Shown piece by piece: positions 1-64,000 of a stretch of DNA of 64,000 nucleotides (its first letter is position 1; the number at the start of each line of letters is the position of its first letter). This DNA is from Casimicrobium huifangae (GTDB lineage Bacteria; Pseudomonadota; Gammaproteobacteria; Burkholderiales; Casimicrobiaceae). Position numbers and translations under genes: made by a program. Under the pieces are notes generated by a model. It saw nothing but the letters and a program-made list of their open reading frames with translations, did no database searches and was not told where the DNA came from. The stretch lies in the NCBI RefSeq assembly GCF_009746125.1, contig NZ_CP041352.1, positions 3,084,436 to 3,148,435 on the forward strand, given 5' to 3'.

Positions 1-618
1 CAGGTCATGGTTGGCACCGGCAAGCTGCGCGTGCTGGAGCTGCTGTCTGAAGCCACCAACCGCATCGCTGAAGGCGAAGTGATGCAGCTGATGGCGCTGG
101 GTCGGCTCGACCTGAGCGAAGCGGACTATATGCAGGTCATCGAGGCCAAGACCGCCAAGCTGTTCGAGGCGGCCGGTGCGCTGGGGGCTATCGCTGCCGG
201 CGCTGACGCGCGCACCGAGCGCGCGATGTCTGAATACAGCCGGCGACTCGGCGTGGCCTTCCAGATTGCCGACGACGTGCTTGACTATCGCGGCGAAGCC
301 AGCACGCTCGGCAAGAGCCTCGGGGACGACCTGGCAGAAGGCAAACTGACACTGCCCATCATCCTTGCACTGCAACGCGGCAGCGACGCAGGCAAGGCAC
401 TGGTGCGTAGCGTTTTGTCAAAACCGCATGCCGTGGAGCCTGAACAGTTCCAGCAGGTCATGGAGGTGCTCGAGTCCTGCGGCGCGCTGGATAGTTCGCT
501 GGCGCGGGCCCAGAGCGAAGCGCAGGCCGCCGCAGCGGAGATTGCCACGCTGCCAGATAGCGCAGCCAAGCAATGGATGCTAGAATTATGTTCTTACGCA
601 GTTAAACGCAACGTCTGA
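1..618 (+). CDS. ispB: Polyprenyl diphosphate synthase, C-terminal part (IspB/octaprenyl type), 5'-truncated by window edge
   Basis: The reading frame is open from base 1, so the gene begins upstream and only about 205 C-terminal residues are present. The visible part carries the second aspartate-rich motif of trans-prenyltransferases, FQIADDVLDY, preceded by a helix with SEYSRRLG and followed by GKSLGDDLAEGKLTLP, the usual chain-elongation end of this family. Such enzymes condense isopentenyl diphosphate units to make the C40 side chain of ubiquinone in the cytoplasm. The first DDxxD motif lies outside the window. The isoprenoid length cannot be read here, so the ispB symbol is by resemblance. 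The stop at 616-618 sits in a small inverted repeat. Confidence 0.88.
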   Translation, partial: QVMVGTGKLRVLELLSEATNRIAEGEVMQLMALGRLDLSEADYMQVIEAKTAKLFEAAGALGAIAAGADARTERAMSEYSRRLGVAFQIADDVLDYRGEASTLGKSLGDDLAEGKLTLPIILALQRGSDAGKALVRSVLSKPHAVEPEQFQQVMEVLESCGALDSSLARAQSEAQAAAAEIATLPDSAAKQWMLELCSYAVKRNV

Positions 619-633
619 GTTGTCAGCAGACGT
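611..633 (+). terminator. Weak hairpin overlapping the ispB-like stop
   Basis: ACGTCTG (611-617) and CAGACGT (627-633) form a perfect 7-bp stem with a 9-nt loop that includes the TGA stop of the upstream gene. No T-run follows, so intrinsic termination is doubtful. Confidence 0.3.
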
Positions 634-696
634 CTGAATCGTCAAACTGCTTCGGCTGCGATGCCTGTACACGGCACCGATCAGTCGAGTCCAAGT

Positions 697-773
697 CGGG
701 GTGTAGCTTAGCCTGGTAGAGCGCTACGTTCGGGACGTAGAGGCCGGAGGTTCGAATCCTCTCACCCCGACCA
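697..773 (+). tRNA. tRNA-Pro (anticodon CGG)
   Basis: A 77-nt cloverleaf can be drawn by eye. Acceptor arms CGGGGTG (697-703) and CACCCCG (763-769) pair perfectly. The anticodon stem CTACG/CGTAG encloses the loop TTCGGGA, which gives anticodon CGG. The T-loop is GGTTCGAATCC, and the 3' ACCA (770-773) is encoded in the DNA. It stands alone about 80 bp after the prenyltransferase gene. The stretch 774-969 after it holds no gene or clear motif. Confidence 0.96.
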
Positions 774-969
774 ATTCCATTCTTCCCAAGTCAATAGCGC
801 GGTCAGCCTGTCTGCCTGGGCGTTTGCGCGCACACGTCGTCACGACTCGCCGGTCGTAGGCGCGAAGCCTCTGCGCTCCGGCGTTGTGTCCGTGCCGCGC
901 TACTGGCTGCCGCGGCCTCAATGCAATGCCCGGCAAGCACTCGCCCCCCTCGCAGCTAGTCTGTACGGC

Positions 970-1806
970 CTAAACCGTCGCCAGCGCCATCAACCCCGAG
1001 GCCGTGTTGGAAATCGGGATGTGATAGTTGCTGTGGATCTTCTTCAGCGTGCCCGGCACCGCTGCGCGCGCTGCGAGCCACATCAACAGCTCCACGCCCT
1101 GCGTACCGGTCTTTTCCACCAGTTCATGGATCGAGAACTGCGTCGCCCACGCCGGGTCGTGGATCATGCTGTCCATGAACTTGAGATCGAAGTCCTTGTT
1201 GATGAAGCCAGCACGTTCGCCGTCCAGCTGGTGCGACAGGCCGCCCGTGCCGATCACCACCACCTTCTTGTTGCTGTCCCAGCTGCGAATCGCATCACCC
1301 ACCGCCTGACCGAAGGCATAGCAACGCCTGGCTGAAGGCAGCGGGAATTGCACGGTGTTGATGCAAACCGGCACTGCCGGGATCGGACACGGGCTTTGCG
1401 GCCAGAAGAGTTTCAGCGGAATGGTGAACGCGTGATCCACCAGCATCTCCTGGCAGGTGGTGATGTCGAACTCGCGATCAATCAGCTTGTTGATCAGGTG
1501 CCACGACAGATCAACGTCGCCGCGCGTCGGCGCCAGTGTGGGGATGCCCCAGCCCTCGTCCGCGTTGTGATATTCGGGCGCGGCGCCGACCGAGAAGGTC
1601 GGCATCTTGTCGAGGAAGAAGTTCAGGCCGTGATCGTTGTAAAGGACGACCGCAACATCTGGCTTGGTCTCGTCAAGCCATTTCCGCACGGGGATGAAGC
1701 CATCGAAAAACGGCTTCCAGTACGCATCCTGCTGCAGGTTTTTCGCGATCGCGCCCCCGATCGCGGGGACGTGGGACGTGGTGAGCATGCCGACAATTTT
1801 TGCCAT
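970..1806 (-). CDS. Extradiol ring-cleavage dioxygenase beta subunit, LigB-type, first copy
   Basis: This 278-residue protein belongs to the class III (LigB) extradiol dioxygenases, which open catechol-type rings next to the hydroxyls with Fe(II) and O2. Expected active-site residues are present: His12 (TSHVPA), His59 (YNDHG), the acid-base His192 (GTGGLSHQL) and Glu239 (GVELLMW). It lies 32 nt downstream of its alpha partner, in a two-gene unit divergent from a LysR gene. It differs clearly from the second LigB in this window (4201-5058), which is closer to canonical protocatechuate 4,5-dioxygenase. The substrate could be protocatechuate, gallate or an O-methylated relative, and sequence alone does not decide. 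Confidence 0.88.
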   Translation of the reverse strand: MAKIVGMLTTSHVPAIGGAIAKNLQQDAYWKPFFDGFIPVRKWLDETKPDVAVVLYNDHGLNFFLDKMPTFSVGAAPEYHNADEGWGIPTLAPTRGDVDLSWHLINKLIDREFDITTCQEMLVDHAFTIPLKLFWPQSPCPIPAVPVCINTVQFPLPSARRCYAFGQAVGDAIRSWDSNKKVVVIGTGGLSHQLDGERAGFINKDFDLKFMDSMIHDPAWATQFSIHELVEKTGTQGVELLMWLAARAAVPGTLKKIHSNYHIPISNTASGLMALATV

Positions 1807-1838
1807 GTGATTTCTCTGCTTATCCTTGGTTGGTCGGC

Positions 1839-2180
1839 TTAGGCATACGCCTTGAGTTTGGCCTTGAACTCGTCCACGGTCATGCCAGTCTGCAACGCGC
1901 CGATGTCCTGCATGTTGAGGCCGAGGATGCCGGCGAATTTCGCGAGGTAGTAGGCGTTGCCGCCAGCACGGATCAGGCCGAGCACATCGCGACCGCGGAT
2001 GCCTGCCGCCTGCTCTTCGTTGAGGCCGTACTTATGCATGTACGCTTCTTCGTCACGCACAAACTCCTCACGGCACGCCGCCGAGTTGAAGGAGAAGCAC
2101 ATCTTGTTGAGGGCATAGCCCTTGCGGGCCTGACTGCCGTCAAACAGGGTGGTGCCGGGGATGGGGGGGTATTCGCTCAC
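1839..2180 (-). CDS. Extradiol dioxygenase alpha subunit, LigA-type, first copy
   Basis: This small alpha subunit (113 residues from the chosen start) caps the active site of the LigB partner encoded just downstream. Family features include IPGTTLFDGSQARKGYALN at the start and the helical segment with RGRDVLGLIRAGGNAYYLAK. The frame is open to 2324. I place the start at the GTG at 2178-2180 because AGGAG lies about 8 nt upstream and the other alpha subunit begins at the equivalent residue. The longer version would run through the divergent promoter. Expression is probably driven from the 2181-2331 region and controlled by the neighbouring LysR protein. Confidence 0.87.
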   Translation of the reverse strand: MSEYPPIPGTTLFDGSQARKGYALNKMCFSFNSAACREEFVRDEEAYMHKYGLNEEQAAGIRGRDVLGLIRAGGNAYYLAKFAGILGLNMQDIGALQTGMTVDEFKAKLKAYA

Positions 2181-2307
2181 GCGAGGCTCCTGCTGGATGA
2201 ATGTTGTGCCGGGGGCGATATCGTTTGCCGCATTCGTCAGCATTGCCGGCGACGCGCCAACTGCGCACTCGAATAACCACATTCTGACCAAGGCCTTGAT
2301 TTCAATA

Positions 2308-2329
2308 AATAGATGCTTCATCATCTATT
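2308..2329. promoter_or_regulatory. Perfect inverted repeat in LysR/ligAB divergent promoter
   Basis: AATAGATG (2308-2315), a 6-bp spacer and CATCTATT (2322-2329) form a perfect 8-bp-arm palindrome ending 2 bp before the LysR ATG and about 130 bp upstream of the alpha-subunit start. A symmetric site between divergent genes is typical of LysR autoregulation. Binding is inferred. Confidence 0.6.
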
Positions 2330-2331
2330 CC

Positions 2332-3234
2332 ATGAACGAAATCGATTGGTTGCAGATTGATGCGCGTGCGCTGAACGTGCTCGTCGCTGTCGCGGAGGAA
2401 CAATCAGTCACGGCAGCAGCCGTGCGACTCGGGGTCACACAATCCGCCGTCAGCCATACGCTCGACCGGTTGCGCGCGATCACGCACGACGCGCTCTTCG
2501 TCAAATCGGGGCGCGGCATCGTGGCGACTGCACATGCGTTGAGCCTTGCCGAGCGCGCGCTCGGCCTTCTGCACGAGCTGGAGCAATTCAGCCGCGCCCC
2601 CAAGTGGCAGCCCGCATCGTGGACCGCCACCGTCACCATCGCTGCGAACGATTTTCAGCGCGACCTGTTGCTGCCGGCTCTCGCGGCGAGGCTGCGCGAG
2701 AGCGCACCGAACGTTACGCTGCGCGTCATTCCCTCAGGCATTCCGTCGCTGGAGATGCTGCGCGACGAGCACTGCCAGCTCGTCATCACACCGCGCCCAC
2801 CGGATGGCAGCGATGTTGTGCAACGACAGCTCTTCGAAGATGACTATCGCGTGTTCTACGACCCGGCAATGCGCGATGCGCCCATTACGCGCAAGGCATA
2901 CCTGGACGCCGAGCACGTCACCGTTGTCTACCAACCCCGGCGCCCACTCGACCTTGATCACTGGATGGCGGCGCACGGCATCACGAGGCATTTTCGGATT
3001 ATGGTGCCCGGTTTCGCCGGTATCACGCCGTTCCTGCGCGGGACAACGCTGCTCGCCACTGTGCCGGGGCGGCTACGCACCCACCTGCTCGCTGGCCTCG
3101 CCGACGCCAAAGTGCCGATCAAATGCCCGCGCATGCCGATGTATCTGGTCTGGCACCGCCGCTACCACGACGACCCTGCGTTTCGCTGGTTACGCGAGCA
3201 AGTGCTGGCCTGCGTCGCCACGCTCAAACTGTAG
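2332..3234 (+). CDS. LysR-family transcriptional regulator of the first dioxygenase unit
   Basis: This 300-residue LysR-type regulator has an N-terminal winged helix-turn-helix at about residues 10-65 (EEQSVTAAAVRLGVTQSAVSHTLDRLR) and a substrate-binding-like effector domain after about residue 90. The ATG at 2332 gives the normal LysR N-terminus MNEIDWLQI; the frame is open further upstream but only across the promoter. No good ribosome site precedes it, and a perfect palindrome ends 2 bp before the start, suggesting autorepression. It diverges from the alpha/beta dioxygenase pair, the likely target, and converges on the ligC-like gene with 13 bp between stops. The inducer is unknown. Confidence 0.92.
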   Translation: MNEIDWLQIDARALNVLVAVAEEQSVTAAAVRLGVTQSAVSHTLDRLRAITHDALFVKSGRGIVATAHALSLAERALGLLHELEQFSRAPKWQPASWTATVTIAANDFQRDLLLPALAARLRESAPNVTLRVIPSGIPSLEMLRDEHCQLVITPRPPDGSDVVQRQLFEDDYRVFYDPAMRDAPITRKAYLDAEHVTVVYQPRRPLDLDHWMAAHGITRHFRIMVPGFAGITPFLRGTTLLATVPGRLRTHLLAGLADAKVPIKCPRMPMYLVWHRRYHDDPAFRWLREQVLACVATLKL

Positions 3235-3247
3235 GCTGACGGCAGGA

Positions 3248-5510
<2,263 letters not shown>

Positions 5511-5512
5511 GT

Positions 5513-6445
5513 TTAGCGCTCCTCCGGCCAGTAAAGCCGCATCGGATTGTCCACCAGCAGTTTGCGCTGCAGCTCTGGCGTCACCGCGATATGCGGAATG
5601 AAATCAACCAGCAGGCCGTCATCGGGCATGTGATCTTTCAGGTTCGGGTGTGGCCAGTCGGTGCCCCAGAGCACGCGGTCCGGGAAGCTCTCCACGATAC
5701 GGCGTGCAAACGGCACCACGTCACGGTAGGCAGCCTGTTCGCCGTTCAGCGCTTTCGGGCCGGTCACCGACAGTCGCTCGGGGCAACTCACCTTGCTCCA
5801 CACCTTCGGGTTGTCGCGCATGAACTTGACGAATAGCTCAAACTCCGGGCCGTCGAGCGGTTTGCTGACATCCGGTCGCCCCATGTGATCAACCACCACG
5901 GTGGTGGGCAACGCAGTGAAGAAGTCCCACAACTCCGGCAGATCAACCGCCTCGAAGTAGATCACCACGTGCCAGCCCAGCGGCGCAATGCGGGTGGCAA
6001 TTTCCAGCAGTTCGTCCTTCGGCGTAAAGTCGACCAGGCGCTTGACGAAGTTGAAGCGCACGCCGCGAACACCCGCCGCGTGCATTGCCTGCAATTCAGC
6101 ATCGGTGACCGTGCGCTTCACAGTGGCCACACCACGCGCCTTGCCCTGTGAGGCGACGCAGGCATCGACCATCGCCCGGTTGTCGGCGCCGTGGCAGGTG
6201 GCCTGCACCACGACATTGCGGGCAAAGCCCAAATGGTCACGCAATGCAAACAGTTGCGCCTTGCTGGCATCGCACGGCGTGTACTTGCGCTCGGGCGCGT
6301 AGGGGAACTCGGCGCCGGGACCGAACACGTGGCAATGGGCGTCCACTGCGCCAGCGGGCAAGGTGAAGGCGGGTTTGGTCGGACCGTCGAACCAGTCAAG
6401 CCAGTTGGCGGTCTTCTCAAAGGCGCCGGAAGTGGGTCTGCTCAT
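5513..6445 (-). CDS. ligI: 2-pyrone-4,6-dicarboxylate hydrolase (LigI/PmdD type)
   Basis: A 310-residue amidohydrolase-superfamily lactonase that opens 2-pyrone-4,6-dicarboxylate to the oxalomesaconate/carboxyhydroxymuconate pool. The N-terminal metal motif is AVDAHCHVFGPG (His37, His39), and the C-terminal catalytic Asp lies in LWGTDWPHPN. The N-terminal extension with NWLDWFDG before the first strand is typical of LigI. ATG at 6445 has AGGAA upstream. It sits between the Bug receptor and ligA in the catabolic operon, as pmdD precedes pmdABC in comamonads. Confidence 0.92.
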   Translation of the reverse strand: MSRPTSGAFEKTANWLDWFDGPTKPAFTLPAGAVDAHCHVFGPGAEFPYAPERKYTPCDASKAQLFALRDHLGFARNVVVQATCHGADNRAMVDACVASQGKARGVATVKRTVTDAELQAMHAAGVRGVRFNFVKRLVDFTPKDELLEIATRIAPLGWHVVIYFEAVDLPELWDFFTALPTTVVVDHMGRPDVSKPLDGPEFELFVKFMRDNPKVWSKVSCPERLSVTGPKALNGEQAAYRDVVPFARRIVESFPDRVLWGTDWPHPNLKDHMPDDGLLVDFIPHIAVTPELQRKLLVDNPMRLYWPEER

Positions 6446-6491
6446 TTCGTTTCCTGTTGGGTCGGCTGGATTGATGCGGTGGCACAGGCGC

Positions 6492-7493
6492 TCAATCCGG
6501 TTTGATATTCGCTTCGCGCACGAGCTTGGCGTAACGCTGGCGTTCGTTGCGAATCAGGCCGGCGAACTGCTCGCTGCTGCCAGGCAGCACCTCGCCACCA
6601 GCATTGGCAAGTCGCTCCCGTACCTCCTTGCTTTGCAAGGCCTTCTGCACTTCGTCATGCAGACGGGTCACGATCGCTTTTGGCGTGTTGGCCGGCGCGA
6701 TGAAGCCATACCAGACTGATGCCTCAAAGCCGGGAAAGCCCGACTCGGCAATCGTCGGCGCGTCCGGATAAATGGGCGACCGGTTCGGGCTCAGCACCGC
6801 GAGCACGCGCAGCTTGCCAGCCTTGACGTGCGGCAGCACTTCAAGCGCATTGACGGCCACCAGTGGCAACTGCCCGCCGATGACATCGGTAATCGCCTGG
6901 CTGCCGCCGCGGTACGGTACGTGCTGCAGATCAATGCCTGCGGCACGGCTGAAGAATTCGATGGCCATGTGCGGCGTGGACCCGTTGCCCGGCGAGCCGT
7001 AACTCACGCTGTTCGCCTTCTGTTTTGCAGCGCTGATCAGCTGGGCAACATTGCCGTAGGGCGACGCGGTGTTGGCGGCGATCACCACGGGGACACGGCC
7101 GATCAACGCGACCGGTGCGATGTCCTTCTCCGGGTCGAACGGCGCTGGCTGAAACAGCGCCGGGTTGGCAGCAACCGAGTTGGCAGTCACCATCAGGGTG
7201 TAGCCATCGGCGGGCGCATCGATCAGGGCTCGCATGGCAATGTTGGTGCCGGCGCCGGGCTTGTTCTCAATCACCATCGGCTGCCCTAGCGCGGGGGACA
7301 TTGCCTGACCCAACGTGCGTGCCACCAGATCGACCGCGCCCCCTGCTGTGAAACCCACCAGCACTTTGACCGGTTTGGCCGGGTAGCTTGCGGGCTGCGC
7401 GGCAACAGTGGGCGCGATCAGGCTTGTAGCAACCTGTGAAAACGCCCCCAACGCAAGATGCATGGAGCGACAGAAAGTCAGCGTTGCAGCCAT
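6492..7493 (-). CDS. Bug-family (tripartite tricarboxylate transporter) periplasmic receptor
   Basis: A 333-residue periplasmic binding protein of the TctC/Bug family, with an N-terminal signal segment ending near VAAQPASYPAKPVK and then the hallmark VLVGFTAGGAVDLVARTLGQ and VIENKPGAGTNIA blocks. Members bind small carboxylates for TctAB-type permeases. No tctA/tctB genes are in this window, so the receptor is an orphan. Its place inside the ligJ-ligC operon suggests an aromatic or dicarboxylate ligand related to protocatechuate. GGAG precedes the ATG at 7493. Ligand identity is inferred from context only. Confidence 0.88.
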   Translation of the reverse strand: MAATLTFCRSMHLALGAFSQVATSLIAPTVAAQPASYPAKPVKVLVGFTAGGAVDLVARTLGQAMSPALGQPMVIENKPGAGTNIAMRALIDAPADGYTLMVTANSVAANPALFQPAPFDPEKDIAPVALIGRVPVVIAANTASPYGNVAQLISAAKQKANSVSYGSPGNGSTPHMAIEFFSRAAGIDLQHVPYRGGSQAITDVIGGQLPLVAVNALEVLPHVKAGKLRVLAVLSPNRSPIYPDAPTIAESGFPGFEASVWYGFIAPANTPKAIVTRLHDEVQKALQSKEVRERLANAGGEVLPGSSEQFAGLIRNERQRYAKLVREANIKPD

Positions 7494-7550
7494 TGGTAAT
7501 CTCCTTCAAATTTCATGATGTCTGTGCAGTGCTGGAGCCGCGATGGTCGG

Positions 7551-8405
7551 TCAATCCTGTGCGACACCACGCAAGCCCGAACGTGTCACCATCGCCTGCA
7601 GTCGTCCGTCGGCCTTGATCTGGCGGGCGAACCGTTGCAGGTATTCCCCCGCTGCCGGGCGAGCCTTGGGCACGGCGATCGCCAGGTGCTCTTCGCCCCA
7701 GCGACCATCGAGCACACGCGCACCAGCCACGCGATCCGCCATTTCGTTGAGGATGCCCTTGTTGGTGGCAAATGCCGACAGTTCACCGCGAGTCAGCATG
7801 GCGCGTGCAAGGTCGAGGTTCGCCACCGGAACCACGGTCGCCTGCCGCAGCACCCGGCCCAGCGTGGCCTGCGACGTGCTTCCCTCGCTCACGCCGACAC
7901 GCACGCCGGCGTGATCAACGTCACCGGTTGCCTTCATGGTCGAAGTCGACGGCACCAGGTAGCCAAGCTCCAGACGTACCAAAGCCGCAGTGAAGTCCAT
8001 GTCACGCGCGCGGCTCTCGGTCGCGTTGGTGAATGTCAGGTCCACCTGCCCCGCCTTCAGCGCATCAAGCACCAGCGCCACGCGAGGAAATTCGACCACG
8101 CGAACCGGCAACCCAAGTTCTTTGCCCAACAGATGACCGAGGTCGTGCGCGATACCTGCAGGCTGCCCATCGCGCCCGTCAACCAGCGAGGTGGGGCTGC
8201 CCCGATACACGCCGACCCGCAGCGTGCCAGTCGGCGCGAGCTCGGCCCGCGCCTGCGCGCTGATGTTCCCGCCTTGCCCTTGCGCGGGAACAGCATTCGC
8301 CCGCTGCACGACCGGCAGATCCGCGCAACCCGCGAGCACGCACAGGGCAAGCGCGGTCGAACCAGCAGCAAGCCAGGCACGACGGGAGTGGTGGACTAGA
8401 CGCAT
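7551..8405 (-). CDS. Extracellular solute-binding lipoprotein, family 3
   Basis: From the ATG at 8405 this is a 284-residue protein with a lipoprotein signal: positive MRLVHHSRRAW, a hydrophobic run and the lipobox LAGC. The mature part begins with family-3 features (GTLRVGVYRGSPTSL, PAGIAHDLGHLLGKELGLPV, ALKAGQVDLTFTNATESRARDMDFTA). These usually bind polar amino acids or organic acids for ABC importers. No permease or ATPase is adjacent. The frame is open to 8555 but that would overlap the ligK gene, and the lipoprotein signal supports 8405. It is the second of three unrelated binding proteins in this operon. Confidence 0.83.
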   Translation of the reverse strand: MRLVHHSRRAWLAAGSTALALCVLAGCADLPVVQRANAVPAQGQGGNISAQARAELAPTGTLRVGVYRGSPTSLVDGRDGQPAGIAHDLGHLLGKELGLPVRVVEFPRVALVLDALKAGQVDLTFTNATESRARDMDFTAALVRLELGYLVPSTSTMKATGDVDHAGVRVGVSEGSTSQATLGRVLRQATVVPVANLDLARAMLTRGELSAFATNKGILNEMADRVAGARVLDGRWGEEHLAIAVPKARPAAGEYLQRFARQIKADGRLQAMVTRSGLRGVAQD

Positions 8406-8415
8406 CCGGCGGCGA

Positions 8416-9108
8416 TCAATCGATGTACTTGAGACCGGCAGCGGCAAGCGGCTCGCGCATCTTGTACATATCGAGCCCGAGCACACCGCTGGCCAGCTTG
8501 GCGCGCTTGTCACCTTCGTTCGCTTCGCGTGCCGCAGCGGCGTCCGCCACCGCACCGGCGATCGCAGCTGGGACCACGGTCACCCCGTCATCATCGGCAA
8601 CGATCACGTCACCGGGATTGACCTGCGCACCGGCACACACCACGGGGATATTCACCGAGCCGATGGTCGCCTTGATCGTGCCTTTGGCCGAGATCGCCTT
8701 GCTCCACACCGGAAACTTCATTTCGGTCAGCGTTTTCACATCGCGCACACCGGCATCGATGATCAGCGCGCGCGCGCCACGTGCCTGAAAGCTGGTCGCC
8801 AGCAGGTCACCAAAGTAGCCGTCGGTGCATTCCGCAGTAATCGCGGCGACGACGATGTCGCCAGGCTGAATCTGCTCGGCGACCACGTGCATCATCCAGT
8901 TGTCGCCCGGATGCAAGAGCACGGTCACCGCCGTACCGGACACCTGTGCGCCCGCGTAGATCGGCCGCATGTAGGGCTTCATCAGGCCAACGCGGCCCAT
9001 TGCCTCATGCACGGTAGCCGCGCCGAACTGCGCCAGACGATCCGCCGCGGCACGGTCGGCGCGCACGATATTGCGTTTGACGATGCCCAGGTTGTTGAGT
9101 GCAGTCAT
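8416..9108 (-). CDS. ligK: 4-carboxy-4-hydroxy-2-oxoadipate aldolase / oxaloacetate decarboxylase (LigK type)
   Basis: A 230-residue RraA/class II pyruvate aldolase-type protein. Visible marks are [13 protein letters not shown] near residue 30, [20 protein letters not shown], the catalytic-loop region LIIDAGVRD, and [18 protein letters not shown] near the C-terminus. It would cleave carboxy-hydroxy-oxoadipate to pyruvate and oxaloacetate, the final step of the 4,5-pathway. It starts 1 nt after the stop of ligJ, so the two are coupled. The length matches the LigK/ProA aldolases. Confidence 0.92.
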
Positions 9109-9109
9109 A

Positions 9110-10138
9110 TCACTTGCCCTTTGCTTTCAGTTGCGCGTCGAGGCGCGAGAAGACGCGGCGCGCGTTGCCTTCGTAAATGGCAATGCGGTCATCGGCGCTG
9201 AGCGTCTTCGCGCCATCGATGTAACGCTTGGTGTCGTCGAAGTAGTGGCCGGTGTACGGGTCCTTGCCGCGCACAGCGCCGATCATTTCGGAGGCGAACA
9301 GGATGTTCTTCACTGGAATCACGTTGGTGAGCAAGTCGATTCCCGGCTGGTGGTAAACACAGGTGTCGAAATAGATGTTGTTCAGCAGATGCTCGTCCAG
9401 TGACGGCTTCTTCATCATGTCGGCGAGCCCGCGGAAACGCCCCCAGTGGTAGGGTGCCGCACCGCCACCATGGGGAATGAGGAACTTCAGCGTTGGGAAG
9501 TCCTTGAACAGATTGCCTTCGAGGCATTGCATGAAGGCGGTAGTATCGGCATTCAGATAGTGTGCTCCAGTGGTGTGGAAGCACGCGTTGCAACTGGTGC
9601 TGACGTGGATCATCGCCGGGATGTCGTACTCGACCATCTTCTCGTAGATCGGGTACCAGAGGCGGTCGGTCAGCGGCGGCGAGGTCCAGTGCCCGCCCGA
9701 GGGATCAGGGTTCAGATTGATGCCGACGTTGCCATACTCTTTCACGCAGCGTTCAAGCTCCGGAATGCAGGTCTTCGGATCGACACTGGGCGACTGCGGC
9801 AGCATCGCTGCCGGCACAAAGTTGTCCGGGAAAAGCTGGCTCACGCGAAAGCAAAGTTCATTGCAGATCGCAGCCCAGGTTGAGGACACATTGAAGTCGC
9901 CAATGTGATGCGCCATGAAGCTCGCACGCGGCGAGAATATCGTCAGGTCCGAGCCGCGCTCGCGCATCAGTTTCAACTGGTTCGCCTCAATCGTCTCGCG
10001 TAGCTCGTCGTCGCTGATTTTCAGCTCACTGACTTTGGGCATTTCCGACGGGCTTTTGATGCCGGCAATCTGGCGGTTGCGCCAGTCTTCCAGCGCCTTC
10101 GGGGCCGTCGTATAGTGGCCATGGCAATCGATGATCAT
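9110..10138 (-). CDS. ligJ: 4-oxalomesaconate hydratase (LigJ/PmdE type)
   Basis: A 342-residue amidohydrolase-like hydratase. The metal motif IDCHGH (His6, His8) opens the protein, followed by [20 protein letters not shown] and [19 protein letters not shown], as in LigJ/GalB-type hydratases. It adds water to the enol tautomer of oxalomesaconate to give carboxy-hydroxy-oxoadipate, the substrate of the next gene product, LigK. It lies 43 nt after the ModA-like gene, compatible with one transcript from about 10900. The enol substrate normally comes from a LigU-type tautomerase, whose gene is not seen here. Confidence 0.92.
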
Positions 10139-10181
10139 GATGGGTTACCTGTTTGCTGTCGTTGCTTGTTGGGTCGCCGCT

Positions 10182-10892
10182 TCAGAATGGCGCCATGCCG
10201 TTGCGGCGTTTCACTTCGTCCCGATCGGCTGACGCAAAATCGGCGAGTACGGCGCGCGCTTCATTTGCGCGAAGTGACACCGCACACACAGCCCCGGAAA
10301 AAATGGTCTCGATGGCGATTTCTGCCGGCAAGTCCCCAATCACCTGAATACCGGAGGCGTCTACCATTTCGCTGCGCTGTTGAAAACCGAGCGCCGCGTC
10401 TCCGCTGGCAACCATTGCCGCGACCGGGACGCCAGCCGGGGCTTGCCGAAGTTTCGGCTGTACATCGCGGAGGATTCCCCAGCGCTCGAACAGCGCCAGC
10501 AGTGATGTGCCGCTCGGACCGGTGGAGTAGCCAATTGTCGCCGCCTGCAGAACAACCTGACGCACGCCTGCTTCAGTCGAAATATCGGGCGCTGTCGCGC
10601 CGGCCTTGACTGCCACCGCGACTTGGGAGCGCACCAGATTCACCTGACTCGCCGGAAGCACATGACCGCTCGCGGCGAGCTTGGCGATGGCGTCAGACGC
10701 CAGAAACACCAGATCGAACGCCTCGCCTTCGCGCACCCGGCGCGCGGCATCGACACCGCCAACGGATTCCAGCGTGAGCGGCGTGCGGCCCGTGGACGCC
10801 CGGCCAGCCGCCATTTCAGCCAGCAACTGCCTCGTCGCCATCGACGAAATACCGCGCAATGGCGTGATTTGGGACGTGTCTGCACGATTCAT
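10182..10892 (-). CDS. ModA-like substrate-binding protein without signal peptide, first gene of the lig operon
   Basis: A 236-residue type 2 periplasmic-binding fold protein of the ModA/AcfC-like group. SSMATRQLLAEMA, VESVGGVDAARRVREGEAFD-like text and IGYSTGPSGTSLLALFERWGI are the recognisable blocks. No secretion signal exists: the first beta strand (PLRGISSMATR) starts by about residue 11, and upstream bases belong to the promoter. A cytoplasmic location is therefore likely, which is unusual for this fold. It heads the protocatechuate operon and diverges from a LysR gene. A role as intracellular binder or sensor of a pathway acid is a guess. Confidence 0.72.
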   Translation of the reverse strand: MNRADTSQITPLRGISSMATRQLLAEMAAGRASTGRTPLTLESVGGVDAARRVREGEAFDLVFLASDAIAKLAASGHVLPASQVNLVRSQVAVAVKAGATAPDISTEAGVRQVVLQAATIGYSTGPSGTSLLALFERWGILRDVQPKLRQAPAGVPVAAMVASGDAALGFQQRSEMVDASGIQVIGDLPAEIAIETIFSGAVCAVSLRANEARAVLADFASADRDEVKRRNGMAPF

Positions 10893-10939
10893 GACGCCAT
10901 TTTCCCGCCAGACCAGTTCAAAACTGAATGCGAAATGAA

Positions 10940-10954
10940 GCTATCAGATATAGC
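10940..10954. promoter_or_regulatory. Inverted repeat in the lig operon/LysR divergent promoter
   Basis: GCTAT-N5-ATAGC (10940-10954) is followed by further A/T-rich ATAGCA and GCATAGCATA text up to about 10971. It lies 48 bp upstream of the ModA-like start and about 90 bp upstream of the LysR TTG start. It is a candidate LysR-type operator for the catabolic operon. The arms are short, so confidence is moderate. Confidence 0.45.
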
Positions 10955-11042
10955 AAATTGGCATAGCATAGAAGTTTGCCCGTATGTAATCGGCTCCACA
11001 CAACGGCATGCGCAAGCTCGCGACTACACGAGGACGAGTACG

Positions 11043-11954
11043 TTGGACCTCAAGCAACTTGAATACTTTGTCCGCGTCGCCGATCTCGGCAGCTTCTCGC
11101 GAGCGGCAGCAGCGCTTGGTATTGCACAACCGGCCCTCAGCCGGCAGGTGCGTCTGCTTGAGGTTGAATTGCGGCATACGCTCTTGACGCGCAACGGTCG
11201 CGGCGCCATTCCGACGGAGGCCGGCAACCGCATGCTGGAACACGCTCGTGGCCTGCTGCATCAGGCGCAGCGTGCCCGCGAGGACATGGCCGGCATCCGT
11301 GGCAGCCTGGCCGGACGGGTAGCGATCGGGTTACCAACGTCAGTCGCGCGTGCGCTGGCGGTGCCGCTGACGCGGGCGCTACGCGCACAGATGCCTGACG
11401 CAACCTTCTCCATCAGCGAAGGGCTATCTGCGGCGCTGCTTGACGGCCTCAGCGCCGGACGCCTCGATGTCGTCGCGCTTTACAACGCGCAACCGGTACC
11501 CGAAATCGAATTGCGCAACGTGGGCGACGAAGAGCTTTTCCTCGTCTCCGCCCGTCCGCATGGAAGTGAACGGCGGGCGCCGCCTGACCCATTGCCGCTG
11601 GCGCGGCTGCCTGAATTTCCGCTGGTCATCCCGAGTCGCCCCAACGCGATCCGCATGCACGTCGAATCCGCGCTGGCTGCGATCGGCGCGCGGCCCAACA
11701 TCGCACTCGAGATTGATGGCGTACCTGCCATCCTTGATCTGGTAGCTGATGGCGCCGGGCACGCCCTGCTGTCGTCACCAGCGGTGGCCAGCGCCAATCG
11801 GCCTGGTGCCTACGAAGTGCGCCAGATCACCCACCCGCCGCTGATGACTCGCCTTTCGCTGGCGACCAGTTCGCAACGTGCCAGCACACGGACGCAGCAG
11901 GAAGCAAGCCGCATTCTCGAGAATCTGTTGCGCGACAGCCTGCGCAGGCAGTGA
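11043..11954 (+). CDS. LysR-family regulator of the protocatechuate operon
   Basis: A LysR-type regulator of 303 residues, taken from a TTG start at 11043. GAGG lies 9 nt upstream, and translation from there gives the standard LysR beginning MDLKQLEYFVRVADLGSFSRAAAALGIAQPALSRQVRLLE. No ATG in frame fits better, since the frame upstream runs through the divergent promoter. The effector domain follows from about residue 90. It diverges from the ModA-like/ligJ operon and probably activates it in response to a pathway intermediate. It is convergent with the next LysR gene, with 10 bp between stops. Confidence 0.88.
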   Translation: MDLKQLEYFVRVADLGSFSRAAAALGIAQPALSRQVRLLEVELRHTLLTRNGRGAIPTEAGNRMLEHARGLLHQAQRAREDMAGIRGSLAGRVAIGLPTSVARALAVPLTRALRAQMPDATFSISEGLSAALLDGLSAGRLDVVALYNAQPVPEIELRNVGDEELFLVSARPHGSERRAPPDPLPLARLPEFPLVIPSRPNAIRMHVESALAAIGARPNIALEIDGVPAILDLVADGAGHALLSSPAVASANRPGAYEVRQITHPPLMTRLSLATSSQRASTRTQQEASRILENLLRDSLRRQ

Positions 11955-11964
11955 TGGTCACGGG

Positions 11965-12867
11965 TTAGGGCTCCCGCTTCAAGCGGTAAGCCGCCCGATG
12001 CAAGTGAGCCATGAAGTGCCGCACAGACGGCAGCACCAGCGATTCGTGACGGGCAATCGCGCCGATCTGCAGCGGCAAGCCCGCTTCGGCAATGGGTGGG
12101 GCCACGACAAACTGCGCAGCCAGCGGGTGCGCCAGTAGTTGCTCCGGCAGCAAGCCGATGTGATCGCTGTTGGCCAGCATGGCCAGCAACGCAAGGGTCG
12201 AAGTCACCGACGCGGCAGCCGCCGGCGCCGGCAATTGATGCAGTGCAAACAGGGCGGTTGCATAGCCCGTATCGCTCGTCACCCCGGTATAGATCCATCC
12301 TGAGCGGCCAAGGTCGGCCAGGGAATTGGCATTCGCCAGTGGGTGCCCGCGTCGCAGTACGGGAATCATGCGCGTTTCCATCAGCGGCTCAACGCTGTAC
12401 TCACCACTGGCCAGGTCGTCCGGTACGCCGCCAATGGCGATGTCTACCTCCCGCCGCCGCAAACGTGGCAAGTGCGCCAGGTAGAGTTCTTCAACAATGC
12501 GCAGCTTCACGCCGGGGAAGTCACGACCGAACGTTCGCGCCGCCTCCGGTACCAGCAGCATCACCGCCAGCGGCACGGCGCCAACAGACAGCGTGCCCAC
12601 CATGTTGCCGCCCATCTGGTTGATGGCATCTGTTGCTGCTGCCAACTCGCGCTGCACGTTGAGCGCGCGCTCATACAGCACCTTGCCCTGCAACGTCGGG
12701 CTCACGCCGCGCGTAGAGCGCTCCACCAGAGTGGTAGACAGTTCGAGTTCAAGCTCCCGCAGTGTCTTGGTCAGCGCTGGTTGCGACACGCCGAGACGGC
12801 GCGCGGCGCCGCGAAAACTACCCTCCTCGATCGCGGCGACAAGCGCCTGCAGCGCGTTGAGTTTCAT
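11965..12867 (-). CDS. LysR-family regulator divergent from the TRAP transporter
   Basis: A 300-residue LysR regulator with a textbook N-terminus: MKLNALQALVAAIEEGSFRGAARRLGVSQPALTKTLRELE, then the linker helix and effector domain. It is closer to the GcvA/aromatic-acid group than to the other two LysR proteins here, by eye only. Its start at 12867 faces the dctP-like gene at 13022. The 150-bp space holds a perfect palindrome and a third identical half-site, so it most likely regulates the TRAP transporter and itself. Confidence 0.92.
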   Translation of the reverse strand: MKLNALQALVAAIEEGSFRGAARRLGVSQPALTKTLRELELELSTTLVERSTRGVSPTLQGKVLYERALNVQRELAAATDAINQMGGNMVGTLSVGAVPLAVMLLVPEAARTFGRDFPGVKLRIVEELYLAHLPRLRRREVDIAIGGVPDDLASGEYSVEPLMETRMIPVLRRGHPLANANSLADLGRSGWIYTGVTSDTGYATALFALHQLPAPAAAASVTSTLALLAMLANSDHIGLLPEQLLAHPLAAQFVVAPPIAEAGLPLQIGAIARHESLVLPSVRHFMAHLHRAAYRLKREP

Positions 12868-12895
12868 CGGTTATCAGTGACCAAAGAAAGCCGAA

Positions 12896-12914
12896 TGATA
12901 ACCTTTGGTTATCA
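12896..12914. promoter_or_regulatory. Perfect palindromic operator candidate between LysR and TRAP genes
   Basis: TGATAACC-N3-GGTTATCA is perfectly symmetric (8-bp arms). A third copy of the half-site GGTTATCA lies at 12869-12876, directly against the LysR start codon and 38 bp from the right arm. This two-site arrangement resembles recognition and activation sites of LysR regulators. Confidence 0.65.
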
Positions 12915-13021
12915 CGCTACCTTTGTCCGTATCTCGTCCAGCATTGCCCGCTGGAAGAAAATTCGTTTCGTGTCTGGGGCATGGCAAATTGACTTTGCCC
13001 TAATTGTTTCAAGGAGGTTTT

Positions 13022-14053
13022 ATGGCCATTTCGTTCCGCTCACTCAGTCTTGGGGTTGCCGCGTGTGCCCTTACGACATTCGCCTGCGCTCAGGAAGTCA
13101 CCCTCAAGGTGCATCACTTCCTGCCCGCCGGCTCCTACGCCAACGCCAAGTTCATCCAGCCGTGGTGCGACAAGGTCAACAAGGAATCGAACAACCGCAT
13201 CAAGTGTCAGGTGTACCCGTCGATGCAACTGGGCGGCACGCCACCACAACTGATTGACCAGGTGCGCGACGGCACCGTCGATGTGGTGTGGACCCTCCCT
13301 GGCTACACCGCCGGCCGCTTCCCGTTGATTGAAGTTTTCGAGCTGCCGTTCATGATGCAGAACCCCGAGGCAACCAGCAAGGCGGTCTGGGACTACGTGC
13401 AGCAGTACGACAAAACCGAGTTCAAGGATGTGCATCCGATCGCCTTTCACGTGCACGGCGACGGCGTGTTCCATATGGTCAAACAGCCGGTGCGCACCAT
13501 GGCGGACCTGAAAGGCCTGAAGCTGCGCGCACCGACCCGCCAGACCAACAAGTTCCTCGCTGCGCTGGGCGCCACGCCAGTCGCAATGCCGGTGCCGCAA
13601 GTCGGCGAAGCGCTCGCCAAGGGCGTGATCGACGGCGCCGTGGTGCCGTACGAGGTGGTGCCTTCGGTAAAGATTCAGGAGCTGGTGAAGTTCCATTCCG
13701 AGACCGATCCGAGCGAGCCGGCGTTCTACACATCGACCTTCGTCTTTGCGATGAACCAGAAGAAGTACGACTCTCTGCCTGCAGACCTGAAGAAGGTCAT
13801 CGACGCCAACAGCGGTCAGGCGTTCTCAGGCCAGATCGGCAAGATCTTCCTCGAGGCCGATGGTGAGGGCAAGAAGCTCGCCTCGAAAAACACCTTCAAC
13901 GTGATCCCGAAAACCGAGCTGGAAAACTGGAAGAAAGCTGGTCAACCGCTGATCGACGCCTGGGTGGCAGAGGTCACGGCCAAGGGCGTCAATGGCAAGC
14001 AATTGCTTGACGGTGCCCGCGCCCTGATCGCCAAACATTCGGCGACCAAGTAA
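13022..14053 (+). CDS. TRAP transporter solute receptor (DctP family)
   Basis: A 343-residue periplasmic receptor. An N-terminal signal (MAISFRSLSLGVAACALTTF, cleavage near ACAQE) is followed by KVHHFLPAGSYANAKFIQPW, YPSMQLGG, the DVVWTLPGYTAGRFPL segment and LKGLKLRAPTRQTNKFLAALGATPVAMP, where the conserved Arg contacts the ligand carboxylate. The start is ATG at 13022 with AAGGAGG 5 nt upstream, not the upstream in-frame ATG. It feeds the DctQM permease encoded directly downstream. The substrate is unknown; a carboxylate, perhaps aromatic, fits the neighbourhood. Confidence 0.93.
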   Translation: MAISFRSLSLGVAACALTTFACAQEVTLKVHHFLPAGSYANAKFIQPWCDKVNKESNNRIKCQVYPSMQLGGTPPQLIDQVRDGTVDVVWTLPGYTAGRFPLIEVFELPFMMQNPEATSKAVWDYVQQYDKTEFKDVHPIAFHVHGDGVFHMVKQPVRTMADLKGLKLRAPTRQTNKFLAALGATPVAMPVPQVGEALAKGVIDGAVVPYEVVPSVKIQELVKFHSETDPSEPAFYTSTFVFAMNQKKYDSLPADLKKVIDANSGQAFSGQIGKIFLEADGEGKKLASKNTFNVIPKTELENWKKAGQPLIDAWVAEVTAKGVNGKQLLDGARALIAKHSATK

Positions 14054-14119
14054 GTCAAGTCGCTCCCTCAGGTGGGTGCCGGCAGGCACCTGCCTTCAAT
14101 CCCTCACGGAAAAACTGAC

Positions 14120-14683
14120 ATGCAAGAGCCGATTGCCGTTGATGCGGCGGCAGATGCAGCGATGGGCGCGTCCGAATTCGGCCCCATTGGCCGCATGCTG
14201 CTGACCATTTCGCGCTGGGCCGCCATTCTGGGTGGCGTGATCTTCGTCGCCCTCGTAGTGATGAGTATTGTTTCCATCGTGGGCCGCAAGCTGGCGTCAG
14301 CGCCGGTGCCTGGCGATGTCGAAATACTGCAGATGACTGCGGCATTCGCCTCTGCCCTCTTCTTCGCCTATTGCCACATGAAACGGGGCGATGTGAAAGT
14401 GGACTTCTTCACCGCCAAAATGCCGCCGCGCATCGTGCAGACGCTGGACGCGTTCGGCTCGCTGCTGGTGGGGCTGGTTGGCCTGCTGCTCGCCTGGCGC
14501 ACCGCGGCCGGCGCCATTACCGTCATGGAGTCAGGCGAAACCAGCATGATCCTCGGCATTCCGCAATGGATCTCGCAGGCACTGATGGTGCCAGGCTTCG
14601 CACTGCTCGGCGTGGTGGGCATCTACATGATGGTGCACTGCTGGGGCCTGCGCAACGTGCCGGTAACTGAGGTGAAACCATGA
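14120..14683 (+). CDS. TRAP transporter small permease (DctQ family)
   Basis: A 187-residue inner-membrane protein with four hydrophobic segments (about residues 30-52, 70-90, 108-130 and 148-170). The DctQ-type text PVPGDVEILQMTAAFASALFFAYCHMKRGDVKVDFF sits in the second and third helices. It starts at ATG 14120, 66 nt after dctP. Its stop overlaps the dctM start as ATGA, so it is coupled to the large permease subunit. Confidence 0.92.
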   Translation: MQEPIAVDAAADAAMGASEFGPIGRMLLTISRWAAILGGVIFVALVVMSIVSIVGRKLASAPVPGDVEILQMTAAFASALFFAYCHMKRGDVKVDFFTAKMPPRIVQTLDAFGSLLVGLVGLLLAWRTAAGAITVMESGETSMILGIPQWISQALMVPGFALLGVVGIYMMVHCWGLRNVPVTEVKP

Positions 14684-16008
14684 GTGGTATCGCCGTCGGC
14701 AGCATCATCTTCGCCATCCTGATGGTGATGCTGGTCATTCGTGTGCCCATTGGCATCGCGATGTTTGTTACTGGTGCGGGCGGCTACCTTGCGCTCACCG
14801 GCTGGGAGTTCACTCCCCTGCTGAATATCCTTAAACAGGTCGGTTACGCCCGCTTGTCGAACTACGATCTTGTTGTCATTCCACTATTCCTGCTGATGGG
14901 GCAGTTCGCGACCCACGGTGGGCTGAGCGCGGCGCTGTTCCGCTTCGTCGCCGCGTTCATGGGACATCTGCGTGGCGGCGTGGCGATGGCTGCCATCGGT
15001 GCCTGCGCCGGTTTCGGCGCCATCTGCGGCTCGTCGCTGGCGACCGCCGCGACGATGGGCCAGGTTACCCTGCCCGAGCTGCGCAAATTCGGTTACTCCG
15101 GCGCGCTATCAACCGGTGCCCTCGCGGCCGGCGGTACGCTGGGCATCATGATCCCGCCGTCGGTACCGCTGGTGATCTATGCCATCCTGACCCAGGAATC
15201 GATCGGCAAACTGTTCATGGCAGCAGTGGTGCCAGGCATCATTGCGATGATCGGCTACATGATTGTGGTGCGCATCATGGTCACGCTCAACCCCGCCGCC
15301 GGCCCCGCCGGCCCGCGTGTGCCGTGGCCGGATCGCCTGCGCGCGCTGTTGCAGGTGTTGCCAGTGATCGGCGTGTTCATCGTGGTGATCGTCGGCATCT
15401 ACGGTGGCTGGGCCAACCCGACCGAAGCGGCAGCCATCGGTGCCGCCGCCTGCGGCATTCTGGCTATCGTGACCGGTGGCATGCGCATGAAAGGCATCCT
15501 GGATAGCGCGCTCGGCACCGCCAATGCCACCGCGATGATCTTCCTGGTGCTGCTCGGTGCCGACATGCTCAACACCGCGCTGGCGCTGTCACAGATGCCG
15601 GTGGAGTTGGCCACCTGGGTGAAGGCAAGCAATCTGTCGCCGATGCTGGTGATGATTGTGATCCTGCTGATCTACGTGGTGCTCGGCTGCGTGATGGATT
15701 CGCTGGCGATGATCCTGCTCACCATCCCGATCTTCTACCCGATCGTGATGGGACTCGAGTTCCACGGCATGGGCGCCACCGACAAGAGCGTCTGGTTCGG
15801 CATCCTGGCGCTGATGGTGGTGGAGATCGGCCTCGTGCATCCACCCGTCGGGATGAACGTCTACATCATCAACCGCCTGGCGAAAGATGTGCCTTTGTCG
15901 GAAACCTTCAAGGGCGTCATGCCGTTCCTCGCGTCCGACTTCATCCGTATCGCCCTGCTGCTGGCTTTCCCTGCCATCTGCCTGTTCCTGGTCGGAACCG
16001 GGCACTAG
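14680..16008 (+). CDS. TRAP transporter large permease (DctM family)
   Basis: A 442-residue integral membrane protein with about twelve helices, the sodium-driven transport subunit of the TRAP system. Family marks include VPIGIAMFVTGAGGYL, LFLLMGQFATHGGLS, GACAGFGAICGSSLATAATMG, and GGTLGIMIPPSVPLVIYAILTQESIGKLF, plus GLVHPPVGMNVYIIN-like text at the C-terminus. It ends the dctPQM unit and is followed within 20 bp by a strong hairpin. Confidence 0.94.
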   Translation: MSGIAVGSIIFAILMVMLVIRVPIGIAMFVTGAGGYLALTGWEFTPLLNILKQVGYARLSNYDLVVIPLFLLMGQFATHGGLSAALFRFVAAFMGHLRGGVAMAAIGACAGFGAICGSSLATAATMGQVTLPELRKFGYSGALSTGALAAGGTLGIMIPPSVPLVIYAILTQESIGKLFMAAVVPGIIAMIGYMIVVRIMVTLNPAAGPAGPRVPWPDRLRALLQVLPVIGVFIVVIVGIYGGWANPTEAAAIGAAACGILAIVTGGMRMKGILDSALGTANATAMIFLVLLGADMLNTALALSQMPVELATWVKASNLSPMLVMIVILLIYVVLGCVMDSLAMILLTIPIFYPIVMGLEFHGMGATDKSVWFGILALMVVEIGLVHPPVGMNVYIINRLAKDVPLSETFKGVMPFLASDFIRIALLLAFPAICLFLVGTGH

Positions 16009-16025
16009 GCTTCCCCTTGGACCAT

Positions 16026-16047
16026 CCCGGCGAGTTTTCTCGCCGGG
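16026..16047 (+). terminator. Hairpin after the TRAP operon
   Basis: CCCGGCGAG (16026-16034), loop TTTT, CTCGCCGGG (16039-16047): a perfect 9-bp GC-rich stem 17 bp after the dctM stop. There is no T-run, but position and stability suggest transcription termination or mRNA 3'-end protection. Confidence 0.6.
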
Positions 16048-16097
16048 TCCGTCGACGCGCCTCGCAAACGCCCCACCCGGTGCAGTGCGTTGAAGGT

Positions 16098-16220
16098 AAC
16101 AGCCTGATCGATAGAATGGCTTTTTCATTGGGCTCTGCGCGGTAAATCGCTGAAAGTCGACTTTTCATAAAAACGCACATGTAGCCCGTTTGCAGTCGTC
16201 ATTTCAACGAATAGCTGATC
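16098..16220. repeat. Intergenic palindromic repeat, family A, copy 1
   Basis: About 123 nt, from AACAGCCTGATCG to GAATAGCTGATC. It shares with copies at 31944, 45284, 51045 and 57505 the ordered blocks AACAGC, TGGGCT, a central AAAGTCGA, AGCCC and a terminal AGCTGAT. The two halves are roughly reverse-complementary. It lies between the TRAP terminator and the broken secreted-protein gene. Confidence 0.65.
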
Positions 16221-16333
16221 GCGCGACCAAGCCAGGTGCAAATTTTTTTATGCCGCCTGCGATCTGGCAGCCGCCCAAGTTGGCACAATTTCTCCATCGA
16301 TGCCGTCTGACGTGGCATCAAACGGGGGTGCAT

Positions 16334-17920
16334 ATGCTGTACGGAAGACTGGCTGCAGTTCGCGCGGCAACAGCGCGGTGCGTTCGCTTGTTGACTTTGA
16401 GCACCATCGCGGGCGCGACGGCAGTGCTCTCGACGGTAGCGCACGCACAAACCACAGCCTTCTCCTATCAGGGGAAGCTGACCGACGGAGGGGCGCCAGC
16501 CACTGGCAGCTACGACCTGCAGTTCCGCCTGTTCGATACCAGCGCCGTAGGCACCGGCGTGCAGCAAGGGACGGCGATGGTGCTGCCTGCCGTAGCAGTG
16601 GACGCCGGCATCTTTACGGTAGCGCTCGACTTCGGGGCCAACGTCTTCGACGGCTCGGCCCGATACCTGGAGATTGGCGTGCGTCCTGGCAACTCGCCCA
16701 GTGCCTTTGTGCTGCTGGCGCCGCGCCACCCGATCGCTTCCTCTCCTTAGGCGGTGCAAACGCTCAATGCGCAGCAGCTGGGTGGCGTACCGGCCAGCCG
16801 CTACGTGGCGGCGGCGCCGAACGGGTACGTCGGTGTCGGCACGGCCAATCCACTGTCGGGCCGGCTGCATGTCGTCGGCGGTGGTACCACCGCGGTTTAC
16901 GCGGATGGCGGCAGCGCAACCGGCGTGCAGGGCATCAGCACGAGCGGCGTTGGTGTTCGCGGTGCCAGCAACAGTTTTGAGGGCGTGCGTGGCGAAACGG
17001 CCGGCACCGCCAGTGGCGGTGTCGTTGGTTACAACGTGTCCGGGGCCGGTTACGGCGTCTACGGCGCCAGTGAGGGCGAAGCCGTGCGCGGCCAGAGCAC
17101 GGCCGGAACGGGGGTCATGGGCACCAGCACCAGCGGCGCCGGGGTGCGTGGCAACAGCATCTCGTCGGTGGGCGTTTGGGGTACCAGCAGTTCGTTCGAA
17201 GGCGTGCGCGGTGAATCAGCCGGGGCCAGCTCCGGCGGTGTGGTCGGCTACAACACCAGCGGCACCGGACCCGGCGTATATGGCTCTGGTGCCGGCACCG
17301 GCGCCGGCGTCTCGGGCGTCAGCGTCACTGGCTCCGGTGTGTTCGGCCAAAGCTCGGCCACCGCCACCACAGCCGCAGCGGGCGTCTATGGCAAGGGCCT
17401 CGGCAGCGGCGGCATCGGTGTCATTGGTGAGGCCAACGTGACGAACGCAGTTGGCGTGTTCGGTGTGAGCAGCAGCGCGGATGGCTTTGGTGTCTACGCC
17501 CGGGCACTCAACAGCCAAGGTGCCCGCGCCCTTTACGTTGATGGCACGGCAACGCAAACCGCATCGTTTGGCGGCATCATCAAGGCGGCCGTCGAAGTGG
17601 TTGGCAACGGACCATCGGGTGCCTACATCAACAAGTGTTACAACGGCGTGAGTGGCGCGTCCAGTCCCAACACCAACTGCGGCATCAGCATTACGTCGGT
17701 CGCGTCCGGGTGGATTCGGGTGACATTGCCGTTTGATGTGACCAACCGACTGTATTCGGTTGCTGCCGAGTTCAACTCTGCTGGCAGCTTCGCCTCTGGT
17801 GGATACAAGATCGGGGCCAACTATCGGCGCTTTTCTTCGACGCAGGTGGATGTGTTCACCTTCATCAGCGACGGCACCAACAACACCATCAGCGCGACTT
17901 TCACGCTGATGGTGTTTTGA
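16334..17920 (+). pseudogene. Secreted repeat protein (tail-fibre/beta-helix-like) interrupted by an in-frame TAG
   Basis: One reading frame runs from ATG 16334 to TGA 17918-17920 but is cut by TAG at 16748-16750. Before it lie a signal peptide (cleavage near VAHAQ) and a domain with FSYQGKLTDGGAPATGSYDLQFRLFD and FVLLAPRHPIASSP. The frame resumes at once with AVQTLNAQQLGG. In relatives this junction normally reads ...PYAV..., so TAC to TAG is the simplest change. The C-terminal 389 codons hold GVxG/GVRG-type short repeats, including a 73-codon near-duplication (about 16946 and 17165), then a compact C-terminal domain. An intact protein would be about 528 residues. Read-through or sequencing error cannot be excluded. 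Confidence 0.7.
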
Positions 17921-17922
17921 AG

Positions 17923-18579
17923 ATGGAGGCCTCCTCTGCCCGGTGGCGCGACAAGATTGGCAGACGATGCCGAAACGCGGCGATCGTTGCCCTTGCCTGC
18001 GTTTGTGCGGCTAACCCGCCGATGTCGCAGGCGGCGCCGCTCATGTCCGGCGGCCCCTACGCAATTGTCAGTGACGTTGCCCTTGCCGGGTCGGCACCGA
18101 TGGCTGCGGGCAGCTACCGCATCGTCGCGACTGTTGGGGAAGCAGCAACCACTGGTCCCGGTGCTGCAGGCGGCTACCGCGTTTTCGCCGGGTTCTGGCA
18201 AGGCGAGCGATTCATCCCGCAGTGCATGCTGGATATAGACGGCAACGGTGTGGTCGAACCAGCCTTTGACGGGCTGCTCATCACCCGTGCCCTGAACGGT
18301 CTGCGTGGTCAGCCACTGGTCGACGGCGCGCTGGGCACGGGCGCGCAGTACACCGACCCCGCCCAGATTCTTGCCCGCATAAATCTTGATGCGCTGGATG
18401 TCGATGGCGATCAGAAGTCGCTCAGCTCGACAGATGGCCTGATCATCGTTCGCGTCATGTCCGGCATCCGGTCCGACAATCTGGTCGCTGGTGCGACAGG
18501 TCCGGGCGCGACGAGAATGTCGTGGGCACAAATCCGCAATCACCTGAACAACATCTGCAGCGCGGGGCTGGCGCCATAA
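17923..18579 (+). CDS. Secreted protein with dockerin-like C-terminal repeats
   Basis: This 218-residue protein of unknown function has a signal segment (ALACVCAANPPMSQAAP) and then GGPYAIVSDVALAGSAPMAAGSYRIVATVGEA, a motif seen in secreted choice-of-anchor-type proteins. The C-terminal 110 residues contain two EF-hand-like calcium loops, LDIDGNGVVEPAFDGLLITR and LDVDGDQKSLSSTDGLIIVR, each followed by a helix, as in type I dockerins. A related tail ends the RCC1 protein at 46788-48554. It follows the broken repeat gene by 2 nt and was probably co-transcribed with it. A TTG at 17917 is an alternative start. Confidence 0.7.
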   Translation: MEASSARWRDKIGRRCRNAAIVALACVCAANPPMSQAAPLMSGGPYAIVSDVALAGSAPMAAGSYRIVATVGEAATTGPGAAGGYRVFAGFWQGERFIPQCMLDIDGNGVVEPAFDGLLITRALNGLRGQPLVDGALGTGAQYTDPAQILARINLDALDVDGDQKSLSSTDGLIIVRVMSGIRSDNLVAGATGPGATRMSWAQIRNHLNNICSAGLAP

Positions 18580-18603
18580 CGCGCCAGTCGACAAACGACA
18601 GAT

Positions 18604-19503
18604 TTACGACGCCGGTTTGAGCTTCAACAGACGATCAGCGTAGTCCTGCCACGGCGCATCCTTGCCGACACCGTCGAACACGCCCTCACGGGCGAGGCTG
18701 GCAATCCAGTCGTGCTTCTCGGCAATCGGCGCCGTCATCGTGGGCGCAAGGCCTGCTTCCCTCACCGTGTTCGCCGCTTCGCGCATCTCCTCAGCCCGGC
18801 GTTTGCCATGCTGCACCACGCGGCTGAAGAAGTAGGCACCCTGCTTTTCCCAGTCGATGCCTGGGAAGGTCTCGCGCAGCGTGTCGAGCATCGCTGCCTC
18901 CACGCCGTAGCGGCGCGCCGTGGTGAAACTCTCGATCACCAGCGCTTCCAGTCCCTTGATCATGATGCTGCGCGACATTTTGGTCGCCGACGCCAGCCCG
19001 ATCTTGGGTGACACCGGGGTGAGGTTAAAGCCGAGCGGACGCAGCCGGTCAGCCAGCCGCAACGCCTGCTTGCCACCCAGCAGCATGGGCACTGCGATGC
19101 CGTAGGGCGGCACCGAGGTCATCACGCCCGCCTCGACGTAGTGCCCGCCGGCTTCTTCGATGGCGATGGCGGCCTGTTTCTTGGTGCCGGGCGACGCTGA
19201 ATTGAGATCAAGAAAGGTAGCGCCGCGCTGCATGAGCCTTGCCGCCTCCTGCGCCACTTCCAGCGTGTTCGACGCGGTGACGGCCGAGATGATCAGGTTC
19301 GCCTTGCTGCACACGTGGCGTGCCGACTCGCAGGCGACCACACCGTGGGCTTGTGCGTGCAGCCGCTGCGCGCCGCCCATCAGCGCATCGGCAAACTTGA
19401 CGTCCCAAGCACCCACCCACGCAACGCCCTTGGCACGCAGTGCGTTGGAGAAAATCTTGCCGACTTCGCCGTAGCCGATCACACCGACATCGAGATTGGC
19501 CAT
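18604..19503 (-). CDS. NAD(P)-dependent dehydrogenase of the 6-phosphogluconate/3-hydroxyisobutyrate fold with DUF1932 C-terminus
   Basis: A 299-residue protein. The N-terminal Rossmann motif is VGVIGYGEVGKIFSNALRAKG; the middle has NLIISAVTASNTLEVAQEAA and FLDLNSASPGTKKQAA, typical of beta-hydroxyacid dehydrogenases. The C-terminal helical domain (SIMIKGLEALVIESFTTARRYGVEAAML) matches the DUF1932 group. It is followed in the transcript by nothing obvious and preceded by a Bug receptor on the same strand 60 bp upstream, suggesting uptake and oxidation of one hydroxy acid. The substrate is unknown. Confidence 0.85.
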   Translation of the reverse strand: MANLDVGVIGYGEVGKIFSNALRAKGVAWVGAWDVKFADALMGGAQRLHAQAHGVVACESARHVCSKANLIISAVTASNTLEVAQEAARLMQRGATFLDLNSASPGTKKQAAIAIEEAGGHYVEAGVMTSVPPYGIAVPMLLGGKQALRLADRLRPLGFNLTPVSPKIGLASATKMSRSIMIKGLEALVIESFTTARRYGVEAAMLDTLRETFPGIDWEKQGAYFFSRVVQHGKRRAEEMREAANTVREAGLAPTMTAPIAEKHDWIASLAREGVFDGVGKDAPWQDYADRLLKLKPAS

Positions 19504-19563
19504 CGCTGCCTCCGTACCGCTGTTATGAGAGTCGCTCAGCGCACGCGTCGACGCGCGGTCGCG

Positions 19564-20592
19564 CTACTGCTTCGGGATTTTCGCGCGTTCGATGACGTCT
19601 GCCCAGCGTTTGATGTCCCGCTCCAGCAGTTCCGCCTGCTGCTCCGGCGTGCTGCTTTGTGCCACCAGCGTCAGCTCGGACAGGCGCTGCTTGACGTCCG
19701 GCAAGGCAAGAATGCGCACCAGCTCGCGGTTGAGCCGGGCGATCACGTCTTTCGGCGTCTTCGAAGGCACGGCAAGACCATTCCACGATGCTGCGCTGAA
19801 ACCGGCGAGTGAGCCACCTGCCTCACGGGCAATGGGCACCTCCGACAGTTGCGGTGCGCGGTGGTCGCCCAGCAGCGCCAGCGGTCGTAGCGCTTTCGAC
19901 GAAATCTGCGGCATCAGCGGGCCAAGAATATCCACCATCGCATCGATACTGCCGCCACGCAGCGCGGAAATCACCGGTGGCGTCCCATTGAACGGCACCA
20001 CCTGCGCATCGATCCCTGCCGCACTCCGGAACAGTTCGGCGGCGAGATTCTGCGTGGTGCCCACCTGCGGCGTACCAATGTTGAGCTTGCCAGGATTGGC
20101 TTTGGCGTAGGCCAGCAGCTCGGCGAAAGTCTTGAAACGCCCGCCCTCGGCAACTGCGATAGCCAGATCGAAGGCGGCCAGTTTGGATACCGGCGCGAAA
20201 TCCTTGCGGGTGTCGAACGGCAACGATTTGAATAGCGCGGCGCTGACGGCTGTGCCACTGGAGATCAGCAGCAAGGTGTGGCCATCGGCGTCCGCCTTGG
20301 CCACCTGCTCGCCGGCGATCACGCCGCCGGCACTGGGCTTGTTTTCAATGACGACTGGTTGCCCCAGCGCTTCGGAAAGCTTCTGCCCGACCGTGCGAGC
20401 AGTGATGTCGGCCGCACCGCCTGGTGCGTTCGGCACAACAATCTTCAGCGGCTTCGCGGGAAATGACTGCGCCGATGCAAAAGCGCACAGCATCAGCAGC
20501 GACGCCGCAACAATGGGCCGCAGGACGCGCCGGGTGACGAACATTGAGGTGTGGACCAACATGGCTAGCGAGACGATGTCTGAAACCGCCAT
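19564..20592 (-). CDS. Bug-family (TTT) periplasmic receptor
   Basis: This 342-residue TctC-like receptor shows FPAKPLKIVVPNAPGGAADI, VVIENKPSAGGVIAGEQ and the later LNIGTPQVGTTQNLAAELF segment. The signal peptide is clearest when read from the internal ATG at 20544 (MFVTRRVLRPIVAASLLMLC, cleavage near FASAQ). The longest frame starts at 20592, and neither start has a strong ribosome site. No TctAB permease is nearby. It pairs with the downstream DUF1932 dehydrogenase gene. The ligand is unknown. Confidence 0.86.
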   Translation of the reverse strand: MAVSDIVSLAMLVHTSMFVTRRVLRPIVAASLLMLCAFASAQSFPAKPLKIVVPNAPGGAADITARTVGQKLSEALGQPVVIENKPSAGGVIAGEQVAKADADGHTLLLISSGTAVSAALFKSLPFDTRKDFAPVSKLAAFDLAIAVAEGGRFKTFAELLAYAKANPGKLNIGTPQVGTTQNLAAELFRSAAGIDAQVVPFNGTPPVISALRGGSIDAMVDILGPLMPQISSKALRPLALLGDHRAPQLSEVPIAREAGGSLAGFSAASWNGLAVPSKTPKDVIARLNRELVRILALPDVKQRLSELTLVAQSSTPEQQAELLERDIKRWADVIERAKIPKQ

Positions 20593-20614
20593 TGTCTCGC
20601 CAACGCAGTTTGCC

Positions 20615-20638
20615 CGCAGCGCCAGTTTCGGCGCTGCG
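20615..20638 (-). terminator. Hairpin between helicase and Bug genes
   Basis: CGCAGCGCC (20615-20623) and GGCGCTGCG (20630-20638) form a perfect 9-bp stem with a 6-nt loop, 20 bp beyond the helicase stop on the minus strand. No T-run is present. Confidence 0.45.
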
Positions 20639-20658
20639 CTTTGTGCAGTTACCGGCGG

Positions 20659-22896
20659 TTACTCGCCGCCCTGCTCGCCCGCCATGCGTGCGGCGTATTC
20701 CGCCTGTTTGGCTGCGCGACGTGCAGCGCGGTTGCCGCCCTCAGCTGGCTCGGTGTAGGCCGGGCCTGCCGGTTTGTCGCCACGCCGCTGCGCACGATTC
20801 TCGTGGGCGAACGGCCCGCGAGTTTCCGCGCTGAAACCACCGCGTGCCTCACGCGGAGCGCGTTCGCTGCGCTCGGCAAAGCCGGCTTGCGGACGCTTGA
20901 ACGGCGCATCGAACTGGTTGCTGAATCCACCGCGCGCCGGTGCCGGACGATCAGTCCACGCCGCAGACGCCCCGCGGTCGCCACGGCCAAAGCCGCGATC
21001 ACCACTGAAGCCGCTGTCGCGTTCACGGCGCTCAAAACCACCGAAGCTGCGTTCGCGGCTCTCGCCGTGGTCCGCGCGGCCGGCGTACGGAGCGCGCTCG
21101 AAGCGGCCCGGACGATCATCGCGGGTCGGGCGACCAAAGCTCTCCGACCGCTCCGGGCGATCCCCACGCTCTGCGCCCCAACGGGCCGAGCGCTCGTTTT
21201 CGACGCGCGGCAAGCGGCCTTCACGCGGGGCAACATCACGCTCGAAGCGGGCGCCACTGCGATCATCGGCAGCACGCGGCGCATCGAAGCGCGGCGCATA
21301 TTCACGGTCACGCGCCGGGGCACGATCACTCCGATCAAAGCGATCAGGGCGGTCGTCAGCGAAGCGGCTACCGCCGCGATCATCTGCCTGGCGCGGACGA
21401 TCCGCCGGCGCGCGATCAAACGAACGCTCGCCGCCGAAGCCTGCACCACCGGCGCTACGACCGCGATAGCCGCCCGCACCCGCCGAGGCATCACGCTCGA
21501 AGCGACCGCGCGCACCTTGACCGCCGCCAAAACCACCTCCGAAGCCACGATCGCCACCGCGACCACCGTAGCCACCGCGGCCGCCACCAAAGCCACCGCC
21601 GTAGCCGCCCGTTGACGGCGGCTTGCTACGCGGCTCGTGGCCTTCGACCACGGCTTCGCCAATGCGCTGCTGGGTGAAGTGTTCAATATTGCGAATCTTG
21701 AAACGGTCGCGGAAGCCCGCGAGCGTGATGGCCAGGCCGCTGCGACCAGCACGACCGGTACGGCCGATGCGGTGCACGTAATCTTCCGGCTTCATCGGCA
21801 AGCCATAGTTGATGACGTGCGTGATGGTCGGCACGTCGATACCGCGCGCAGCAACGTCGGTCGCAATCAGCACCTTGATGGTGCCGTCGCGCATTGATTT
21901 GATGCGGCGGTTGCGCAGCGTTTGTGGCATCGCGCCGTGCAGCGCGGATGCGGCATAGCCTGCTTCGCGCAGCTCATCAGCCAGTTCGTCGGTTTCGATC
22001 TGCGTGGCGGTGAACACCACGGCCTGCTCCATCGATTCGTCCTGCAGGTAGTGCTCGAGCAGCGCGTTCTTGTGCGCCATGTCGTCAAACCAGTGCAGGC
22101 GCTGCTCGATGTTCTCGTGCGTGTCTTGCGCGGTGGCGAGTTCGATCTTCTGCGGCTCGCGCATCACATGCGAAGCCAGCTCCATGATGCGCGGCGCGAA
22201 GGTAGCGCTGAACATCAGCGTGCGGTCGCGACGAGCTGTGGCGACGTGGATGGCTTCCAGATCCTCGGAGAAACCAAGGTCCAGCATGCGGTCGGCTTCA
22301 TCCACCACCAGCGTCTGCACGCAGTCAAGACCAATCTGGCCGTTGCGATTGAGGTCAAGCAGGCGACCCGGTGTGGCGACGACAAGCTGCGCACCGCGCA
22401 GCTCCATCAGTTGCTTGCCGAACGGCGTACCGCCGACGACATTGGCCACACGCACGCCCTTGACGAAGCGAACCAGGCGGATCGCCTCCTGCGCCACCTG
22501 CTGCGCGAGCTCACGCGTGGGGCAGAGCACCAGCACACGCGGGCTGGCGCCGGCACGACGGCTGCGGGCGATCTGTTCGCCCTTGGGCATCGGCGGCGAA
22601 TCCAGCAGCACCTGCAGCGCGGGCAGCAGGAAGGCGGCGGTCTTGCCACTACCGGTCTGGCTCGACACCATCCAGTCGCCACCAGCCAACGCGGCCGGAA
22701 TAGTGGCGACCTGAACTGCGGTCGGCTGGGTGTAGCCCAGCGCGTCGACGGCTTTCAGCAGCGAAGAATCGAGGTTGAGCGCCGCAAAGCCATTTGCTTC
22801 GGCGGCAGATTCACTGCCCGCGTCAACGATGGCCTCGTCAGCGAGGAAATCAGGGGATTGCAGCTCGGCGGCTGCATTTTCATTATGCAAACTCAT
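20659..22896 (-). CDS. DEAD-box RNA helicase with long RGG-rich C-terminal tail
   Basis: A 745-residue ATP-dependent RNA helicase. Motifs in order: Q motif (LGYTQPTAVQ), Walker A (SQTGSGKTAAF), Ia (PTRELAQQ), GG and TPGRLLDL, DEAD (VDEADRMLD), SAT (MFSATFAP), V (LIATDVAARGID) and VI (YVHRIGRTGRAG). These fill about residues 35-410, like RhlE/DeaD-type helicases in rRNA maturation or cold adaptation. The last roughly 300 residues are low-complexity Gly/Arg/Asp/Phe repeats (GGYGGRGG, RFERD, RFDAPRA types), much longer than in E. coli RhlE, and end in a basic RAARRAAKQAEYAARMAG helix. The long open antisense frames there are a composition artefact. Confidence 0.94.
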   Translation of the reverse strand: MSLHNENAAAELQSPDFLADEAIVDAGSESAAEANGFAALNLDSSLLKAVDALGYTQPTAVQVATIPAALAGGDWMVSSQTGSGKTAAFLLPALQVLLDSPPMPKGEQIARSRRAGASPRVLVLCPTRELAQQVAQEAIRLVRFVKGVRVANVVGGTPFGKQLMELRGAQLVVATPGRLLDLNRNGQIGLDCVQTLVVDEADRMLDLGFSEDLEAIHVATARRDRTLMFSATFAPRIMELASHVMREPQKIELATAQDTHENIEQRLHWFDDMAHKNALLEHYLQDESMEQAVVFTATQIETDELADELREAGYAASALHGAMPQTLRNRRIKSMRDGTIKVLIATDVAARGIDVPTITHVINYGLPMKPEDYVHRIGRTGRAGRSGLAITLAGFRDRFKIRNIEHFTQQRIGEAVVEGHEPRSKPPSTGGYGGGFGGGRGGYGGRGGDRGFGGGFGGGQGARGRFERDASAGAGGYRGRSAGGAGFGGERSFDRAPADRPRQADDRGGSRFADDRPDRFDRSDRAPARDREYAPRFDAPRAADDRSGARFERDVAPREGRLPRVENERSARWGAERGDRPERSESFGRPTRDDRPGRFERAPYAGRADHGESRERSFGGFERRERDSGFSGDRGFGRGDRGASAAWTDRPAPARGGFSNQFDAPFKRPQAGFAERSERAPREARGGFSAETRGPFAHENRAQRRGDKPAGPAYTEPAEGGNRAARRAAKQAEYAARMAGEQGGE

Positions 22897-23003
22897 ATGT
22901 TCTCGCCGCGCGCAAATAGAGAGCGCGGACGGCGATCCTTCAAAACAATTCAGGAACGATGTTGATCAACGACGAAAAACGCATCGACCAACAATCGGAA
23001 CAA

Positions 23004-23164
23004 GGGAAAGACTGATCGAGGCTCCGCGAGATTGCGCCCGGCGGATCGGGATGGATGGCGAGGCACAAAACGCAGCCGTAGCGGGGCTACGGCGAGGCTT
23101 TGTAACGCTGCCAGCCGCCCGAGGCGACGATGCGCAACTCGCGAGGCCTTGATCAGTCTTTCCC
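23004..23164. repeat. 161-bp imperfect palindromic element (MITE/REP-like), family B
   Basis: Outer arms 23004-23030 and 23138-23164 are reverse complements over 27 nt with three mismatches (GGGAAAGACTGATC / GATCAGTCTTTCCC at the tips). The centre is a perfect hairpin, GCCGTAGC-GGG-GCTACGGC (23075-23093). Between them the strands are partly complementary (TTGCGC next to the arm). It lies in the 530-bp gene-free stretch before the lower-GC gene group. No open reading frame inside it is convincing. Confidence 0.7.
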
Positions 23165-23428
23165 ACAAGACGTTTGGGCGGCCTGGCGAACACTACCCGC
23201 TTGATCGGGGCGGTTCGGCATGAAATGGCGCCGGGGTCTCGCCGGAGCAGCCGCTTTCGGGGCGATCCGGGAACACTGTGGGGCGAAGCACTAATCAGCG
23301 AACGAAGTCGCTTTTTCAAGCGACAGCTAATATTTTGGCATGTTGCAGCGCAAAAAGCCAGTGTTGGGCTGATTATTTGTTGAGCGAATGCTCTGGCCGC
23401 ATTGCACCTTCTGCGGATAATTTGAGCG
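23165..23428. other. Gene-free spacer after the palindromic element
   Basis: No supported gene. It contains a perfect hairpin GTCGCTT-TTTC-AAGCGAC (23307-23324). It also contains text (CAGCT, TTTTGGCATG, TTGGGCTGAT, about 23324-23385) that loosely resembles the left half of repeat family A; this is too degenerate to call. GC content falls toward 23400. Confidence 0.4.
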
Positions 23429-23794
23429 ATGAACACAAGTATTGCCACCCCGCGCCAGCACGGCCCCGCTTGGTATGCACATCAACTTCTATCGCAAACA
23501 GTTGATTGCTTGGCCATCGGTCCTGGCGACGTACGTTCTCGCTTGCTGAAAGCCTACGACATCTTCAACCCCCTGACTGTGAAGCATTTTCCGGAGCATT
23601 TGGGGAGTGAATTTGCATGGGTCGAACGGCAGCTCAATCGTCACTCTCCCTACTTGAACCCCGACGGGACGACTCGAAAAGGGAGCGTTGAGGTCAGCCT
23701 CAGTCGGATGAAAAATTCGACTGGCTCAAAGATCGCGCAGACGCTACTCCATCTTCACCGTGCGATTGACCAATTCTTACGAGATCATTCGTAA
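23429..23794 (+). CDS. Hypothetical protein, lower-GC region
   Basis: A 121-residue protein not recognised. It is hydrophilic, without signal peptide or membrane segment, and reads as a mixed alpha/beta cytoplasmic protein (KAYDIFNPLTVKHFPEHLGSEFAWVERQLNRH in the middle; a basic helix SKIAQTLLHLHRAIDQFLRDH at the end). Base composition is visibly less GC-rich than the flanking genes, with freer third positions, suggesting transfer. It precedes another unknown gene of the same composition. Confidence 0.55.
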   Translation: MNTSIATPRQHGPAWYAHQLLSQTVDCLAIGPGDVRSRLLKAYDIFNPLTVKHFPEHLGSEFAWVERQLNRHSPYLNPDGTTRKGSVEVSLSRMKNSTGSKIAQTLLHLHRAIDQFLRDHS

Positions 23795-23894
23795 CCACGG
23801 TGGCATCGCACGCGATGTCGCAATGTCCGACTCAGGCTCATCTGGAAAAACTTCCGCGCTCATTCGTGCATATGTCGGAGCGTCTAATCTATGA
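23760..23894 (+). CDS. Possible small ORF, 44 residues, coupled to the next gene
   Basis: In the third forward frame an ORF from GTG 23760 (or TTG 23766) ends at TGA 23892-23894, overlapping the next gene's ATG as ATGA. It contains SDSGSSGKTSALIR, which looks superficially like a P-loop. It overlaps the end of the previous ORF by 35 nt. It may be a real short peptide, the displaced 3' end of a frameshifted upstream gene, or chance. Confidence 0.2.
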   Translation: MRLTNSYEIIRNHGGIARDVAMSDSGSSGKTSALIRAYVGASNL

Positions 23895-24343
23895 CAACTA
23901 GGTTGACTGTTGATCAGTTTTTTGACGCCATTCGTGAACGAGGTGTCTATCCATTGGTAGACACTGCAGAAGCGCGTGCGATCGTACAACGAAATGTCAA
24001 AGCGCTGTGCTCGGAGTATCCAATCAAAGATCGCTGGCCAGTGCTTGATCTTGAGTCTGCCTATGAGGCATTCTTAAATGCACAACCGAATCTCCTTGAG
24101 TGGCACCGCAATGGCTACCGCGGGACGATCCGCGCGGGAGACTTCGATGACACCTACACTCTAGATGAGTGGTTTGGTGATTTCACGCGCCAATGGAGCC
24201 TACGAGACACGCCAGACGTTCGAGCTGCAATGCTTGCGCTATTGCCGAGAGGCGGCACTTGGCGTTCGCCAGAACTCTATGCTGCGCACAAGAAAGTGGT
24301 CGAATCGATGAAGTACCGAATTGCAAGTTGGCTGTTTCGGTAG
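23891..24343 (+). CDS. Hypothetical protein, lower-GC region
   Basis: This 150-residue unrecognised protein is soluble and acidic in the middle (GDFDDTYTLDEWFGDFTRQWS), with MTTRLTVDQFFDAIRERGVYPL at the start and a hydrophobic/basic end (MKYRIASWLF). No known domain is evident. It shares the lower GC of the preceding unknown gene, and the two probably form one unit. Confidence 0.55.
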   Translation: MTTRLTVDQFFDAIRERGVYPLVDTAEARAIVQRNVKALCSEYPIKDRWPVLDLESAYEAFLNAQPNLLEWHRNGYRGTIRAGDFDDTYTLDEWFGDFTRQWSLRDTPDVRAAMLALLPRGGTWRSPELYAAHKKVVESMKYRIASWLFR

Positions 24344-24442
24344 CGACGACTTTGTTTGCATGCACTAACGGATTCTTCATTTTGCGGCCGCCACGTGCAA
24401 CGAATTTACTTGTCCTGCATAGGTTCAATTTCCCAATAACGT

Positions 24443-24979
24443 GTGAAGTTCACTCTCCTCCGCGCCTTAGTCCTGTACTCCCTAGCCGAACACCAACTCG
24501 GCCACGCGACGACCATCCGCGTCACGACGAACGGCAATTCATTCAGCGTCGGTGACGACGGGCGCGGGCATGCGATTGCGCGGACGGTGGCGAGTGCGCC
24601 CTATCTCAAGTTCATCTACAACCATTTCGACTATCCGTTCGGCTCGAACGAAGCCGCGCCGGTGCAGTTGCAGGGTATTGGCATGTCGCTGATCAATTCG
24701 CTATGCAGCGAGCTGACGATCGAAGTGCGCAAGCCGGATGCGATGCTGCGTCTCGCCTTTCGAGACGGGCAGCTATGCGGCCATGAGGTGCGGGACGTCG
24801 TCACGCCGGCCGGCGAAACAGGCAACACCATCCGCGGCACCATCCGACCGGAACTGGGCGGCGATGGTGTGGACAACACGAGCCTCGCCCTGTGGTTACG
24901 GCAGTTGCTACCCGCTCACCCCGCGCTGCGCATCGTGTTCAACGGCGAGACACTGCGGACCGAACAACCGACCGATTGA
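24443..24979 (+). CDS. Orphan GHKL ATPase-domain protein (GyrB/ParE N-terminal-like)
   Basis: This 178-residue protein consists only of a GHKL ATP-binding fold. An Asn/His-box-like helix LAEHQLGHATTIRV is followed by the ATP-lid G1 motif VGDDGRGHAI, then YNHFDYPFGSNEAAPVQLQGIGMSLINSLCSELTIEVR, where GIGMSL is the second glycine box as in gyrase B. No transducer, TOPRIM or histidine-kinase part is present. It starts with GTG at 24443 and is followed 12 nt later by a DUF2200 gene. Function is unknown; it could be a stand-alone ATP sensor or a decayed relative of GyrB-type proteins. Confidence 0.6.
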   Translation: MKFTLLRALVLYSLAEHQLGHATTIRVTTNGNSFSVGDDGRGHAIARTVASAPYLKFIYNHFDYPFGSNEAAPVQLQGIGMSLINSLCSELTIEVRKPDAMLRLAFRDGQLCGHEVRDVVTPAGETGNTIRGTIRPELGGDGVDNTSLALWLRQLLPAHPALRIVFNGETLRTEQPTD

Positions 24980-24991
24980 AGGAAGCACACC

Positions 24992-25342
24992 GTGAGCGAA
25001 CACCGCATCTTCAAAACCAGCTTCGCCAAGGTCTACCCGATGTATGTGCAGAAGGCCGAGCGCAAAGGCCGTACGCGTGCCGAGGTTGACCAGATCATTG
25101 GCTGGCTGACGGGCTACAGCGCAGACGGGTTGCAGCATCAACTCGACGCGGGCTGTGACATCGAAACTTTCTTAGCCGAAGCACCCGCCATGCACCCGAA
25201 CCGCGCGCTGATCAAGGGCGTCGTCTGTGGCGTGCGTGTGGAGGACGTTGCGGATCCGTTGATGCAGCAAATCCGATATCTCGACAAACTCATCGATGAG
25301 CTTGCCAAGGGCAAGGCGATGGAGAAAATTCTCCGCTCGTAA
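24992..25342 (+). CDS. DUF2200 domain protein
   Basis: A 116-residue protein matching the DUF2200 group: [39 protein letters not shown], then [43 protein letters not shown]. Proteins of this family are small, cytoplasmic and of unknown role. GTG start at 24992 with GGAAG upstream. It lies in a short run of same-strand genes between the GHKL protein and an AhpD-like gene. Confidence 0.85.
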
Positions 25343-25362
25343 CCCGAACCGCGAAAGACCGC

Positions 25363-25773
25363 ATGGCCACCACCAAAATCCCCGCCAGTCCCGAAGCCAA
25401 CGCCCGCGTGAAGGCCGTGTTCGACGACATCCGCGCGACGCGAAAGACGGACTTCATCAATAACCTGTGGCGCTCGCTGGCGTTTGACCCGGCACTGCTG
25501 GAGAACACTTGGGCCGAGGTGAAGGCGCTGATGGCGACGCCGACCACGCTGGACCCGCTGACCAAGGAGCTGATCTACATCGCCGTGTCGATCGCCAATT
25601 CGTGCAGCTATTGCGTGCATTCGCATACCGCCGCCGCGAAGGCAAAGGGCATGACCGACGCGCAGCACGCCGAGCTGCTGGCGATCGTGTCGCTCGCGGC
25701 CAAGACCAATCATCTGGCCAACGGGCTGCAGGTGCCGGTGGATGCGGTGTTTGACGCGGGCGCGTCGTCCTGA
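25363..25773 (+). CDS. Carboxymuconolactone decarboxylase / AhpD-like protein
   Basis: A 136-residue helical protein of the CMD/AhpD family. The redox CxxC with following His, NSCSYCVHSHTAAA (about residues 81-94), is the AhpD-type catalytic motif, so a thiol peroxidase-reductase role is likelier than lactone decarboxylation. The start is ATG 25363, 20 nt after DUF2200. A specific partner is not visible. Confidence 0.85.
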   Translation: MATTKIPASPEANARVKAVFDDIRATRKTDFINNLWRSLAFDPALLENTWAEVKALMATPTTLDPLTKELIYIAVSIANSCSYCVHSHTAAAKAKGMTDAQHAELLAIVSLAAKTNHLANGLQVPVDAVFDAGASS

Positions 25774-25794
25774 CCGCGCGGCCAGGACCTGCGG

Positions 25795-26544
25795 CTAGCG
25801 CGGACTGGGCACCTTGCGGAAGAACGGCGCCAGCGACACCACCACCAGCATGATCGCCAGCGGCACGGTGGCGATGTAGCCCGCGTATTTGAAGCCCAGC
25901 GCACCGATCAGTGCGCCGAGCGCGAAGGCGAGAATCAGGCTGCCATGCACGCGCATGCGGGTGCGGTTGGCGCGCACCGCAGGGGCGAACGCCTGCCCGG
26001 TGCGGTTCCAGTAGATCAGGCGGCCGAGTTCAAGGCCGAAATCGGTGACCAGCCCGGTGACGTGCGTGGTGCGAATCTCGGCGCTGGAAATCTTGGTCAC
26101 CAGCGCATTCTGCAGCCCCATCACGTAGCAAAGCAGGATCGCGGTGAGTGACACGCTGACGAACTCGTGCAGCTTGAGCGTTGCGCCCACCAGGCCGAAC
26201 AGCAGCAGCAACGCTGCTTCCAGCAGCAGCGGCGCGGTGTACGTGACGGCGGAGTCGGGCTGACTGCGCCGCGCGAAATTCACCATCAGCGCCGTGGTCA
26301 TGGCGCCCACCAGAAAGGCACACAGCGAGAGGATGCCCGCGATCGCATGCGGCACCTTGCCAAGCACCAGATCGTCTGCCGCCGATGACAGCACGCCGGT
26401 CATATGCGACGTGTATTGCCCGATGGCGAGAAAGCCACCGGCGTTCAGCGCACCGGCGACAAAGGCGAGTGCGATGCCCAGATGCAGATTGGCCCGCTGG
26501 GTGCGTGCGGTGGCCGTGAGCGCAGAAAGGTACTCGACCGGCAT
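25795..26544 (-). CDS. DUF1275 (YoaK-type) membrane protein
   Basis: A 249-residue inner-membrane protein with six to seven hydrophobic segments. DUF1275 marks are ALAFVAGALNAGGFLAIGQYTSHMTGVLSS and GLQNALVTKISSAEIRTTHVTGLVTDFGLELGRLIYW. Function is unknown. Start ATG 26544 shares one base with the TAA of the upstream gene (TAATG), so the two are coupled. The frame is open upstream but only across that neighbour. Confidence 0.87.
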   Translation of the reverse strand: MPVEYLSALTATARTQRANLHLGIALAFVAGALNAGGFLAIGQYTSHMTGVLSSAADDLVLGKVPHAIAGILSLCAFLVGAMTTALMVNFARRSQPDSAVTYTAPLLLEAALLLLFGLVGATLKLHEFVSVSLTAILLCYVMGLQNALVTKISSAEIRTTHVTGLVTDFGLELGRLIYWNRTGQAFAPAVRANRTRMRVHGSLILAFALGALIGALGFKYAGYIATVPLAIMLVVVSLAPFFRKVPSPR

Positions 26545-26873
26545 TAGTGGCGAGTGACCATGCTCAGGATCACGCTGACCGCGCCAACGATACTGCCCAC
26601 CAGTAGCGCCGCGCAGATCACGCCAGCCACCACAAAGTGCTTGATGCCGAGACCAGGCGGTGGGTTCGCGTGATCGCCGGAACGGCCCAGCGCCGGCAGC
26701 ACGCGAAAGATGGTGCGGATGGCGTAGCCGATGCACTGGAGCTGCCGCACTGGCGGTGCCACTCCGGTACCCGACGTGGAGTCATCTGATTCAGCGATGA
26801 TCGAGCTACTTTCTTGCTGGGAAAGATTTTTCACAATCACCAAGTTTAGCGCTCGCCGATCTGGCTTCCGCAT
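26544..26873 (-). CDS. DUF2970-type small membrane protein
   Basis: From the ATG at 26873 this is a 109-residue protein. The C-terminal half has IGYAIRTIFRVLPALGRSGDHANPP and a single transmembrane helix (HFVVAGVICAALLVGSIVGAVSVIL), matching the short DUF2970 proteins common in betaproteobacteria. The N-terminus is hydrophilic and Ser-rich. The frame is open to 27005, which would overlap the next gene, so the shorter start is preferred. Confidence 0.65.
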   Translation of the reverse strand: MRKPDRRALNLVIVKNLSQQESSSIIAESDDSTSGTGVAPPVRQLQCIGYAIRTIFRVLPALGRSGDHANPPPGLGIKHFVVAGVICAALLVGSIVGAVSVILSMVTRH

Positions 26874-26901
26874 GACGGCGCCATCACACGCTCCACTTCG
26901 C

Positions 26902-28500
26902 CTATGGCTGTGCAACCACTTGAGCAAAGAACGTGCAGGTTCCTGAGCGGGCGAGCGGTGCCATCGCCGGATGCACGCTGCGCCAGCCAGGGAACGCTGT
27001 CGCACTGCAGGGATACACGCGCGTCAGTGCCATGGCTTGTGGCGGCTGCGTGATCAGAACGCAATCGACGCGGGCATCGCCCTTTGGCAAATGAGCCTTG
27101 ACAATCAGATCAAGCGGCAGCCCATAGGTAGGCATCGCACGATGGTCAGGTCCGGCGGTACCGGTCAGATCGACGACGCATGCTGTCGGCGCTGCGTGCT
27201 GCTGCGACTGCGCAGCTGCAGCGGTCAGTCGTTCGCCTACTTCTGGTTGCAGCAACTGGTAAGCATGCAATGCATTGTTGGTCGCCTGAGCCCAATACTC
27301 ACTTTGCTGGCGCGCCGCGAACGCCCAGATTCCTAGTCCGGCACTCGCCAGCAATAGCGCCAGGCGGCCCGGCGAGCCCCAAGGCTGCGCTACCGGCCAA
27401 CGAAAAGTTGCGGGCAACAGCAGCACGCCAGCCATGACGAAATAGTAGAAGCGCCGCGAAACCAGGGGCAGATCGGCCTCACCGCCGCCAGCGGTGTTAG
27501 TTGTTATGCCAAGCGCCATCGCCGCGACTGGCCCCTGCAGAACAACAACACCGGCCACCAATGTCAACAGCGCGCCGCGTATTACCAACTGCGGGTCGGC
27601 GCCTGGGGGGCGTGCTCCGCGCTGCGCTTCTATCATCCGCTTGCTGTCCGCCCAGAACAGTGGAAAGGATGCGGCGACCAGCGCAGCGCCAACGAAGATC
27701 GCGGGATGCGTCAGCAGCGAGACACCGGCCCAACACCACTGCCTTATCCCGGCAACGAGCTCGGCAATCGACCACGAGGGTGCCGCTGCGCCCAGCGCAT
27801 GCGATCTCGCCAACCAGTACATCGCTGCGATGCCGAGTAGCAATGAAGCGAGCACGATCCGCGCGCTGCACCTGCGATTGGGCGCGGGGTACGCAATCAG
27901 CAGCAGCAACAATGGCGGCACCATCGCCAGCGCCGTTTCCTTGCTGCCCAAGGCAAACAGCATCGCCAACACCGCGCCAACAGCGTCGGCCAGCCCGCCG
28001 GAAACGCCCTGCAGCCAGCGGTGCGTGCAAAGAAGCGCGAGCAGGCAAAGCGCGGTGGCCAGCAAGTCAAACCGATTCGAAATCCAGAGCGGTGTCGCCT
28101 GCGTCACCGGACCGAGCAGGAAGGCAGCAGCGAGGATCATTGCCACCCTGTTGGGCGCTGCGAACGCTATGGCCAGGCGCCAAAGCAGCAGCGCCAATGC
28201 GGCATGCAGCGCTACATTCAACAAATACTGTGGCAGCGCGTCGGCGCCAAATACCAGAGCAGTCATCGCGAACAGTACCATCGCTACGGGCCGGTAACCG
28301 TAGCTGCCCATGAAGTGCTCACTGAATGCGTCGGTCGCGGCATCAACGTGGCGCAACAACGCCAGAAAGTGCCAGTCGTCGTCGGTAAACCACGCTGTTC
28401 TCAGCGGCGCCATCGCCAGCACGTATGTCGCAGCGGCCAATGCTGCCAACAACCATGTCAGGTGCCGCGCAACGGGCGCTGCCGCCTCACCTAAAGCCAT
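26902..28500 (-). CDS. Polytopic membrane protein, glycosyltransferase-like (GT39/ArnT-type topology)
   Basis: A 532-residue integral membrane protein with about ten to twelve helices. After the first helix comes a loop with WFTDDDWHFLALLRH, the acidic DD pair expected of lipid-linked GT-C glycosyltransferases, followed by FMGSYGYRPVAMVLF. The C-terminal 120 residues are a soluble periplasmic-type region. The assignment to the GT-C group is by topology and the DD motif; the sugar and acceptor are unknown. It overlaps the upstream methyltransferase-like gene by 10 bp. Confidence 0.6.
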   Translation of the reverse strand: MALGEAAAPVARHLTWLLAALAAATYVLAMAPLRTAWFTDDDWHFLALLRHVDAATDAFSEHFMGSYGYRPVAMVLFAMTALVFGADALPQYLLNVALHAALALLLWRLAIAFAAPNRVAMILAAAFLLGPVTQATPLWISNRFDLLATALCLLALLCTHRWLQGVSGGLADAVGAVLAMLFALGSKETALAMVPPLLLLLIAYPAPNRRCSARIVLASLLLGIAAMYWLARSHALGAAAPSWSIAELVAGIRQWCWAGVSLLTHPAIFVGAALVAASFPLFWADSKRMIEAQRGARPPGADPQLVIRGALLTLVAGVVVLQGPVAAMALGITTNTAGGGEADLPLVSRRFYYFVMAGVLLLPATFRWPVAQPWGSPGRLALLLASAGLGIWAFAARQQSEYWAQATNNALHAYQLLQPEVGERLTAAAAQSQQHAAPTACVVDLTGTAGPDHRAMPTYGLPLDLIVKAHLPKGDARVDCVLITQPPQAMALTRVYPCSATAFPGWRSVHPAMAPLARSGTCTFFAQVVAQP

Positions 28501-28943
28501 CGCCGCACCCGCGCCTGGTATTGCCGGTAGTCATCGCCAAACAATCGCGTGAGCGCATCCTCCTCGGGCTCGATCTGGAAGCGATTGAGGTAAAGCACGA
28601 ACATCGGCAACAGCGCAAACCCAGCGATTTGCCCGAACCACAGTGCGCAAGCAGCGAGCAGCAACAGGTCGCCGAGATAGATCGGGTTGCGCGACCAGGC
28701 GAACACGCCGGACGTCACCAGCGTTGAAGCGCGTGCCGGGCGCATCGGATTCACCGTCGTCCGCGCCCGCGCAAACGACAACACGGCCGCAAACATCAAC
28801 GCCACCGCCACCGCCAGCAGCGCTGCCGCCAGCACTATCTGTCCGGAAAAGCTGAAGCGACCTGGCTCGACGTAGCGCGCCAGCAACCACATCGCGCCCG
28901 CAAAAATTGCGACAACGACTGGCGGCGGAATGAGCGTTTTCAT
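28491..28943 (-). CDS. Isoprenylcysteine carboxyl methyltransferase-like membrane protein
   Basis: A 150-residue protein with four hydrophobic helices ending in the ICMT/PEMT-like motif block SGVFAWSRNPIYLGDLLLL and RFQIEPEEDALTRLFGDDYRQYQARVRRWL, where the Arg-Asn-Pro and Glu-Glu residues line the SAM site. Bacterial members methylate small or lipid substrates of mostly unknown identity. Start ATG 28943; the frame is open to 29267 but would run antisense into the flavoprotein gene. Confidence 0.85.
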   Translation of the reverse strand: MKTLIPPPVVVAIFAGAMWLLARYVEPGRFSFSGQIVLAAALLAVAVALMFAAVLSFARARTTVNPMRPARASTLVTSGVFAWSRNPIYLGDLLLLAACALWFGQIAGFALLPMFVLYLNRFQIEPEEDALTRLFGDDYRQYQARVRRWL

Positions 28944-28976
28944 GCGCTGCAGTGTATGCCCCGCTACATTCACGGC

Positions 28977-30188
28977 ATGAGCCGACCCCGCCACTTCGAC
29001 GCAATCATCATCGGCGCCGGCGCCGCCGGCCTCTTCTGCGCCGCGCGCGCGGGCCAGCGTGGGCGCCGCGTGGCGCTGATTGACCATGCCCAGACGATCG
29101 GCGAAAAAATCCGCATCTCGGGCGGCGGCCGCTGCAATTTCACCAATGTCGGCGCCGGGCCGGCGAACTATCTGTCGCAGAACCCGCACTTCTGCCGCTC
29201 GGCGCTGTCGCGCTTCACACCGCAGGATTTCATCGCGCTGGTGACGAAGCACCGCATCGCCTTTCACGAAAAAACGCTCGGCCAGCTCTTCTGCGATGAA
29301 TCCTCCCAGCAGATCATCGACATGCTGCTCGACGAGTGCAGTCGTGGCGGCGTGCAGTTGCTACATCCACTGCGCGTGGAGCGCATCGCGCGCGGCGATT
29401 CCGAGGCCACGTTCCACGTTGGAACGTCCGGCGGGGAACTGCACGCGCCGCGCCTGGTGATCGCCACCGGTGGGCTATCGATCCCGGCCACCGGCGCCAC
29501 GGCGTTTGGCTACGAGGTAGCAAAGCAGTTTGGTATCCCGGTGACGCCGCTGACACCGGGGCTGGTACCACTCGCGCTCGATGCACCGGAACTTGAGCGC
29601 TACGGCATGCTGTCAGGGGTGAGCTTTGATGCCATCGCCACCTGCGACGACAGCAAGGCGCACTTCCGCGAAGCCGCGCTGCTAACCCATCGCGGCCTCT
29701 CCGGCCCGGCGGTGCTGAAGATCTCGAACTACTGGAAGCCGGGCGCGATGGTGCACTTTGACCTGCTGCCCGACTGCGATGCCGATGCGTGGCTCGCCGA
29801 GCTGCGCGGCCGCAAGGGTGCCGCGCCGGCGTTCGCCAAAGCATTGGCCGCGCATCTGCCGCAACGCCTCGCCGACGCCTGGGCGCACGCGCACGCACCC
29901 GAGGGCGGCGCCAAGGCCGTCGCGCAATGGACTCGGAGCGAACTGGACAACGTGGCTGCGCAGCTCAAACGCTGGTCGTTACGGCCGTCGGGAACGCTGG
30001 GCTACAAAAAAGCCGAGGTCACGCTCGGTGGCGTGGACACCCGCGCGCTGTCGCAGCAGACGATGGAGGCACGAGCGGTGCCGGGGTTGCATTTCATCGG
30101 CGAAGTGGTCGATGTGACCGGCTGGCTCGGGGGCTACAACTTCCAGTGGGCATGGGCCAGCGCGGCGGCGTGCGCGGAAGCCCTGTAG
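28977..30188 (+). CDS. HI0933/YhiN-family flavoprotein (NAD(P)/FAD-dependent oxidoreductase)
   Basis: A 403-residue FAD enzyme. DAIIIGAGAAGLFCAARAGQRG is the dinucleotide-binding motif, followed by the family block EKIRISGGGRCNFTN, then LVIATGGLSIPATGATAFGYEVAKQFG and, at the C-terminus, GLHFIGEVVDVTGWLGGYNFQWAWASAAACAE. The substrate is unknown for most of this family. I chose ATG 28977 over the in-frame 28956 because it gives the usual N-terminus. It is divergent from the ICMT-like gene, and its stop lies inside a REP-like sequence. Confidence 0.9.
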   Translation: MSRPRHFDAIIIGAGAAGLFCAARAGQRGRRVALIDHAQTIGEKIRISGGGRCNFTNVGAGPANYLSQNPHFCRSALSRFTPQDFIALVTKHRIAFHEKTLGQLFCDESSQQIIDMLLDECSRGGVQLLHPLRVERIARGDSEATFHVGTSGGELHAPRLVIATGGLSIPATGATAFGYEVAKQFGIPVTPLTPGLVPLALDAPELERYGMLSGVSFDAIATCDDSKAHFREAALLTHRGLSGPAVLKISNYWKPGAMVHFDLLPDCDADAWLAELRGRKGAAPAFAKALAAHLPQRLADAWAHAHAPEGGAKAVAQWTRSELDNVAAQLKRWSLRPSGTLGYKKAEVTLGGVDTRALSQQTMEARAVPGLHFIGEVVDVTGWLGGYNFQWAWASAAACAEAL

Positions 30189-30277
30189 GAGCGGCTTCGC
30201 CGCGACCACCATTGCCTTGAAGTGTTGGTGCGGATGCAGGCTAGCCGTTCATGGTTCGACAAGCTCACCACGAACGG
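30184..30277. repeat. Two REP-like palindromes after the flavoprotein gene
   Basis: First: TGTAGGAGCGGCTTCGCCGCGA (about 30184-30205), overlapping the TAG stop, of the GCGGC-loop-GCCGC type widespread in proteobacteria. Second: 30245-30277, arms CCGTTCATGGT and ACCACGAACGG (one mismatch) around TCGACAAGCTC, also a familiar dispersed palindrome. The rest of 30278-30409 shows no gene. Confidence 0.6.
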
Positions 30278-30409
30278 ATTGCGGTAGCAGCGACTCTGTC
30301 AGATAGCGACAGGCCGTCTGGCGGTAGGGCCGATGGGTTGCCAACTGGCTAGTGCCGGGGAGTGCAAGTCCGGCTTGGCTGATCGGCGAAAACGGTTGGT
30401 GCGATCAGG

Positions 30410-30811
30410 TCAGGTGACGGCCTCCGGCACCGATGCACAGGCTTTGGTGAGGATCAGCTTGTTCGCCTTGGTCACTCGCAGCAGATAAGTTTCGCCCGCA
30501 TGAGCGATGGCCAGCTCGCGGCGACCACCCGTCAGGCGCTTGAGGGGTGTTGCGACACTGCCTCCCTCCATGTCGCTGGGCGCAAGCGCCATAGCGCCGG
30601 CACCCGCCGGAGCCGCGTTGCCGACGACAACGCGCCGCTTGAGCGTCAACCGGGGCCTGGTGCCGCTGGCTTGCGGCCCGGGGGCGCCCGATGCAATCGT
30701 GGAGAAGGCTTCCGCCGCGTCGGCAATGGCCTGCTGGCTCGCAGCGAGATCGTCGTGTTTGTTGATTTTGGTCACCTCAGGTTCGCTGCATTTGCCAAGA
30801 ATCGAATTCAT
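30410..30811 (-). CDS. hemP: Hemin uptake protein HemP, long form
   Basis: The C-terminal roughly 45 residues match HemP: GGRRELAIAHAGETYLLRVTKANKLILTK. HemP proteins are normally about 60 residues and are iron-regulated partners of hemin uptake. The full frame here gives 133 residues with an Ala/Pro-rich N-terminal extension. Starting at the internal ATG 30592 would give exactly 60 residues, but neither start has a good ribosome site. A Fur-like box lies 20 bp upstream of the long start. It diverges from the FTR1 permease gene. Confidence 0.72.
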   Translation of the reverse strand: MNSILGKCSEPEVTKINKHDDLAASQQAIADAAEAFSTIASGAPGPQASGTRPRLTLKRRVVVGNAAPAGAGAMALAPSDMEGGSVATPLKRLTGGRRELAIAHAGETYLLRVTKANKLILTKACASVPEAVT

Positions 30812-30830
30812 GTGATAAATTTAACGTAAA

Positions 30831-30845
30831 TGCGAATCGTTCGCA
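30831..30845. promoter_or_regulatory. Fur-box-like palindrome between hemP and FTR1
   Basis: TGCGAA-TCG-TTCGCA (30831-30845) is a perfect 6-3-6 palindrome resembling the core of Fur boxes (GAGAATcATTCTC-like). It lies between two iron-uptake genes transcribed apart, 20 bp from the hemP start and 76 bp from the FTR1 start. Iron repression of both units is inferred. Confidence 0.6.
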
Positions 30846-30920
30846 ATATCTTACGTAACTAAACTTGCAGCAAGCCGCCACAATCGTCGCCATCACCCCA
30901 CCTGCCACGGACCCATCATC

Positions 30921-31712
30921 ATGCTCAACGTATTCGTCATGACGCTCCGCGAAGGCATCGAAGCCTTCCTGATCGTGGCCATCACGCTGGCCTACCTGAA
31001 GCAGACGCAGCGCCATGCGCTGGCCAGTGCGGTTTACTGGGGCACCGGCGGCGCCATCGCGCTCTCGGCCATTGCCTCCTACTTTTTCGCGCAGGCCGAC
31101 AACAAGCCGCTGTGGGAAGGCATCCTTGCCACTGTAGCCGCGGTGCTGGTGATCTCGATGACCGTTTACATGCTGAAGGCGGCGCGGCACCTGCGCGCCA
31201 ACATCGGCCGCGGCATTGAGGCGGCGCTGGCCAATCGCGACCGCGGTGCGGGATGGTGGGCGGTGTTCGCCTTCGTGCTGCTGATGATCACCCGGGAAGG
31301 CATGGAAACCGCCTTGGTGCTATCCACGCTGGCGATGGAGAAAGGGTCCGAGGCACTGCTCACCGGTGCCGTGCTCGGTGTCGCTGGCGCGGCAGCGATT
31401 GCCTGGCTGTGGGCACGCTACGGTCGGCGCGTCAATCTGGCGCGCTTCTTCCAGGTCACGGCGATCTTTCTGCTGATCTTCTCGCTACAACTGGTGATCT
31501 ACGCCGTGCACGAACTGTCGGAGGCGAACGCGCTACCCGGCATCGACAACGAATGGCTGCATCTGGTCAGCGAGCCGTATGGTCCCGAGGGCTACTGGGG
31601 TCAGATGCTGACCTGGTCGATGGTGGCAGTTCCGCTGGCGTTTCTGCTCTGGGTCGGGCTGCGCGCGCGGATTGCACCCGCGGCTGCAACCGCTTCGGCG
31701 AGGCAATCATGA
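30921..31712 (+). CDS. FTR1-family high-affinity iron permease
   Basis: A 263-residue membrane protein with seven helices. Both iron-transfer REGxE motifs are present, TLREGIEAFLIV near residue 10 and ITREGMETALVL near residue 119. Such permeases import iron across the inner membrane, often with EfeO/P19-type partners, which are absent here. Its stop overlaps the start of the bfd-like gene as ATGA. A Fur-like box upstream suggests iron control. Confidence 0.92.
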   Translation: MLNVFVMTLREGIEAFLIVAITLAYLKQTQRHALASAVYWGTGGAIALSAIASYFFAQADNKPLWEGILATVAAVLVISMTVYMLKAARHLRANIGRGIEAALANRDRGAGWWAVFAFVLLMITREGMETALVLSTLAMEKGSEALLTGAVLGVAGAAAIAWLWARYGRRVNLARFFQVTAIFLLIFSLQLVIYAVHELSEANALPGIDNEWLHLVSEPYGPEGYWGQMLTWSMVAVPLAFLLWVGLRARIAPAAATASARQS

Positions 31713-31894
31713 TCGTCTGCATCTGCCACGGCATCAATGACCGCACGCTGCGCAAGGCCGTGGACGACGGCGCCAGCACGATGAGCGATCTGGTCAGCGC
31801 CACCGGCGTGTCGACCTGCTGCGGCTGCTGCGCCGACTGCGCGCGCGAGGTGCTCGACGAGGCGCTGGCTGAGCGTTTGCCGCTGGCGGCTTGA
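31709..31894 (+). CDS. bfd: Bacterioferritin-associated ferredoxin
   Basis: A 61-residue [2Fe-2S] protein, the usual Bfd size. Cysteines are placed as CICHG near the start and CCGCCADC toward the end (the normal Bfd pattern is CxC...CxxC, here embedded in extra cysteines). Bfd docks on bacterioferritin and reduces stored Fe(III) for release. It is coupled to FTR1 by ATGA, and the bacterioferritin gene follows 273 bp downstream beyond a repeat element. Confidence 0.9.
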   Translation: MIVCICHGINDRTLRKAVDDGASTMSDLVSATGVSTCCGCCADCAREVLDEALAERLPLAA

Positions 31895-31943
31895 GCTGCA
31901 GCGGGAGTCTTGCGCGGCAGAGCTGTGGCGGGCTCCGCGCTCT

Positions 31944-32064
31944 ACAGCATTTCAACGAAACGCCCACTTAATAAGGGCTCGCTGGTTATTTTGTGCCTTA
32001 GTCGACTATTGAGGTAATTGACCTGTAAGCCCAATTCGGATGAGGCTTTTCACGAAAAGCCGAT
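31944..32064. repeat. Intergenic palindromic repeat, family A, copy 2
   Basis: About 121 nt from ACAGCATTTCAACGAAAC to GGCTTTTCACGAAAAGCCGAT. It contains GGGCTC, central TTAGTCGACTA and AAGCCCAATT blocks in family order, and the right arm reverse-complements much of the left. It lies between bfd and bfr and could affect their separate expression. Confidence 0.65.
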
Positions 32065-32167
32065 AGCCTTGGCAGCGTGCTGGGCATGTGCTGGCTAAGC
32101 TACGATTCGTCTCACCCCAGTTTCAACGGGCAGCCACTCGGCAGCGCCCATCACGCAGGAGCTTCCC

Positions 32168-32650
32168 ATGAAAGGCGACCCGCAGGTCATCAAGCATCTG
32201 AACAAGGTGCTCTACAACGAACTGATCGCGATCAACCAGTATTTCCTGCATGCCCGCATGTTCAAAAACTGGGGGCTCGACAAGCTCGGCGCCCACGAGA
32301 TGCACGAGTCGATCGACGAGATGAAGCACGCCGACAAGCTGATTGAGCGAATCCTCTTTCTCGACGGGTTGCCCAATCTGCAGGACCTCGGCAAGCTGAT
32401 GATCGGCGAGGACGTGAAGGAATGCCTCGCCTGTGATCTCAAAGTAGAGATGGCTGCGCACCCCGACCTGCGCGCCGGCATCGCCTGGTGCGAGCAGGTG
32501 CAGGACTACGTCTCGCGCGACCTGCTGCGTGAAATCCTCGATAGCGAGGAAGAGCACATCGACTGGCTGGAGACGCAATTGCAACTGATCGAACGCGTCG
32601 GCATCCAGAACTACCAGCAAAGCCAGATCGACGCCAAATCCAGTTCCTGA
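32168..32650 (+). CDS. bfr: Bacterioferritin
   Basis: A 160-residue four-helix iron-storage subunit, full length. All ferroxidase residues are in register: Glu18, Glu51, His54, Glu94, Glu127 and His130; Met52, the haem ligand between subunits, is also conserved (DEMKH). It stores iron as a ferric mineral in a 24-mer, with Bfd as reductant. Gene order FTR1-bfd-bfr links uptake, release and storage. Start ATG 32168 has AGGAG about 7 nt upstream. Confidence 0.96.
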
Positions 32651-32737
32651 CCCACCCGCACGGAACTTTGCGCGGCGGCCCAAACCCAAGAAGATCGCAG
32701 AAAACCACCGCGCCACTTTTGGCGTATCCGGCCCATC

Positions 32738-33613
32738 ATGTCGCGTCGTTCGCTCTTCACCACCCTGCTCGTCGCCGCCGTTGCCGGCACCCTGCTTGCC
32801 GCCTGCACCACGCTGGATGACTTCCAGCGGCAGGTGATCTTTCGCCCGAGCAAGGAGGCGGGGCGCACGCCGACCGAATTCAATGCACCGTTCGAGGACG
32901 TGTGGCTCACCGCTGGCAGCCAGCCGGGCAAGCTGCACGCGTGGTGGATTCCGGCAAAGACGGGCGGCAAGGATGCGCCGGCAGCGCTTTACCTGCACGG
33001 CGCCGGATTCGGAATCTCCGCCAACCTGCCGCGCATCATGAAACTGCACGACGAAGGCTTCGCGGTGCTGGCGATCGACTACCGTGGCTTTGGCAGGAGC
33101 GAAGGCGGCCTGCCCTCAGAAGAAAGCGCCTATGAGGACGCCGATGCCGCCTGGGCCGAGCTGAAACGCCGCTCGCCGCAAGGTAAACGCTACATCTACG
33201 GCCACTCGCTCGGCGGCGCCATCGCCGTGCATCTCGCTGCCACGCCAGCCGCGCAGGATGCAGCAGGGCTGGTGGTCGAAAGCTCGTTCACCAGCGTGCG
33301 CGAGATGCAGCAATACACGGCGTACAAGTGGATTCCGCTGGCCGCAGTGCAAACGCAGTTTTTCGATTCACTCGCCAAAGCGCCCAAGCTCTGCATGCCG
33401 ACGCTGGTGATGCACGGCAGCAACGATTACCGCATCCCGGTCGAAGTGGCGCAGAAGCTCTATGCTGCGGCGCCCGAGCCCAAACGCTGGCTGCTGGTGG
33501 AAGGCGCTCGCCACATCGACATCCCGACCCGCTACACCGCACAGTGGAGCGCTGCGTTGAATGATTTCCGCACGCTCGCGGCGCGACCGCGCGGCGCCTG
33601 CGCCAAAGCCTGA
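32738..33613 (+). CDS. Alpha/beta hydrolase lipoprotein
   Basis: A 291-residue hydrolase anchored as a lipoprotein (signal with lipobox LLAAC). Hydrolase marks: oxyanion region LYLHGAGFGI, DYRGFGRSEGG, nucleophile elbow YGHSLGGAIA, acid in LVMHGSNDYRIPV and His in VEGARHIDIP. It resembles BEM46/YfhR-like (Ybd2) membrane-associated hydrolases. The substrate is unknown. It stands alone between bfr and a convergent protease gene. Confidence 0.87.
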   Translation: MSRRSLFTTLLVAAVAGTLLAACTTLDDFQRQVIFRPSKEAGRTPTEFNAPFEDVWLTAGSQPGKLHAWWIPAKTGGKDAPAALYLHGAGFGISANLPRIMKLHDEGFAVLAIDYRGFGRSEGGLPSEESAYEDADAAWAELKRRSPQGKRYIYGHSLGGAIAVHLAATPAAQDAAGLVVESSFTSVREMQQYTAYKWIPLAAVQTQFFDSLAKAPKLCMPTLVMHGSNDYRIPVEVAQKLYAAAPEPKRWLLVEGARHIDIPTRYTAQWSAALNDFRTLAARPRGACAKA

Positions 33614-33637
33614 TTTGCGGTAGCTCTTTCCATGTAG

Positions 33638-34873
33638 CTACTTGCCGGCAGCTGCCTCTGCCGCTGCGATGCGTTCGCGGGTGACGGGATGGGTGTGCAT
33701 GTAGCCTGTCTCGCGGTCCTGTCGCCGCAGATCTGCAAGCTCGCTGTCTCGGCCTTCCAGCGCCTTTTCAGGGTTGTCGGTGCAGGAGTCGCTGATGCGC
33801 GCCCTCGCCGCCGGTTCATCGCTTCGGTCAACGCTCCCCTGCGCCTGCTTCAGGGCGTCGTCGCGGTACTTGGTGCGCAGCGCGATGCAAAGCTCCATCG
33901 CGTCGAACCGTCGCATGGCATCAGCGAAGTCTTTCGGTGACCTTCCACTGCGGCGCAGCAGATCAAACGCATACTGATCGGCCTCACGCTCCGACTCACG
34001 CGTGTAGTGCAGGGTCGAAAGCAGGATCGGTGCGTTCACGGTCAACGCTGAGACGCCACTGACATCACCCACCAGCGCGCCCACGATCAGGGCGCTCGCC
34101 GAGCCTTCCAGCAGATGCCGCAGCGAGTGGCGATGCTGGATATGCCCGAGCTCGTGAGCGATCACGGCCGCGAGCAGCCGCTCATCCGAGCGGAACAGTT
34201 TCACCAGCCCGTCGGTGACCACAATGGTGCCGCCTGGCAGCGCCAGTGCATTTGGTGCGGTGTCACGAAACTGCAGCACTACCGTATCGGCGAGCCCAGC
34301 CTTGTCAGCAAGTTCATCGAACAATCGCCGCACGCTCCACATCTCTGCCGCCTCAAGTCGCGAAGTTTTGAGCAGCCAGCGATCAAGCCCCTGCAAGGCG
34401 ATGGTGCCGAGCGACTTCTCGGCGTCGCGCGGAATGCGGTGCGCCACCGCCTCTGCCGCTTTCGGAATCAGCGTTTGCCAGGCAAAGTACAGCGCCACGC
34501 CGAGCCCGACTATTGCCAGCACCACAAACCCGCTCGCGCGCTCCATGCGTGCCAGCCAGTGCGCAGCAGGCGCCAGGTGAAAGGCGGCTTCAACAGCGGC
34601 GTGATCGGCGGTAACCGCCAGCGCACCGTCAGGAAAGCTCAGCCGGTAGGGCGTGTTGCCGACGCGTTCGCTTACCCGCACTTGCGCGAGCGGCACCTGA
34701 GCGAGCACCGGCGGCGGCACGCCAGCGTCCGCGGCATCCGCCGGTGCAGCCTCGTGCGGCAATGCACATACTTCGACTACCGTGCCTGCGACTACCAGCT
34801 CAACGCTGGTTCGCCGCGCGCTATGGCCGTCAAACCACTGTGCCCGCAGGCGCTTTGACGTTTCCATGTCCAT
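33638..34873 (-). CDS. M48-family zinc metalloprotease, membrane-anchored
   Basis: A 411-residue peptidase. The zinc motif HELGHIQHRHS and the third ligand in ESEREADQYAFDLL are visible in the C-terminal half. One transmembrane helix (about residues 112-132, FVVLAIVGLGVALYFAW) separates it from an N-terminal beta-rich region. Members resemble BepA/YfgC and HtpX and act in envelope quality control. Start ATG 34873 overlaps the stop of the upstream YjgN-like gene, and the two form a conserved pair. Confidence 0.88.
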   Translation of the reverse strand: MDMETSKRLRAQWFDGHSARRTSVELVVAGTVVEVCALPHEAAPADAADAGVPPPVLAQVPLAQVRVSERVGNTPYRLSFPDGALAVTADHAAVEAAFHLAPAAHWLARMERASGFVVLAIVGLGVALYFAWQTLIPKAAEAVAHRIPRDAEKSLGTIALQGLDRWLLKTSRLEAAEMWSVRRLFDELADKAGLADTVVLQFRDTAPNALALPGGTIVVTDGLVKLFRSDERLLAAVIAHELGHIQHRHSLRHLLEGSASALIVGALVGDVSGVSALTVNAPILLSTLHYTRESEREADQYAFDLLRRSGRSPKDFADAMRRFDAMELCIALRTKYRDDALKQAQGSVDRSDEPAARARISDSCTDNPEKALEGRDSELADLRRQDRETGYMHTHPVTRERIAAAEAAAGK

Positions 34874-36114
34874 CACAGCGCCACATCAAAAGAGAAGAAC
34901 TCGGTTGCAGCATCGGCTGCGGCACTGCTCGGCGGTACAGCGCCGGCGATGATGTCGTCAATGTCGCCACCCATCGCCAGTGCCGTTGTTTCCACCCGCT
35001 GCTTCGCCGTCCGTACTGCCGCCCAGGGAATCGCCAGACCGCAACTGAACAGCACGGCGAGCGTGTTGACAAAGTAGAGCTTCGCCATCGGCCAGGTGCG
35101 AATCTGGCTGAACACGCGCACATTGGTCGAGACGGTGGTCAGGTTGAACGTCGCGTTGATCACGCGCGTCTGCGTGAAAGCAAACCACAGCAACGCGGCG
35201 AACGCTGCCGGTAACGCCGCGACGAGCCCCATCACAACCGGCAGCCACCGGCTCTTTGCCATCAGCTCAGTCATCCAGACACTGAACACCGCTCCGAAGA
35301 TCACTGCCGACAGCAGGCCCGCCACCAGCATCAGTCCGATGCCCACCAGCAGACCGCGCAGGTGAATTGCGTAAAACGTGCGGACACGCGTCGTACAGGC
35401 TATCGGCGCGAGGCCAAAACGCGCGTGATTGAGCAGCAGCAGGCGGAACGCCCCGCTCAGATAGGGATACAGAACTGCCAGCACCAGGGTGGGAAGCAGC
35501 ATCTTCCAGTCAAATTTCGCAAAGTCGGTCGGATCAAATACCGGCGGATACATGAGCGTCAGCAGCGCAACGAGTGGCAATGGCCACAAGGCTCGCAGAC
35601 CATCCTTTGCACTGCCCTCAAACCGGAAACGCAGATTGCGGTGACTTGTATTGCCCAGATTGAAACGCAACGAGCTGACCACCAGCCACGGCGCCAGCGT
35701 CGCAATGATCAATGCAATCCACGGCGCATAACGCGGATTGATTTCACCGGTGAACCAGTACGCGACGAAGGCTGCACCAGCAATCAGCCGCCCACGCAGA
35801 ATCGGCCACGGCTCGGCGTGGTACTCAAAATTGGCGCCTGCGACCCAGGTGTGACGTAGAAAGAAGCGCCGTTTGCGAATCTTTGCCCACGGCGACCACA
35901 GGCCGCAAGTGACGATGACGAGGAAAGTATTGACGATCCAGATTCGGAAATACTCTCCGGCTTCGCCAGTAAATCGGAATGGCTCGACGGCTTCGCCGGG
36001 ACGGGCGGCCGGAGCGAGCGTCATCAGGTTCAATTCGGGATTGGACTCGCGCCCCTCAGCAGCATTGGCGGGCACATCGTAGGTGGGCGGAATGCCCACA
36101 AAGACATCGGACAT
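34873..36114 (-). CDS. YjgN/DUF898-family membrane protein
   Basis: A 413-residue integral membrane protein with about eight helices. The DUF898 signature FRFTGEAGEYFRIWIVNTFLVIVTCGLWSPWAKIRKRRFF occurs near residue 45, and a related block recurs near the end (FSQIRTWPMAKLYFVNTLAVLFSCGLAIPWAAVR), suggesting internal duplication. Function is unknown. It is co-transcribed with the M48 protease (1-nt overlap), a pairing that hints at membrane-protein maintenance. Confidence 0.88.
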   Translation of the reverse strand: MSDVFVGIPPTYDVPANAAEGRESNPELNLMTLAPAARPGEAVEPFRFTGEAGEYFRIWIVNTFLVIVTCGLWSPWAKIRKRRFFLRHTWVAGANFEYHAEPWPILRGRLIAGAAFVAYWFTGEINPRYAPWIALIIATLAPWLVVSSLRFNLGNTSHRNLRFRFEGSAKDGLRALWPLPLVALLTLMYPPVFDPTDFAKFDWKMLLPTLVLAVLYPYLSGAFRLLLLNHARFGLAPIACTTRVRTFYAIHLRGLLVGIGLMLVAGLLSAVIFGAVFSVWMTELMAKSRWLPVVMGLVAALPAAFAALLWFAFTQTRVINATFNLTTVSTNVRVFSQIRTWPMAKLYFVNTLAVLFSCGLAIPWAAVRTAKQRVETTALAMGGDIDDIIAGAVPPSSAAADAATEFFSFDVAL

Positions 36115-36232
36115 GAGGTGCAGGTGTAGCTTTGCGGGTTGAAGGGATCGGTAGCGACTGCGTGGGCAAGCGTAGCGGAGTCGGGTTGTTTCACCAAGGA
36201 AAGTGCGGCTGCGCGTCGCGCCGCGTTTGAAT

Positions 36233-36262
36233 TTGACACTCGTTTCGAACGGGCGTTATAGT
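36233..36262 (+). promoter_or_regulatory. Sigma-70-like promoter upstream of secreted hydrolase gene
   Basis: TTGACA (36233-36238), 18-bp spacer, TATAGT (36257-36262). The start codon is 250 nt downstream (36512), so a long leader is implied. The leader includes a short stem (ACCGGG/CCCGT, near 36291). The leader stretch 36263-36511 carries no other supported gene and no riboswitch I could recognise. Confidence 0.55.
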
Positions 36263-36511
36263 CCGCCGCGCATGTAAGGGGGAATGAATTGCACCGGGCT
36301 CTACCCGTGACGATTCAAGGTGACAGGTGACGCGCGGGGAGGCGCAGAACCGGTCGCTACAACAACTCCATCGAACGAATCTGCTGTGCTGCTACCAGGC
36401 GGCACGATGGCTTCGTGCATCCCCTTTGCCGCAACGACGCGCACCCTTCACAAGAGGGTCGCGCACCCATTCATGTTGTCGCGTACGAAATTCAACACGG
36501 GAGGAGATGCA

Positions 36512-37408
36512 ATGAAATTGAAGCAATCGGGATGGCGCAAGATCGCCATGGGTGCCGCCGCAGCGGGCCTTGGTCTGGCAGCGCTGGCACACGCCACCAA
36601 CTACACACTCTGGGTGAACGGTCGCACCGGTGGTGGCCAGCTGGGCAACTATGCCGACTTCACCTATTGGGGCCCGGCAGGCACCGCTGCTGGCGTCAAC
36701 AAGAAGGCCGTCAACTGGGACGGCTACAACAGCATCTCCAACCAGAATTACCTGGTACGCAACGCGCTCGATTGCTACTGCACCGGCAGCAACTGGTGCT
36801 ACATCGGCGCCCATAGCGCTGGCAATCTGCAGGTCGGCTACACCCTCGCGATGTACGGCGGATCGTCACGTACGATCACCAACGCTTCACCCAATTCGTC
36901 AGGCGTCTGCGGTGCTTCGGGCGCCGGAACGCAAACCGGCTGGAACATCAAATGGGTGGACATCGCCGGTGGCGCAGCGGGAGGGTCCGAGCTGGCCGAC
37001 GCTGGCAGCTGGGCGCTGAGCGAGCCGCTGGTCAGCGATCTCAAGACATCCACCTCACGCGCGATGTACGACCATAACCAGACGCGCGGCAAGATCTTCT
37101 ACATGTTCGCCGGCGCCAAGGGCACGCTCTACTCCGGCATCCTGCCGGGGCAGGACGATGAGGCGATTGCCTATCACTCCAGCGGCGGCGTATCGGGCTC
37201 GTCTGGCGGCAGCTACTGCAACGCGTCCGACTGGTTCTGCAATGACCTGACCATGGGCACGGCAGCCAACGAAGGTGGCCGCGCCAAGTGGACCAACCAC
37301 AACGTTCAGTTCCGCGACAACAACGAGGCATACAACCACTACACCAACGGCGGCTGGGGCGGCATCGTGTCGCGCGCAGTGGCCGACATGGTGGCGAATG
37401 CCCAGTAG
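36512..37408 (+). CDS. Secreted protein with lipase-like AHSAG motif
   Basis: A 298-residue exported protein with a clear signal peptide (cleavage near ALAHA/TNY). It has YIGAHSAGNLQVGY, a nucleophile-elbow-like motif as in Bacillus LipA-type AHSMG, and a later GQDDEAIAYHSSGG that could supply Asp and His. Several Cys residues (CYC, CNASDWFC) suggest disulphides. The start is ATG 36512 with GGAGGAG about 6 nt upstream. The downstream gene overlaps by 11 bp. The hydrolase role is an inference from the motif; the family is not recognised. Confidence 0.65.
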   Translation: MKLKQSGWRKIAMGAAAAGLGLAALAHATNYTLWVNGRTGGGQLGNYADFTYWGPAGTAAGVNKKAVNWDGYNSISNQNYLVRNALDCYCTGSNWCYIGAHSAGNLQVGYTLAMYGGSSRTITNASPNSSGVCGASGAGTQTGWNIKWVDIAGGAAGGSELADAGSWALSEPLVSDLKTSTSRAMYDHNQTRGKIFYMFAGAKGTLYSGILPGQDDEAIAYHSSGGVSGSSGGSYCNASDWFCNDLTMGTAANEGGRAKWTNHNVQFRDNNEAYNHYTNGGWGGIVSRAVADMVANAQ

Positions 37409-38687
37409 CGACAGCGCTGCGCGTCCCCGAGCCCCCCGCCGCTGGCTGATTGCCCTGCTGCTGATCGCAGCAGCAGGCATCGGCGGCGGCGTCATTACGC
37501 TCAAGCGGCTCGCCTTCCCGGAGCCACCGCAGACGAGCCCGGCATCGATTGCGGCACTGCCGCCCGGCGTCACCACCATCAACGGCGCGCAGATACAACC
37601 CCGGCACCCCGGCATGGCACAACCCGGTGGCCCGCAGGACCCACTTGCCATCGCAGCCGCCAATGGCGACCCGAAGGCGCAGGAGGCACTCTGGGCGCAG
37701 CGCCTGGCCCGTGCCACCGAAGTGCTTGACCACTATCGCGAGCACACCAAGTATCCGTTCGACTCGCGCCCGGCCCGCGAGCACGCCGACCAGATGTACC
37801 CGAACCAGCCAGTGCGCGAGGAAGGCCGGCTGGTCAATCCCGGGCAGAAGCCGGCGCCGAATGTGCGCATCGTCTCGTCACAGGAACGCATCTATGTAGC
37901 GGGCAACGAGACCGTGCTGTTCACCGTCAGCGCAGTTGACGACACCGGCTCGGCGTTGCCGCTACAGGTCACGCGCGCGGTCGCACTTGACCCGCCGAAG
38001 GATGGCAAGCCTTCACAACGCAACAGTGTCAATCTGCCGTTCAATGACGAAGGCAACGCCGGCGACGCTGCCGCTGCTGACGGCGCCTGGAGTGCGCGCC
38101 TGTCACCCGCCACGCAGGGCTTCGCCGGCCACTTTGGCGTGATCCGCGTCGAGCTCACTTTGCAAGTTGGCAACCAGACCGGCTTCAAGTTCTTCGACGT
38201 GTTCTACACGCCCGATTCGCCAGCGACCTGGGTCGGTGGCGTACGTGAGGCCGTCGAGGCCGGATCACTCAATTTCTATTTGAAGGCTGACGTATTGCGC
38301 CCCGGCCGCTATGTCATCACAGGGCGCATCGACGACGCCAAAGGCCAGCCGTTCGCGCTAATCAGCTTCAACCACGAGCTGGCCAAGGGCACGCAGGACA
38401 TCAAGCTCAACCTGTTCGGCAAGCTGCTGGTCGACGAAAAGCCTGCGTTTCCGCTCACGCTGCGCGACGTTGACGGCTTCCTGCTGATCCCCGATGCCGA
38501 CCCCGACCGCGCCCTGATGGCACGCAGAGAAGGCAAGCTGCACACCTCACGAAGCTACCCGTTGACCGCATTCTCCGAAGCCGAATGGGACAGCGAAGAA
38601 CGTCGCCGCTACCTCGAAGAATATGGCCGCGACGTGGAGTCCGCGCGCGCGCATCTGGAGCATGTGCGAAGGTCGATGAAGCCCTGA
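37398..38687 (+). CDS. Membrane-anchored protein of unknown function, partner of the secreted hydrolase-like protein
   Basis: A 429-residue protein with one N-terminal membrane helix (RRWLIALLLIAAAGIGGGVITL) and a large exported region. The middle is beta-rich (NVRIVSSQERIYVAGNETVLFTVSAVDDTG) and the end has a charged helix (EEYGRDVESARAHLEHVRRSM). No known domain is recognised. The start at ATG 37398 lies inside the last codons of the previous gene (11-bp overlap), so the two products are probably made together; it may help export or fold the secreted partner. Confidence 0.6.
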   Translation: MPSSDSAARPRAPRRWLIALLLIAAAGIGGGVITLKRLAFPEPPQTSPASIAALPPGVTTINGAQIQPRHPGMAQPGGPQDPLAIAAANGDPKAQEALWAQRLARATEVLDHYREHTKYPFDSRPAREHADQMYPNQPVREEGRLVNPGQKPAPNVRIVSSQERIYVAGNETVLFTVSAVDDTGSALPLQVTRAVALDPPKDGKPSQRNSVNLPFNDEGNAGDAAAADGAWSARLSPATQGFAGHFGVIRVELTLQVGNQTGFKFFDVFYTPDSPATWVGGVREAVEAGSLNFYLKADVLRPGRYVITGRIDDAKGQPFALISFNHELAKGTQDIKLNLFGKLLVDEKPAFPLTLRDVDGFLLIPDADPDRALMARREGKLHTSRSYPLTAFSEAEWDSEERRRYLEEYGRDVESARAHLEHVRRSMKP

Positions 38688-38775
38688 GTACAGGGCTGTG
38701 AATGCGGTTCTCGCCAACTCGACGCGCTCCTGTCGCAAAAAGGCAGACTAAGTGGACGAGGGAAACTGCATTGAC

Positions 38776-39681
38776 TCAGTCACGCAGCGCGCAGAACGCA
38801 GCGCCCTGATCTTGCCATCCAGCAGCGCGCATTCTCATTGTGATGGATTCATCTGCAACATACCGGTACCTTGCCGGCGCATCTGGTTTGTTGGACGACA
38901 TGTACAAGCGACGCACGGGCGCGTAGTCGGCTGAACTGCAGGTCCACACACCATCGCTTGTAGCAATTGCCTTTGGCGCCATGAATACGATGCCGTCGTA
39001 GCTAAGCTTGCCTCCCGCGACTGCCATACTGCGGAGGTTTGCCACTTCCACTTCATCAGCTGTGTAAAGATGGGACGGCGTACCTGTTCCAACAACCCCA
39101 AAGAAGCGATGCACAGGCACGAGGTCGTCGCCGACACGCGGCAGCCGAAACTCATTCGACGTTGAAGACCAGCCACCCCCAACAAAGCCGCGCAGTACGA
39201 AGTCTGTATCAGCACCAACGGATGACAGGAAATACAACTGCTGATCGGACGTATTGGCGACCGTCTGCAACTCGCGCACCAACGTATATGGCTTCGGCTT
39301 GACGCCTCGGAAATCGCTTCGCTCCTGAACAATGATTTGCTTCCCCTTCGCACAAATCTTTTGTTCAAGTGCGGCAGTGGTGTAGTAGTCCACGCCCCAC
39401 GAGCCAGTAACGCCCGGACCCAAGCGGCGCGTCCACACAGGCACACCATAAGTTTCCAGCGCCGTCCAGTTGATCACGTCCGAGACCCACGGTGCGTAGA
39501 AGTTGCCGTGACTGTCAATCTTGACTTCGACCCAAGCGATCAGCGGATTGTTGTCGGCCTGTTCAGGTGGCACCAGGCAACTCGGCAATTGAACGATTGC
39601 AGAATGACAAACAGTCGGCAGAGCGATGCAAGCCAAGATCATCGCTACTACCGTTTTCCACATCTTTCGCACTGTACTCAT
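38776..39681 (-). CDS. Secreted protein with DUF5648-like repeats
   Basis: A 301-residue exported protein (signal MSTVRKMWKTVVAMILACIALPTVCHSA). The C-terminal 130 residues have DUF5648 features: PVHRFFGVVGTGTPSHLYTADEVEVANL, then PVRRLYMSSN...ARYRYVADESITMRMRAAGWQDQGAAFC. This domain is common in secreted enzymes and adhesins and probably binds ligand or cell wall. The start at ATG 39681 is chosen for AGGAG upstream and the signal peptide; the frame opens at 39741. GC is somewhat low. Confidence 0.7.
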   Translation of the reverse strand: MSTVRKMWKTVVAMILACIALPTVCHSAIVQLPSCLVPPEQADNNPLIAWVEVKIDSHGNFYAPWVSDVINWTALETYGVPVWTRRLGPGVTGSWGVDYYTTAALEQKICAKGKQIIVQERSDFRGVKPKPYTLVRELQTVANTSDQQLYFLSSVGADTDFVLRGFVGGGWSSTSNEFRLPRVGDDLVPVHRFFGVVGTGTPSHLYTADEVEVANLRSMAVAGGKLSYDGIVFMAPKAIATSDGVWTCSSADYAPVRRLYMSSNKPDAPARYRYVADESITMRMRAAGWQDQGAAFCALRD

Positions 39682-39726
39682 GGCAACTCCTATCCAATGA
39701 CATGCGCACCGTAAGCGGTACAACAC

Positions 39727-39756
39727 AGAATTGATGATCAATTCTTACATTGTAAG
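39727..39756. promoter_or_regulatory. Two adjacent perfect palindromes upstream of the DUF5648 gene
   Basis: AGAATTGAT-G-ATCAATTCT (39727-39745) is followed directly by CTTAC-ATT-GTAAG (39744-39756). They lie about 45-75 bp upstream of the start at 39681 and are candidate operators. No regulator gene is adjacent. Confidence 0.5.
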
Positions 39757-39852
39757 TCTATGTGGGAGCATAGTCACTTGCACGCGGTCTTGGCACCATC
39801 CTCGGCGACAAGGGAGCAACAGCGGAATCTGGCGAGAATCGAAATTACAACG

Positions 39853-40281
39853 CTAAGCGGCGCTATGAATACGCACGTTCGCGATCCAGCCACGCGCCCG
39901 ACGCTGCAAGCGGACATCAACATCCTCGCCGTCAAACGAGATGATTCCGCGTTTAAGCATTGACGAATCGACGTTGTCCATCGCATTGACGCTCACGACG
40001 GCGTAGATTTTCCCGTCGATTTCGCTGGTCACCACGGGTGCGACACCGCAAGTTGCGCAGACGTGAAAGTCTGCCGTCTTGGTGCCGAAGTGGTACTTGT
40101 TGACACGCCTGGAGTCGCCATAGAGCACGGTCAGCAAACCGGTCGGGCACGACGTCCAGACTCCGCCGTGTTTGACGCAGAATGAACAGCTACACGCCCG
40201 CGCCGGAATCTCTACTGGGTTGGGCGTCCAGTCGAGTTCGTAGCGGATATTGCCACAGTGGCAACTGCCTTGAATCAACAC
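39853..40281 (-). CDS. GFA-family (CENP-V/GFA domain) zinc protein
   Basis: A 142-residue protein of the glutathione-dependent formaldehyde-activating (GFA) family. Zinc cysteines are visible as GSCHCGNIRYE, ACSCSFCVKHGG and VCATCGVAP. Most family members have no proven formaldehyde function, so the name is structural. Same strand as the DUF1439-like gene, 24 bp apart. Confidence 0.87.
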   Translation of the reverse strand: MLIQGSCHCGNIRYELDWTPNPVEIPARACSCSFCVKHGGVWTSCPTGLLTVLYGDSRRVNKYHFGTKTADFHVCATCGVAPVVTSEIDGKIYAVVSVNAMDNVDSSMLKRGIISFDGEDVDVRLQRRARGWIANVRIHSAA

Positions 40282-40305
40282 TTGCGATCTCCAGACTGAG
40301 GCGAC

Positions 40306-40872
40306 TTATCCACCGTCATTCGGCCGGCGAAGTGTCAACTGCAGCATGCCATCGATGACTTCCACCTTCTGCAACGCGAATCTGGCAAAGCTGTCTTTCA
40401 GCGTATTGCCACGGATCGTGTAGATCGGCGTCGTCTGCAACACACCACGCAGCAGCAACGGCCCGCGCAGCTTGACGAGTTCCGCAACTTCTGGTGACAT
40501 CCCTTTCATCTGCAGCTCGTCTATGCGGAGATCGTCAACAAAGACTTTCGCCTCACCCGGCACGTATCGGGGCTTGCCGGTAAACGCCGCAACGCCGGGA
40601 TATTGACGGCTGCCAAGACTGGCAAGCAGCTCCGAACGAATGCCGATGCGATCACTGCCTTCGCTGAGGACGACGCTGGCGTTCACGATTTCCAGACAGG
40701 CAACCACCAGCGCACAACTGCGCAGCGGAAGCTTGGCTGACACGCGAGACTGGATCTCACTCTGCTCGATATTGATGCGAAATTCCGGCGAACTGCGCCA
40801 CACAAGAAAGCCAGCAACCACCAGTGCGACGAGGGTCGCCACACTGGTGAGGATGGCTCGTCGCTTCAGCAT
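40306..40872 (-). CDS. DUF1439-like membrane-anchored protein
   Basis: A 188-residue protein with an N-terminal membrane anchor (AILTSVATLVALVVAGFLVW) and no lipobox. Text such as FRINIEQSEIQSRVSAKLP, and ALQKVEVIDGMLQLTLRRP at the end, resembles the YceB/DUF1439 lipid-binding-like periplasmic family. Role unknown. It follows the ferredoxin oxidoreductase gene on the same strand by 35 bp. Confidence 0.55.
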   Translation of the reverse strand: MLKRRAILTSVATLVALVVAGFLVWRSSPEFRINIEQSEIQSRVSAKLPLRSCALVVACLEIVNASVVLSEGSDRIGIRSELLASLGSRQYPGVAAFTGKPRYVPGEAKVFVDDLRIDELQMKGMSPEVAELVKLRGPLLLRGVLQTTPIYTIRGNTLKDSFARFALQKVEVIDGMLQLTLRRPNDGG

Positions 40873-40907
40873 CCGTTAGCAGTCGCCACTTGGTTCAGAG
40901 ACGCGCC

Positions 40908-43900
40908 TCAAGCCGCTTTCACTGCTTCCGCGCTGGCAATGCCAATCACCACTTTCGTCGCATCAAAATCCGCCTTCAGCTGGACCTCTTTGGCCTTGGC
41001 TGCCTTGACGTGACGCTCCTTGACATGACCGTAGCCGCGAATGTCTTCTGGGACGGACGCGAGCTGCACCGCTAGCGCGTGATTGTGCGGCGCCAGTTTG
41101 GCGACAACCTCTTCGATCAGGCGACGGTAGTCCACCTTCAGCTGCTGCTCCATGCGGCGTTCGTCGGTGTTCTTGAAGATGTCGAACGCACCGCCACGCA
41201 AGCCCTTGCGGGATGCGAGGAAGCGGAACGCCTTCATCATCCACGGGCCGTACTGGCGCTTCTTGAGTTCGCCGGTGACCGGATCCTTCTTGGCAAACAG
41301 CGGCGGTGCGAGGTGGAAGTTGAGCTTGTAGTCACCCTCGAACTCCCGCGCGACGCGGGCTTCAAAATCACCGTTGCTGTGCAGACGGGCGACTTCGTAC
41401 TCGTCCTTCACGGCAAGCAGCTTGAAGTAGTAGCGCGCGACCGCTTCAGTCAGGGCGGTTTTGCCCGGCAGTTTGGCGCCTTCCGCCTGACGCACAAAGG
41501 CCACGAAATCGCTGTAGGTTTTGGCGTAGGCCGCGTCCTGATAGTCGGTCAGGAACTTGGTGCGGCGCTCGATCATTTCGTCGAGCGATTCGCTGAGCTT
41601 GATGGTAGATGCGACAGCAATTTTCGGTGCCGCAATCTCTTCCACGCGCTTCAGGTCCACGGCTGCGCGGCGGCCCCAGAGGAACGCGTTTTTGTTCATT
41701 TCGATGGCGGCGCCGTTCAGCTCAATCGCGCGCAGGATGGTCGCTTCCAGCACCGGAACCAGCCCTTTCTGCCACGCGTAGCCGAGCACGAACAGGTTGG
41801 TCGCGATCGAGTCGCCCATCAGGCGCGTTGCCAGCTTCGTCGCATCAAGGAACGACACCGCATCGGCGCCGCACGCCTCGCTGATCTCACGCTCCATGCT
41901 GCCCAGCGGGAACTTGAGGTCAGCATTTTTGGTGAAGGTTGCCGGCATTACCACCGCCGAGTTGATCACAGCTTTTGTCACACCAACGGCCATCTTTGCG
42001 AGCGAATCCTCCGCGGTCGTCGTCAGCACGTCGCAGCCGAGCACCAGATTGGCCTCGCCCGCCGCCACGCGGGTGGCATTGAGCATGGCCTGCGTCGGCG
42101 CAATGCGCACGTGGCTCATCACGCTGCCATTCTTCTGCGCCAGGCCCGACATGTCGAGAATGGTGAGGCCCTTGCCTTCGAGGAAGGCGGCCATGCCGAG
42201 CACCTGGCCAACGGTCAGCACGCCGGTGCCGCCGATGCCGGTAACCAGCATGTTGAACGGCTTGGTCAGTTGAGGAATTGCTGGTGTCGGCAAGTCACCA
42301 AAGTCAGCCGCAGCGTCGGCACCGACTTTCTTTGGCTTCTTGAGCGCGCCGCCCTCGACAGTGACGAAGCTCGGGCAGAAGCCATTGACGCAGGAGAAAT
42401 CCTTGTTGCAGTTCGACTGATCGATGGTGCGCTTGCGACCAAACTCGGTCTCCAGCGGCATCACCGACACGCAGTTCGACTTGACGCCACAGTCGCCGCA
42501 GCCTTCGCAGACGGCCTCGTTGATGACCACGCGCTTGGCCGGATCGGGGAATTTGCCGATCTTGCGGCGACGACGCTTCTCGGCGGCACAGGTCTGGTCG
42601 TACACGATCACCGTACAGCCGGGTGCCTCGCGGAATTCACGCTGGATTTCGTCGAGCTTCTCACGGTGATGGACCGGCACGTTGGACGGCAACGACACGC
42701 TTTCGTACTTCTCCGGCTCGTCGGTCACCACAGCAATCTTCTGCACGCCCTCGGCGCGCACCTGATTGATGATGGACAGCGGCGACAGCGGACCATCGTG
42801 CGGCTGGCCACCCGTCATCGCCACGGCGTCGTTGTAGAGGATCTTGTAGGTGATGTTCACCTTCGCGGCAATGCTCTGGCGGATCGCCAGCAGGCCCGAG
42901 TGGTAGTAGGTGCCATCACCGAGGTTGGCGAAGATGTGCTTCTCGTTGGTGAATGGTGCCTGGCCGACCCAGGGCACGCCCTCGCCGCCCATCTGGGTGA
43001 AGGTGCTGGCGCGGTCCATCCACACCGCCATGTAGTGGCAACCAATGCCGGCCACGGCACGCGATCCCTCGGGCACACGCGTGCTGGTGTTGTGCGGGCA
43101 GCCCGAGCAGAAGTACGGCGCACGCGCGATGTTGATAGTGGTCTTTGCCAGCGCGCGCTCTTTCTCATTGATCCACTCAACGCGCTGCTTGACCTTGTCG
43201 CTCACGTAGAACTTGGCAATGCGGCCCGCGATCACCCGCGCAATCATGGCTGGGGTCAGCTCGAACGGCGCCGGCAGCAGCCAGTCACCATGCGGACGCA
43301 CCCATTCGCCCTTGGCGTCGAACTTGCCGACCACCTGCGGGCGCACATCTTCCTTCCAGTTGTAGAGCTGCTCTTTCAGCTGATATTCGAGCACCTGCCG
43401 CTTTTCTTCGACGACAAGGATTTCTTCGAGGCCCGACGCGAACTCGTGCACACCCTCCGGCTCCAGCGGCCACACCATGCCGACCTTGAACACCCGCAGG
43501 CCGATGGCCTTGGCGAGCTCGTCGTCAATCCCCAGATCTTCCAGCGCCTGGCGCACATCCAGATACGCCTTGCCTGCGGCCATGATGCCCAGGCGCGGGC
43601 GCGGTGAATCGATCACGATGCGATTCAGTTTGTTTACACGGGCGTAGTGAATCGCCATGTAAATCTTGTAATCGTGCATGAGCTTTTCCTGCTCAAGCGG
43701 CGTGTGCGGCCAGCGGATATTGACGCCGCCTTCCGGCAACGGAAAATCATCCGGGATGATCGGCTTCACACGGTCCGGGTCCACGATCACGCTGGCGGTG
43801 GATTCCACGGTGTCCGTCACCGCCTTCATGCCCACATAGCAGCCGGAATAACGGCTCATGGCGTAACCATGCACGCCGAGATCGAGATATTCCTGCACGC

Positions 43901-44471
43901 CCGCCGGATACAGCACCGGCACCACCGCGCTGATGAACTCATGATCGGACTGGTGCGGCAGCGTGGACGACTTGGCGCCGTGGTCATCGCCTGCAATCAG
44001 CAGCACACCGCCGTGCTTGCTGGTGCCCGCGTGATTGCCATGCTTGAACACGTCACCGCAGCGGTCCACGCCCGGCCCCTTGCCGTACCACATGGCGAAC
44101 ACGCCGTCGTACTTGGCGTTCGGGTAAAGATTGAGCTGCTGCGTGCCCCACACGGCGGTGGCACCCAATTCCTCGTTGACGCCCGGCACAAACTTGATGT
44201 GAGATTTTTCGAGGTGCTTTTTCGCTTTCCACGCGTTCTGGTCAATCGCGCCGAGTGGCGAGCCACGATAGCCCGAAATGAAACCGCCAGTGTTGAGCCC
44301 GGCCCGTTCGTCGATCTGCCGCTGCAGCATCATCAGGCGCAGCAACGCCTGCGAGCCGTTCATGTAGACGCGCCCCGAGGGCAGCGTAAAGCGGTCGTCG
44401 AGCGCGACGTCCTGGATGGCCCGTTGCACGGCCTCCGGTAACGACTGGGTGGGAAGCGGGGCTTGCGACAT
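40908..44471 (-). CDS. Indolepyruvate ferredoxin oxidoreductase, fused subunits
   Basis: A 1187-residue 2-oxoacid:ferredoxin oxidoreductase fusing the IorA-like and IorB-like parts. The N-terminal half has GFISGYRGSPLGAIDQ and the thiamine-diphosphate region (ANLGDGTYYHSGLLAIRQS). The centre holds iron-sulfur cysteines (CEGCGDCGVKSNC and CNKDFSCVNGFCPSF). The C-terminal gamma-type domain has LVTGIGGTGVLTVGQVLGMAA. It oxidatively decarboxylates arylpyruvates to aryl-acetyl-CoA with ferredoxin as acceptor, in aromatic amino acid breakdown. Length fits the long bacterial fusions. The 842-codon antisense frame over it is not a gene. Confidence 0.93.
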   Translation of the reverse strand: MSQAPLPTQSLPEAVQRAIQDVALDDRFTLPSGRVYMNGSQALLRLMMLQRQIDERAGLNTGGFISGYRGSPLGAIDQNAWKAKKHLEKSHIKFVPGVNEELGATAVWGTQQLNLYPNAKYDGVFAMWYGKGPGVDRCGDVFKHGNHAGTSKHGGVLLIAGDDHGAKSSTLPHQSDHEFISAVVPVLYPAGVQEYLDLGVHGYAMSRYSGCYVGMKAVTDTVESTASVIVDPDRVKPIIPDDFPLPEGGVNIRWPHTPLEQEKLMHDYKIYMAIHYARVNKLNRIVIDSPRPRLGIMAAGKAYLDVRQALEDLGIDDELAKAIGLRVFKVGMVWPLEPEGVHEFASGLEEILVVEEKRQVLEYQLKEQLYNWKEDVRPQVVGKFDAKGEWVRPHGDWLLPAPFELTPAMIARVIAGRIAKFYVSDKVKQRVEWINEKERALAKTTINIARAPYFCSGCPHNTSTRVPEGSRAVAGIGCHYMAVWMDRASTFTQMGGEGVPWVGQAPFTNEKHIFANLGDGTYYHSGLLAIRQSIAAKVNITYKILYNDAVAMTGGQPHDGPLSPLSIINQVRAEGVQKIAVVTDEPEKYESVSLPSNVPVHHREKLDEIQREFREAPGCTVIVYDQTCAAEKRRRRKIGKFPDPAKRVVINEAVCEGCGDCGVKSNCVSVMPLETEFGRKRTIDQSNCNKDFSCVNGFCPSFVTVEGGALKKPKKVGADAAADFGDLPTPAIPQLTKPFNMLVTGIGGTGVLTVGQVLGMAAFLEGKGLTILDMSGLAQKNGSVMSHVRIAPTQAMLNATRVAAGEANLVLGCDVLTTTAEDSLAKMAVGVTKAVINSAVVMPATFTKNADLKFPLGSMEREISEACGADAVSFLDATKLATRLMGDSIATNLFVLGYAWQKGLVPVLEATILRAIELNGAAIEMNKNAFLWGRRAAVDLKRVEEIAAPKIAVASTIKLSESLDEMIERRTKFLTDYQDAAYAKTYSDFVAFVRQAEGAKLPGKTALTEAVARYYFKLLAVKDEYEVARLHSNGDFEARVAREFEGDYKLNFHLAPPLFAKKDPVTGELKKRQYGPWMMKAFRFLASRKGLRGGAFDIFKNTDERRMEQQLKVDYRRLIEEVVAKLAPHNHALAVQLASVPEDIRGYGHVKERHVKAAKAKEVQLKADFDATKVVIGIASAEAVKAA

Positions 44472-44538
44472 CGGGGACTCTCCTTATGGGTTCGCACAAC
44501 AGACGGGATCGCCTCTGCATGCTGGAAATGTGGCATTT

Positions 44539-44557
44539 AGGTCAATTTTGTTGACCT
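44539..44557. promoter_or_regulatory. Palindrome upstream of the indolepyruvate oxidoreductase gene
   Basis: AGGTCAA-TTTTG-TTGACCT (44539-44557), a perfect 7-5-7 inverted repeat 68 bp upstream of the oxidoreductase start and 112 bp upstream of the divergent YkgJ gene. It is followed by TTTTT, so it could also act as a weak terminator on the plus strand; the divergent setting favours an operator. Confidence 0.5.
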
Positions 44558-44669
44558 TTTTGCAATACCCGAAATTTACCCGTTTACAGCCGTTTTGTCT
44601 GCACGGGAAAGCATGATCGCCATGCCGCTAGCATTGCGGCATTACCACCCCACAGGGCCTGCGACGAAC

Positions 44670-45260
44670 ATGTCGGATTCCACCCCCACGCCGGAAGAAA
44701 GCGCCAGAACCTGGGACACCCGAATCGGCGCTTACGTCAACTCGCTGCCCATGGAGCTGCGCCGCGACGAGGCCTACCTGCCACAGGACGTGGCCGCGAT
44801 GAGCGCCTCGGCAAAGGTCAAGCTGCGCCGCATCTACGGTGTGATGGACCGGTTGAGTGCCGCGACGGAAGGCTACGTCGCCTGTCAGCGCGGTTGCGCA
44901 GACTGCTGCCGCATGAATGTGACTATCTCCGCACAGGAGGCAAGAATGATTGCCGAAGCGAGTGGCCGTATCGCCGCACCGCTGGCGACGAGTCGCGAAC
45001 ATGACAACCGCGAATTTCTCGGCCAGCCCTGCCCGTTTCTGGTCGACAACGCATGCTCCGTGTACGACGTCCGTCCACTGGTTTGTCGTAGCCATTTCAG
45101 CTTCGATGCCACCGCGCATTGGTGCGCGCCGGAACGATCCACCACAGTACAGATGCAACTGCTGCGCTTCAGCGGCGCACGACGAGCCTACGACGGCGTC
45201 GTCGGCGATGGGCCGGCGACAATCAAGGCAGACATCCGCGATTTCTTCCCGCCGGCATAG
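44670..45260 (+). CDS. YkgJ-family cysteine-cluster protein
   Basis: A 196-residue protein with the zinc/iron-chelating cysteine pattern of UPF0153/YkgJ: CQRGCADCCRMNVTIS, then GQPCPFLVDNACSVYDVRPLVCRSHFSFD. Function unknown, possibly metal binding. ATG 44670 gives a compact protein; the frame is open from 44595. Confidence 0.85.
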   Translation: MSDSTPTPEESARTWDTRIGAYVNSLPMELRRDEAYLPQDVAAMSASAKVKLRRIYGVMDRLSAATEGYVACQRGCADCCRMNVTISAQEARMIAEASGRIAAPLATSREHDNREFLGQPCPFLVDNACSVYDVRPLVCRSHFSFDATAHWCAPERSTTVQMQLLRFSGARRAYDGVVGDGPATIKADIRDFFPPA

Positions 45261-45283
45261 CGTCAACCGCACTGACTCGGGCT

Positions 45284-45363
45284 AACAGCTTTTCAGCGAG
45301 ATTGCCTGTCAATCGGGGCTTGACGCCCTATTTCGGTGAAAGTCGATCGGCATCGGTGCTTTT
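45284..45363. repeat. Intergenic palindromic repeat, family A, half copy 3
   Basis: The left arm and centre are present (AACAGCTTTTCAGCGAGA, GGGGCTTGACGCCC, ATTTCGGTGAAAGTCGA, GGTGCTTTTT), but the right arm is missing, so this copy is truncated after about 80 nt. It lies between the YkgJ and thioesterase genes. Confidence 0.55.
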
Positions 45364-45411
45364 TGGGTATCGGGTGGGTAGGTGCGGTGCTGCACAACGT
45401 AGCATCACGTC

Positions 45412-45852
45412 ATGGTTAACCGTTCCCAGTTTTCGTTCTTTCACCGCCTGCGCGTCCGTTGGGCCGAGGTAGACCTGCAGCGCGTCGTCTTCAACGGCAA
45501 CTACTTGCTCTACTTTGATGTCGCCTTCACCGAGTACTGGCGCCACACCGGACTACCTGATCCTTTGGCGCAGCAGGCGGCGGGCGCCGAACTGTTCGTA
45601 CGCAAGGCGCAGATCGAGTATCACGGGTCGGCCGGCTTCGATGACGAGATCGACATCGGCGTTCGCTGCGCCCGCCTGGGCCGCAGCAGCATGACCATGG
45701 CACTTGCGATCTTCCGTGGTGACGAGCACCTGATTGATGGCGAACTGGTCTACGTGTACGCCGACGCTAACGAGAAGAAATCGGTCGCCATCCCGGCGGC
45801 GTGGCGCGCCCGCATCGGCGAACTGGAGCGGGTCACGCCGGACGGCGTGTGA
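45412..45852 (+). CDS. Acyl-CoA thioesterase, YbgC/4-hydroxybenzoyl-CoA type hot-dog fold
   Basis: A 146-residue hot-dog fold protein. RLRVRWAEVDLQRVVFNGNYLLYFDVAFTEYWR carries the catalytic Asp in the N-terminal loop typical of the 4-hydroxybenzoyl-CoA thioesterase/YbgC group, and AQIEYHGSAGFDDEIDIGVR follows. It hydrolyses acyl- or aroyl-CoA thioesters. ATG 45412. No operon partner is evident. Confidence 0.87.
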   Translation: MVNRSQFSFFHRLRVRWAEVDLQRVVFNGNYLLYFDVAFTEYWRHTGLPDPLAQQAAGAELFVRKAQIEYHGSAGFDDEIDIGVRCARLGRSSMTMALAIFRGDEHLIDGELVYVYADANEKKSVAIPAAWRARIGELERVTPDGV

Positions 45853-45912
45853 AAGAAGTTTGGCGGCAAGTCGCTGTTTGCCCATTGCCCAGCAGGTCGC
45901 AGGCGGGCGTGA

Positions 45913-46683
45913 CTACACCCCCGCCGTCATGCCACCATCCACGTAAAGGATGTGCCCGTTGACAAAGTCACTCGCTGGCGCGGCGAGGAAGATGACGGCG
46001 CCTTTCAACTCTTCGACATTACCCCAGCGGCCGGCCGGCGTGCGCTGCTTGAGCCAGGAGGTGAACTCGGCGTTCTGCACCAGCGACTGTGTGAGTTCAG
46101 TGTCGAAATAGCCTGGCCCAAGGCCGTTGATCTGAATGCCGTGCTTCGCCAGCTCAACACACATGCCCTTGGTCAGCATCTTGAGCGCGCCTTTTGACGC
46201 GGTATAAGGCACGATACTGGCGCGACCGAGCTCGGCGTTGACCGAGCAGACGTTGATGATCTTGCCGCGACCACGCGGGATCATGTGGCGCACGGTTGCC
46301 TGCGACAGTGCAAAGGCGCTCTCCACATTGGTTTGCAGGATGCGCTGGTATTCGGTGAGCGGAAAGTCAACGAAGGCGCTGCGATGGGTGACGCCGGTAT
46401 TGTTGACGAGGATGTCGATGGCACCGATGTCGCGCTCGATGGCGTCAATGTGCTGCGCGGCGTTGGCGGTGTCGGTCACGTCAAACGCCTGTACCGATCC
46501 CTGTTCTCCGCGCGCCACAAAGGCGGCGGCCACGCGCTCGCACTTGGCACGGTCGCGGCCGTTCAGGATCACATGCGCACCCGCACTCGCCAGCGCCTCT
46601 GCCAGCGCAAGGCCAATGCCCTGCGAGGAGCCAGTGATGAGGGCGCGTTTGCCGGAAAGGTCGAATAGTGGATGCGTGTTCAT
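45913..46683 (-). CDS. SDR oxidoreductase, gluconate 5-dehydrogenase-like
   Basis: A 256-residue short-chain dehydrogenase. FDLSGKRALITGSSQGIGLALAEALASAGA is the NAD(P) motif; NNTG replaces the more usual NNAG; the catalytic YTASKGALKMLTKGMCVELAKHGIQINGLGPGYFDTELT block is intact. It most resembles IdnO-type 5-keto-D-gluconate reductases. An IdnD-like dehydrogenase gene lies 2 kb away on the opposite strand, supporting a sugar-acid role. ATG 46683; the frame is open to 46863. Confidence 0.86.
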   Translation of the reverse strand: MNTHPLFDLSGKRALITGSSQGIGLALAEALASAGAHVILNGRDRAKCERVAAAFVARGEQGSVQAFDVTDTANAAQHIDAIERDIGAIDILVNNTGVTHRSAFVDFPLTEYQRILQTNVESAFALSQATVRHMIPRGRGKIINVCSVNAELGRASIVPYTASKGALKMLTKGMCVELAKHGIQINGLGPGYFDTELTQSLVQNAEFTSWLKQRTPAGRWGNVEELKGAVIFLAAPASDFVNGHILYVDGGMTAGV

Positions 46684-46787
46684 GGCGACTAGGAGGAGTA
46701 GAAGGCGTACGTTGTCGGACGGGCTGCTTGTCGTGCACTCGGCCGCCAGCAATAATACGGACAGATACTGTCGATGGGGAGCAACAG

Positions 46788-48554
46788 TTGCAACGTCAAA
46801 TCCAGAGCCCAAGCGCGGCGTCGGTGACCGGGCGGCCATGCCCCAATCAATGGGCGTTGGCAAAACACCTGGTCAGCGTCGTCGGCGCGGCGTTTGCCGT
46901 GCTCGCGTCGCAGTCCGCGAGCGCCGCTATTGACGACATCGCAGCAGGTTACGCGGCGACGTGCATCGTGGTCGACGGCGGCGTGCGATGCTGGGGCAGC
47001 GGCGGCAGCGCTGTTGGCGCCTCGGACGGCCAGTCGACCGCGCCCGTGCAGATGATCGCCGCCAGCAGTGGGGCCACTCGCGTCGCTGTCGGGCGCGACC
47101 ATGCCTGCGCGGTGGTGGCAGGTGGCCTCGTGTGTTGGGGCAACCAGACAGCCGGCGCCCTCGGCAATGGCGCGACTTCCGGCTACACCACCCCCGTGCA
47201 ATCCGTCTCCGCCGGCGCGGGAATCACGGCGGTGGCAGCCGGCGACAGTTTCACGTGTGTACTGCAAGGCGGCGGCGTCCGCTGCACTGGCACGAACACG
47301 ATGGGGCAACTGGGCGACAACACGGCCGCGTCTCGCTCTGCGTTCGGCGATGTCACGGGTATGGGTTCCGGCACCGGTTACGTCGCGCTGGCTGCTGGAG
47401 GCTTTCACGCCTGCGCCGCCACCAGCGCGAGCGGGGGGCTGTATTGCTGGGGGCAAAACACTTATGGTCAACTTTTTCGCAATTCGCCTACGACTGCGTT
47501 TTTGCCGTTCCAGGCGGACCTTTCTGCGCCGGTTAGTGCCGTCCGAGCGGGCACAAGTGCCTCGTGTGGTCTGCTCGCCGATACCAGCGTCTGGTGCTAC
47601 GGCTATGCCGCGTCGGGACAGCTCGGCAATGGCCTCCTTGTCCAGACCTTGGCCCCTGCGATTTCCAGTGGAGCGTCCGACGTGTCGCTGGGTCTCGGTC
47701 ATGCGTGCGCGATCGTGAATGGCGGCATCCAGTGCTGGGGAAACAACTTATCGTTGTCCATACTTGGCAACGATGTCACTGGTGGAATCCAGCCTTCTCC
47801 CATACAAGTGCCAACATTTCCTGCCGGGTCTGGCGCAACACGCGTCGCCGCTGCGACAGCACACACCTGTGCGATCGTGAATGGCGGGGTGCGTTGTTGG
47901 GGATCAGACGGCAGTTCACGTCTCGGCTTTTTCTTTGATGTCCCGGTGAACGTCAGCCGATTTGGGCCTGGGAACGGTACGGTCACCTCCCAAGGCGGGG
48001 AAGTCAACTGCGGCGGCATCTGCCGTGCATGGTTTGTCTACAACAGCAATGTGGTGCTCACTGCAACGCCCACGGCTGGCGCGACCCTCCTGCGGTGGGA
48101 TGGCGTTACCTGCACTGAAGGGAACACCGGCCCGACGTGCTCATTCGCGCTCGACCTGCCTTCGTTCGGTCAGGCGAACGTACGCGTCATCTTTGGCAAG
48201 CCGATGCTCAATATTGACAACTCCGCCGCCGCGACTGCGGCAGACCCGGCGACCGACGGCATATTGCTGCTGCGCTACCTGCTCGGGTTCCGCGGCGCAA
48301 CGCTGATCGCCAACGCCCGTGGCAGCGCGGGCGCCAGCCCGCTGCGCGATGCAACCGAGATCGAAGCGTATCTCGCCGCCAATCTCGGTGCGCTTGATGT
48401 AGATCGCGACGGTCAAACGCTTGCGCTGACTGACGGCCTGATGATTCTGCGCCGGCTACTCGGCCTCGACGGCGCAGCGGTAACTGCAGGCGTCAATCGT
48501 GGCCCCAACAGCGACGCGGATGTGCTGACCTGGATCGACGCGCTGAAGCCTTGA
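46788..48554 (+). CDS. Secreted RCC1-type beta-propeller protein with dockerin-like C-terminus
   Basis: A 588-residue exported protein. The start is TTG 46788, with GGGGAG 6 nt upstream; a signal peptide follows (AFAVLASQSASA). Seven RCC1-like units are seen (variants of GGVRCWG...LGNG), about one seven-bladed propeller, with a conserved Cys in most blades. Next comes a GNGTVTS..GGICRAWFVYNSNVVLTATPT repeat domain, and finally two calcium-loop-like repeats (MLNIDNSAAATAADPATDGILLLR; LDVDRDGQTLALTDGLMILR) related to the tail of the protein at 17923. Probably a surface or extracellular binding protein. It separates two idn-like genes. Confidence 0.75.
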   Translation: MQRQIQSPSAASVTGRPCPNQWALAKHLVSVVGAAFAVLASQSASAAIDDIAAGYAATCIVVDGGVRCWGSGGSAVGASDGQSTAPVQMIAASSGATRVAVGRDHACAVVAGGLVCWGNQTAGALGNGATSGYTTPVQSVSAGAGITAVAAGDSFTCVLQGGGVRCTGTNTMGQLGDNTAASRSAFGDVTGMGSGTGYVALAAGGFHACAATSASGGLYCWGQNTYGQLFRNSPTTAFLPFQADLSAPVSAVRAGTSASCGLLADTSVWCYGYAASGQLGNGLLVQTLAPAISSGASDVSLGLGHACAIVNGGIQCWGNNLSLSILGNDVTGGIQPSPIQVPTFPAGSGATRVAAATAHTCAIVNGGVRCWGSDGSSRLGFFFDVPVNVSRFGPGNGTVTSQGGEVNCGGICRAWFVYNSNVVLTATPTAGATLLRWDGVTCTEGNTGPTCSFALDLPSFGQANVRVIFGKPMLNIDNSAAATAADPATDGILLLRYLLGFRGATLIANARGSAGASPLRDATEIEAYLAANLGALDVDRDGQTLALTDGLMILRRLLGLDGAAVTAGVNRGPNSDADVLTWIDALKP

Positions 48555-48682
48555 TCGGGCGCTGAAGCCCTGACATCACGTCACGCAGCGACCAGACAGC
48601 AAGCCTGTATAAAACGACGGCTGCGGCGCCACGTCTGCCTCGGTGGGCAACTGCCTGGGGCCGAGGACGAAGGGACGAGAAC

Positions 48683-49723
48683 ATGTTGATGGCAATGCTT
48701 TACGGCGCGAAAGATTTGCGCCTGGAACGCGGCGACGAGCCGCCGGTGGGCGACGGACAGGTCAAGGTGCGCTTCGGCGCGGGCGGCATCTGTGGCAGTG
48801 ACCTTTCGTACTACGGCAAAGGCCGCGTGGGAGATTTCGCGGTGATGCAGCCGCTTTGCCTTGGCCACGAAGTTTCCGGCGAGGTGGTGGAAGTGGGCGC
48901 CGGTGTTACCCGCGTGAAAAAGGGCGATCGCGTGGCGATCAACCCGAACCAGCCTTGCCGCATCTGTCGCACTTGCGTGGCTGGCAAAGGGCATCTGTGT
49001 CTGAAAATGAATTTCTACGGCAGCGCAGCGGTGTTTCCGCACATTCAGGGCGTGTTCCGCGAGGTGATTGTCGCCAGCGAGGCACAGTGCTTTCCGGTGC
49101 CACAAAGCTGTGACTTCCGCACGGCAGCGATGGCGGAGCCGCTGGCCGTGGCGCTGCACGCGGTACGCCGCGCTGGCTCGCTGGTCGGCAAGTCGGTGCT
49201 GGTCACTGGCGTCGGCCCGATCGGCAGCCTTTGCGTGCTCGCGGCGCGGCGGGCGGGCGCCGCCCGCATCGTGGTAACCGACGTTGCCGACGGGGCGCTG
49301 AAGCGCGCCGGGGCGCTGGGCATCGACGACGCCGTCAACGCCGTGAGTGCGCCCGAGCGCGTTGAGGCCTGGTACGCCAACAAGGGCAGCTTCGACGTGA
49401 CCTTTGAATGCTCCGGCAATGCTGCCGCCATGACCACCGCCATTCAGGCCACCGCGTCGGGCGGTTGCGTGGTGCAGGTGGGGATGATCGCAGGGCCGAC
49501 GGCCGACATCCCGGTCAACCGCTTCGTCTCGCGCGAAGTGGATCTGCTCGGCGCCTTCCGCTTTGACAGCGAATATGGGGCCGCAGTGCGTGAGCTGGCC
49601 ACGGGCGGCATCGACGTGTCGCCGCTGCTAACCCATACCTTCAAGATGACCGCGGCCAACGATGCCTTCGCCGTCGCGGCAGACCGGTCACAAAGCATGA
49701 AGGTGCATCTGGTGTTCGGCTGA
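48683..49723 (+). CDS. idnD: L-idonate 5-dehydrogenase-like zinc alcohol dehydrogenase
   Basis: A 346-residue medium-chain dehydrogenase. Zinc-site text GGICGSDLSYYGKG and LGHEVSGEVVEVG is intact, and the structural-zinc loop has four Cys (CRICRTCVAGKGHLC). The NAD motif is VLVTGVGPIGSLCVLAARRAGA. The pattern fits L-idonate 5-dehydrogenase more than other sorbitol-type enzymes. It would work with the IdnO-like SDR encoded at 45913-46683. ATG 48683; TTG/ATG neighbours are possible. Confidence 0.86.
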   Translation: MLMAMLYGAKDLRLERGDEPPVGDGQVKVRFGAGGICGSDLSYYGKGRVGDFAVMQPLCLGHEVSGEVVEVGAGVTRVKKGDRVAINPNQPCRICRTCVAGKGHLCLKMNFYGSAAVFPHIQGVFREVIVASEAQCFPVPQSCDFRTAAMAEPLAVALHAVRRAGSLVGKSVLVTGVGPIGSLCVLAARRAGAARIVVTDVADGALKRAGALGIDDAVNAVSAPERVEAWYANKGSFDVTFECSGNAAAMTTAIQATASGGCVVQVGMIAGPTADIPVNRFVSREVDLLGAFRFDSEYGAAVRELATGGIDVSPLLTHTFKMTAANDAFAVAADRSQSMKVHLVFG

Positions 49724-49820
49724 CACCCCACCGGCGCCTTTAGCAGGGCGCGAGTGATCGAACAGTGCACGTCGTCGGGCGATTTGTTTCGCTGGGCGGA
49801 ATTCTGCGTACACATATGTC

Positions 49821-49848
49821 AATGACAATGTACTATCCCATTGTCATT
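49821..49848. promoter_or_regulatory. 28-bp palindrome upstream of the binding-protein gene
   Basis: AATGACAATG (49821-49830), spacer TACTATCC, CATTGTCATT (49839-49848): perfect 10-bp arms. The spacer contains TACTAT, a plausible -10 box, so a bound repressor would block transcription. It ends 25 bp before the start codon of the gene at 49874. Confidence 0.6.
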
Positions 49849-49873
49849 TTCATAAGCTGTACGAGGTGTTGCT

Positions 49874-51046
49874 GTGCTTGCAAATCGAGAACACTGTCAT
49901 ACTGAACGTCCTTTTTTGGCCGTTTGCGACCGCACATGGCGTTCAGCGGTGGCGTCTGTCATGCTATTGGCATCGTCGATCGCGTTGGCGGCACCGGCCC
50001 GCGACATCGTGATCGCACAGGTGGCGCCGCAAACGGGCGTCCAGGCCAGCTCGGGCAAGGCCTACACCGCCGGTCTGCGGCTGGGATTCACTGCCGCCAA
50101 CGCGAACGGCGGCATCAATGGCGTCCCGGTGCGGCTGGTCACGGTTGACGATGCCTACAAGCCCGAAGAAACCGTGCGGCTGGCCAAAGAACTGCTCGCC
50201 AGGGAATCGCCGGTGGCCTTTGCCGCCACGGTGGGCACCGCCAACGCCGATGCCCTGATCAAGGCCGGCGTACTGACGGAAAGCGGCGTGCCGCTGGTGG
50301 GCCCGAGTTCCGGCGCCGGCAGCGTGATTGGCCAGCCGGGCATTTACAGCACCAAGGCCAGCTACGCCGATGAGGTGAACCAGCTCTTTTCCACGCTCAA
50401 CAGCATGGGGCTGTCACGTGTGGCTGTGCTTTATCAGGACGACGGCTATGGCCGCGACCTGCTCAACAGCGCCAACGCACTGGCCCCGAAATACAAGATC
50501 GAGCTGGTGGCCCGCAGCCCCTACGACCGGATCACCGGCAACGTCGAGAAGCCGATCAACGACTTGCTCAAGGTCGATACGCAAGTCATCTTTCTCGCCG
50601 CCATTTCGGCGCCGGCAGCCAACTTCATCAAGGGTTACAAGCAGCGTGGCGGCACCGCCATGCTGATCGGCCCGTCGCCGGTGGATATTGCCTATCTGCA
50701 GAAGAACCTCAGCAAGGAGCAATTGCGCGGCTATGTCGCCTCCACCGTGGGGCCGATCGAAACCCGCACCTCGCTGCCCATCATCCGCGACTACCTGAAG
50801 CTCAAGGCTGCCAATCCCTCGCCAGACTACGGCATTCGCTCGCTTGAGGGCTACGTGACAGCGCGGGTGATCGTGGCTGGGCTGCAGCGCGGCAAGGCCA
50901 CGCCCGATGGCCTGCAGCAGGGGCTGAAGTCGATCCGCGCACTTGACCTGGGCGGCGTCAGCGTCGACTACTCGGACTTGAAGCGCGGCGGCAGCAACTA
51001 CGTCGATTTCGTCACCATCGACCGTTCCGGCTCGATTGTGCGTTAA
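49874..51046 (+). CDS. ABC-type branched-chain amino acid/aromatic binding protein (LivJ-like)
   Basis: A 390-residue periplasmic type 1 binding protein: signal (AVASVMLLASSIALAAP), then IVIAQVAPQTGVQASSGKAYTAGLRLGFTAANANGGING and the VALYQDDGYGRDL-type segment. It would bind amino acids or aromatic acids for an ABC importer. No permease follows directly; LivHMGF lies 6.6 kb downstream. GTG 49874. A strong palindrome precedes it, and repeat copy 4 begins on its stop codon. Confidence 0.88.
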   Translation: MLANREHCHTERPFLAVCDRTWRSAVASVMLLASSIALAAPARDIVIAQVAPQTGVQASSGKAYTAGLRLGFTAANANGGINGVPVRLVTVDDAYKPEETVRLAKELLARESPVAFAATVGTANADALIKAGVLTESGVPLVGPSSGAGSVIGQPGIYSTKASYADEVNQLFSTLNSMGLSRVAVLYQDDGYGRDLLNSANALAPKYKIELVARSPYDRITGNVEKPINDLLKVDTQVIFLAAISAPAANFIKGYKQRGGTAMLIGPSPVDIAYLQKNLSKEQLRGYVASTVGPIETRTSLPIIRDYLKLKAANPSPDYGIRSLEGYVTARVIVAGLQRGKATPDGLQQGLKSIRALDLGGVSVDYSDLKRGGSNYVDFVTIDRSGSIVR

Positions 51047-51168
51047 CAGCCATTCGCTGAAACCAGCATCCGAACTGGGCTTGGGTGCCGATTTCCCATA
51101 AAGTCGAGTTAGTGCAAAAACGTGCTTTAAGCCCAATTGAAATGCGGATTTTCATGAAAAGCTGATTG
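51045..51168. repeat. Intergenic palindromic repeat, family A, copy 4 (most complete)
   Basis: About 124 nt, beginning on the TAA stop of the binding-protein gene. Left half AACAGCCATTCGCTGAAACC...GAACTGGGCTTGGGTGCC reverse-matches the right half GTGCTTTAAGCCCAATTGAA...TTTTCATGAAAAGCTGATT over roughly 44 nt with scattered mismatches; central CATAAAGTCGAG. It could fold into one long hairpin, like ERIC elements in size and form. Confidence 0.7.
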
Positions 51169-51284
51169 ACCAGGCTGTGGCATTGCGTCCTGCCGACGCA
51201 AGCCGCCTGACGAAGGGAAGTTTCTCGCGTCCATAAAATCGGGCAATCGCGTCGGTAACGGCGCCCGCTTTCTGCCGCCCGCTC

Positions 51285-51947
51285 ATGCTCGACTGCATCA
51301 CCCTCGAACCCGACTCACCCGCCACCGCCTGTGTCATCTGGATGCATGGCCTTGGCGCTGACGGCAACGATTTCGTCCCCATCGTCCCTGAGCTGAATCT
51401 GCCCACCGGGCACGGCGTGCGCTTTGTATTCCCCAACGCACCAACGATGCCAGTCACCATCAACGGCGGCTATGTCATGCGCGCCTGGTACGACATCATC
51501 TCTGCCGAGCTGGACAAACGCGCCGACGAGGGCGGCGTGCGCCGCAGTCAGGCGCTGATCGAGGAACTGATCGCCGACCAGCGCAGCAAGGGCATTGCCG
51601 CTGATCGCATCCTGCTCGCGGGTTTCTCACAGGGTGGCGTGATCGCCTTGCAGACGGGTTTGCGACACCCGGACAAGCTCGCCGGCATCATGGCGCTCTC
51701 CACCTATCTGGCCTGCGCTGACTCGCTCGGGGTTGAGGCTTCGGCCGCCAACCGGCAGATTCCGCTGTTCATGGTGCATGGTTCGATGGACCCGGTGATT
51801 CCGGTCGCGCTCGCCAAGCTGTCGAAGGCACGACTGGAGACCCACGGCTACAAAGTCGAATGGCATGAATACGGCATGCCGCACTCAGTGTGCGCCGAGG
51901 AAATTGACGACATCGCGGCGTTCCTGAAGCGCGTGCTGGCGCTTTGA
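51285..51947 (+). CDS. Carboxylesterase/acyl-protein thioesterase-like alpha/beta hydrolase
   Basis: A 220-residue hydrolase of the phospholipase/carboxylesterase (EstB, APT1-like) family: VIWMHGLGADGNDF oxyanion loop, nucleophile GFSQGGVIAL, acid in MVHGSMDPVIPV and His in YGMPHSVC. Complete and typical in length. ATG 51285 (MLDCITLEPD). Confidence 0.92.
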   Translation: MLDCITLEPDSPATACVIWMHGLGADGNDFVPIVPELNLPTGHGVRFVFPNAPTMPVTINGGYVMRAWYDIISAELDKRADEGGVRRSQALIEELIADQRSKGIAADRILLAGFSQGGVIALQTGLRHPDKLAGIMALSTYLACADSLGVEASAANRQIPLFMVHGSMDPVIPVALAKLSKARLETHGYKVEWHEYGMPHSVCAEEIDDIAAFLKRVLAL

Positions 51948-51978
51948 TCCGGCTTCATTCCATCAACAGCATGCAGCG

Positions 51979-52941
51979 TTGCGCATCGTGGCGGTGACGT
52001 CCTGCCCGTCGCCGCTCGACGCGCTGCTTGATGAGCTGCACGATGCGGACGTACGCCGCCTCGCCTGGAGCATCGGCTCGCCAGCACTGTTCGACGCCCG
52101 CCGCCCCGAATGGCAAGGCCGGCTGCGCGACGATGACTGGTCGCAGCAAGAGCTGACGCGCTGCCACGAATGGCTGCTCGCGCTCGACCGTGATCCGGCG
52201 TCGCTGTACGAGGCGCTGGGCGACCCGACAGTCGCCACGCCGCTCGGCCATACCTTCGAAAAGTTCGTGCTGTTCTGGCAGGCGGCGCGACCAGATGTGC
52301 GCGCCGCGACGCGCGGCCTGATCGTACGTGAGGGCGGGCGCACCCGCGGCGAATTCGACATCGTGCTGTTGCGCCACGATGGCGTGATTGAAACCCTGGA
52401 AGTGACGGTCAAGTTCTACCTGAATCTGCGCCCCGATCTCGGTATCGATGGCTGCATCGGTCCGCGCGCCTTCGACCGCATGAGCGACAAATACGCCAAG
52501 ATGACCACGCGGCAGACCGATCTCGGCCACACCGACGCCGGGCGCGCCACCATCGCACGCTGGCTGGAGCAATGCAGTGGCGAGACGGTCGACGCTGATG
52601 CGCTGCTTGTGGAAAACCACGCCCTCGCCAGAGGCTATGTGTTTCACACAGCGGCAGACGTGGCGATACCGGTCGAGCTGTCACCCGTCCACAACCGCGG
52701 CCTGTGGCAGACCGACGAACAGCCGCTGCCAGACGTCGTACCGGACCAGTGGCGCCTGCTCAGTGGCCGCGAGTGGCTGGGCAACTATCGCGGCAACCCG
52801 CAGGAAAGCGGATGGCCCATTGATCCGGCAATGCCACGACTATTGGCGCAGGTCGCGGGCGTTGGCGAAGACGCCACCGTGTGCGAGGTTGCGCGTCGCT
52901 TTGTCGTGCGCGCAGACGCCGGTCTGCTCAAATCGGTCTGA
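51979..52941 (+). CDS. DUF1853 family protein
   Basis: A 320-residue protein of the DUF1853 group. It has HTFEKFVLFWQ near residue 95, RTRGEFDIVLLRHDGVIETLEVTVKFYLN and CIGPRAFDRMSDKYAKM, then a C-terminal WLGNYRG. The E-x-D-I and E-V-T-V-K text looks like a PD-(D/E)xK-type nuclease core, which is suggestive only. The track start is TTG 51979; GTG at 51988 is an alternative. It ends 1 nt before the acyltransferase start. Confidence 0.8.
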   Translation: MRIVAVTSCPSPLDALLDELHDADVRRLAWSIGSPALFDARRPEWQGRLRDDDWSQQELTRCHEWLLALDRDPASLYEALGDPTVATPLGHTFEKFVLFWQAARPDVRAATRGLIVREGGRTRGEFDIVLLRHDGVIETLEVTVKFYLNLRPDLGIDGCIGPRAFDRMSDKYAKMTTRQTDLGHTDAGRATIARWLEQCSGETVDADALLVENHALARGYVFHTAADVAIPVELSPVHNRGLWQTDEQPLPDVVPDQWRLLSGREWLGNYRGNPQESGWPIDPAMPRLLAQVAGVGEDATVCEVARRFVVRADAGLLKSV

Positions 52942-52942
52942 A

Positions 52943-55063
52943 ATGACGATAAACGACCGCCTGCCGGCAGCCACCGATTACCGGGCCGATATCGACGGAC
53001 TGCGCGCAGTCGCCGTCCTGTCGGTGATGCTCTATCACCTGAGCGCACACTGGCTGCCCGGTGGTTTTGTCGGCGTTGACATCTTCTTCGTCATTTCCGG
53101 CTTTGTGGTGAGTGCCTCGCTCACCCATGCGCCGAGCGACCGCTTTCACCGCTTCGTCGCCTTTTTCTATGCCCGACGGCTGCTGCGCATCGGCCCGGCG
53201 CTGGTGCTGGTGTTGCTGACCTCGGTGCTTGCGGCTTCGCTGTTCATTCCACGCGCGTGGCTGAGCGAATTCAACGAACGCACGGCGCTGTACGCGTTCT
53301 TCGGTCTCAGCAACTGGGTCTTGCAAACCAACGCAGACACCTACTTCGCGCCTCGCGCGGAGTTCAATCCTTACACCCACACCTGGTCGCTTGGCGTGGA
53401 AGAGCAGTTTTATCTGGCCTTCCCCTTCCTGTTTTTCGCCTGGGTCAAGCTGCGCGACAGCAAGCGAGGCCGCGTTGCGGCAACCGCGGCGCTGGCGCTG
53501 CTTGGCGCTGCATCGCTCGCAGCCTGCGTGTGGGCGACGAAACAGATGCCAGCTGCTGCCTTCTACGGCATCGCGTTTCGCTTCTGGGAGCTGGCCGTTG
53601 GCGTGCTGCTGTTTCAGCTGACCGCGAGCAACAGCAACGCAGAAGCACCCGATCGTCGCAATGTGTCGAGGTGGCTGGCGAGTGCCGGACCATGGCTGGG
53701 TGCTGCGGCTATTGCTGCCAGCTTCGCGTTGGTCGACGCCACGGCGTTCCCGTGGTTCTGGGCGCTGCCACCGGTGCTGGCGGCGGCAGCAGTCATCGGG
53801 GGTTGCAACGCCAATGTCGAACATCCGGTGCGCCGCCTGCTGGCTCATCCGATGGCCGTCTGGATTGGCAAGCGCTCCTATTCGCTCTACCTCTGGCATT
53901 GGCCGGTGTTTGTGCTGTTGCGCTGGACCATGGGGCTGGACGACTTCGCCACCCGTGCTGCAGCCCTGCTGTTGTCATTTGTGCTGGCCACACTCGCCTA
54001 CCGATGGGTTGAATTGCCGGTTCGCCAGCACCGCGGCCTTGCCCGACTATCACCGGCGATGCGAATCGGCGTGCTGCTTGCCATGATTGTGCTGGGATGG
54101 GGAGCCGCCCGCCTGATCCTGACCCAGCAACGGCACCTGAGCCTCAGCACGGTGGCACGCAACGCCGACGAGTGGTACGTCACCAGCCGCATGCCGGTGC
54201 AACTGATGCCACCCGAGACAAGTACGCGGCACTGTGAGGTTGGTGTCCGATATCGTGCACTGGCCGGTGGTCAGGTCATCTCATTCGAGCCCGCCCGCTG
54301 CCCGAATGTGCCCAAACCTCTGAACGGCAAGCTCAGCGTGATTGGCGACTCGCATGCCACCGCCTACTTGCCGCTGTTCGATCAGTTGAGCGCGGAGCTG
54401 GGCGTCAAAGTCAACGTCTATACCTACCCCGGTTGCGCGTTTGTCGACCTTCGGATGCCGATGAACATCGGTCGCGGACCAGGCTGCGTTGCATTTGCCC
54501 GCGAGGCAGCGGCCGAAGTAGCACGCGACGCAAGTCCCTCGGATGTACTGTTCCTCGCCTCCCTGCGGCAGCCGCGTTTTGCCGATCAATGGGCGGCGTT
54601 TGACCAGAGCGAAGTGCTTGCCGTTGCCCAAAGCGATACGCTGCGGCAGTGGTCACGTGAAGCACGCGATGAGGCGCCGGTGCTGCTGCGACCGGTGCTG
54701 GCGGCAGGCGTGAAGGTGCTCTTCGATGCACCAAAACCTGTGTTCTTGAGCCCGACCTTCCGCTGTGCAGACTGGTTCAATCGCGGCAATCCGGTGTGTC
54801 GAGGCGGCCTGCAGCAAACGCGTTCCTCGCTGGAGAATCTGCGCGCGCCGGTTATGGACAGCATCAGCGCTGTCGCCAGCGGCAATCCCGCGATTGCTGT
54901 GTGGGACAGCTTGCCGCTGCTGTGCCCGGAGGCGACCTGCAGCGCCCTGCAGGGGCAGCGCCCACTGTTCTTCGATGGTGACCACCTGAGCGCTTATGGC
55001 AACGCACGGCTCTATCCGGCGTTCCGCAGTACGGTGACGGCGCTGATGACGACGGGACGTTAA
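52943..55063 (+). CDS. Acyltransferase-3 family O-acyltransferase with SGNH domain (OafA/OatA type)
   Basis: A 706-residue membrane protein. The N-terminal acyltransferase-3 domain (ten or more helices) starts YRADIDGLRAVAVLSVMLYH and has FVGVDIFFVISGFVVS and YTHTWSLGVEEQFYLAFP. The C-terminal periplasmic SGNH hydrolase-like domain shows VIGDSHATAYLPLF and FFDGDHLSAYGNARLYP with Asp and His. Such proteins O-acetylate lipopolysaccharide or exopolysaccharide. ATG 52943, one base after the DUF1853 stop. The frame is open from 52577. Confidence 0.92.
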   Translation: MTINDRLPAATDYRADIDGLRAVAVLSVMLYHLSAHWLPGGFVGVDIFFVISGFVVSASLTHAPSDRFHRFVAFFYARRLLRIGPALVLVLLTSVLAASLFIPRAWLSEFNERTALYAFFGLSNWVLQTNADTYFAPRAEFNPYTHTWSLGVEEQFYLAFPFLFFAWVKLRDSKRGRVAATAALALLGAASLAACVWATKQMPAAAFYGIAFRFWELAVGVLLFQLTASNSNAEAPDRRNVSRWLASAGPWLGAAAIAASFALVDATAFPWFWALPPVLAAAAVIGGCNANVEHPVRRLLAHPMAVWIGKRSYSLYLWHWPVFVLLRWTMGLDDFATRAAALLLSFVLATLAYRWVELPVRQHRGLARLSPAMRIGVLLAMIVLGWGAARLILTQQRHLSLSTVARNADEWYVTSRMPVQLMPPETSTRHCEVGVRYRALAGGQVISFEPARCPNVPKPLNGKLSVIGDSHATAYLPLFDQLSAELGVKVNVYTYPGCAFVDLRMPMNIGRGPGCVAFAREAAAEVARDASPSDVLFLASLRQPRFADQWAAFDQSEVLAVAQSDTLRQWSREARDEAPVLLRPVLAAGVKVLFDAPKPVFLSPTFRCADWFNRGNPVCRGGLQQTRSSLENLRAPVMDSISAVASGNPAIAVWDSLPLLCPEATCSALQGQRPLFFDGDHLSAYGNARLYPAFRSTVTALMTTGR

Positions 55064-55159
55064 GCGCCCGGCCGACGCGCAGATTGGCGAGGATGCGGCC
55101 GGCAAGCGAGAACGAAGCGATGGCGAATTCGTCAGGCGGCCATACGCTAGAGTTGCGTG

Positions 55160-56164
55160 ATGTCTGCGCCCTGCATCGATATCCACAGTCATTTCTTCCC
55201 GCGTAACGCACCCGACTTCGCCCGGAAACTCGGCGCCGGATCGGGGCCGTGGGTGACGCTGCACGACCATGGCGATGGCACCGGCATGATGATGCTTGGC
55301 GACAAGCCGTTCCGACCGGTGCATTCGGCGTTGTGGGACACGGCAGCGCGGCTGGTCGAGATGGATGCCAGCCACGTTGAAACGCAAATCATCTGCGCGA
55401 CGCCGGTGATGTTTGCCTACGACGCGCCCGCCGTGGAGGCAGCTTATGTCGCTGCCTCGTACAACGACCTTGCGATCGAGTTCTGCGCACCTTCAGGCGG
55501 GCGCATCCGCGCGCTCGCACAGGTGCCACTGCAGGACGCCGACCTTGCCTGTGCCGAGCTGACCCGCGCGATGCGCGCAGGATGCGTCGGCGTGCAGATT
55601 GGCAACCACGTCGGTCCGCGCGAAATGGACGACGAAGGCATCGTGCGTTTTTTGGCGCATTGTGCGCATGAGGGCGCTGCCGTGCTGGTGCATCCCTGGG
55701 ACATGATGGGCGGCGAACGGCTCAAGCGCTGGATGAGCGCCTGGACTGTCGCGATGCCAGCCGAGACGCAATTCGGCATCATGGCAATGATTCTGGGCGG
55801 CGCGTTTGACCGGCTGCCGCGTGATCTCCGCATCTGTTTTGCGCATGGCGGCGGTGGTTTTCCGTACCTGCTTGGCCGCCTGGAGAATGCGTGGCATCGC
55901 CGTGACGTCGTGCGTGGTGATTCGAAACATCCGCCGAGTCACTATCTCGACCGTTTCAGCGTCGACAGCGCGGTGTTTGACCCACGCGCGCTGCGGCTGC
56001 TGATCGATACGATGGGCACAAATCGCATCATGGTTGGCAGCGACGCGCCCTTCCCGCTCGGCGAAGAGCACATTGGCGATCTGGTGCGCAATCAGCCGGA
56101 CGTTAACCCCGCTGACCGGGCCGCAATTTTGAGGGACAATGCAAAGACCTTTTTCCGGCTCTGA
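55160..56164 (+). CDS. ACMSD-like amidohydrolase (decarboxylase family)
   Basis: This 334-residue protein is close to 2-amino-3-carboxymuconate-6-semialdehyde decarboxylase (NbaD/ACMSD). Metal motif CIDIHSHFFP (His9, His11), VHPWDMMGG, FAHGGGGFPYLLGR and VGSDAPFPLGEEHIG are the family blocks. It would remove CO2 from the ring-cleavage product of 3-hydroxyanthranilate or a similar semialdehyde. GTG 55157 is an alternative start. The dioxygenase that would supply its substrate is not adjacent; a Liv-type transporter cluster follows. Confidence 0.85.
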   Translation: MSAPCIDIHSHFFPRNAPDFARKLGAGSGPWVTLHDHGDGTGMMMLGDKPFRPVHSALWDTAARLVEMDASHVETQIICATPVMFAYDAPAVEAAYVAASYNDLAIEFCAPSGGRIRALAQVPLQDADLACAELTRAMRAGCVGVQIGNHVGPREMDDEGIVRFLAHCAHEGAAVLVHPWDMMGGERLKRWMSAWTVAMPAETQFGIMAMILGGAFDRLPRDLRICFAHGGGGFPYLLGRLENAWHRRDVVRGDSKHPPSHYLDRFSVDSAVFDPRALRLLIDTMGTNRIMVGSDAPFPLGEEHIGDLVRNQPDVNPADRAAILRDNAKTFFRL

Positions 56165-56196
56165 GTCCACGTGCGTTGGACGCATGCCGGAAACCG

Positions 56197-56218
56197 AAAA
56201 TGCACTATGTTGCATTTT
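56197..56218. promoter_or_regulatory. Palindrome upstream of the Liv-type cluster
   Basis: AAAATGCA-CTATGT-TGCATTTT (56197-56218) has perfect 8-bp arms, 76 bp upstream of the binding-protein ATG and 33 bp after the amidohydrolase stop. It is followed by two more T (six in all), so it is either an operator or a weak A/T-rich terminator. Confidence 0.5.
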
Positions 56219-56293
56219 TTGTGGAAATCATCTAGATTCATACGCAAATCTGCGGCCACTCAGGCTGTTCTGCACGTAAACGGAGGAACTATC

Positions 56294-57469
56294 ATGCATA
56301 AACTGGTCATCGCATTGCTGGCTGCCGGCATTGTCTCGGGGGCAGCGTTCGCGCAGTCGTCGCCACTAAAAATCGGCTTCGTGGCCGAACTCTCCGGCCC
56401 GCAGGCACCACTCGGACAGGACCAGTACGATGCGCTGATGCTGGTGATTGAGCAGAACGGCGGCAAGCTCGGCGGTGTGCCGGTGCAGGTCATCAAGGAA
56501 GACTCGCAGCTGAAGCCCGACGTCGCCAATCAGGTGGTCGACAAGCTGCTCGAGAAAGACAAGGTGCCGATCATCACCGGCGTCACCTTCTCGAACATCA
56601 TGATGGCCGTGCACAAGAAGATCACCGACAAGGGCGTCTTCCTGATCGGCTCCAACGCGGGGCCATCGCCGGTGGCTGGCGCACAGTGCTCGCCGTATTT
56701 CTTCAGCACCTCCTGGCAGAACGACAATCAGGCTGAGGTCGTCGGCAAATACGCCAGCGACAAGGGCTACAAGAACGTGATCGCCATGGCACCGAACTAT
56801 CAGGCCGGCAAGGATTTCGTAGCCGGCTTCAAGCGCTCGTTCAAGGGTGGCACCATCACCGACGAGATCTACACGCCGCTTAACCAGCAGGATTTCTCGG
56901 CCGAGTTGGCACAGGTCGCCAGCAAGAAGCCCGACGCGCTCTACGTGTTCTATCCGGGCGGCCTCGGTGTCAATTTCGTCAAGCAGTTCCAGCAGGCTGG
57001 TCTCAACAAGAGCATCACCGTCATGAGCACCTCGACCGTCGATGGCAGCACTCTGCCTGCGCTGCGCGACGCTGCGATCGGCATGCTGTCGGGCACCTTC
57101 TGGGGCCCTGACTTCCCGAACGAAGCCAACCAGAAATTCGTCGCGGCCTTCGAGAAGAAGTACAACCGCATTCCCTCGCAGTATGCGGCGCAGGGCTATG
57201 ACGCGGCGCAACTGCTCGACAGCGCGATCCGCAAGGTCAAGGGCAAGGTGGAGGACAAGAAGGCCTTCCACGCAGCGCTCAAGGCGGCCGACTTCAAGTC
57301 GATCCGCGGCAACTTCAAGTTCGGCAACAACCAGTTCCCGGTGCAGGACATGTACATGTTCGACGTCGCCAAGGACAGCAAGGGCCGCGTGAGCCTGCGG
57401 ACCGTCGCCAAGCCGCTGGTGAACCACGTCGATGCCTACGCGGCGCAGTGCAACATGAAGGCGCTGTAA
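56294..57469 (+). CDS. ABC-type substrate-binding protein (LivJ/aromatic type) of the Liv cluster
   Basis: This 391-residue periplasmic receptor starts at ATG 56294 with GGAGGA upstream. Signal MHKLVIALLAAGIVSGAAFAQ; then LKIGFVAELSGPQAPLGQDQYDALMLVIEQNGGKLGG and VYVFYPGGLGVNFVKQFQQAG-like text. It is the probable receptor for the LivHMGF permease downstream. The ACMSD-like gene before it suggests an aromatic acid or amino acid ligand. Repeat copy 5 separates it from livH. Confidence 0.9.
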   Translation: MHKLVIALLAAGIVSGAAFAQSSPLKIGFVAELSGPQAPLGQDQYDALMLVIEQNGGKLGGVPVQVIKEDSQLKPDVANQVVDKLLEKDKVPIITGVTFSNIMMAVHKKITDKGVFLIGSNAGPSPVAGAQCSPYFFSTSWQNDNQAEVVGKYASDKGYKNVIAMAPNYQAGKDFVAGFKRSFKGGTITDEIYTPLNQQDFSAELAQVASKKPDALYVFYPGGLGVNFVKQFQQAGLNKSITVMSTSTVDGSTLPALRDAAIGMLSGTFWGPDFPNEANQKFVAAFEKKYNRIPSQYAAQGYDAAQLLDSAIRKVKGKVEDKKAFHAALKAADFKSIRGNFKFGNNQFPVQDMYMFDVAKDSKGRVSLRTVAKPLVNHVDAYAAQCNMKAL

Positions 57470-57504
57470 GCGAAGCCTTCGCCGAAGTGAAGGGCGAAAT
57501 CGCG

Positions 57505-57624
57505 ATCAGCTTTGGCATGAAACGTATATTTCATGCGGGCTGGCGGCGCTTTTTGCCTGATATCGACATAACGCGTCAATGGCGTTCAGGCCCCGATTGA
57601 ATGGGGTTTTTGCAGAAAAGCTGT
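57505..57624. repeat. Intergenic palindromic repeat, family A, copy 5
   Basis: About 120 nt between the binding-protein gene and livH: ATCAGCTTTGGCATGAAACG, GCGGGCTGGCGGCGC, central GATATCGACATAACGCG, CAGGCCCCGATTGAATGGGG and TTTTTGCAGAAAAGCTG in family order. It is inserted inside an otherwise compact transporter operon. Confidence 0.65.
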
Positions 57625-57696
57625 AAGTAACTTTTCAACGTGGATTGCCGCCTGGGCGGAAGTCACTGAAACCGGTTTGCGATCATCCGTGGCGTC

Positions 57697-58626
57697 ATGA
57701 CTGCTCAACTTGCCTTCTCACAACTGCTAAACGGCTTGCAACTTGGCGTGCTGCTGTTCCTGCTCGCGGCGGGGCTTACGCTGGTATTCGGCATCATGAG
57801 CTTCGTCAATCTCGCGCATGGCTCGCTCTACATGCTGGGCGCGTATTTCGGTGCCGCAATGTTTGCGCGCACCGAGTCGTTCCTGCTCGGACTGATCGCG
57901 GCGGTCGTCGGCGCCGGCCTGGTCGGCCTGCTGCTTGACCGCTTCGCCCTGACCAAACTCTACGAGCGCGATCACCTCGATCAGGTGCTGGCAACCTTCG
58001 GGCTGATCCTGTTTTTCAACGAACTGATCCGCATCATCTGGGGGCCGTCCTCAGTCTTCATGCAGGTGCCCGATGCCTTGTCGAGCACCGTGGAAATTGC
58101 CGGCTTCAGTTACCCAAGTTACCGCCTGGCAATCATCGCCGCCGGGGTGGCAGTGGCGCTCGGCCTCTGGCTGCTGATTCAGAAGACGCGCGTTGGCATG
58201 CTGATCCGGGCCGGCGCCACCAATGCCGGCATGGTCGCCGCACTCGGCGTCAACATCAAATGGCTCAACACGCTGGTGTTCGCGCTGGGTGCTGCGCTGG
58301 CCGGTCTCGCTGGTGTGATGGCAGGACCTATCGTGTCAGTGCAGCCTGGCATGGGTGAGCCGGTGCTGATCCTCACGCTGGTGGTCATCATCATCGGCGG
58401 CCTTGGTTCGATTCGCGGCGCGTTCTACGCCGCGCTGATCGTGGGTGTCGTCGATACGCTGGGCCGCGCCTTCATGCCGACCATCATGCGGACGCTGTTC
58501 GAGCGCAGTACCGCCGATGCAGCGGGCCCTGCGCTGGCGTCAATGCTGATTTACCTGTTCATGGCCGTGGTGCTGGCGTTGAAACCGCAGGGCCTGTTCC
58601 CGGCCAACGCAGGAGCAACGCGATGA
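57697..58626 (+). CDS. livH: Branched-chain amino acid-type ABC permease LivH
   Basis: A 309-residue inner-membrane permease with about eight helices. LivH text: QLLNGLQLGVLLFLLAAGLTLVFGIMSFVNLAHGSLYMLGAYFGA and VVIIIGGLGSIRGAFYAALIVGVVDTLG, the EAA-like coupling segment. Stop overlaps livM as ATGA. Confidence 0.94.
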   Translation: MTAQLAFSQLLNGLQLGVLLFLLAAGLTLVFGIMSFVNLAHGSLYMLGAYFGAAMFARTESFLLGLIAAVVGAGLVGLLLDRFALTKLYERDHLDQVLATFGLILFFNELIRIIWGPSSVFMQVPDALSSTVEIAGFSYPSYRLAIIAAGVAVALGLWLLIQKTRVGMLIRAGATNAGMVAALGVNIKWLNTLVFALGAALAGLAGVMAGPIVSVQPGMGEPVLILTLVVIIIGGLGSIRGAFYAALIVGVVDTLGRAFMPTIMRTLFERSTADAAGPALASMLIYLFMAVVLALKPQGLFPANAGATR

Positions 58627-59633
58627 GCGGCAATACATTGTTTCCCGTCAGCGTTGGCTGGGGTGCGCCACGGACAATTGCCGCAGTCGTGGTGCTGGCG
58701 CTGCTGGCGCTCTTGCCTTTCATCGCCGGAAGCATCGGTTCCGACTACTACGTCGGCTTCGGCACACGAGTGCTGATCTATGCTCTCGCGGCGATCGGGC
58801 TCAACTTCATCCTCGGCTTCGGCGGCATGGTGAGCTTGGGACACGCGATGTACGTGATGCTGGGCGCCTACGCGGTAGCGATTCCGTCAACGCATGGCAT
58901 TGTCTCCGGCTGGCTACATCTCGCGGTTGCGGTTGCAGCTACTGCGGTACTCGCTGCCGGCGTCGGCGCCGTTGCCTTGCGCACCAGCGGCATTGCGTTC
59001 ATCATGATCACGCTGGCGTTCGCGCAGATGCTTTACTTCGGTGCGGTCGGACTGAAGGACTACGGCGGCGATGATGGCCTCACCGTTGCCGAACGCAGCA
59101 TCGCCGGGCTCTACGACCTGTCGAATCCGACCACTCTCTACTACGTCGCGCTGGTGACCGTGCTGCTTGCGCTTTACCTTTCCTGGCGCGCTGTATTGAG
59201 CCCGTTCGGGTTGGTGCTGCGCGCGACCAAGGCGAACGCAAGACGCGCAACGGCGCTCGGGCATCCAGTGTTTCGTTACCAGTTGACGGCTTACGTCGTC
59301 TCTGCCGTAGTCTGCGCGGTGGCTGGCGTGTTGCTGGCCAATCTGACCAAATTTGCCTCGCCTTCATATGGCGCGTGGACGCTGTCGGGCGAGCTGATCG
59401 TTATCGTTATCCTTGGCGGTATCGGAACGGTGTTCGGCCCGGTGGTCGGCGCCATCATCCTGCTGGTGCTTGAAGAACTGTTGCCCAGCCTGGTGGAAAT
59501 GGTGACACCCGACTACAAAGCTAACTGGATGCTTCTCCTCGGGCTGTTCATCTTTGTCGTCGCACTCGTGCTCAAACGTGGCGTCTTTGGCTCGCTCCCC
59601 GACATCGGCAAGCATCGCGGTGGGCAAGGATGA
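58623..59633 (+). CDS. livM: Branched-chain amino acid-type ABC permease LivM
   Basis: A 336-residue permease, the LivM partner: IGLNFILGFGGMVSLGHAMYVMLGAYAVA near residue 60 and LILVILGGIGTVFGPVVGAIILLVLEELLP-like text near the end. About nine helices. Coupled to livH (ATGA) and 22 nt before livG. Confidence 0.94.
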   Translation: MSGNTLFPVSVGWGAPRTIAAVVVLALLALLPFIAGSIGSDYYVGFGTRVLIYALAAIGLNFILGFGGMVSLGHAMYVMLGAYAVAIPSTHGIVSGWLHLAVAVAATAVLAAGVGAVALRTSGIAFIMITLAFAQMLYFGAVGLKDYGGDDGLTVAERSIAGLYDLSNPTTLYYVALVTVLLALYLSWRAVLSPFGLVLRATKANARRATALGHPVFRYQLTAYVVSAVVCAVAGVLLANLTKFASPSYGAWTLSGELIVIVILGGIGTVFGPVVGAIILLVLEELLPSLVEMVTPDYKANWMLLLGLFIFVVALVLKRGVFGSLPDIGKHRGGQG

Positions 59634-59655
59634 GCGCCGGATTGAAGGCACCGCG

Positions 59656-60399
59656 ATGAGCGCTCTTGTCACCCAATCACTGGTCAAGCGTTTCGGCGGC
59701 GTGCTGGCGACCGATCATGTGTCGCTGACCGTCGAGCCCGGTGAAATCCACGCCATCATCGGCCCCAACGGTGCTGGCAAGAGCACGCTGATTGGGCAGC
59801 TCGCGGGCGAGATCGCGTCCGACGAAGGTCACGTGCTGATGTTCGACGAGGACGTCACCCAAGTACGGACGCATCAGCGCGCGCAGCGCGGTCTCGCACG
59901 AACCTATCAGGTCACGCAGCTCGCCAGGGAATTCACTGCGCTCGACAACGTGCTTCTGGCAGTCAACGCCCGCGAGCGACACAACTTCCGCTTCTGGCGC
60001 AACGCACACGATGACGCGACCGCGATGGCCAAGGCAACCACCGCGCTCGCCACGGTCGGCCTGGGTGCCATGCATCACGCAACGGTCGGCACCATGGCGC
60101 ACGGCGAGCAACGGCAACTCGAAATCGCGATGGCACTGGCGACCGAGCCGAAGCTGCTGCTGCTCGACGAACCGCTCGCCGGCATGAGCCAGGGCGAGTC
60201 GGCCGCGATCGTGGCACTGCTGCAATCACTGCGTGGGCGCTATCCGATGTTGCTGGTCGAACATGACATGGAAGCCGTTTTCGCGCTGGCCGATCGCGTC
60301 AGCGTACTTGTCTACGGTCGCATCATCGCCACCGATACGCCGGACGGCGTGCGCAACAATCCGGAAGTGCGTGCCGCCTATCTGGGAGAGGCTGCATGA
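59656..60399 (+). CDS. livG: ABC transporter ATPase LivG-type
   Basis: A 247-residue ATPase: Walker A IIGPNGAGKSTLIGQL, a Q-loop region with RGLARTYQVTQLAREFTALDNVLLAV, signature MAHGEQRQLEIAMALA (atypical AHGEQ for LSGGQ, normal in LivG) and Walker B LLLLDEPLAGM. ATG 59656; the frame is open from 59554 only across livM. Overlaps livF by ATGA. Confidence 0.94.
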   Translation: MSALVTQSLVKRFGGVLATDHVSLTVEPGEIHAIIGPNGAGKSTLIGQLAGEIASDEGHVLMFDEDVTQVRTHQRAQRGLARTYQVTQLAREFTALDNVLLAVNARERHNFRFWRNAHDDATAMAKATTALATVGLGAMHHATVGTMAHGEQRQLEIAMALATEPKLLLLDEPLAGMSQGESAAIVALLQSLRGRYPMLLVEHDMEAVFALADRVSVLVYGRIIATDTPDGVRNNPEVRAAYLGEAA

Positions 60400-61109
60400 G
60401 TGAACTCCTGCAGGTGAGGCGTCTCTGCGCTGGCTACGGCGCCAGCAATGTACTGTTCGATGTTGATCTCACCATCCGCGAAGGCGAAGTTGCCACCCTG
60501 CTTGGACGCAACGGCATGGGCAAGAGCACGCTGGTGAAGTGTCTCTGCGGCTGGCTCAAACCAAGCTCTGGCAGCATCGAGTTCAATGGCAAGCCGGTGG
60601 CTGGCGCCCCTGCACATGTGATTGGCAAACTGGGGCTCGGGCTGGTGCCGGAAGGGCGGCAGGTGTTTCCGACGCTGACTATCCGCGAAAATCTGGTTGC
60701 AACCGCAAGACCGCCGCAGAGCGCCAGTGCAGCGCCATGGACTATCGAACGCGTTGTCGCCTTCTTCCCGCGTCTCGGTGAACGCATGAACCAGATGGCC
60801 GGGACGCTCTCCGGCGGTGAGCAGCAGATGCTTGCCATCGGTCGCGCGCTGATGACCAACCCGCGCCTGTTGATTCTGGATGAAGCGACCGAAGGACTCG
60901 CGCCGCTGGTACGCATGGATATCTGGCGCGCACTCGGCAAACTCAAGAGCGAAAAGCTGGCGATGCTGGTGATCGACAAGGACCTGCGTGCCCTGCTGCC
61001 GCTGGCCGATCACCACACCGGCCTGGAAAAGGGCCGCGTTGTGATTGCTGGCTCGTCCAGCGAAGTATCGGCCCAGCAGGAGCGGCTGCACACGCTGATT
61101 GGCGTCTAG
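60396..61109 (+). CDS. livF: ABC transporter ATPase LivF-type
   Basis: A 237-residue ATPase: Walker A LLGRNGMGKSTLVKCLCG, LVPEGRQVFPTLTIRENL, signature LSGGEQQMLAIGRALM and Walker B LLILDEATEGLAPL. The EGRQVFP stretch is the LivF hallmark. Last gene of the livHMGF unit. Confidence 0.94.
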   Translation: MSELLQVRRLCAGYGASNVLFDVDLTIREGEVATLLGRNGMGKSTLVKCLCGWLKPSSGSIEFNGKPVAGAPAHVIGKLGLGLVPEGRQVFPTLTIRENLVATARPPQSASAAPWTIERVVAFFPRLGERMNQMAGTLSGGEQQMLAIGRALMTNPRLLILDEATEGLAPLVRMDIWRALGKLKSEKLAMLVIDKDLRALLPLADHHTGLEKGRVVIAGSSSEVSAQQERLHTLIGV

Positions 61110-61170
61110 GAGTCTGTCGGGCTTTGCCTGCCGCTCCAGACGCCGCACCAGCTTCGGCATAATCCTCGCC

Positions 61171-62985
61171 ATGGCGCACTACGCATTGACGTTCGGCGAT
61201 CCGGCCGGTCACGTTCTCGACATCGAGATTTCCTTCACGCACCCTGCGGCCGAGCAAAAGCTGGCGATGCCCTCATGGATTCCGGGCAGCTATCTGATGC
61301 GGGAATTTGCCCGCCACGTGATTGAGCTCACGGCCGAACAAGATGGACAGGTTGTTGCCGCCGGCAAGATTGACAAATCCACGTGGTCGCTGCGCGCCAA
61401 CCCTGATCTGCCCCTGCGCGTCCGTTATCGCGTCTACGCCTGGGATCGCTCGGTTCGCGGTTGCCAGTTCGACTCCTCGCGTGGCTTCATCAATCCCGCC
61501 GCCTGTCTGCTGCAAGATGTTTCCAGTCCCGACGGATCGTGTGTGCTGGACGTTCACGCGCCAGCGTTTGCCGGTAGCGAGCAATGGCGCTGCGCCACCA
61601 CGATGGCACCAGTCGCGGTCAGCGAGCGTGGCTTCGGCCGTTATCACGCGGCCAGCTACGACGAGCTGATTGACCATCCGCTCGAGTGTGCCAACTTCGA
61701 CGAATTCAGTTTTGTCGCAGGTGGCGTGGCGCACCGCTTCGTGGTGACCGGTCGCCATCGTGGCGACCTGCAACGGCTGCAAACCGACGCCCAGAAGATT
61801 TGTCAGGGCCACTGCGATCTCTTTGGTGGACCCCCGCCATTTCCATCGTACTTGTTCCAGTTGCATGTGGTCGACGACGGCTATGGTGGCCTCGAGCATC
61901 GCTCAAGCACGGCCCTGATCATGCCCCGCAACGATTTGCCGGCGGCGGGCGACAGCACGATTTCGGAGGGCTATCGCGAATTACTGGGGCTGATCAGCCA
62001 TGAGTATTTCCACGCATGGAACGTCAAGAAAATCCGGCCGGCCGCCTTCGTAGGCCAGCACGGCTACGACACTACGCAAGAGGCATACACGCGTCTGTTG
62101 TGGCTGTTTGAGGGCTTCACCAGCTACTACGACGACCTGATGCTGAAGCGCGTCGGTCTGGTGACGGACGCGGACTATCTGAAACTGATCGGGCGCCGTT
62201 TGACTCAGCTGCTGCGCTCACCGGGCCGACAGCGGCAGTCGGTTGCCGACGCCAGTTTCGATGCCTGGATCAAGTATTACCGCGCCGACGAAAATGCAGT
62301 GAACTCGCAGTTCAGCTACTACCTGCGCGGCAGCTTCGTGGCAATGGCACTTGATCTGATGCAACGGGCTGCGGGCGAGGACGCGCCGACGCTGGACGAC
62401 CTGATGCACGCGCTGTGGCGTGAATTCGGGCAGACCGGTCGTGGCGTCCCGGAAAACCCGGAAGCATTCTTTTCACAATGGGCGCAACGGGATCTCGGGC
62501 CGTTCTTCCAGCAGTACGTGAATGGCACCGAGGATCCGGACTGGGCCACGCTGTTCGCATCGTTCGGCATTGTCTACCGAACGCGCCCTGCTGCCACCGC
62601 CGCCGACCGAGGCGGCCGTGACGAGTCAGACATCGCCACCAATGCCCGTACGCTTGGCATGCAGATCGGCGACGGCGGCGCGTTGCCGGTGCTCAAGCAC
62701 GTGCTTGCCGGTTCTTCCGCCTGGCGGGCGGGGCTCAGTGCCGGTGACACGCTCATTGCCATCGACGGTCTGCGTGCCGGCAGTGCAACGCTCGGCAAGC
62801 ACCTCGCCCGGTTCGGCAAAGGGGACCGGCTTGAGATGATGTACTTCCGGCATGACGAGCTGCGAAGTGCGACGATTGAGATCCCCGAGCCCCCGCTCGA
62901 CACAGCGTGGCTTGAGGCAAAGAGCGACGATCCGCTTTGCACCGCGCGGCGGGATCGTTGGCTTGGCTCCGCTACTGCGCCGTAA
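61171..62985 (+). CDS. M61-family glycyl aminopeptidase-like metalloprotease with PDZ domain
   Basis: A 604-residue protein. N-terminal beta-sandwich (HYALTFGDPAGHVLDIEISF; PSWIPGSYLMREFARH), then the zinc site HEYFHAWNVKKIRP and, about 35 residues on, WLFEGFTSYYDDL supplying the third ligand. The C-terminal 130 residues are a PDZ-like domain (HVLAGSSAWRAGLSAGDTLIAIDGLR). Full length for M61. No signal peptide at the chosen ATG 61171, so probably cytoplasmic. Converges with the GGDEF gene. Confidence 0.93.
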   Translation: MAHYALTFGDPAGHVLDIEISFTHPAAEQKLAMPSWIPGSYLMREFARHVIELTAEQDGQVVAAGKIDKSTWSLRANPDLPLRVRYRVYAWDRSVRGCQFDSSRGFINPAACLLQDVSSPDGSCVLDVHAPAFAGSEQWRCATTMAPVAVSERGFGRYHAASYDELIDHPLECANFDEFSFVAGGVAHRFVVTGRHRGDLQRLQTDAQKICQGHCDLFGGPPPFPSYLFQLHVVDDGYGGLEHRSSTALIMPRNDLPAAGDSTISEGYRELLGLISHEYFHAWNVKKIRPAAFVGQHGYDTTQEAYTRLLWLFEGFTSYYDDLMLKRVGLVTDADYLKLIGRRLTQLLRSPGRQRQSVADASFDAWIKYYRADENAVNSQFSYYLRGSFVAMALDLMQRAAGEDAPTLDDLMHALWREFGQTGRGVPENPEAFFSQWAQRDLGPFFQQYVNGTEDPDWATLFASFGIVYRTRPAATAADRGGRDESDIATNARTLGMQIGDGGALPVLKHVLAGSSAWRAGLSAGDTLIAIDGLRAGSATLGKHLARFGKGDRLEMMYFRHDELRSATIEIPEPPLDTAWLEAKSDDPLCTARRDRWLGSATAP

Positions 62986-62998
62986 CTCCGGCGGAGTT
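62984..62998. terminator. Bidirectional hairpin between convergent genes
   Basis: AACTCC-GGC-GGAGTT (62984-62998), 6-bp arms, lies exactly between the aminopeptidase stop (62983-62985) and the GGDEF-gene stop (63005). Confidence 0.5.
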
Positions 62999-63004
62999 TA
63001 CGAC

Positions 63005-64000
63005 TCAGTCGCTGGCAACGACCGCGCGATTCTTGCCGCCCTGCTTGGCGGTGTATAGCGCCGCGTCGGCGCGGGCCAGCATCTCGGCGAAACTGCCGTC
63101 TTCGGCGACGGACGCGGCGAGCCCGACACTGCACGAACCATCCGCGAACCCGGCGTCGGCCAGACCATCCACGATACTTTGCCGCAACCGCTCGCCCATG
63201 TTGCGTGCCGTCGCAAGATCGGCCGAGTCAAGCAGCACGATGAACTCGTCACCGCCCCAGCGGCCCAGCCGATCGCGGGTACGCAAGCCGCGGGCGATGA
63301 CCAGCGCAACCTCCTGCAGCAGTTCATCACCACGGGCATGCCCGAAGCGATCATTGACGGGCTTGAGGCCGTCCACGTCAAACAGCAGTACCGCAAAAGG
63401 CCGATTCTCGATCCGCGCCCGACGGAAGCGCGCGACGGCAGTGCCTTCAATTGCCGAGCGCGACAACACGCCCGTAAGACTGTCGGTATCGGCGCGGCGG
63501 CGGAAGCGGCGTGCACGCTGCAATTGCCACACCGCGACAGAGCCAGCCAGCAGTGCAGCCAGCGCCACGACAGCAACAATCAGGCGCTGATTGAGCAGCC
63601 GCTGCTCGGTGGCCTCCAGCTGCGTTTCGCGCAGACGCGCCTCCTGCTCCAGTTGCTTTTCGCGAAACTCGCGTTCGCTGAGCCGGTGCAGATCGCCTTG
63701 CGCGGCCAGCACACCGCGCTGCAACTGGCGTTCGCTCTCGACGCGCAGGTTAAGGGCGTCACGCAGGGTATCCACCGCCTCCGCGCGCTTGCCCTCTGCC
63801 ACCAGCACATCGGCGTCGGCTTCCCGCAACATGGCAACCAGCCAGATCTCGGCGGACGGTGCCAGCGCGTCACGCGCCCGCACATAGGCTTCGCGTGCTT
63901 TCGCCGGCTTGCTCTCCCTCGCTGCAACGCGGGCATCGGCAAGATCGAGCCGGCCGCGCAGGATCGGGTCGTCAATTGCGTCACGCAATGGCATCGCCCG
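63005..64000 (-). CDS. Diguanylate cyclase (GGDEF) with TPR-like N-terminal region, 5'-truncated by window edge
   Basis: The C-terminal roughly 330 residues of a minus-strand gene are visible; the frame is open to the window end. The first part is alpha-helical and TPR-like (KAREAYVRARDALAPSAEIW, VLVAEGKRAEAVDTLRDALNLR), then a coiled coil, a membrane helix (LIVAVVALAALLAGSVAVWQL) and the GGDEF domain. The active site is GRWGGDEFIVLL, with the inhibitory I-site RTRD five residues earlier, so feedback-regulated c-di-GMP synthesis is expected. The start lies outside the window. Confidence 0.9.
   Translation of the reverse strand, partial: RAMPLRDAIDDPILRGRLDLADARVAARESKPAKAREAYVRARDALAPSAEIWLVAMLREADADVLVAEGKRAEAVDTLRDALNLRVESERQLQRGVLAAQGDLHRLSEREFREKQLEQEARLRETQLEATEQRLLNQRLIVAVVALAALLAGSVAVWQLQRARRFRRRADTDSLTGVLSRSAIEGTAVARFRRARIENRPFAVLLFDVDGLKPVNDRFGHARGDELLQEVALVIARGLRTRDRLGRWGGDEFIVLLDSADLATARNMGERLRQSIVDGLADAGFADGSCSVGLAASVAEDGSFAEMLARADAALYTAKQGGKNRAVVASD

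Follow-up and report, generated by a model that had tools for sequence, protein, structure and literature searches.

A dispersed family of 122-bp dyad-symmetric intergenic elements in Casimicrobium huifangae suggestive of large protein-docking sites

ERIC repeats are about 127 bp long, and the DNA uptake sequence is a short word. Palindromes scattered through bacterial genomes are commonly classed as hairpins or as decaying mobile repeats, e.g., the ERIC/Correia-type MITEs, which are described as palindromic, usually intergenic and present in tens to hundreds of copies (PMC10969869). For REPINs, common compensatory changes, invariant 16-bp ends and an association with RAYT genes are reported, and REPIN-RAYT co-evolution has been proposed (PMC3116915). 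The E. coli DNA gyrase motif is described as 130 bp long, symmetric and AT/GC-phased, with gyrase attracted downstream of transcribed loci (PMC6379681), and gyrase preferences are said to differ by species and to be palindromic over ~120 nt (PMC12324340). The DNA uptake sequence dialects of the Neisseriaceae represent a genome-wide repeat that varies in step among related species (PMC3630211). Lastly, GalR dimer sites, described upstream of several genes, interact at long range and are proposed to restructure the chromosome (PMC5110547).

This study followed up a 64,000-nt stretch of the C. huifangae chromosome (the window; NZ_CP041352.1, positions 3,084,436 to 3,148,435), in which an initial annotation had listed four full copies and one half copy of a palindromic element. 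The element family fails the tests made for both hairpins and mobile repeats, and resembles an array of giant DNA sites maintained across the genome. Should a protein bind the elements, the spacing of bacterial chromosome domains would become directly testable, and the switch of sequence dialect between species offers a natural experiment on concerted change in a DNA-binding protein and its hundreds of sites.

Copies in the window and size of the family

All five copies were located where they had been reported (Table 1; copies 1, 2, 4 and 5 are full and copy 3 is the half element), with profile E-values of 8.6e-28 to 4.2e-18 for the full copies. The half copy was recovered by the profile despite being absent from it, and its right arm is not recognisable. 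Most of the five lie near transporter and iron genes according to Pfam, as had been noted, but copies are found all along the chromosome. Pfam also bears out that two follow binding-protein genes and that one sits inside a liv operon, a placement that reflects where copies generally lie, namely just 3' of a gene. The sequence had not been recognised at the outset, and the Rfam search of the window for known structured RNAs returned only a tRNA at gathering score. A literature text search (titles and abstract starts, with partial coverage and no sequence search) matched no prior description.

Table 1. Element copies in the window and landmarks of copy 4 (window positions)
Feature	Position	Length or extent	Location or remark	nhmmer E
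Full element, copy 1	16098..16219	122 bp	after TRAP transporter DctM gene (Pfam); copy itself in profile	4.2e-18
Full element, copy 2	31943..32064	122 bp	between bfd-like and ferritin-like (bfr) genes (Pfam); copy itself in profile	2.1e-24
Half element, copy 3	45284..45346	left arm and TCGA core	profile positions 2-65; copy outside profile	5.5e-8
Full element, copy 4	51045..51166	122 bp	best in window; copy itself in profile	8.6e-28
Full element, copy 5	57505..57625	121 bp, one base short	between binding-protein gene and LivH-like permease gene; copy itself in profile	3.5e-21
TCGA at dyad of copy 4	51104..51107			
Left dialect sub-site of copy 4	51060..51082		centre 34 bp from dyad	
Right dialect sub-site of copy 4	51129..51151		mirror of left sub-site	

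Evidence that does not depend on membership in the profile is twofold. With copy 4 as the sole query, BLAST gave 31 matches in the genome at E <= 1, itself included. A profile search of 464 kb found 38 copies at E < 1e-4, whereas the same 464 kb read backwards gave no match better than E = 1.5. In the 1,183,565 bases (1.18 Mb) searched, 97 copies were found at E < 1e-5, from which ~366 copies per 4.47-Mb genome are extrapolated. The claim of a dispersed, intergenic, palindromic family is thereby supported, and the family is larger than first noted. The model of this dialect hit 14 of the 16 other genomes in the genus and 0 of 43 genomes outside it. Copy 4 had no match in plasmid and phage records at E <= 0.01, and a plasmid or phage origin was rejected on that ground.

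Consensus symmetry and arm pairing

A symmetrised profile was built from 53 copies, with positions counted in bp from the dyad. The reported size of about 120 nt held roughly and is corrected to a near-constant 122 bp (some copies are 1-2 bases shorter) with sharp edges, as the information drops within one base from 0.61 bits (position 61) to 0.07 (position 62). The dyad reads TCGA, the first two bases to its right being G at 0.95 and A at 0.98, and GCCC at 26-29 bp is 96-100% conserved (53 copies each). At positions 57-61 the top base reaches 0.42-0.72, and at positions 52-56 it reaches 0.83-0.92. Positions 13-14 accept A or T (AT 0.99 and 1.00; A 0.49 and 0.40), and AAA/TTT runs at such W-only positions are above expectation (0.45 vs 0.24; 0.14 vs 0.03). 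AT content has local maxima 4.5, 13.5 and 23.5 bp out from the dyad. Across the half-element as a whole, a 9.75-bp period comes close in strength to the 7.75-bp one (power 8.43 vs 8.78); within the arms (18-61 bp), AT content is best described by a period of 7.5 bp rather than 10.75 bp. The arms read like GCCC...GGGC and then TTT. The site carries ~92 bits, where ~13.6 would suffice for finding 366 places. The A/T-only positions, the near-fixed length and the sharp edges suggest a dyad-symmetric protein-DNA complex.

The initial annotation had further held that each element can form one long hairpin. Two of the four full window copies do fold with plus-strand z-scores below -2.7 (-0.15, -2.97, -2.75 and -1.53 for the four), and copy 5 has a z-score of -2.74 on the other strand, but individual copies do not preserve the symmetry. 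The proposed check for compensatory changes was run on 36 copies and spoke against a conserved hairpin: 62.0% of cells were paired vs 61.6% with randomly dealt partners (a level reached in 144 of 500 shuffles), and no pairs were predicted by RNAalifold. Arm identity in 53 copies was 0.500 within a copy vs 0.496 across copies (a value attained in 224 of 1000 permutations), and whole-arm swaps between copies gave a mean folding energy of -37.0 vs -37.5 kcal/mol unswapped. Permuting the columns weakens folding (-33.1, vs -37.5 for the real copies; p 5e-6), an effect most of which the arm-swap test assigns to short-range neighbour effects within the arms. A weak pairing excess is seen inside the sub-site, both in arms of the related genome G020 (0.602 vs 0.564, P 0.024) and in own arms (0.424 vs 0.407, P 0.014, for the most favourable among 8 registers). 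The palindrome is a property of the consensus, not of each single copy, and a long hairpin or cruciform was rejected by the pair counts, the RNAalifold result and the arm-swap energies.

Placement, dialects and shared sites

Using gene calls from a simple purpose-made predictor, 95 of the 97 copies were placed in a gene junction, the other two lying at stretch ends. As had been claimed, the location is intergenic: none of the 95 lies inside a predicted gene, and overlaps with the ends of predicted genes are few and no longer than 25 bp. Elements occupy 25/144 convergent, 55/703 tandem and 15/139 divergent junctions in this genome, the divergent ones thus holding 15 of the 95 placed copies; the corresponding counts are 7/52, 16/206 and 10/52 in G011, and 6/53, 14/189 and 6/53 in G021. 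In tandem junctions, 46 of 55 copies are nearer to the upstream stop (median 38 bp) than to the next start (98 bp). Copies are also evenly spaced in this genome. In blocks of 35 and 36 copies, the CV of spacing was 0.62 (P 0.0026) and 0.54 (none of 5000 as low), vs ~0.93 for random junctions, and 0 and 2 gaps fell below 4 kb where 8.2 and 9.6 were expected; class-weighted nulls gave a similar result. In relatives, even spacing was clear in only one of four stretches (G011, P 0.17 and 0.014; G021, P 0.68 and 0.54).

Three related genomes (G020, G007 and G003) carry, genome-wide, a sub-site 34 bp from the dyad that is GGTCGTT-like, not GGGCTT-like, and the end and core words persist across dialects at the same distance. 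When all 64 listed 61-base own rows were compared with G020 arms, 12 of 49 free positions differed strongly, 11 of them within -46 to -26. On a tree of three genes with many rows missing, this second dialect may have arisen once or several times. A family search in 400 kb of G002 gave 52 weak matches vs 17 in reversed sequence, and a free expectation-maximisation run built a motif from reversed sequence too; a third-dialect pattern (core TTTCGA) showed a weak excess only, e.g., 35 vs 14 in G006. The pattern GTCGT-N21-GTCGA exceeded its control in genomes of the genus outside the second-dialect species (e.g., 28 vs 6 in G011, 26 vs 3 in G021, 22 vs 2 in G009) and, as bare pattern counts, outside the genus (77 vs 3 in G025, 62 vs 1 in G028, 46 vs 5 in G031, with smaller excesses elsewhere). 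The listed G028 matches were not counted as elements because they are GC-rich, lack A-tracts and resemble coding sequence.

Site sharing between species is patchy, and some of the locus alignments behind these comparisons are reliable for plus-strand loci only. An element upstream of bfr, as in copy 2, also occurs in G005, G001, G011 and G023, and it is present in 5 of 11 genomes with bfr. The copy 4 element is found at the same junction in G011 and is present in 2 of 16 loci, the copy 5 site is common to loci L199 and L201, and the junction orthologous to that of copy 3 holds, in G020, an element whose left arm is of the other dialect. Across 14 shared-site pairs, positions of high information are kept at a rate of 0.67 and those of low information at 0.40, the former being slightly below the 0.73 of two unrelated own copies. 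The L199-L201 pair is alike at all position classes, so some sites are inherited with little change.

Candidate explanations and comparison with described systems

Taken together, the sequence features suggest that the element behaves as a large dyad resembling a protein-docking site, not as a folded hairpin or a jumping repeat. On balance, each element is somewhat more likely than not a 122-bp dyad-symmetric platform, read as double-stranded DNA, for a putative sequence-specific oligomeric protein, possibly two. Dimers would occupy the pair of palindromic sub-sites at +-34, with the intervening DNA bent or wrapped by the central TCGA and its flanking A-tracts, and the element ends would close the complex; the dialects would have come about as protein and sites co-evolved. 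The platform reading is supported by the near-fixed length and sharp edges, by copies no more alike than independent draws from the profile, by consensus symmetry without single-copy arm pairing, by the A/T positions, by motif retention at shared sites and by the dialect swap in one sub-site. Since copies lie mostly just past gene ends and, here, rarely less than 4 kb apart, such complexes may further be chromosome-organising or topological boundary sites rather than single-gene operators. It is proposed only tentatively that several hundred ~90-bit symmetric 122-bp complexes, mostly at gene ends and about every 12 kb, form a new, genus-specific, nucleosome-like or topological-boundary architecture whose recognition code was switched between species.

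Some observations sit less easily with a protein platform. Sites of ~92 bits are hard to picture arising without copying, even spacing is not clearly held in relatives, where junction classes differ as well, and sites are patchily shared. The same applies to the fold excess over permuted columns, the weak sub-site pairing, the low agreement at shared sites (0.67 vs 0.73) and the pairwise identities, whose spread exceeds that of column-permuted sets (sd 0.052 vs 0.040).

A palindromic repeat mobilised by a transposase (MITE, ERIC- or REPIN-like), with dialects as subfamilies of different transposases and high divergence reflecting old copies, is considered unlikely. Size, copy number, intergenic 3'-side location and genus restriction (with the own-dialect model) fit it, as do the 92-bit excess, the species differences in site occupancy (copies 2 and 4), the likeness of the L199-L201 pair and the existence of RAYT genes in this genome. 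However, young copies are missing: the best pair among 124 copies scores 71.1 bits vs 72.5 +- 3.9 in synthetic independent sets, and no pair of the 124 shows descent beyond the common profile. Among direct repeats of 2-10 bp flanking 53 copies, none is prominent enough to indicate a target duplication (the highest exact rate, 0.19, is for 2 bp shifted into the palindrome), compensatory changes and plasmid or phage matches to copy 4 are likewise lacking, and A/T-only degeneracy at single positions is unexpected from neutral decay of one master. The three RAYT genes in the 1.18 Mb searched are flanked by their own GTAG-type palindromes, unrelated to the element, whose profile has no match within 500 bp on either side (the nearest element is 3-9 kb off); a REPIN identity was rejected on this basis. 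The likeness to ERIC or Correia elements drawn in the initial annotation stands for size and symmetry, as a ~120-bp dispersed, intergenic, palindromic family, but is not supported for a hairpin repeat, with neither arm pairing, descent beyond the profile nor target duplication.

Operators of a large regulon under one transcription factor are improbable. The palindromic sub-sites resemble repressor half-sites, dialect evolution would fit, transport and iron genes are nearby in the window and 10 of 52 divergent junctions are occupied in G011; against this stand the stop-codon side of tandem copies, convergent junctions as the richest class here, ~366 copies and even spacing. More doubtful still are strong DNA gyrase (or topoisomerase IV) sites, in which cleavage would be centred on the dyad and the arms would be wrapped around the C-terminal domains, so that gene ends would carry sinks for transcription-linked supercoils. 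The symmetric 122 bp (within 120-130 bp) with its dyad at TCGA, the AT peaks, the 9.75-bp component over the whole half and the location after gene ends agree with this, but the arms lack the ~10.75-bp period, the core shows the -2A/+6T preference and neither -4G/+8C nor +1G/+4C, and the near-invariant GCCC and one-sub-site dialect swap are unlike a degenerate gyrase motif; a gyrase site was rejected accordingly. A transcribed hairpin (terminator, attenuator or mRNA-stabilising element) is very improbable: the 3'-side location, the GCCC...GGGC arms followed by TTT, the two well-folding window copies and the weak sub-site pairing would suit it, but arm covariation is absent, the G020 sub-palindrome is followed by T T T/A C and not by a longer T run, and 15 of 95 copies lie in divergent junctions.

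Compared with described systems, the element is like ERIC/Correia-type MITEs in size, palindromic form, intergenic site and copy number (97 in 1.18 Mb), and unlike them in its unpaired arms, in the lack of target duplications and related copies, and in dialects concentrated in one sub-site. It shares with REPINs an inverted doublet layout, hundreds of extragenic copies and RAYT genes in the genome, but has no compensatory changes, no near-invariant end words and no RAYT of its own among the three found in 1.18 Mb. The E. coli gyrase motif and BIME-2 sites are comparable in size, symmetry and phased AT content, and differ in arm period and sequence specificity. As with DNA uptake sequence dialects, which count thousands of copies, the element is repeated genome-wide and differs in concert between species, but as a 122-bp dyad in hundreds of copies. 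Lastly, as for GalR-type looping sites, dimer sites and chromosome-wide effects are proposed for it, whereas, unlike GalR sites, each element is one compact symmetric unit in ~366 copies.

Copy number and anatomy of the element

The five places at which the initial annotation had reported a palindromic intergenic element in the window (bases 3,084,436-3,148,435 of a single-contig genome of 4.47 Mb) are real, as profile matches confirmed. With copy 4 alone as query, BLAST gave 31 genome matches at E <= 1, self included. A profile built from 36 copies (31 from the genome that contains the window, hereafter the own genome, including all four full window copies, and five from relatives) detected 38 copies with E < 1e-4 in the window and twenty 20-kb samples along the chromosome, and in the reversed version of these sequences no match below E = 1.5. 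Profile search of 1,183,565 bases yielded 97 copies with E < 1e-5, which extrapolates to ~366 copies per genome, and a covariance-model search located at least 99 distinct sites among up to 150 matches listed.

Among the 82 full-length copies with flanking sequence, 53 have halves that align without gaps, while 21 are one base shorter between the halves, six are two bases shorter, and two are misplaced. In the symmetrised profile of the 53 gapless copies, the dyad lies inside TCGA with 61 bp on each side, and information drops from 0.61 bits at position 61 to 0.07 at position 62. The signal is highest in the core, at GCCC in positions 26-29 (96-100%), at T44 (92%), and at AAAA in positions 52-55 (83-92%). 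At 13 and 14 bp from the dyad, A or T is present in 99-100% of arms (A = 0.49 and 0.40), with runs of a single base favoured over mixed ones; a minor-groove or shape reading would leave A/T exchange free and exclude G/C. Total information amounts to ~92 bits, where ~13.6 would mark 366 places.

Dialects and shared sites in relatives

The sub-site ~34 bp from the dyad takes different forms, or dialects, in different species. In 80 kb of the relative G020, six of the seven places among the matches listed keep the ends and core and carry AACGACC...GGTCGTT-like words, not AAGCCC...GGGCTT. GGGCT-N21-GTCGA was counted 299 times in the own genome (control 12), 234 in G021, 194 in G011, 143 in G005, 31 in G001, and 30 in G023, with low counts in G020 (12), G007 (12), and G003 (14). 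GTCGT-N21-GTCGA was counted 171 times in G007, 145 in G020, 90 in G003, and 18 in the own genome (control 17), and exceeds its control in some other genomes as well. With the sub-site left open (CAGCTTTT-N48/49-TCGA), arms are abundant in the own genome (169), G020 (202), G007 (187), G003 (161), G023 (318), and G001 (264), with controls of 0-5, indicating that the distance between end and core words is equal in these six species; few were found in G009 (1), G010 (1), and G022 (8).

When all 64 own and 38 G020 arms of 61 bases among the matches listed were compared, with end and core words fixed by the search pattern, 12 of the 49 pattern-free positions differed strongly, 11 of them between -46 and -26 and one at -22; the arms are alike at A/T positions -15 to -13 and at bases -5 to -3. 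The own and the G020 sub-site are each approximately palindromic around -34, the symmetry that binding by a protein dimer would require. The half copy (window 45284-45346) has a counterpart at G020:C1:54697-54757; the left arm of this counterpart belongs to the other dialect, its right arm looks different, and it is perhaps an intermediate. Elements at loci L096, L099, L094, and L098 (G006, G009, G010, and G022) have cores like TTTTCGAAAG or TATCAATA, not AGTCGACT, perhaps representing a third dialect in another genus branch.

Under stricter filters, the first model found the element in the own genome and in 14 of the other 16 genomes of its genus, and in none of 19 other-genus genomes of the family or 24 genomes from other families of the order; this model is of the own dialect and would not detect a divergent dialect in other genera. 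Named genomes close to it are metagenome assemblies from uncultured Burkholderiales or Betaproteobacteria. Shared sites were searched with the own-dialect profile, so that elements in other dialects may have escaped. On this basis, an element lies 101-234 bp upstream of bacterioferritin in five of the 11 genomes found to have this gene (own, G005, G001, G011, and G023), the copy 4 site is common to G011 only (2/16), the liv site is common to loci L199 and L201, and copy 1 is perhaps common to G023, 301 bp past the gene (six genomes with a close relative of the gene). Among 32 conserved gene junctions comparable with G021 and G011 in the stretches covered, two carry the element in both, one has it in G021 alone, and 29 lack it in either. 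In 14 shared-site pairs, agreement was 0.67 at high-information and 0.40 at low-information positions (unrelated own copies would agree at 0.73 and 0.31), suggesting that the motif persists longer at a site than most of the remaining sequence, as selection would produce, in a test biased by copies being found through the motif itself. In G020, ~24 kb (C1 ~12200-36470) lies where the own genome has 3.5 kb (window 16008-19564), right at copy 1.

Placement and spacing

None of the 95 placed copies of the own genome lies inside a predicted gene. Elements occupy 25/144 convergent, 55/703 tandem, and 15/139 divergent own junctions, with a single copy per junction, and 46 of the 55 tandem copies are closer to the upstream stop (median 38 bp; next start 98 bp), a side also favoured in G021 (9/15) and G011 (11/17). 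A clear lead of convergent junctions over the other classes is not seen in G021 (convergent 6/53, tandem 14/189, divergent 6/53; two copies in no junction) or G011 (7/52, 16/206, and 10/52).

In two contiguous own stretches, the spacing CV was 0.62 and 0.54 versus ~0.93 for random junction choice, and gaps below 4 kb numbered 0 and 2 versus 8.2 and 9.6 expected; the evenness also holds with junction classes weighted. Since only one of four stretches in relatives was significantly even (P 0.014; others 0.17, 0.54, and 0.68), even spacing is a trait of the own genome and not yet of the family. Position and, in the own genome, spacing suggest a putative chromosome-organising role. Two long element-free gaps span G000:C1:3298300-3334700 and 3367200-3411500, the latter with lower GC (0.597) and possibly an acquired island. 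Judged roughly from the GC skew of genome samples, replication starts close to base 1 and ends at around 2.3 Mb.

Competing readings and known systems

On the likeliest reading, the family is an array of very large, dyad-symmetric DNA sites that is maintained for a putative oligomeric protein. The hairpin proposed by the initial annotation is favoured by folding energy, real copies reaching -37.5 versus -33.1 for column-permuted ones, but this excess is mostly local, because larger permutation blocks narrow the gap and whole-arm swaps between copies still give -37.0. Weak excess pairing left inside the sub-site (G020, P 0.024; own, P 0.014 as best of eight registers) may reflect copies of unequal quality. 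The hairpin reading is contradicted by shuffled-partner counts (paired cells 62.0% with the palindrome imposed as structure versus 61.6 ± 0.8% with partners shuffled; 144/500 as high), by RNAalifold, which returned no consensus base pairs, and by arm likeness of 50.0% within one copy and 49.6% between copies (gapless set; 224/1000 permutations as high). A recent repeat is also unlikely, as the best pair among 124 distinct copies (71.1 bits) is no better than in synthetic sets of independent 3-base blocks drawn from the element profile (72.5 ± 3.9), and no direct target duplication was seen at element edges. At the 30 least informative positions, pair agreement (0.298) equals the column-composition prediction (0.298; base composition alone, 0.265). 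The spread of pairwise identities is wider than in permuted columns, and profile scores fall below 50 bits in 8/72 copies of two long blocks.

In the plasmid and phage collections, copy 4 had no match at E <= 0.01. ERIC, Correia, and REPIN sequences resemble the element in size and habit but differ in showing hairpins and related copies (PMC10969869, PMC3116915), and REPINs, unlike the element, have an associated RAYT transposase gene (PMC3116915). Three RAYT genes with 46-49% identity to E. coli RayT occur in 1.18 Mb of the own genome, outside the window; G021 has a single weak match (30%). All three have their own GTAG-type palindromes on the flanks, and none (0/3) has an element within 500 bp. 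One 16-base repeat word from these flanks occurs nine times in 1.18 Mb.

RAYT genes of the own genome in the 1.18 Mb searched
Feature	Position
RAYT gene	G000:C1:2013623-2014150
RAYT gene	G000:C1:3283847-3284335
RAYT gene	G000:C1:4154822-4155319

The nearest known system in size and symmetry is the gyrase motif (PMC6379681), from which the element differs in arm period and core (PMC6379681 and PMC12324340).
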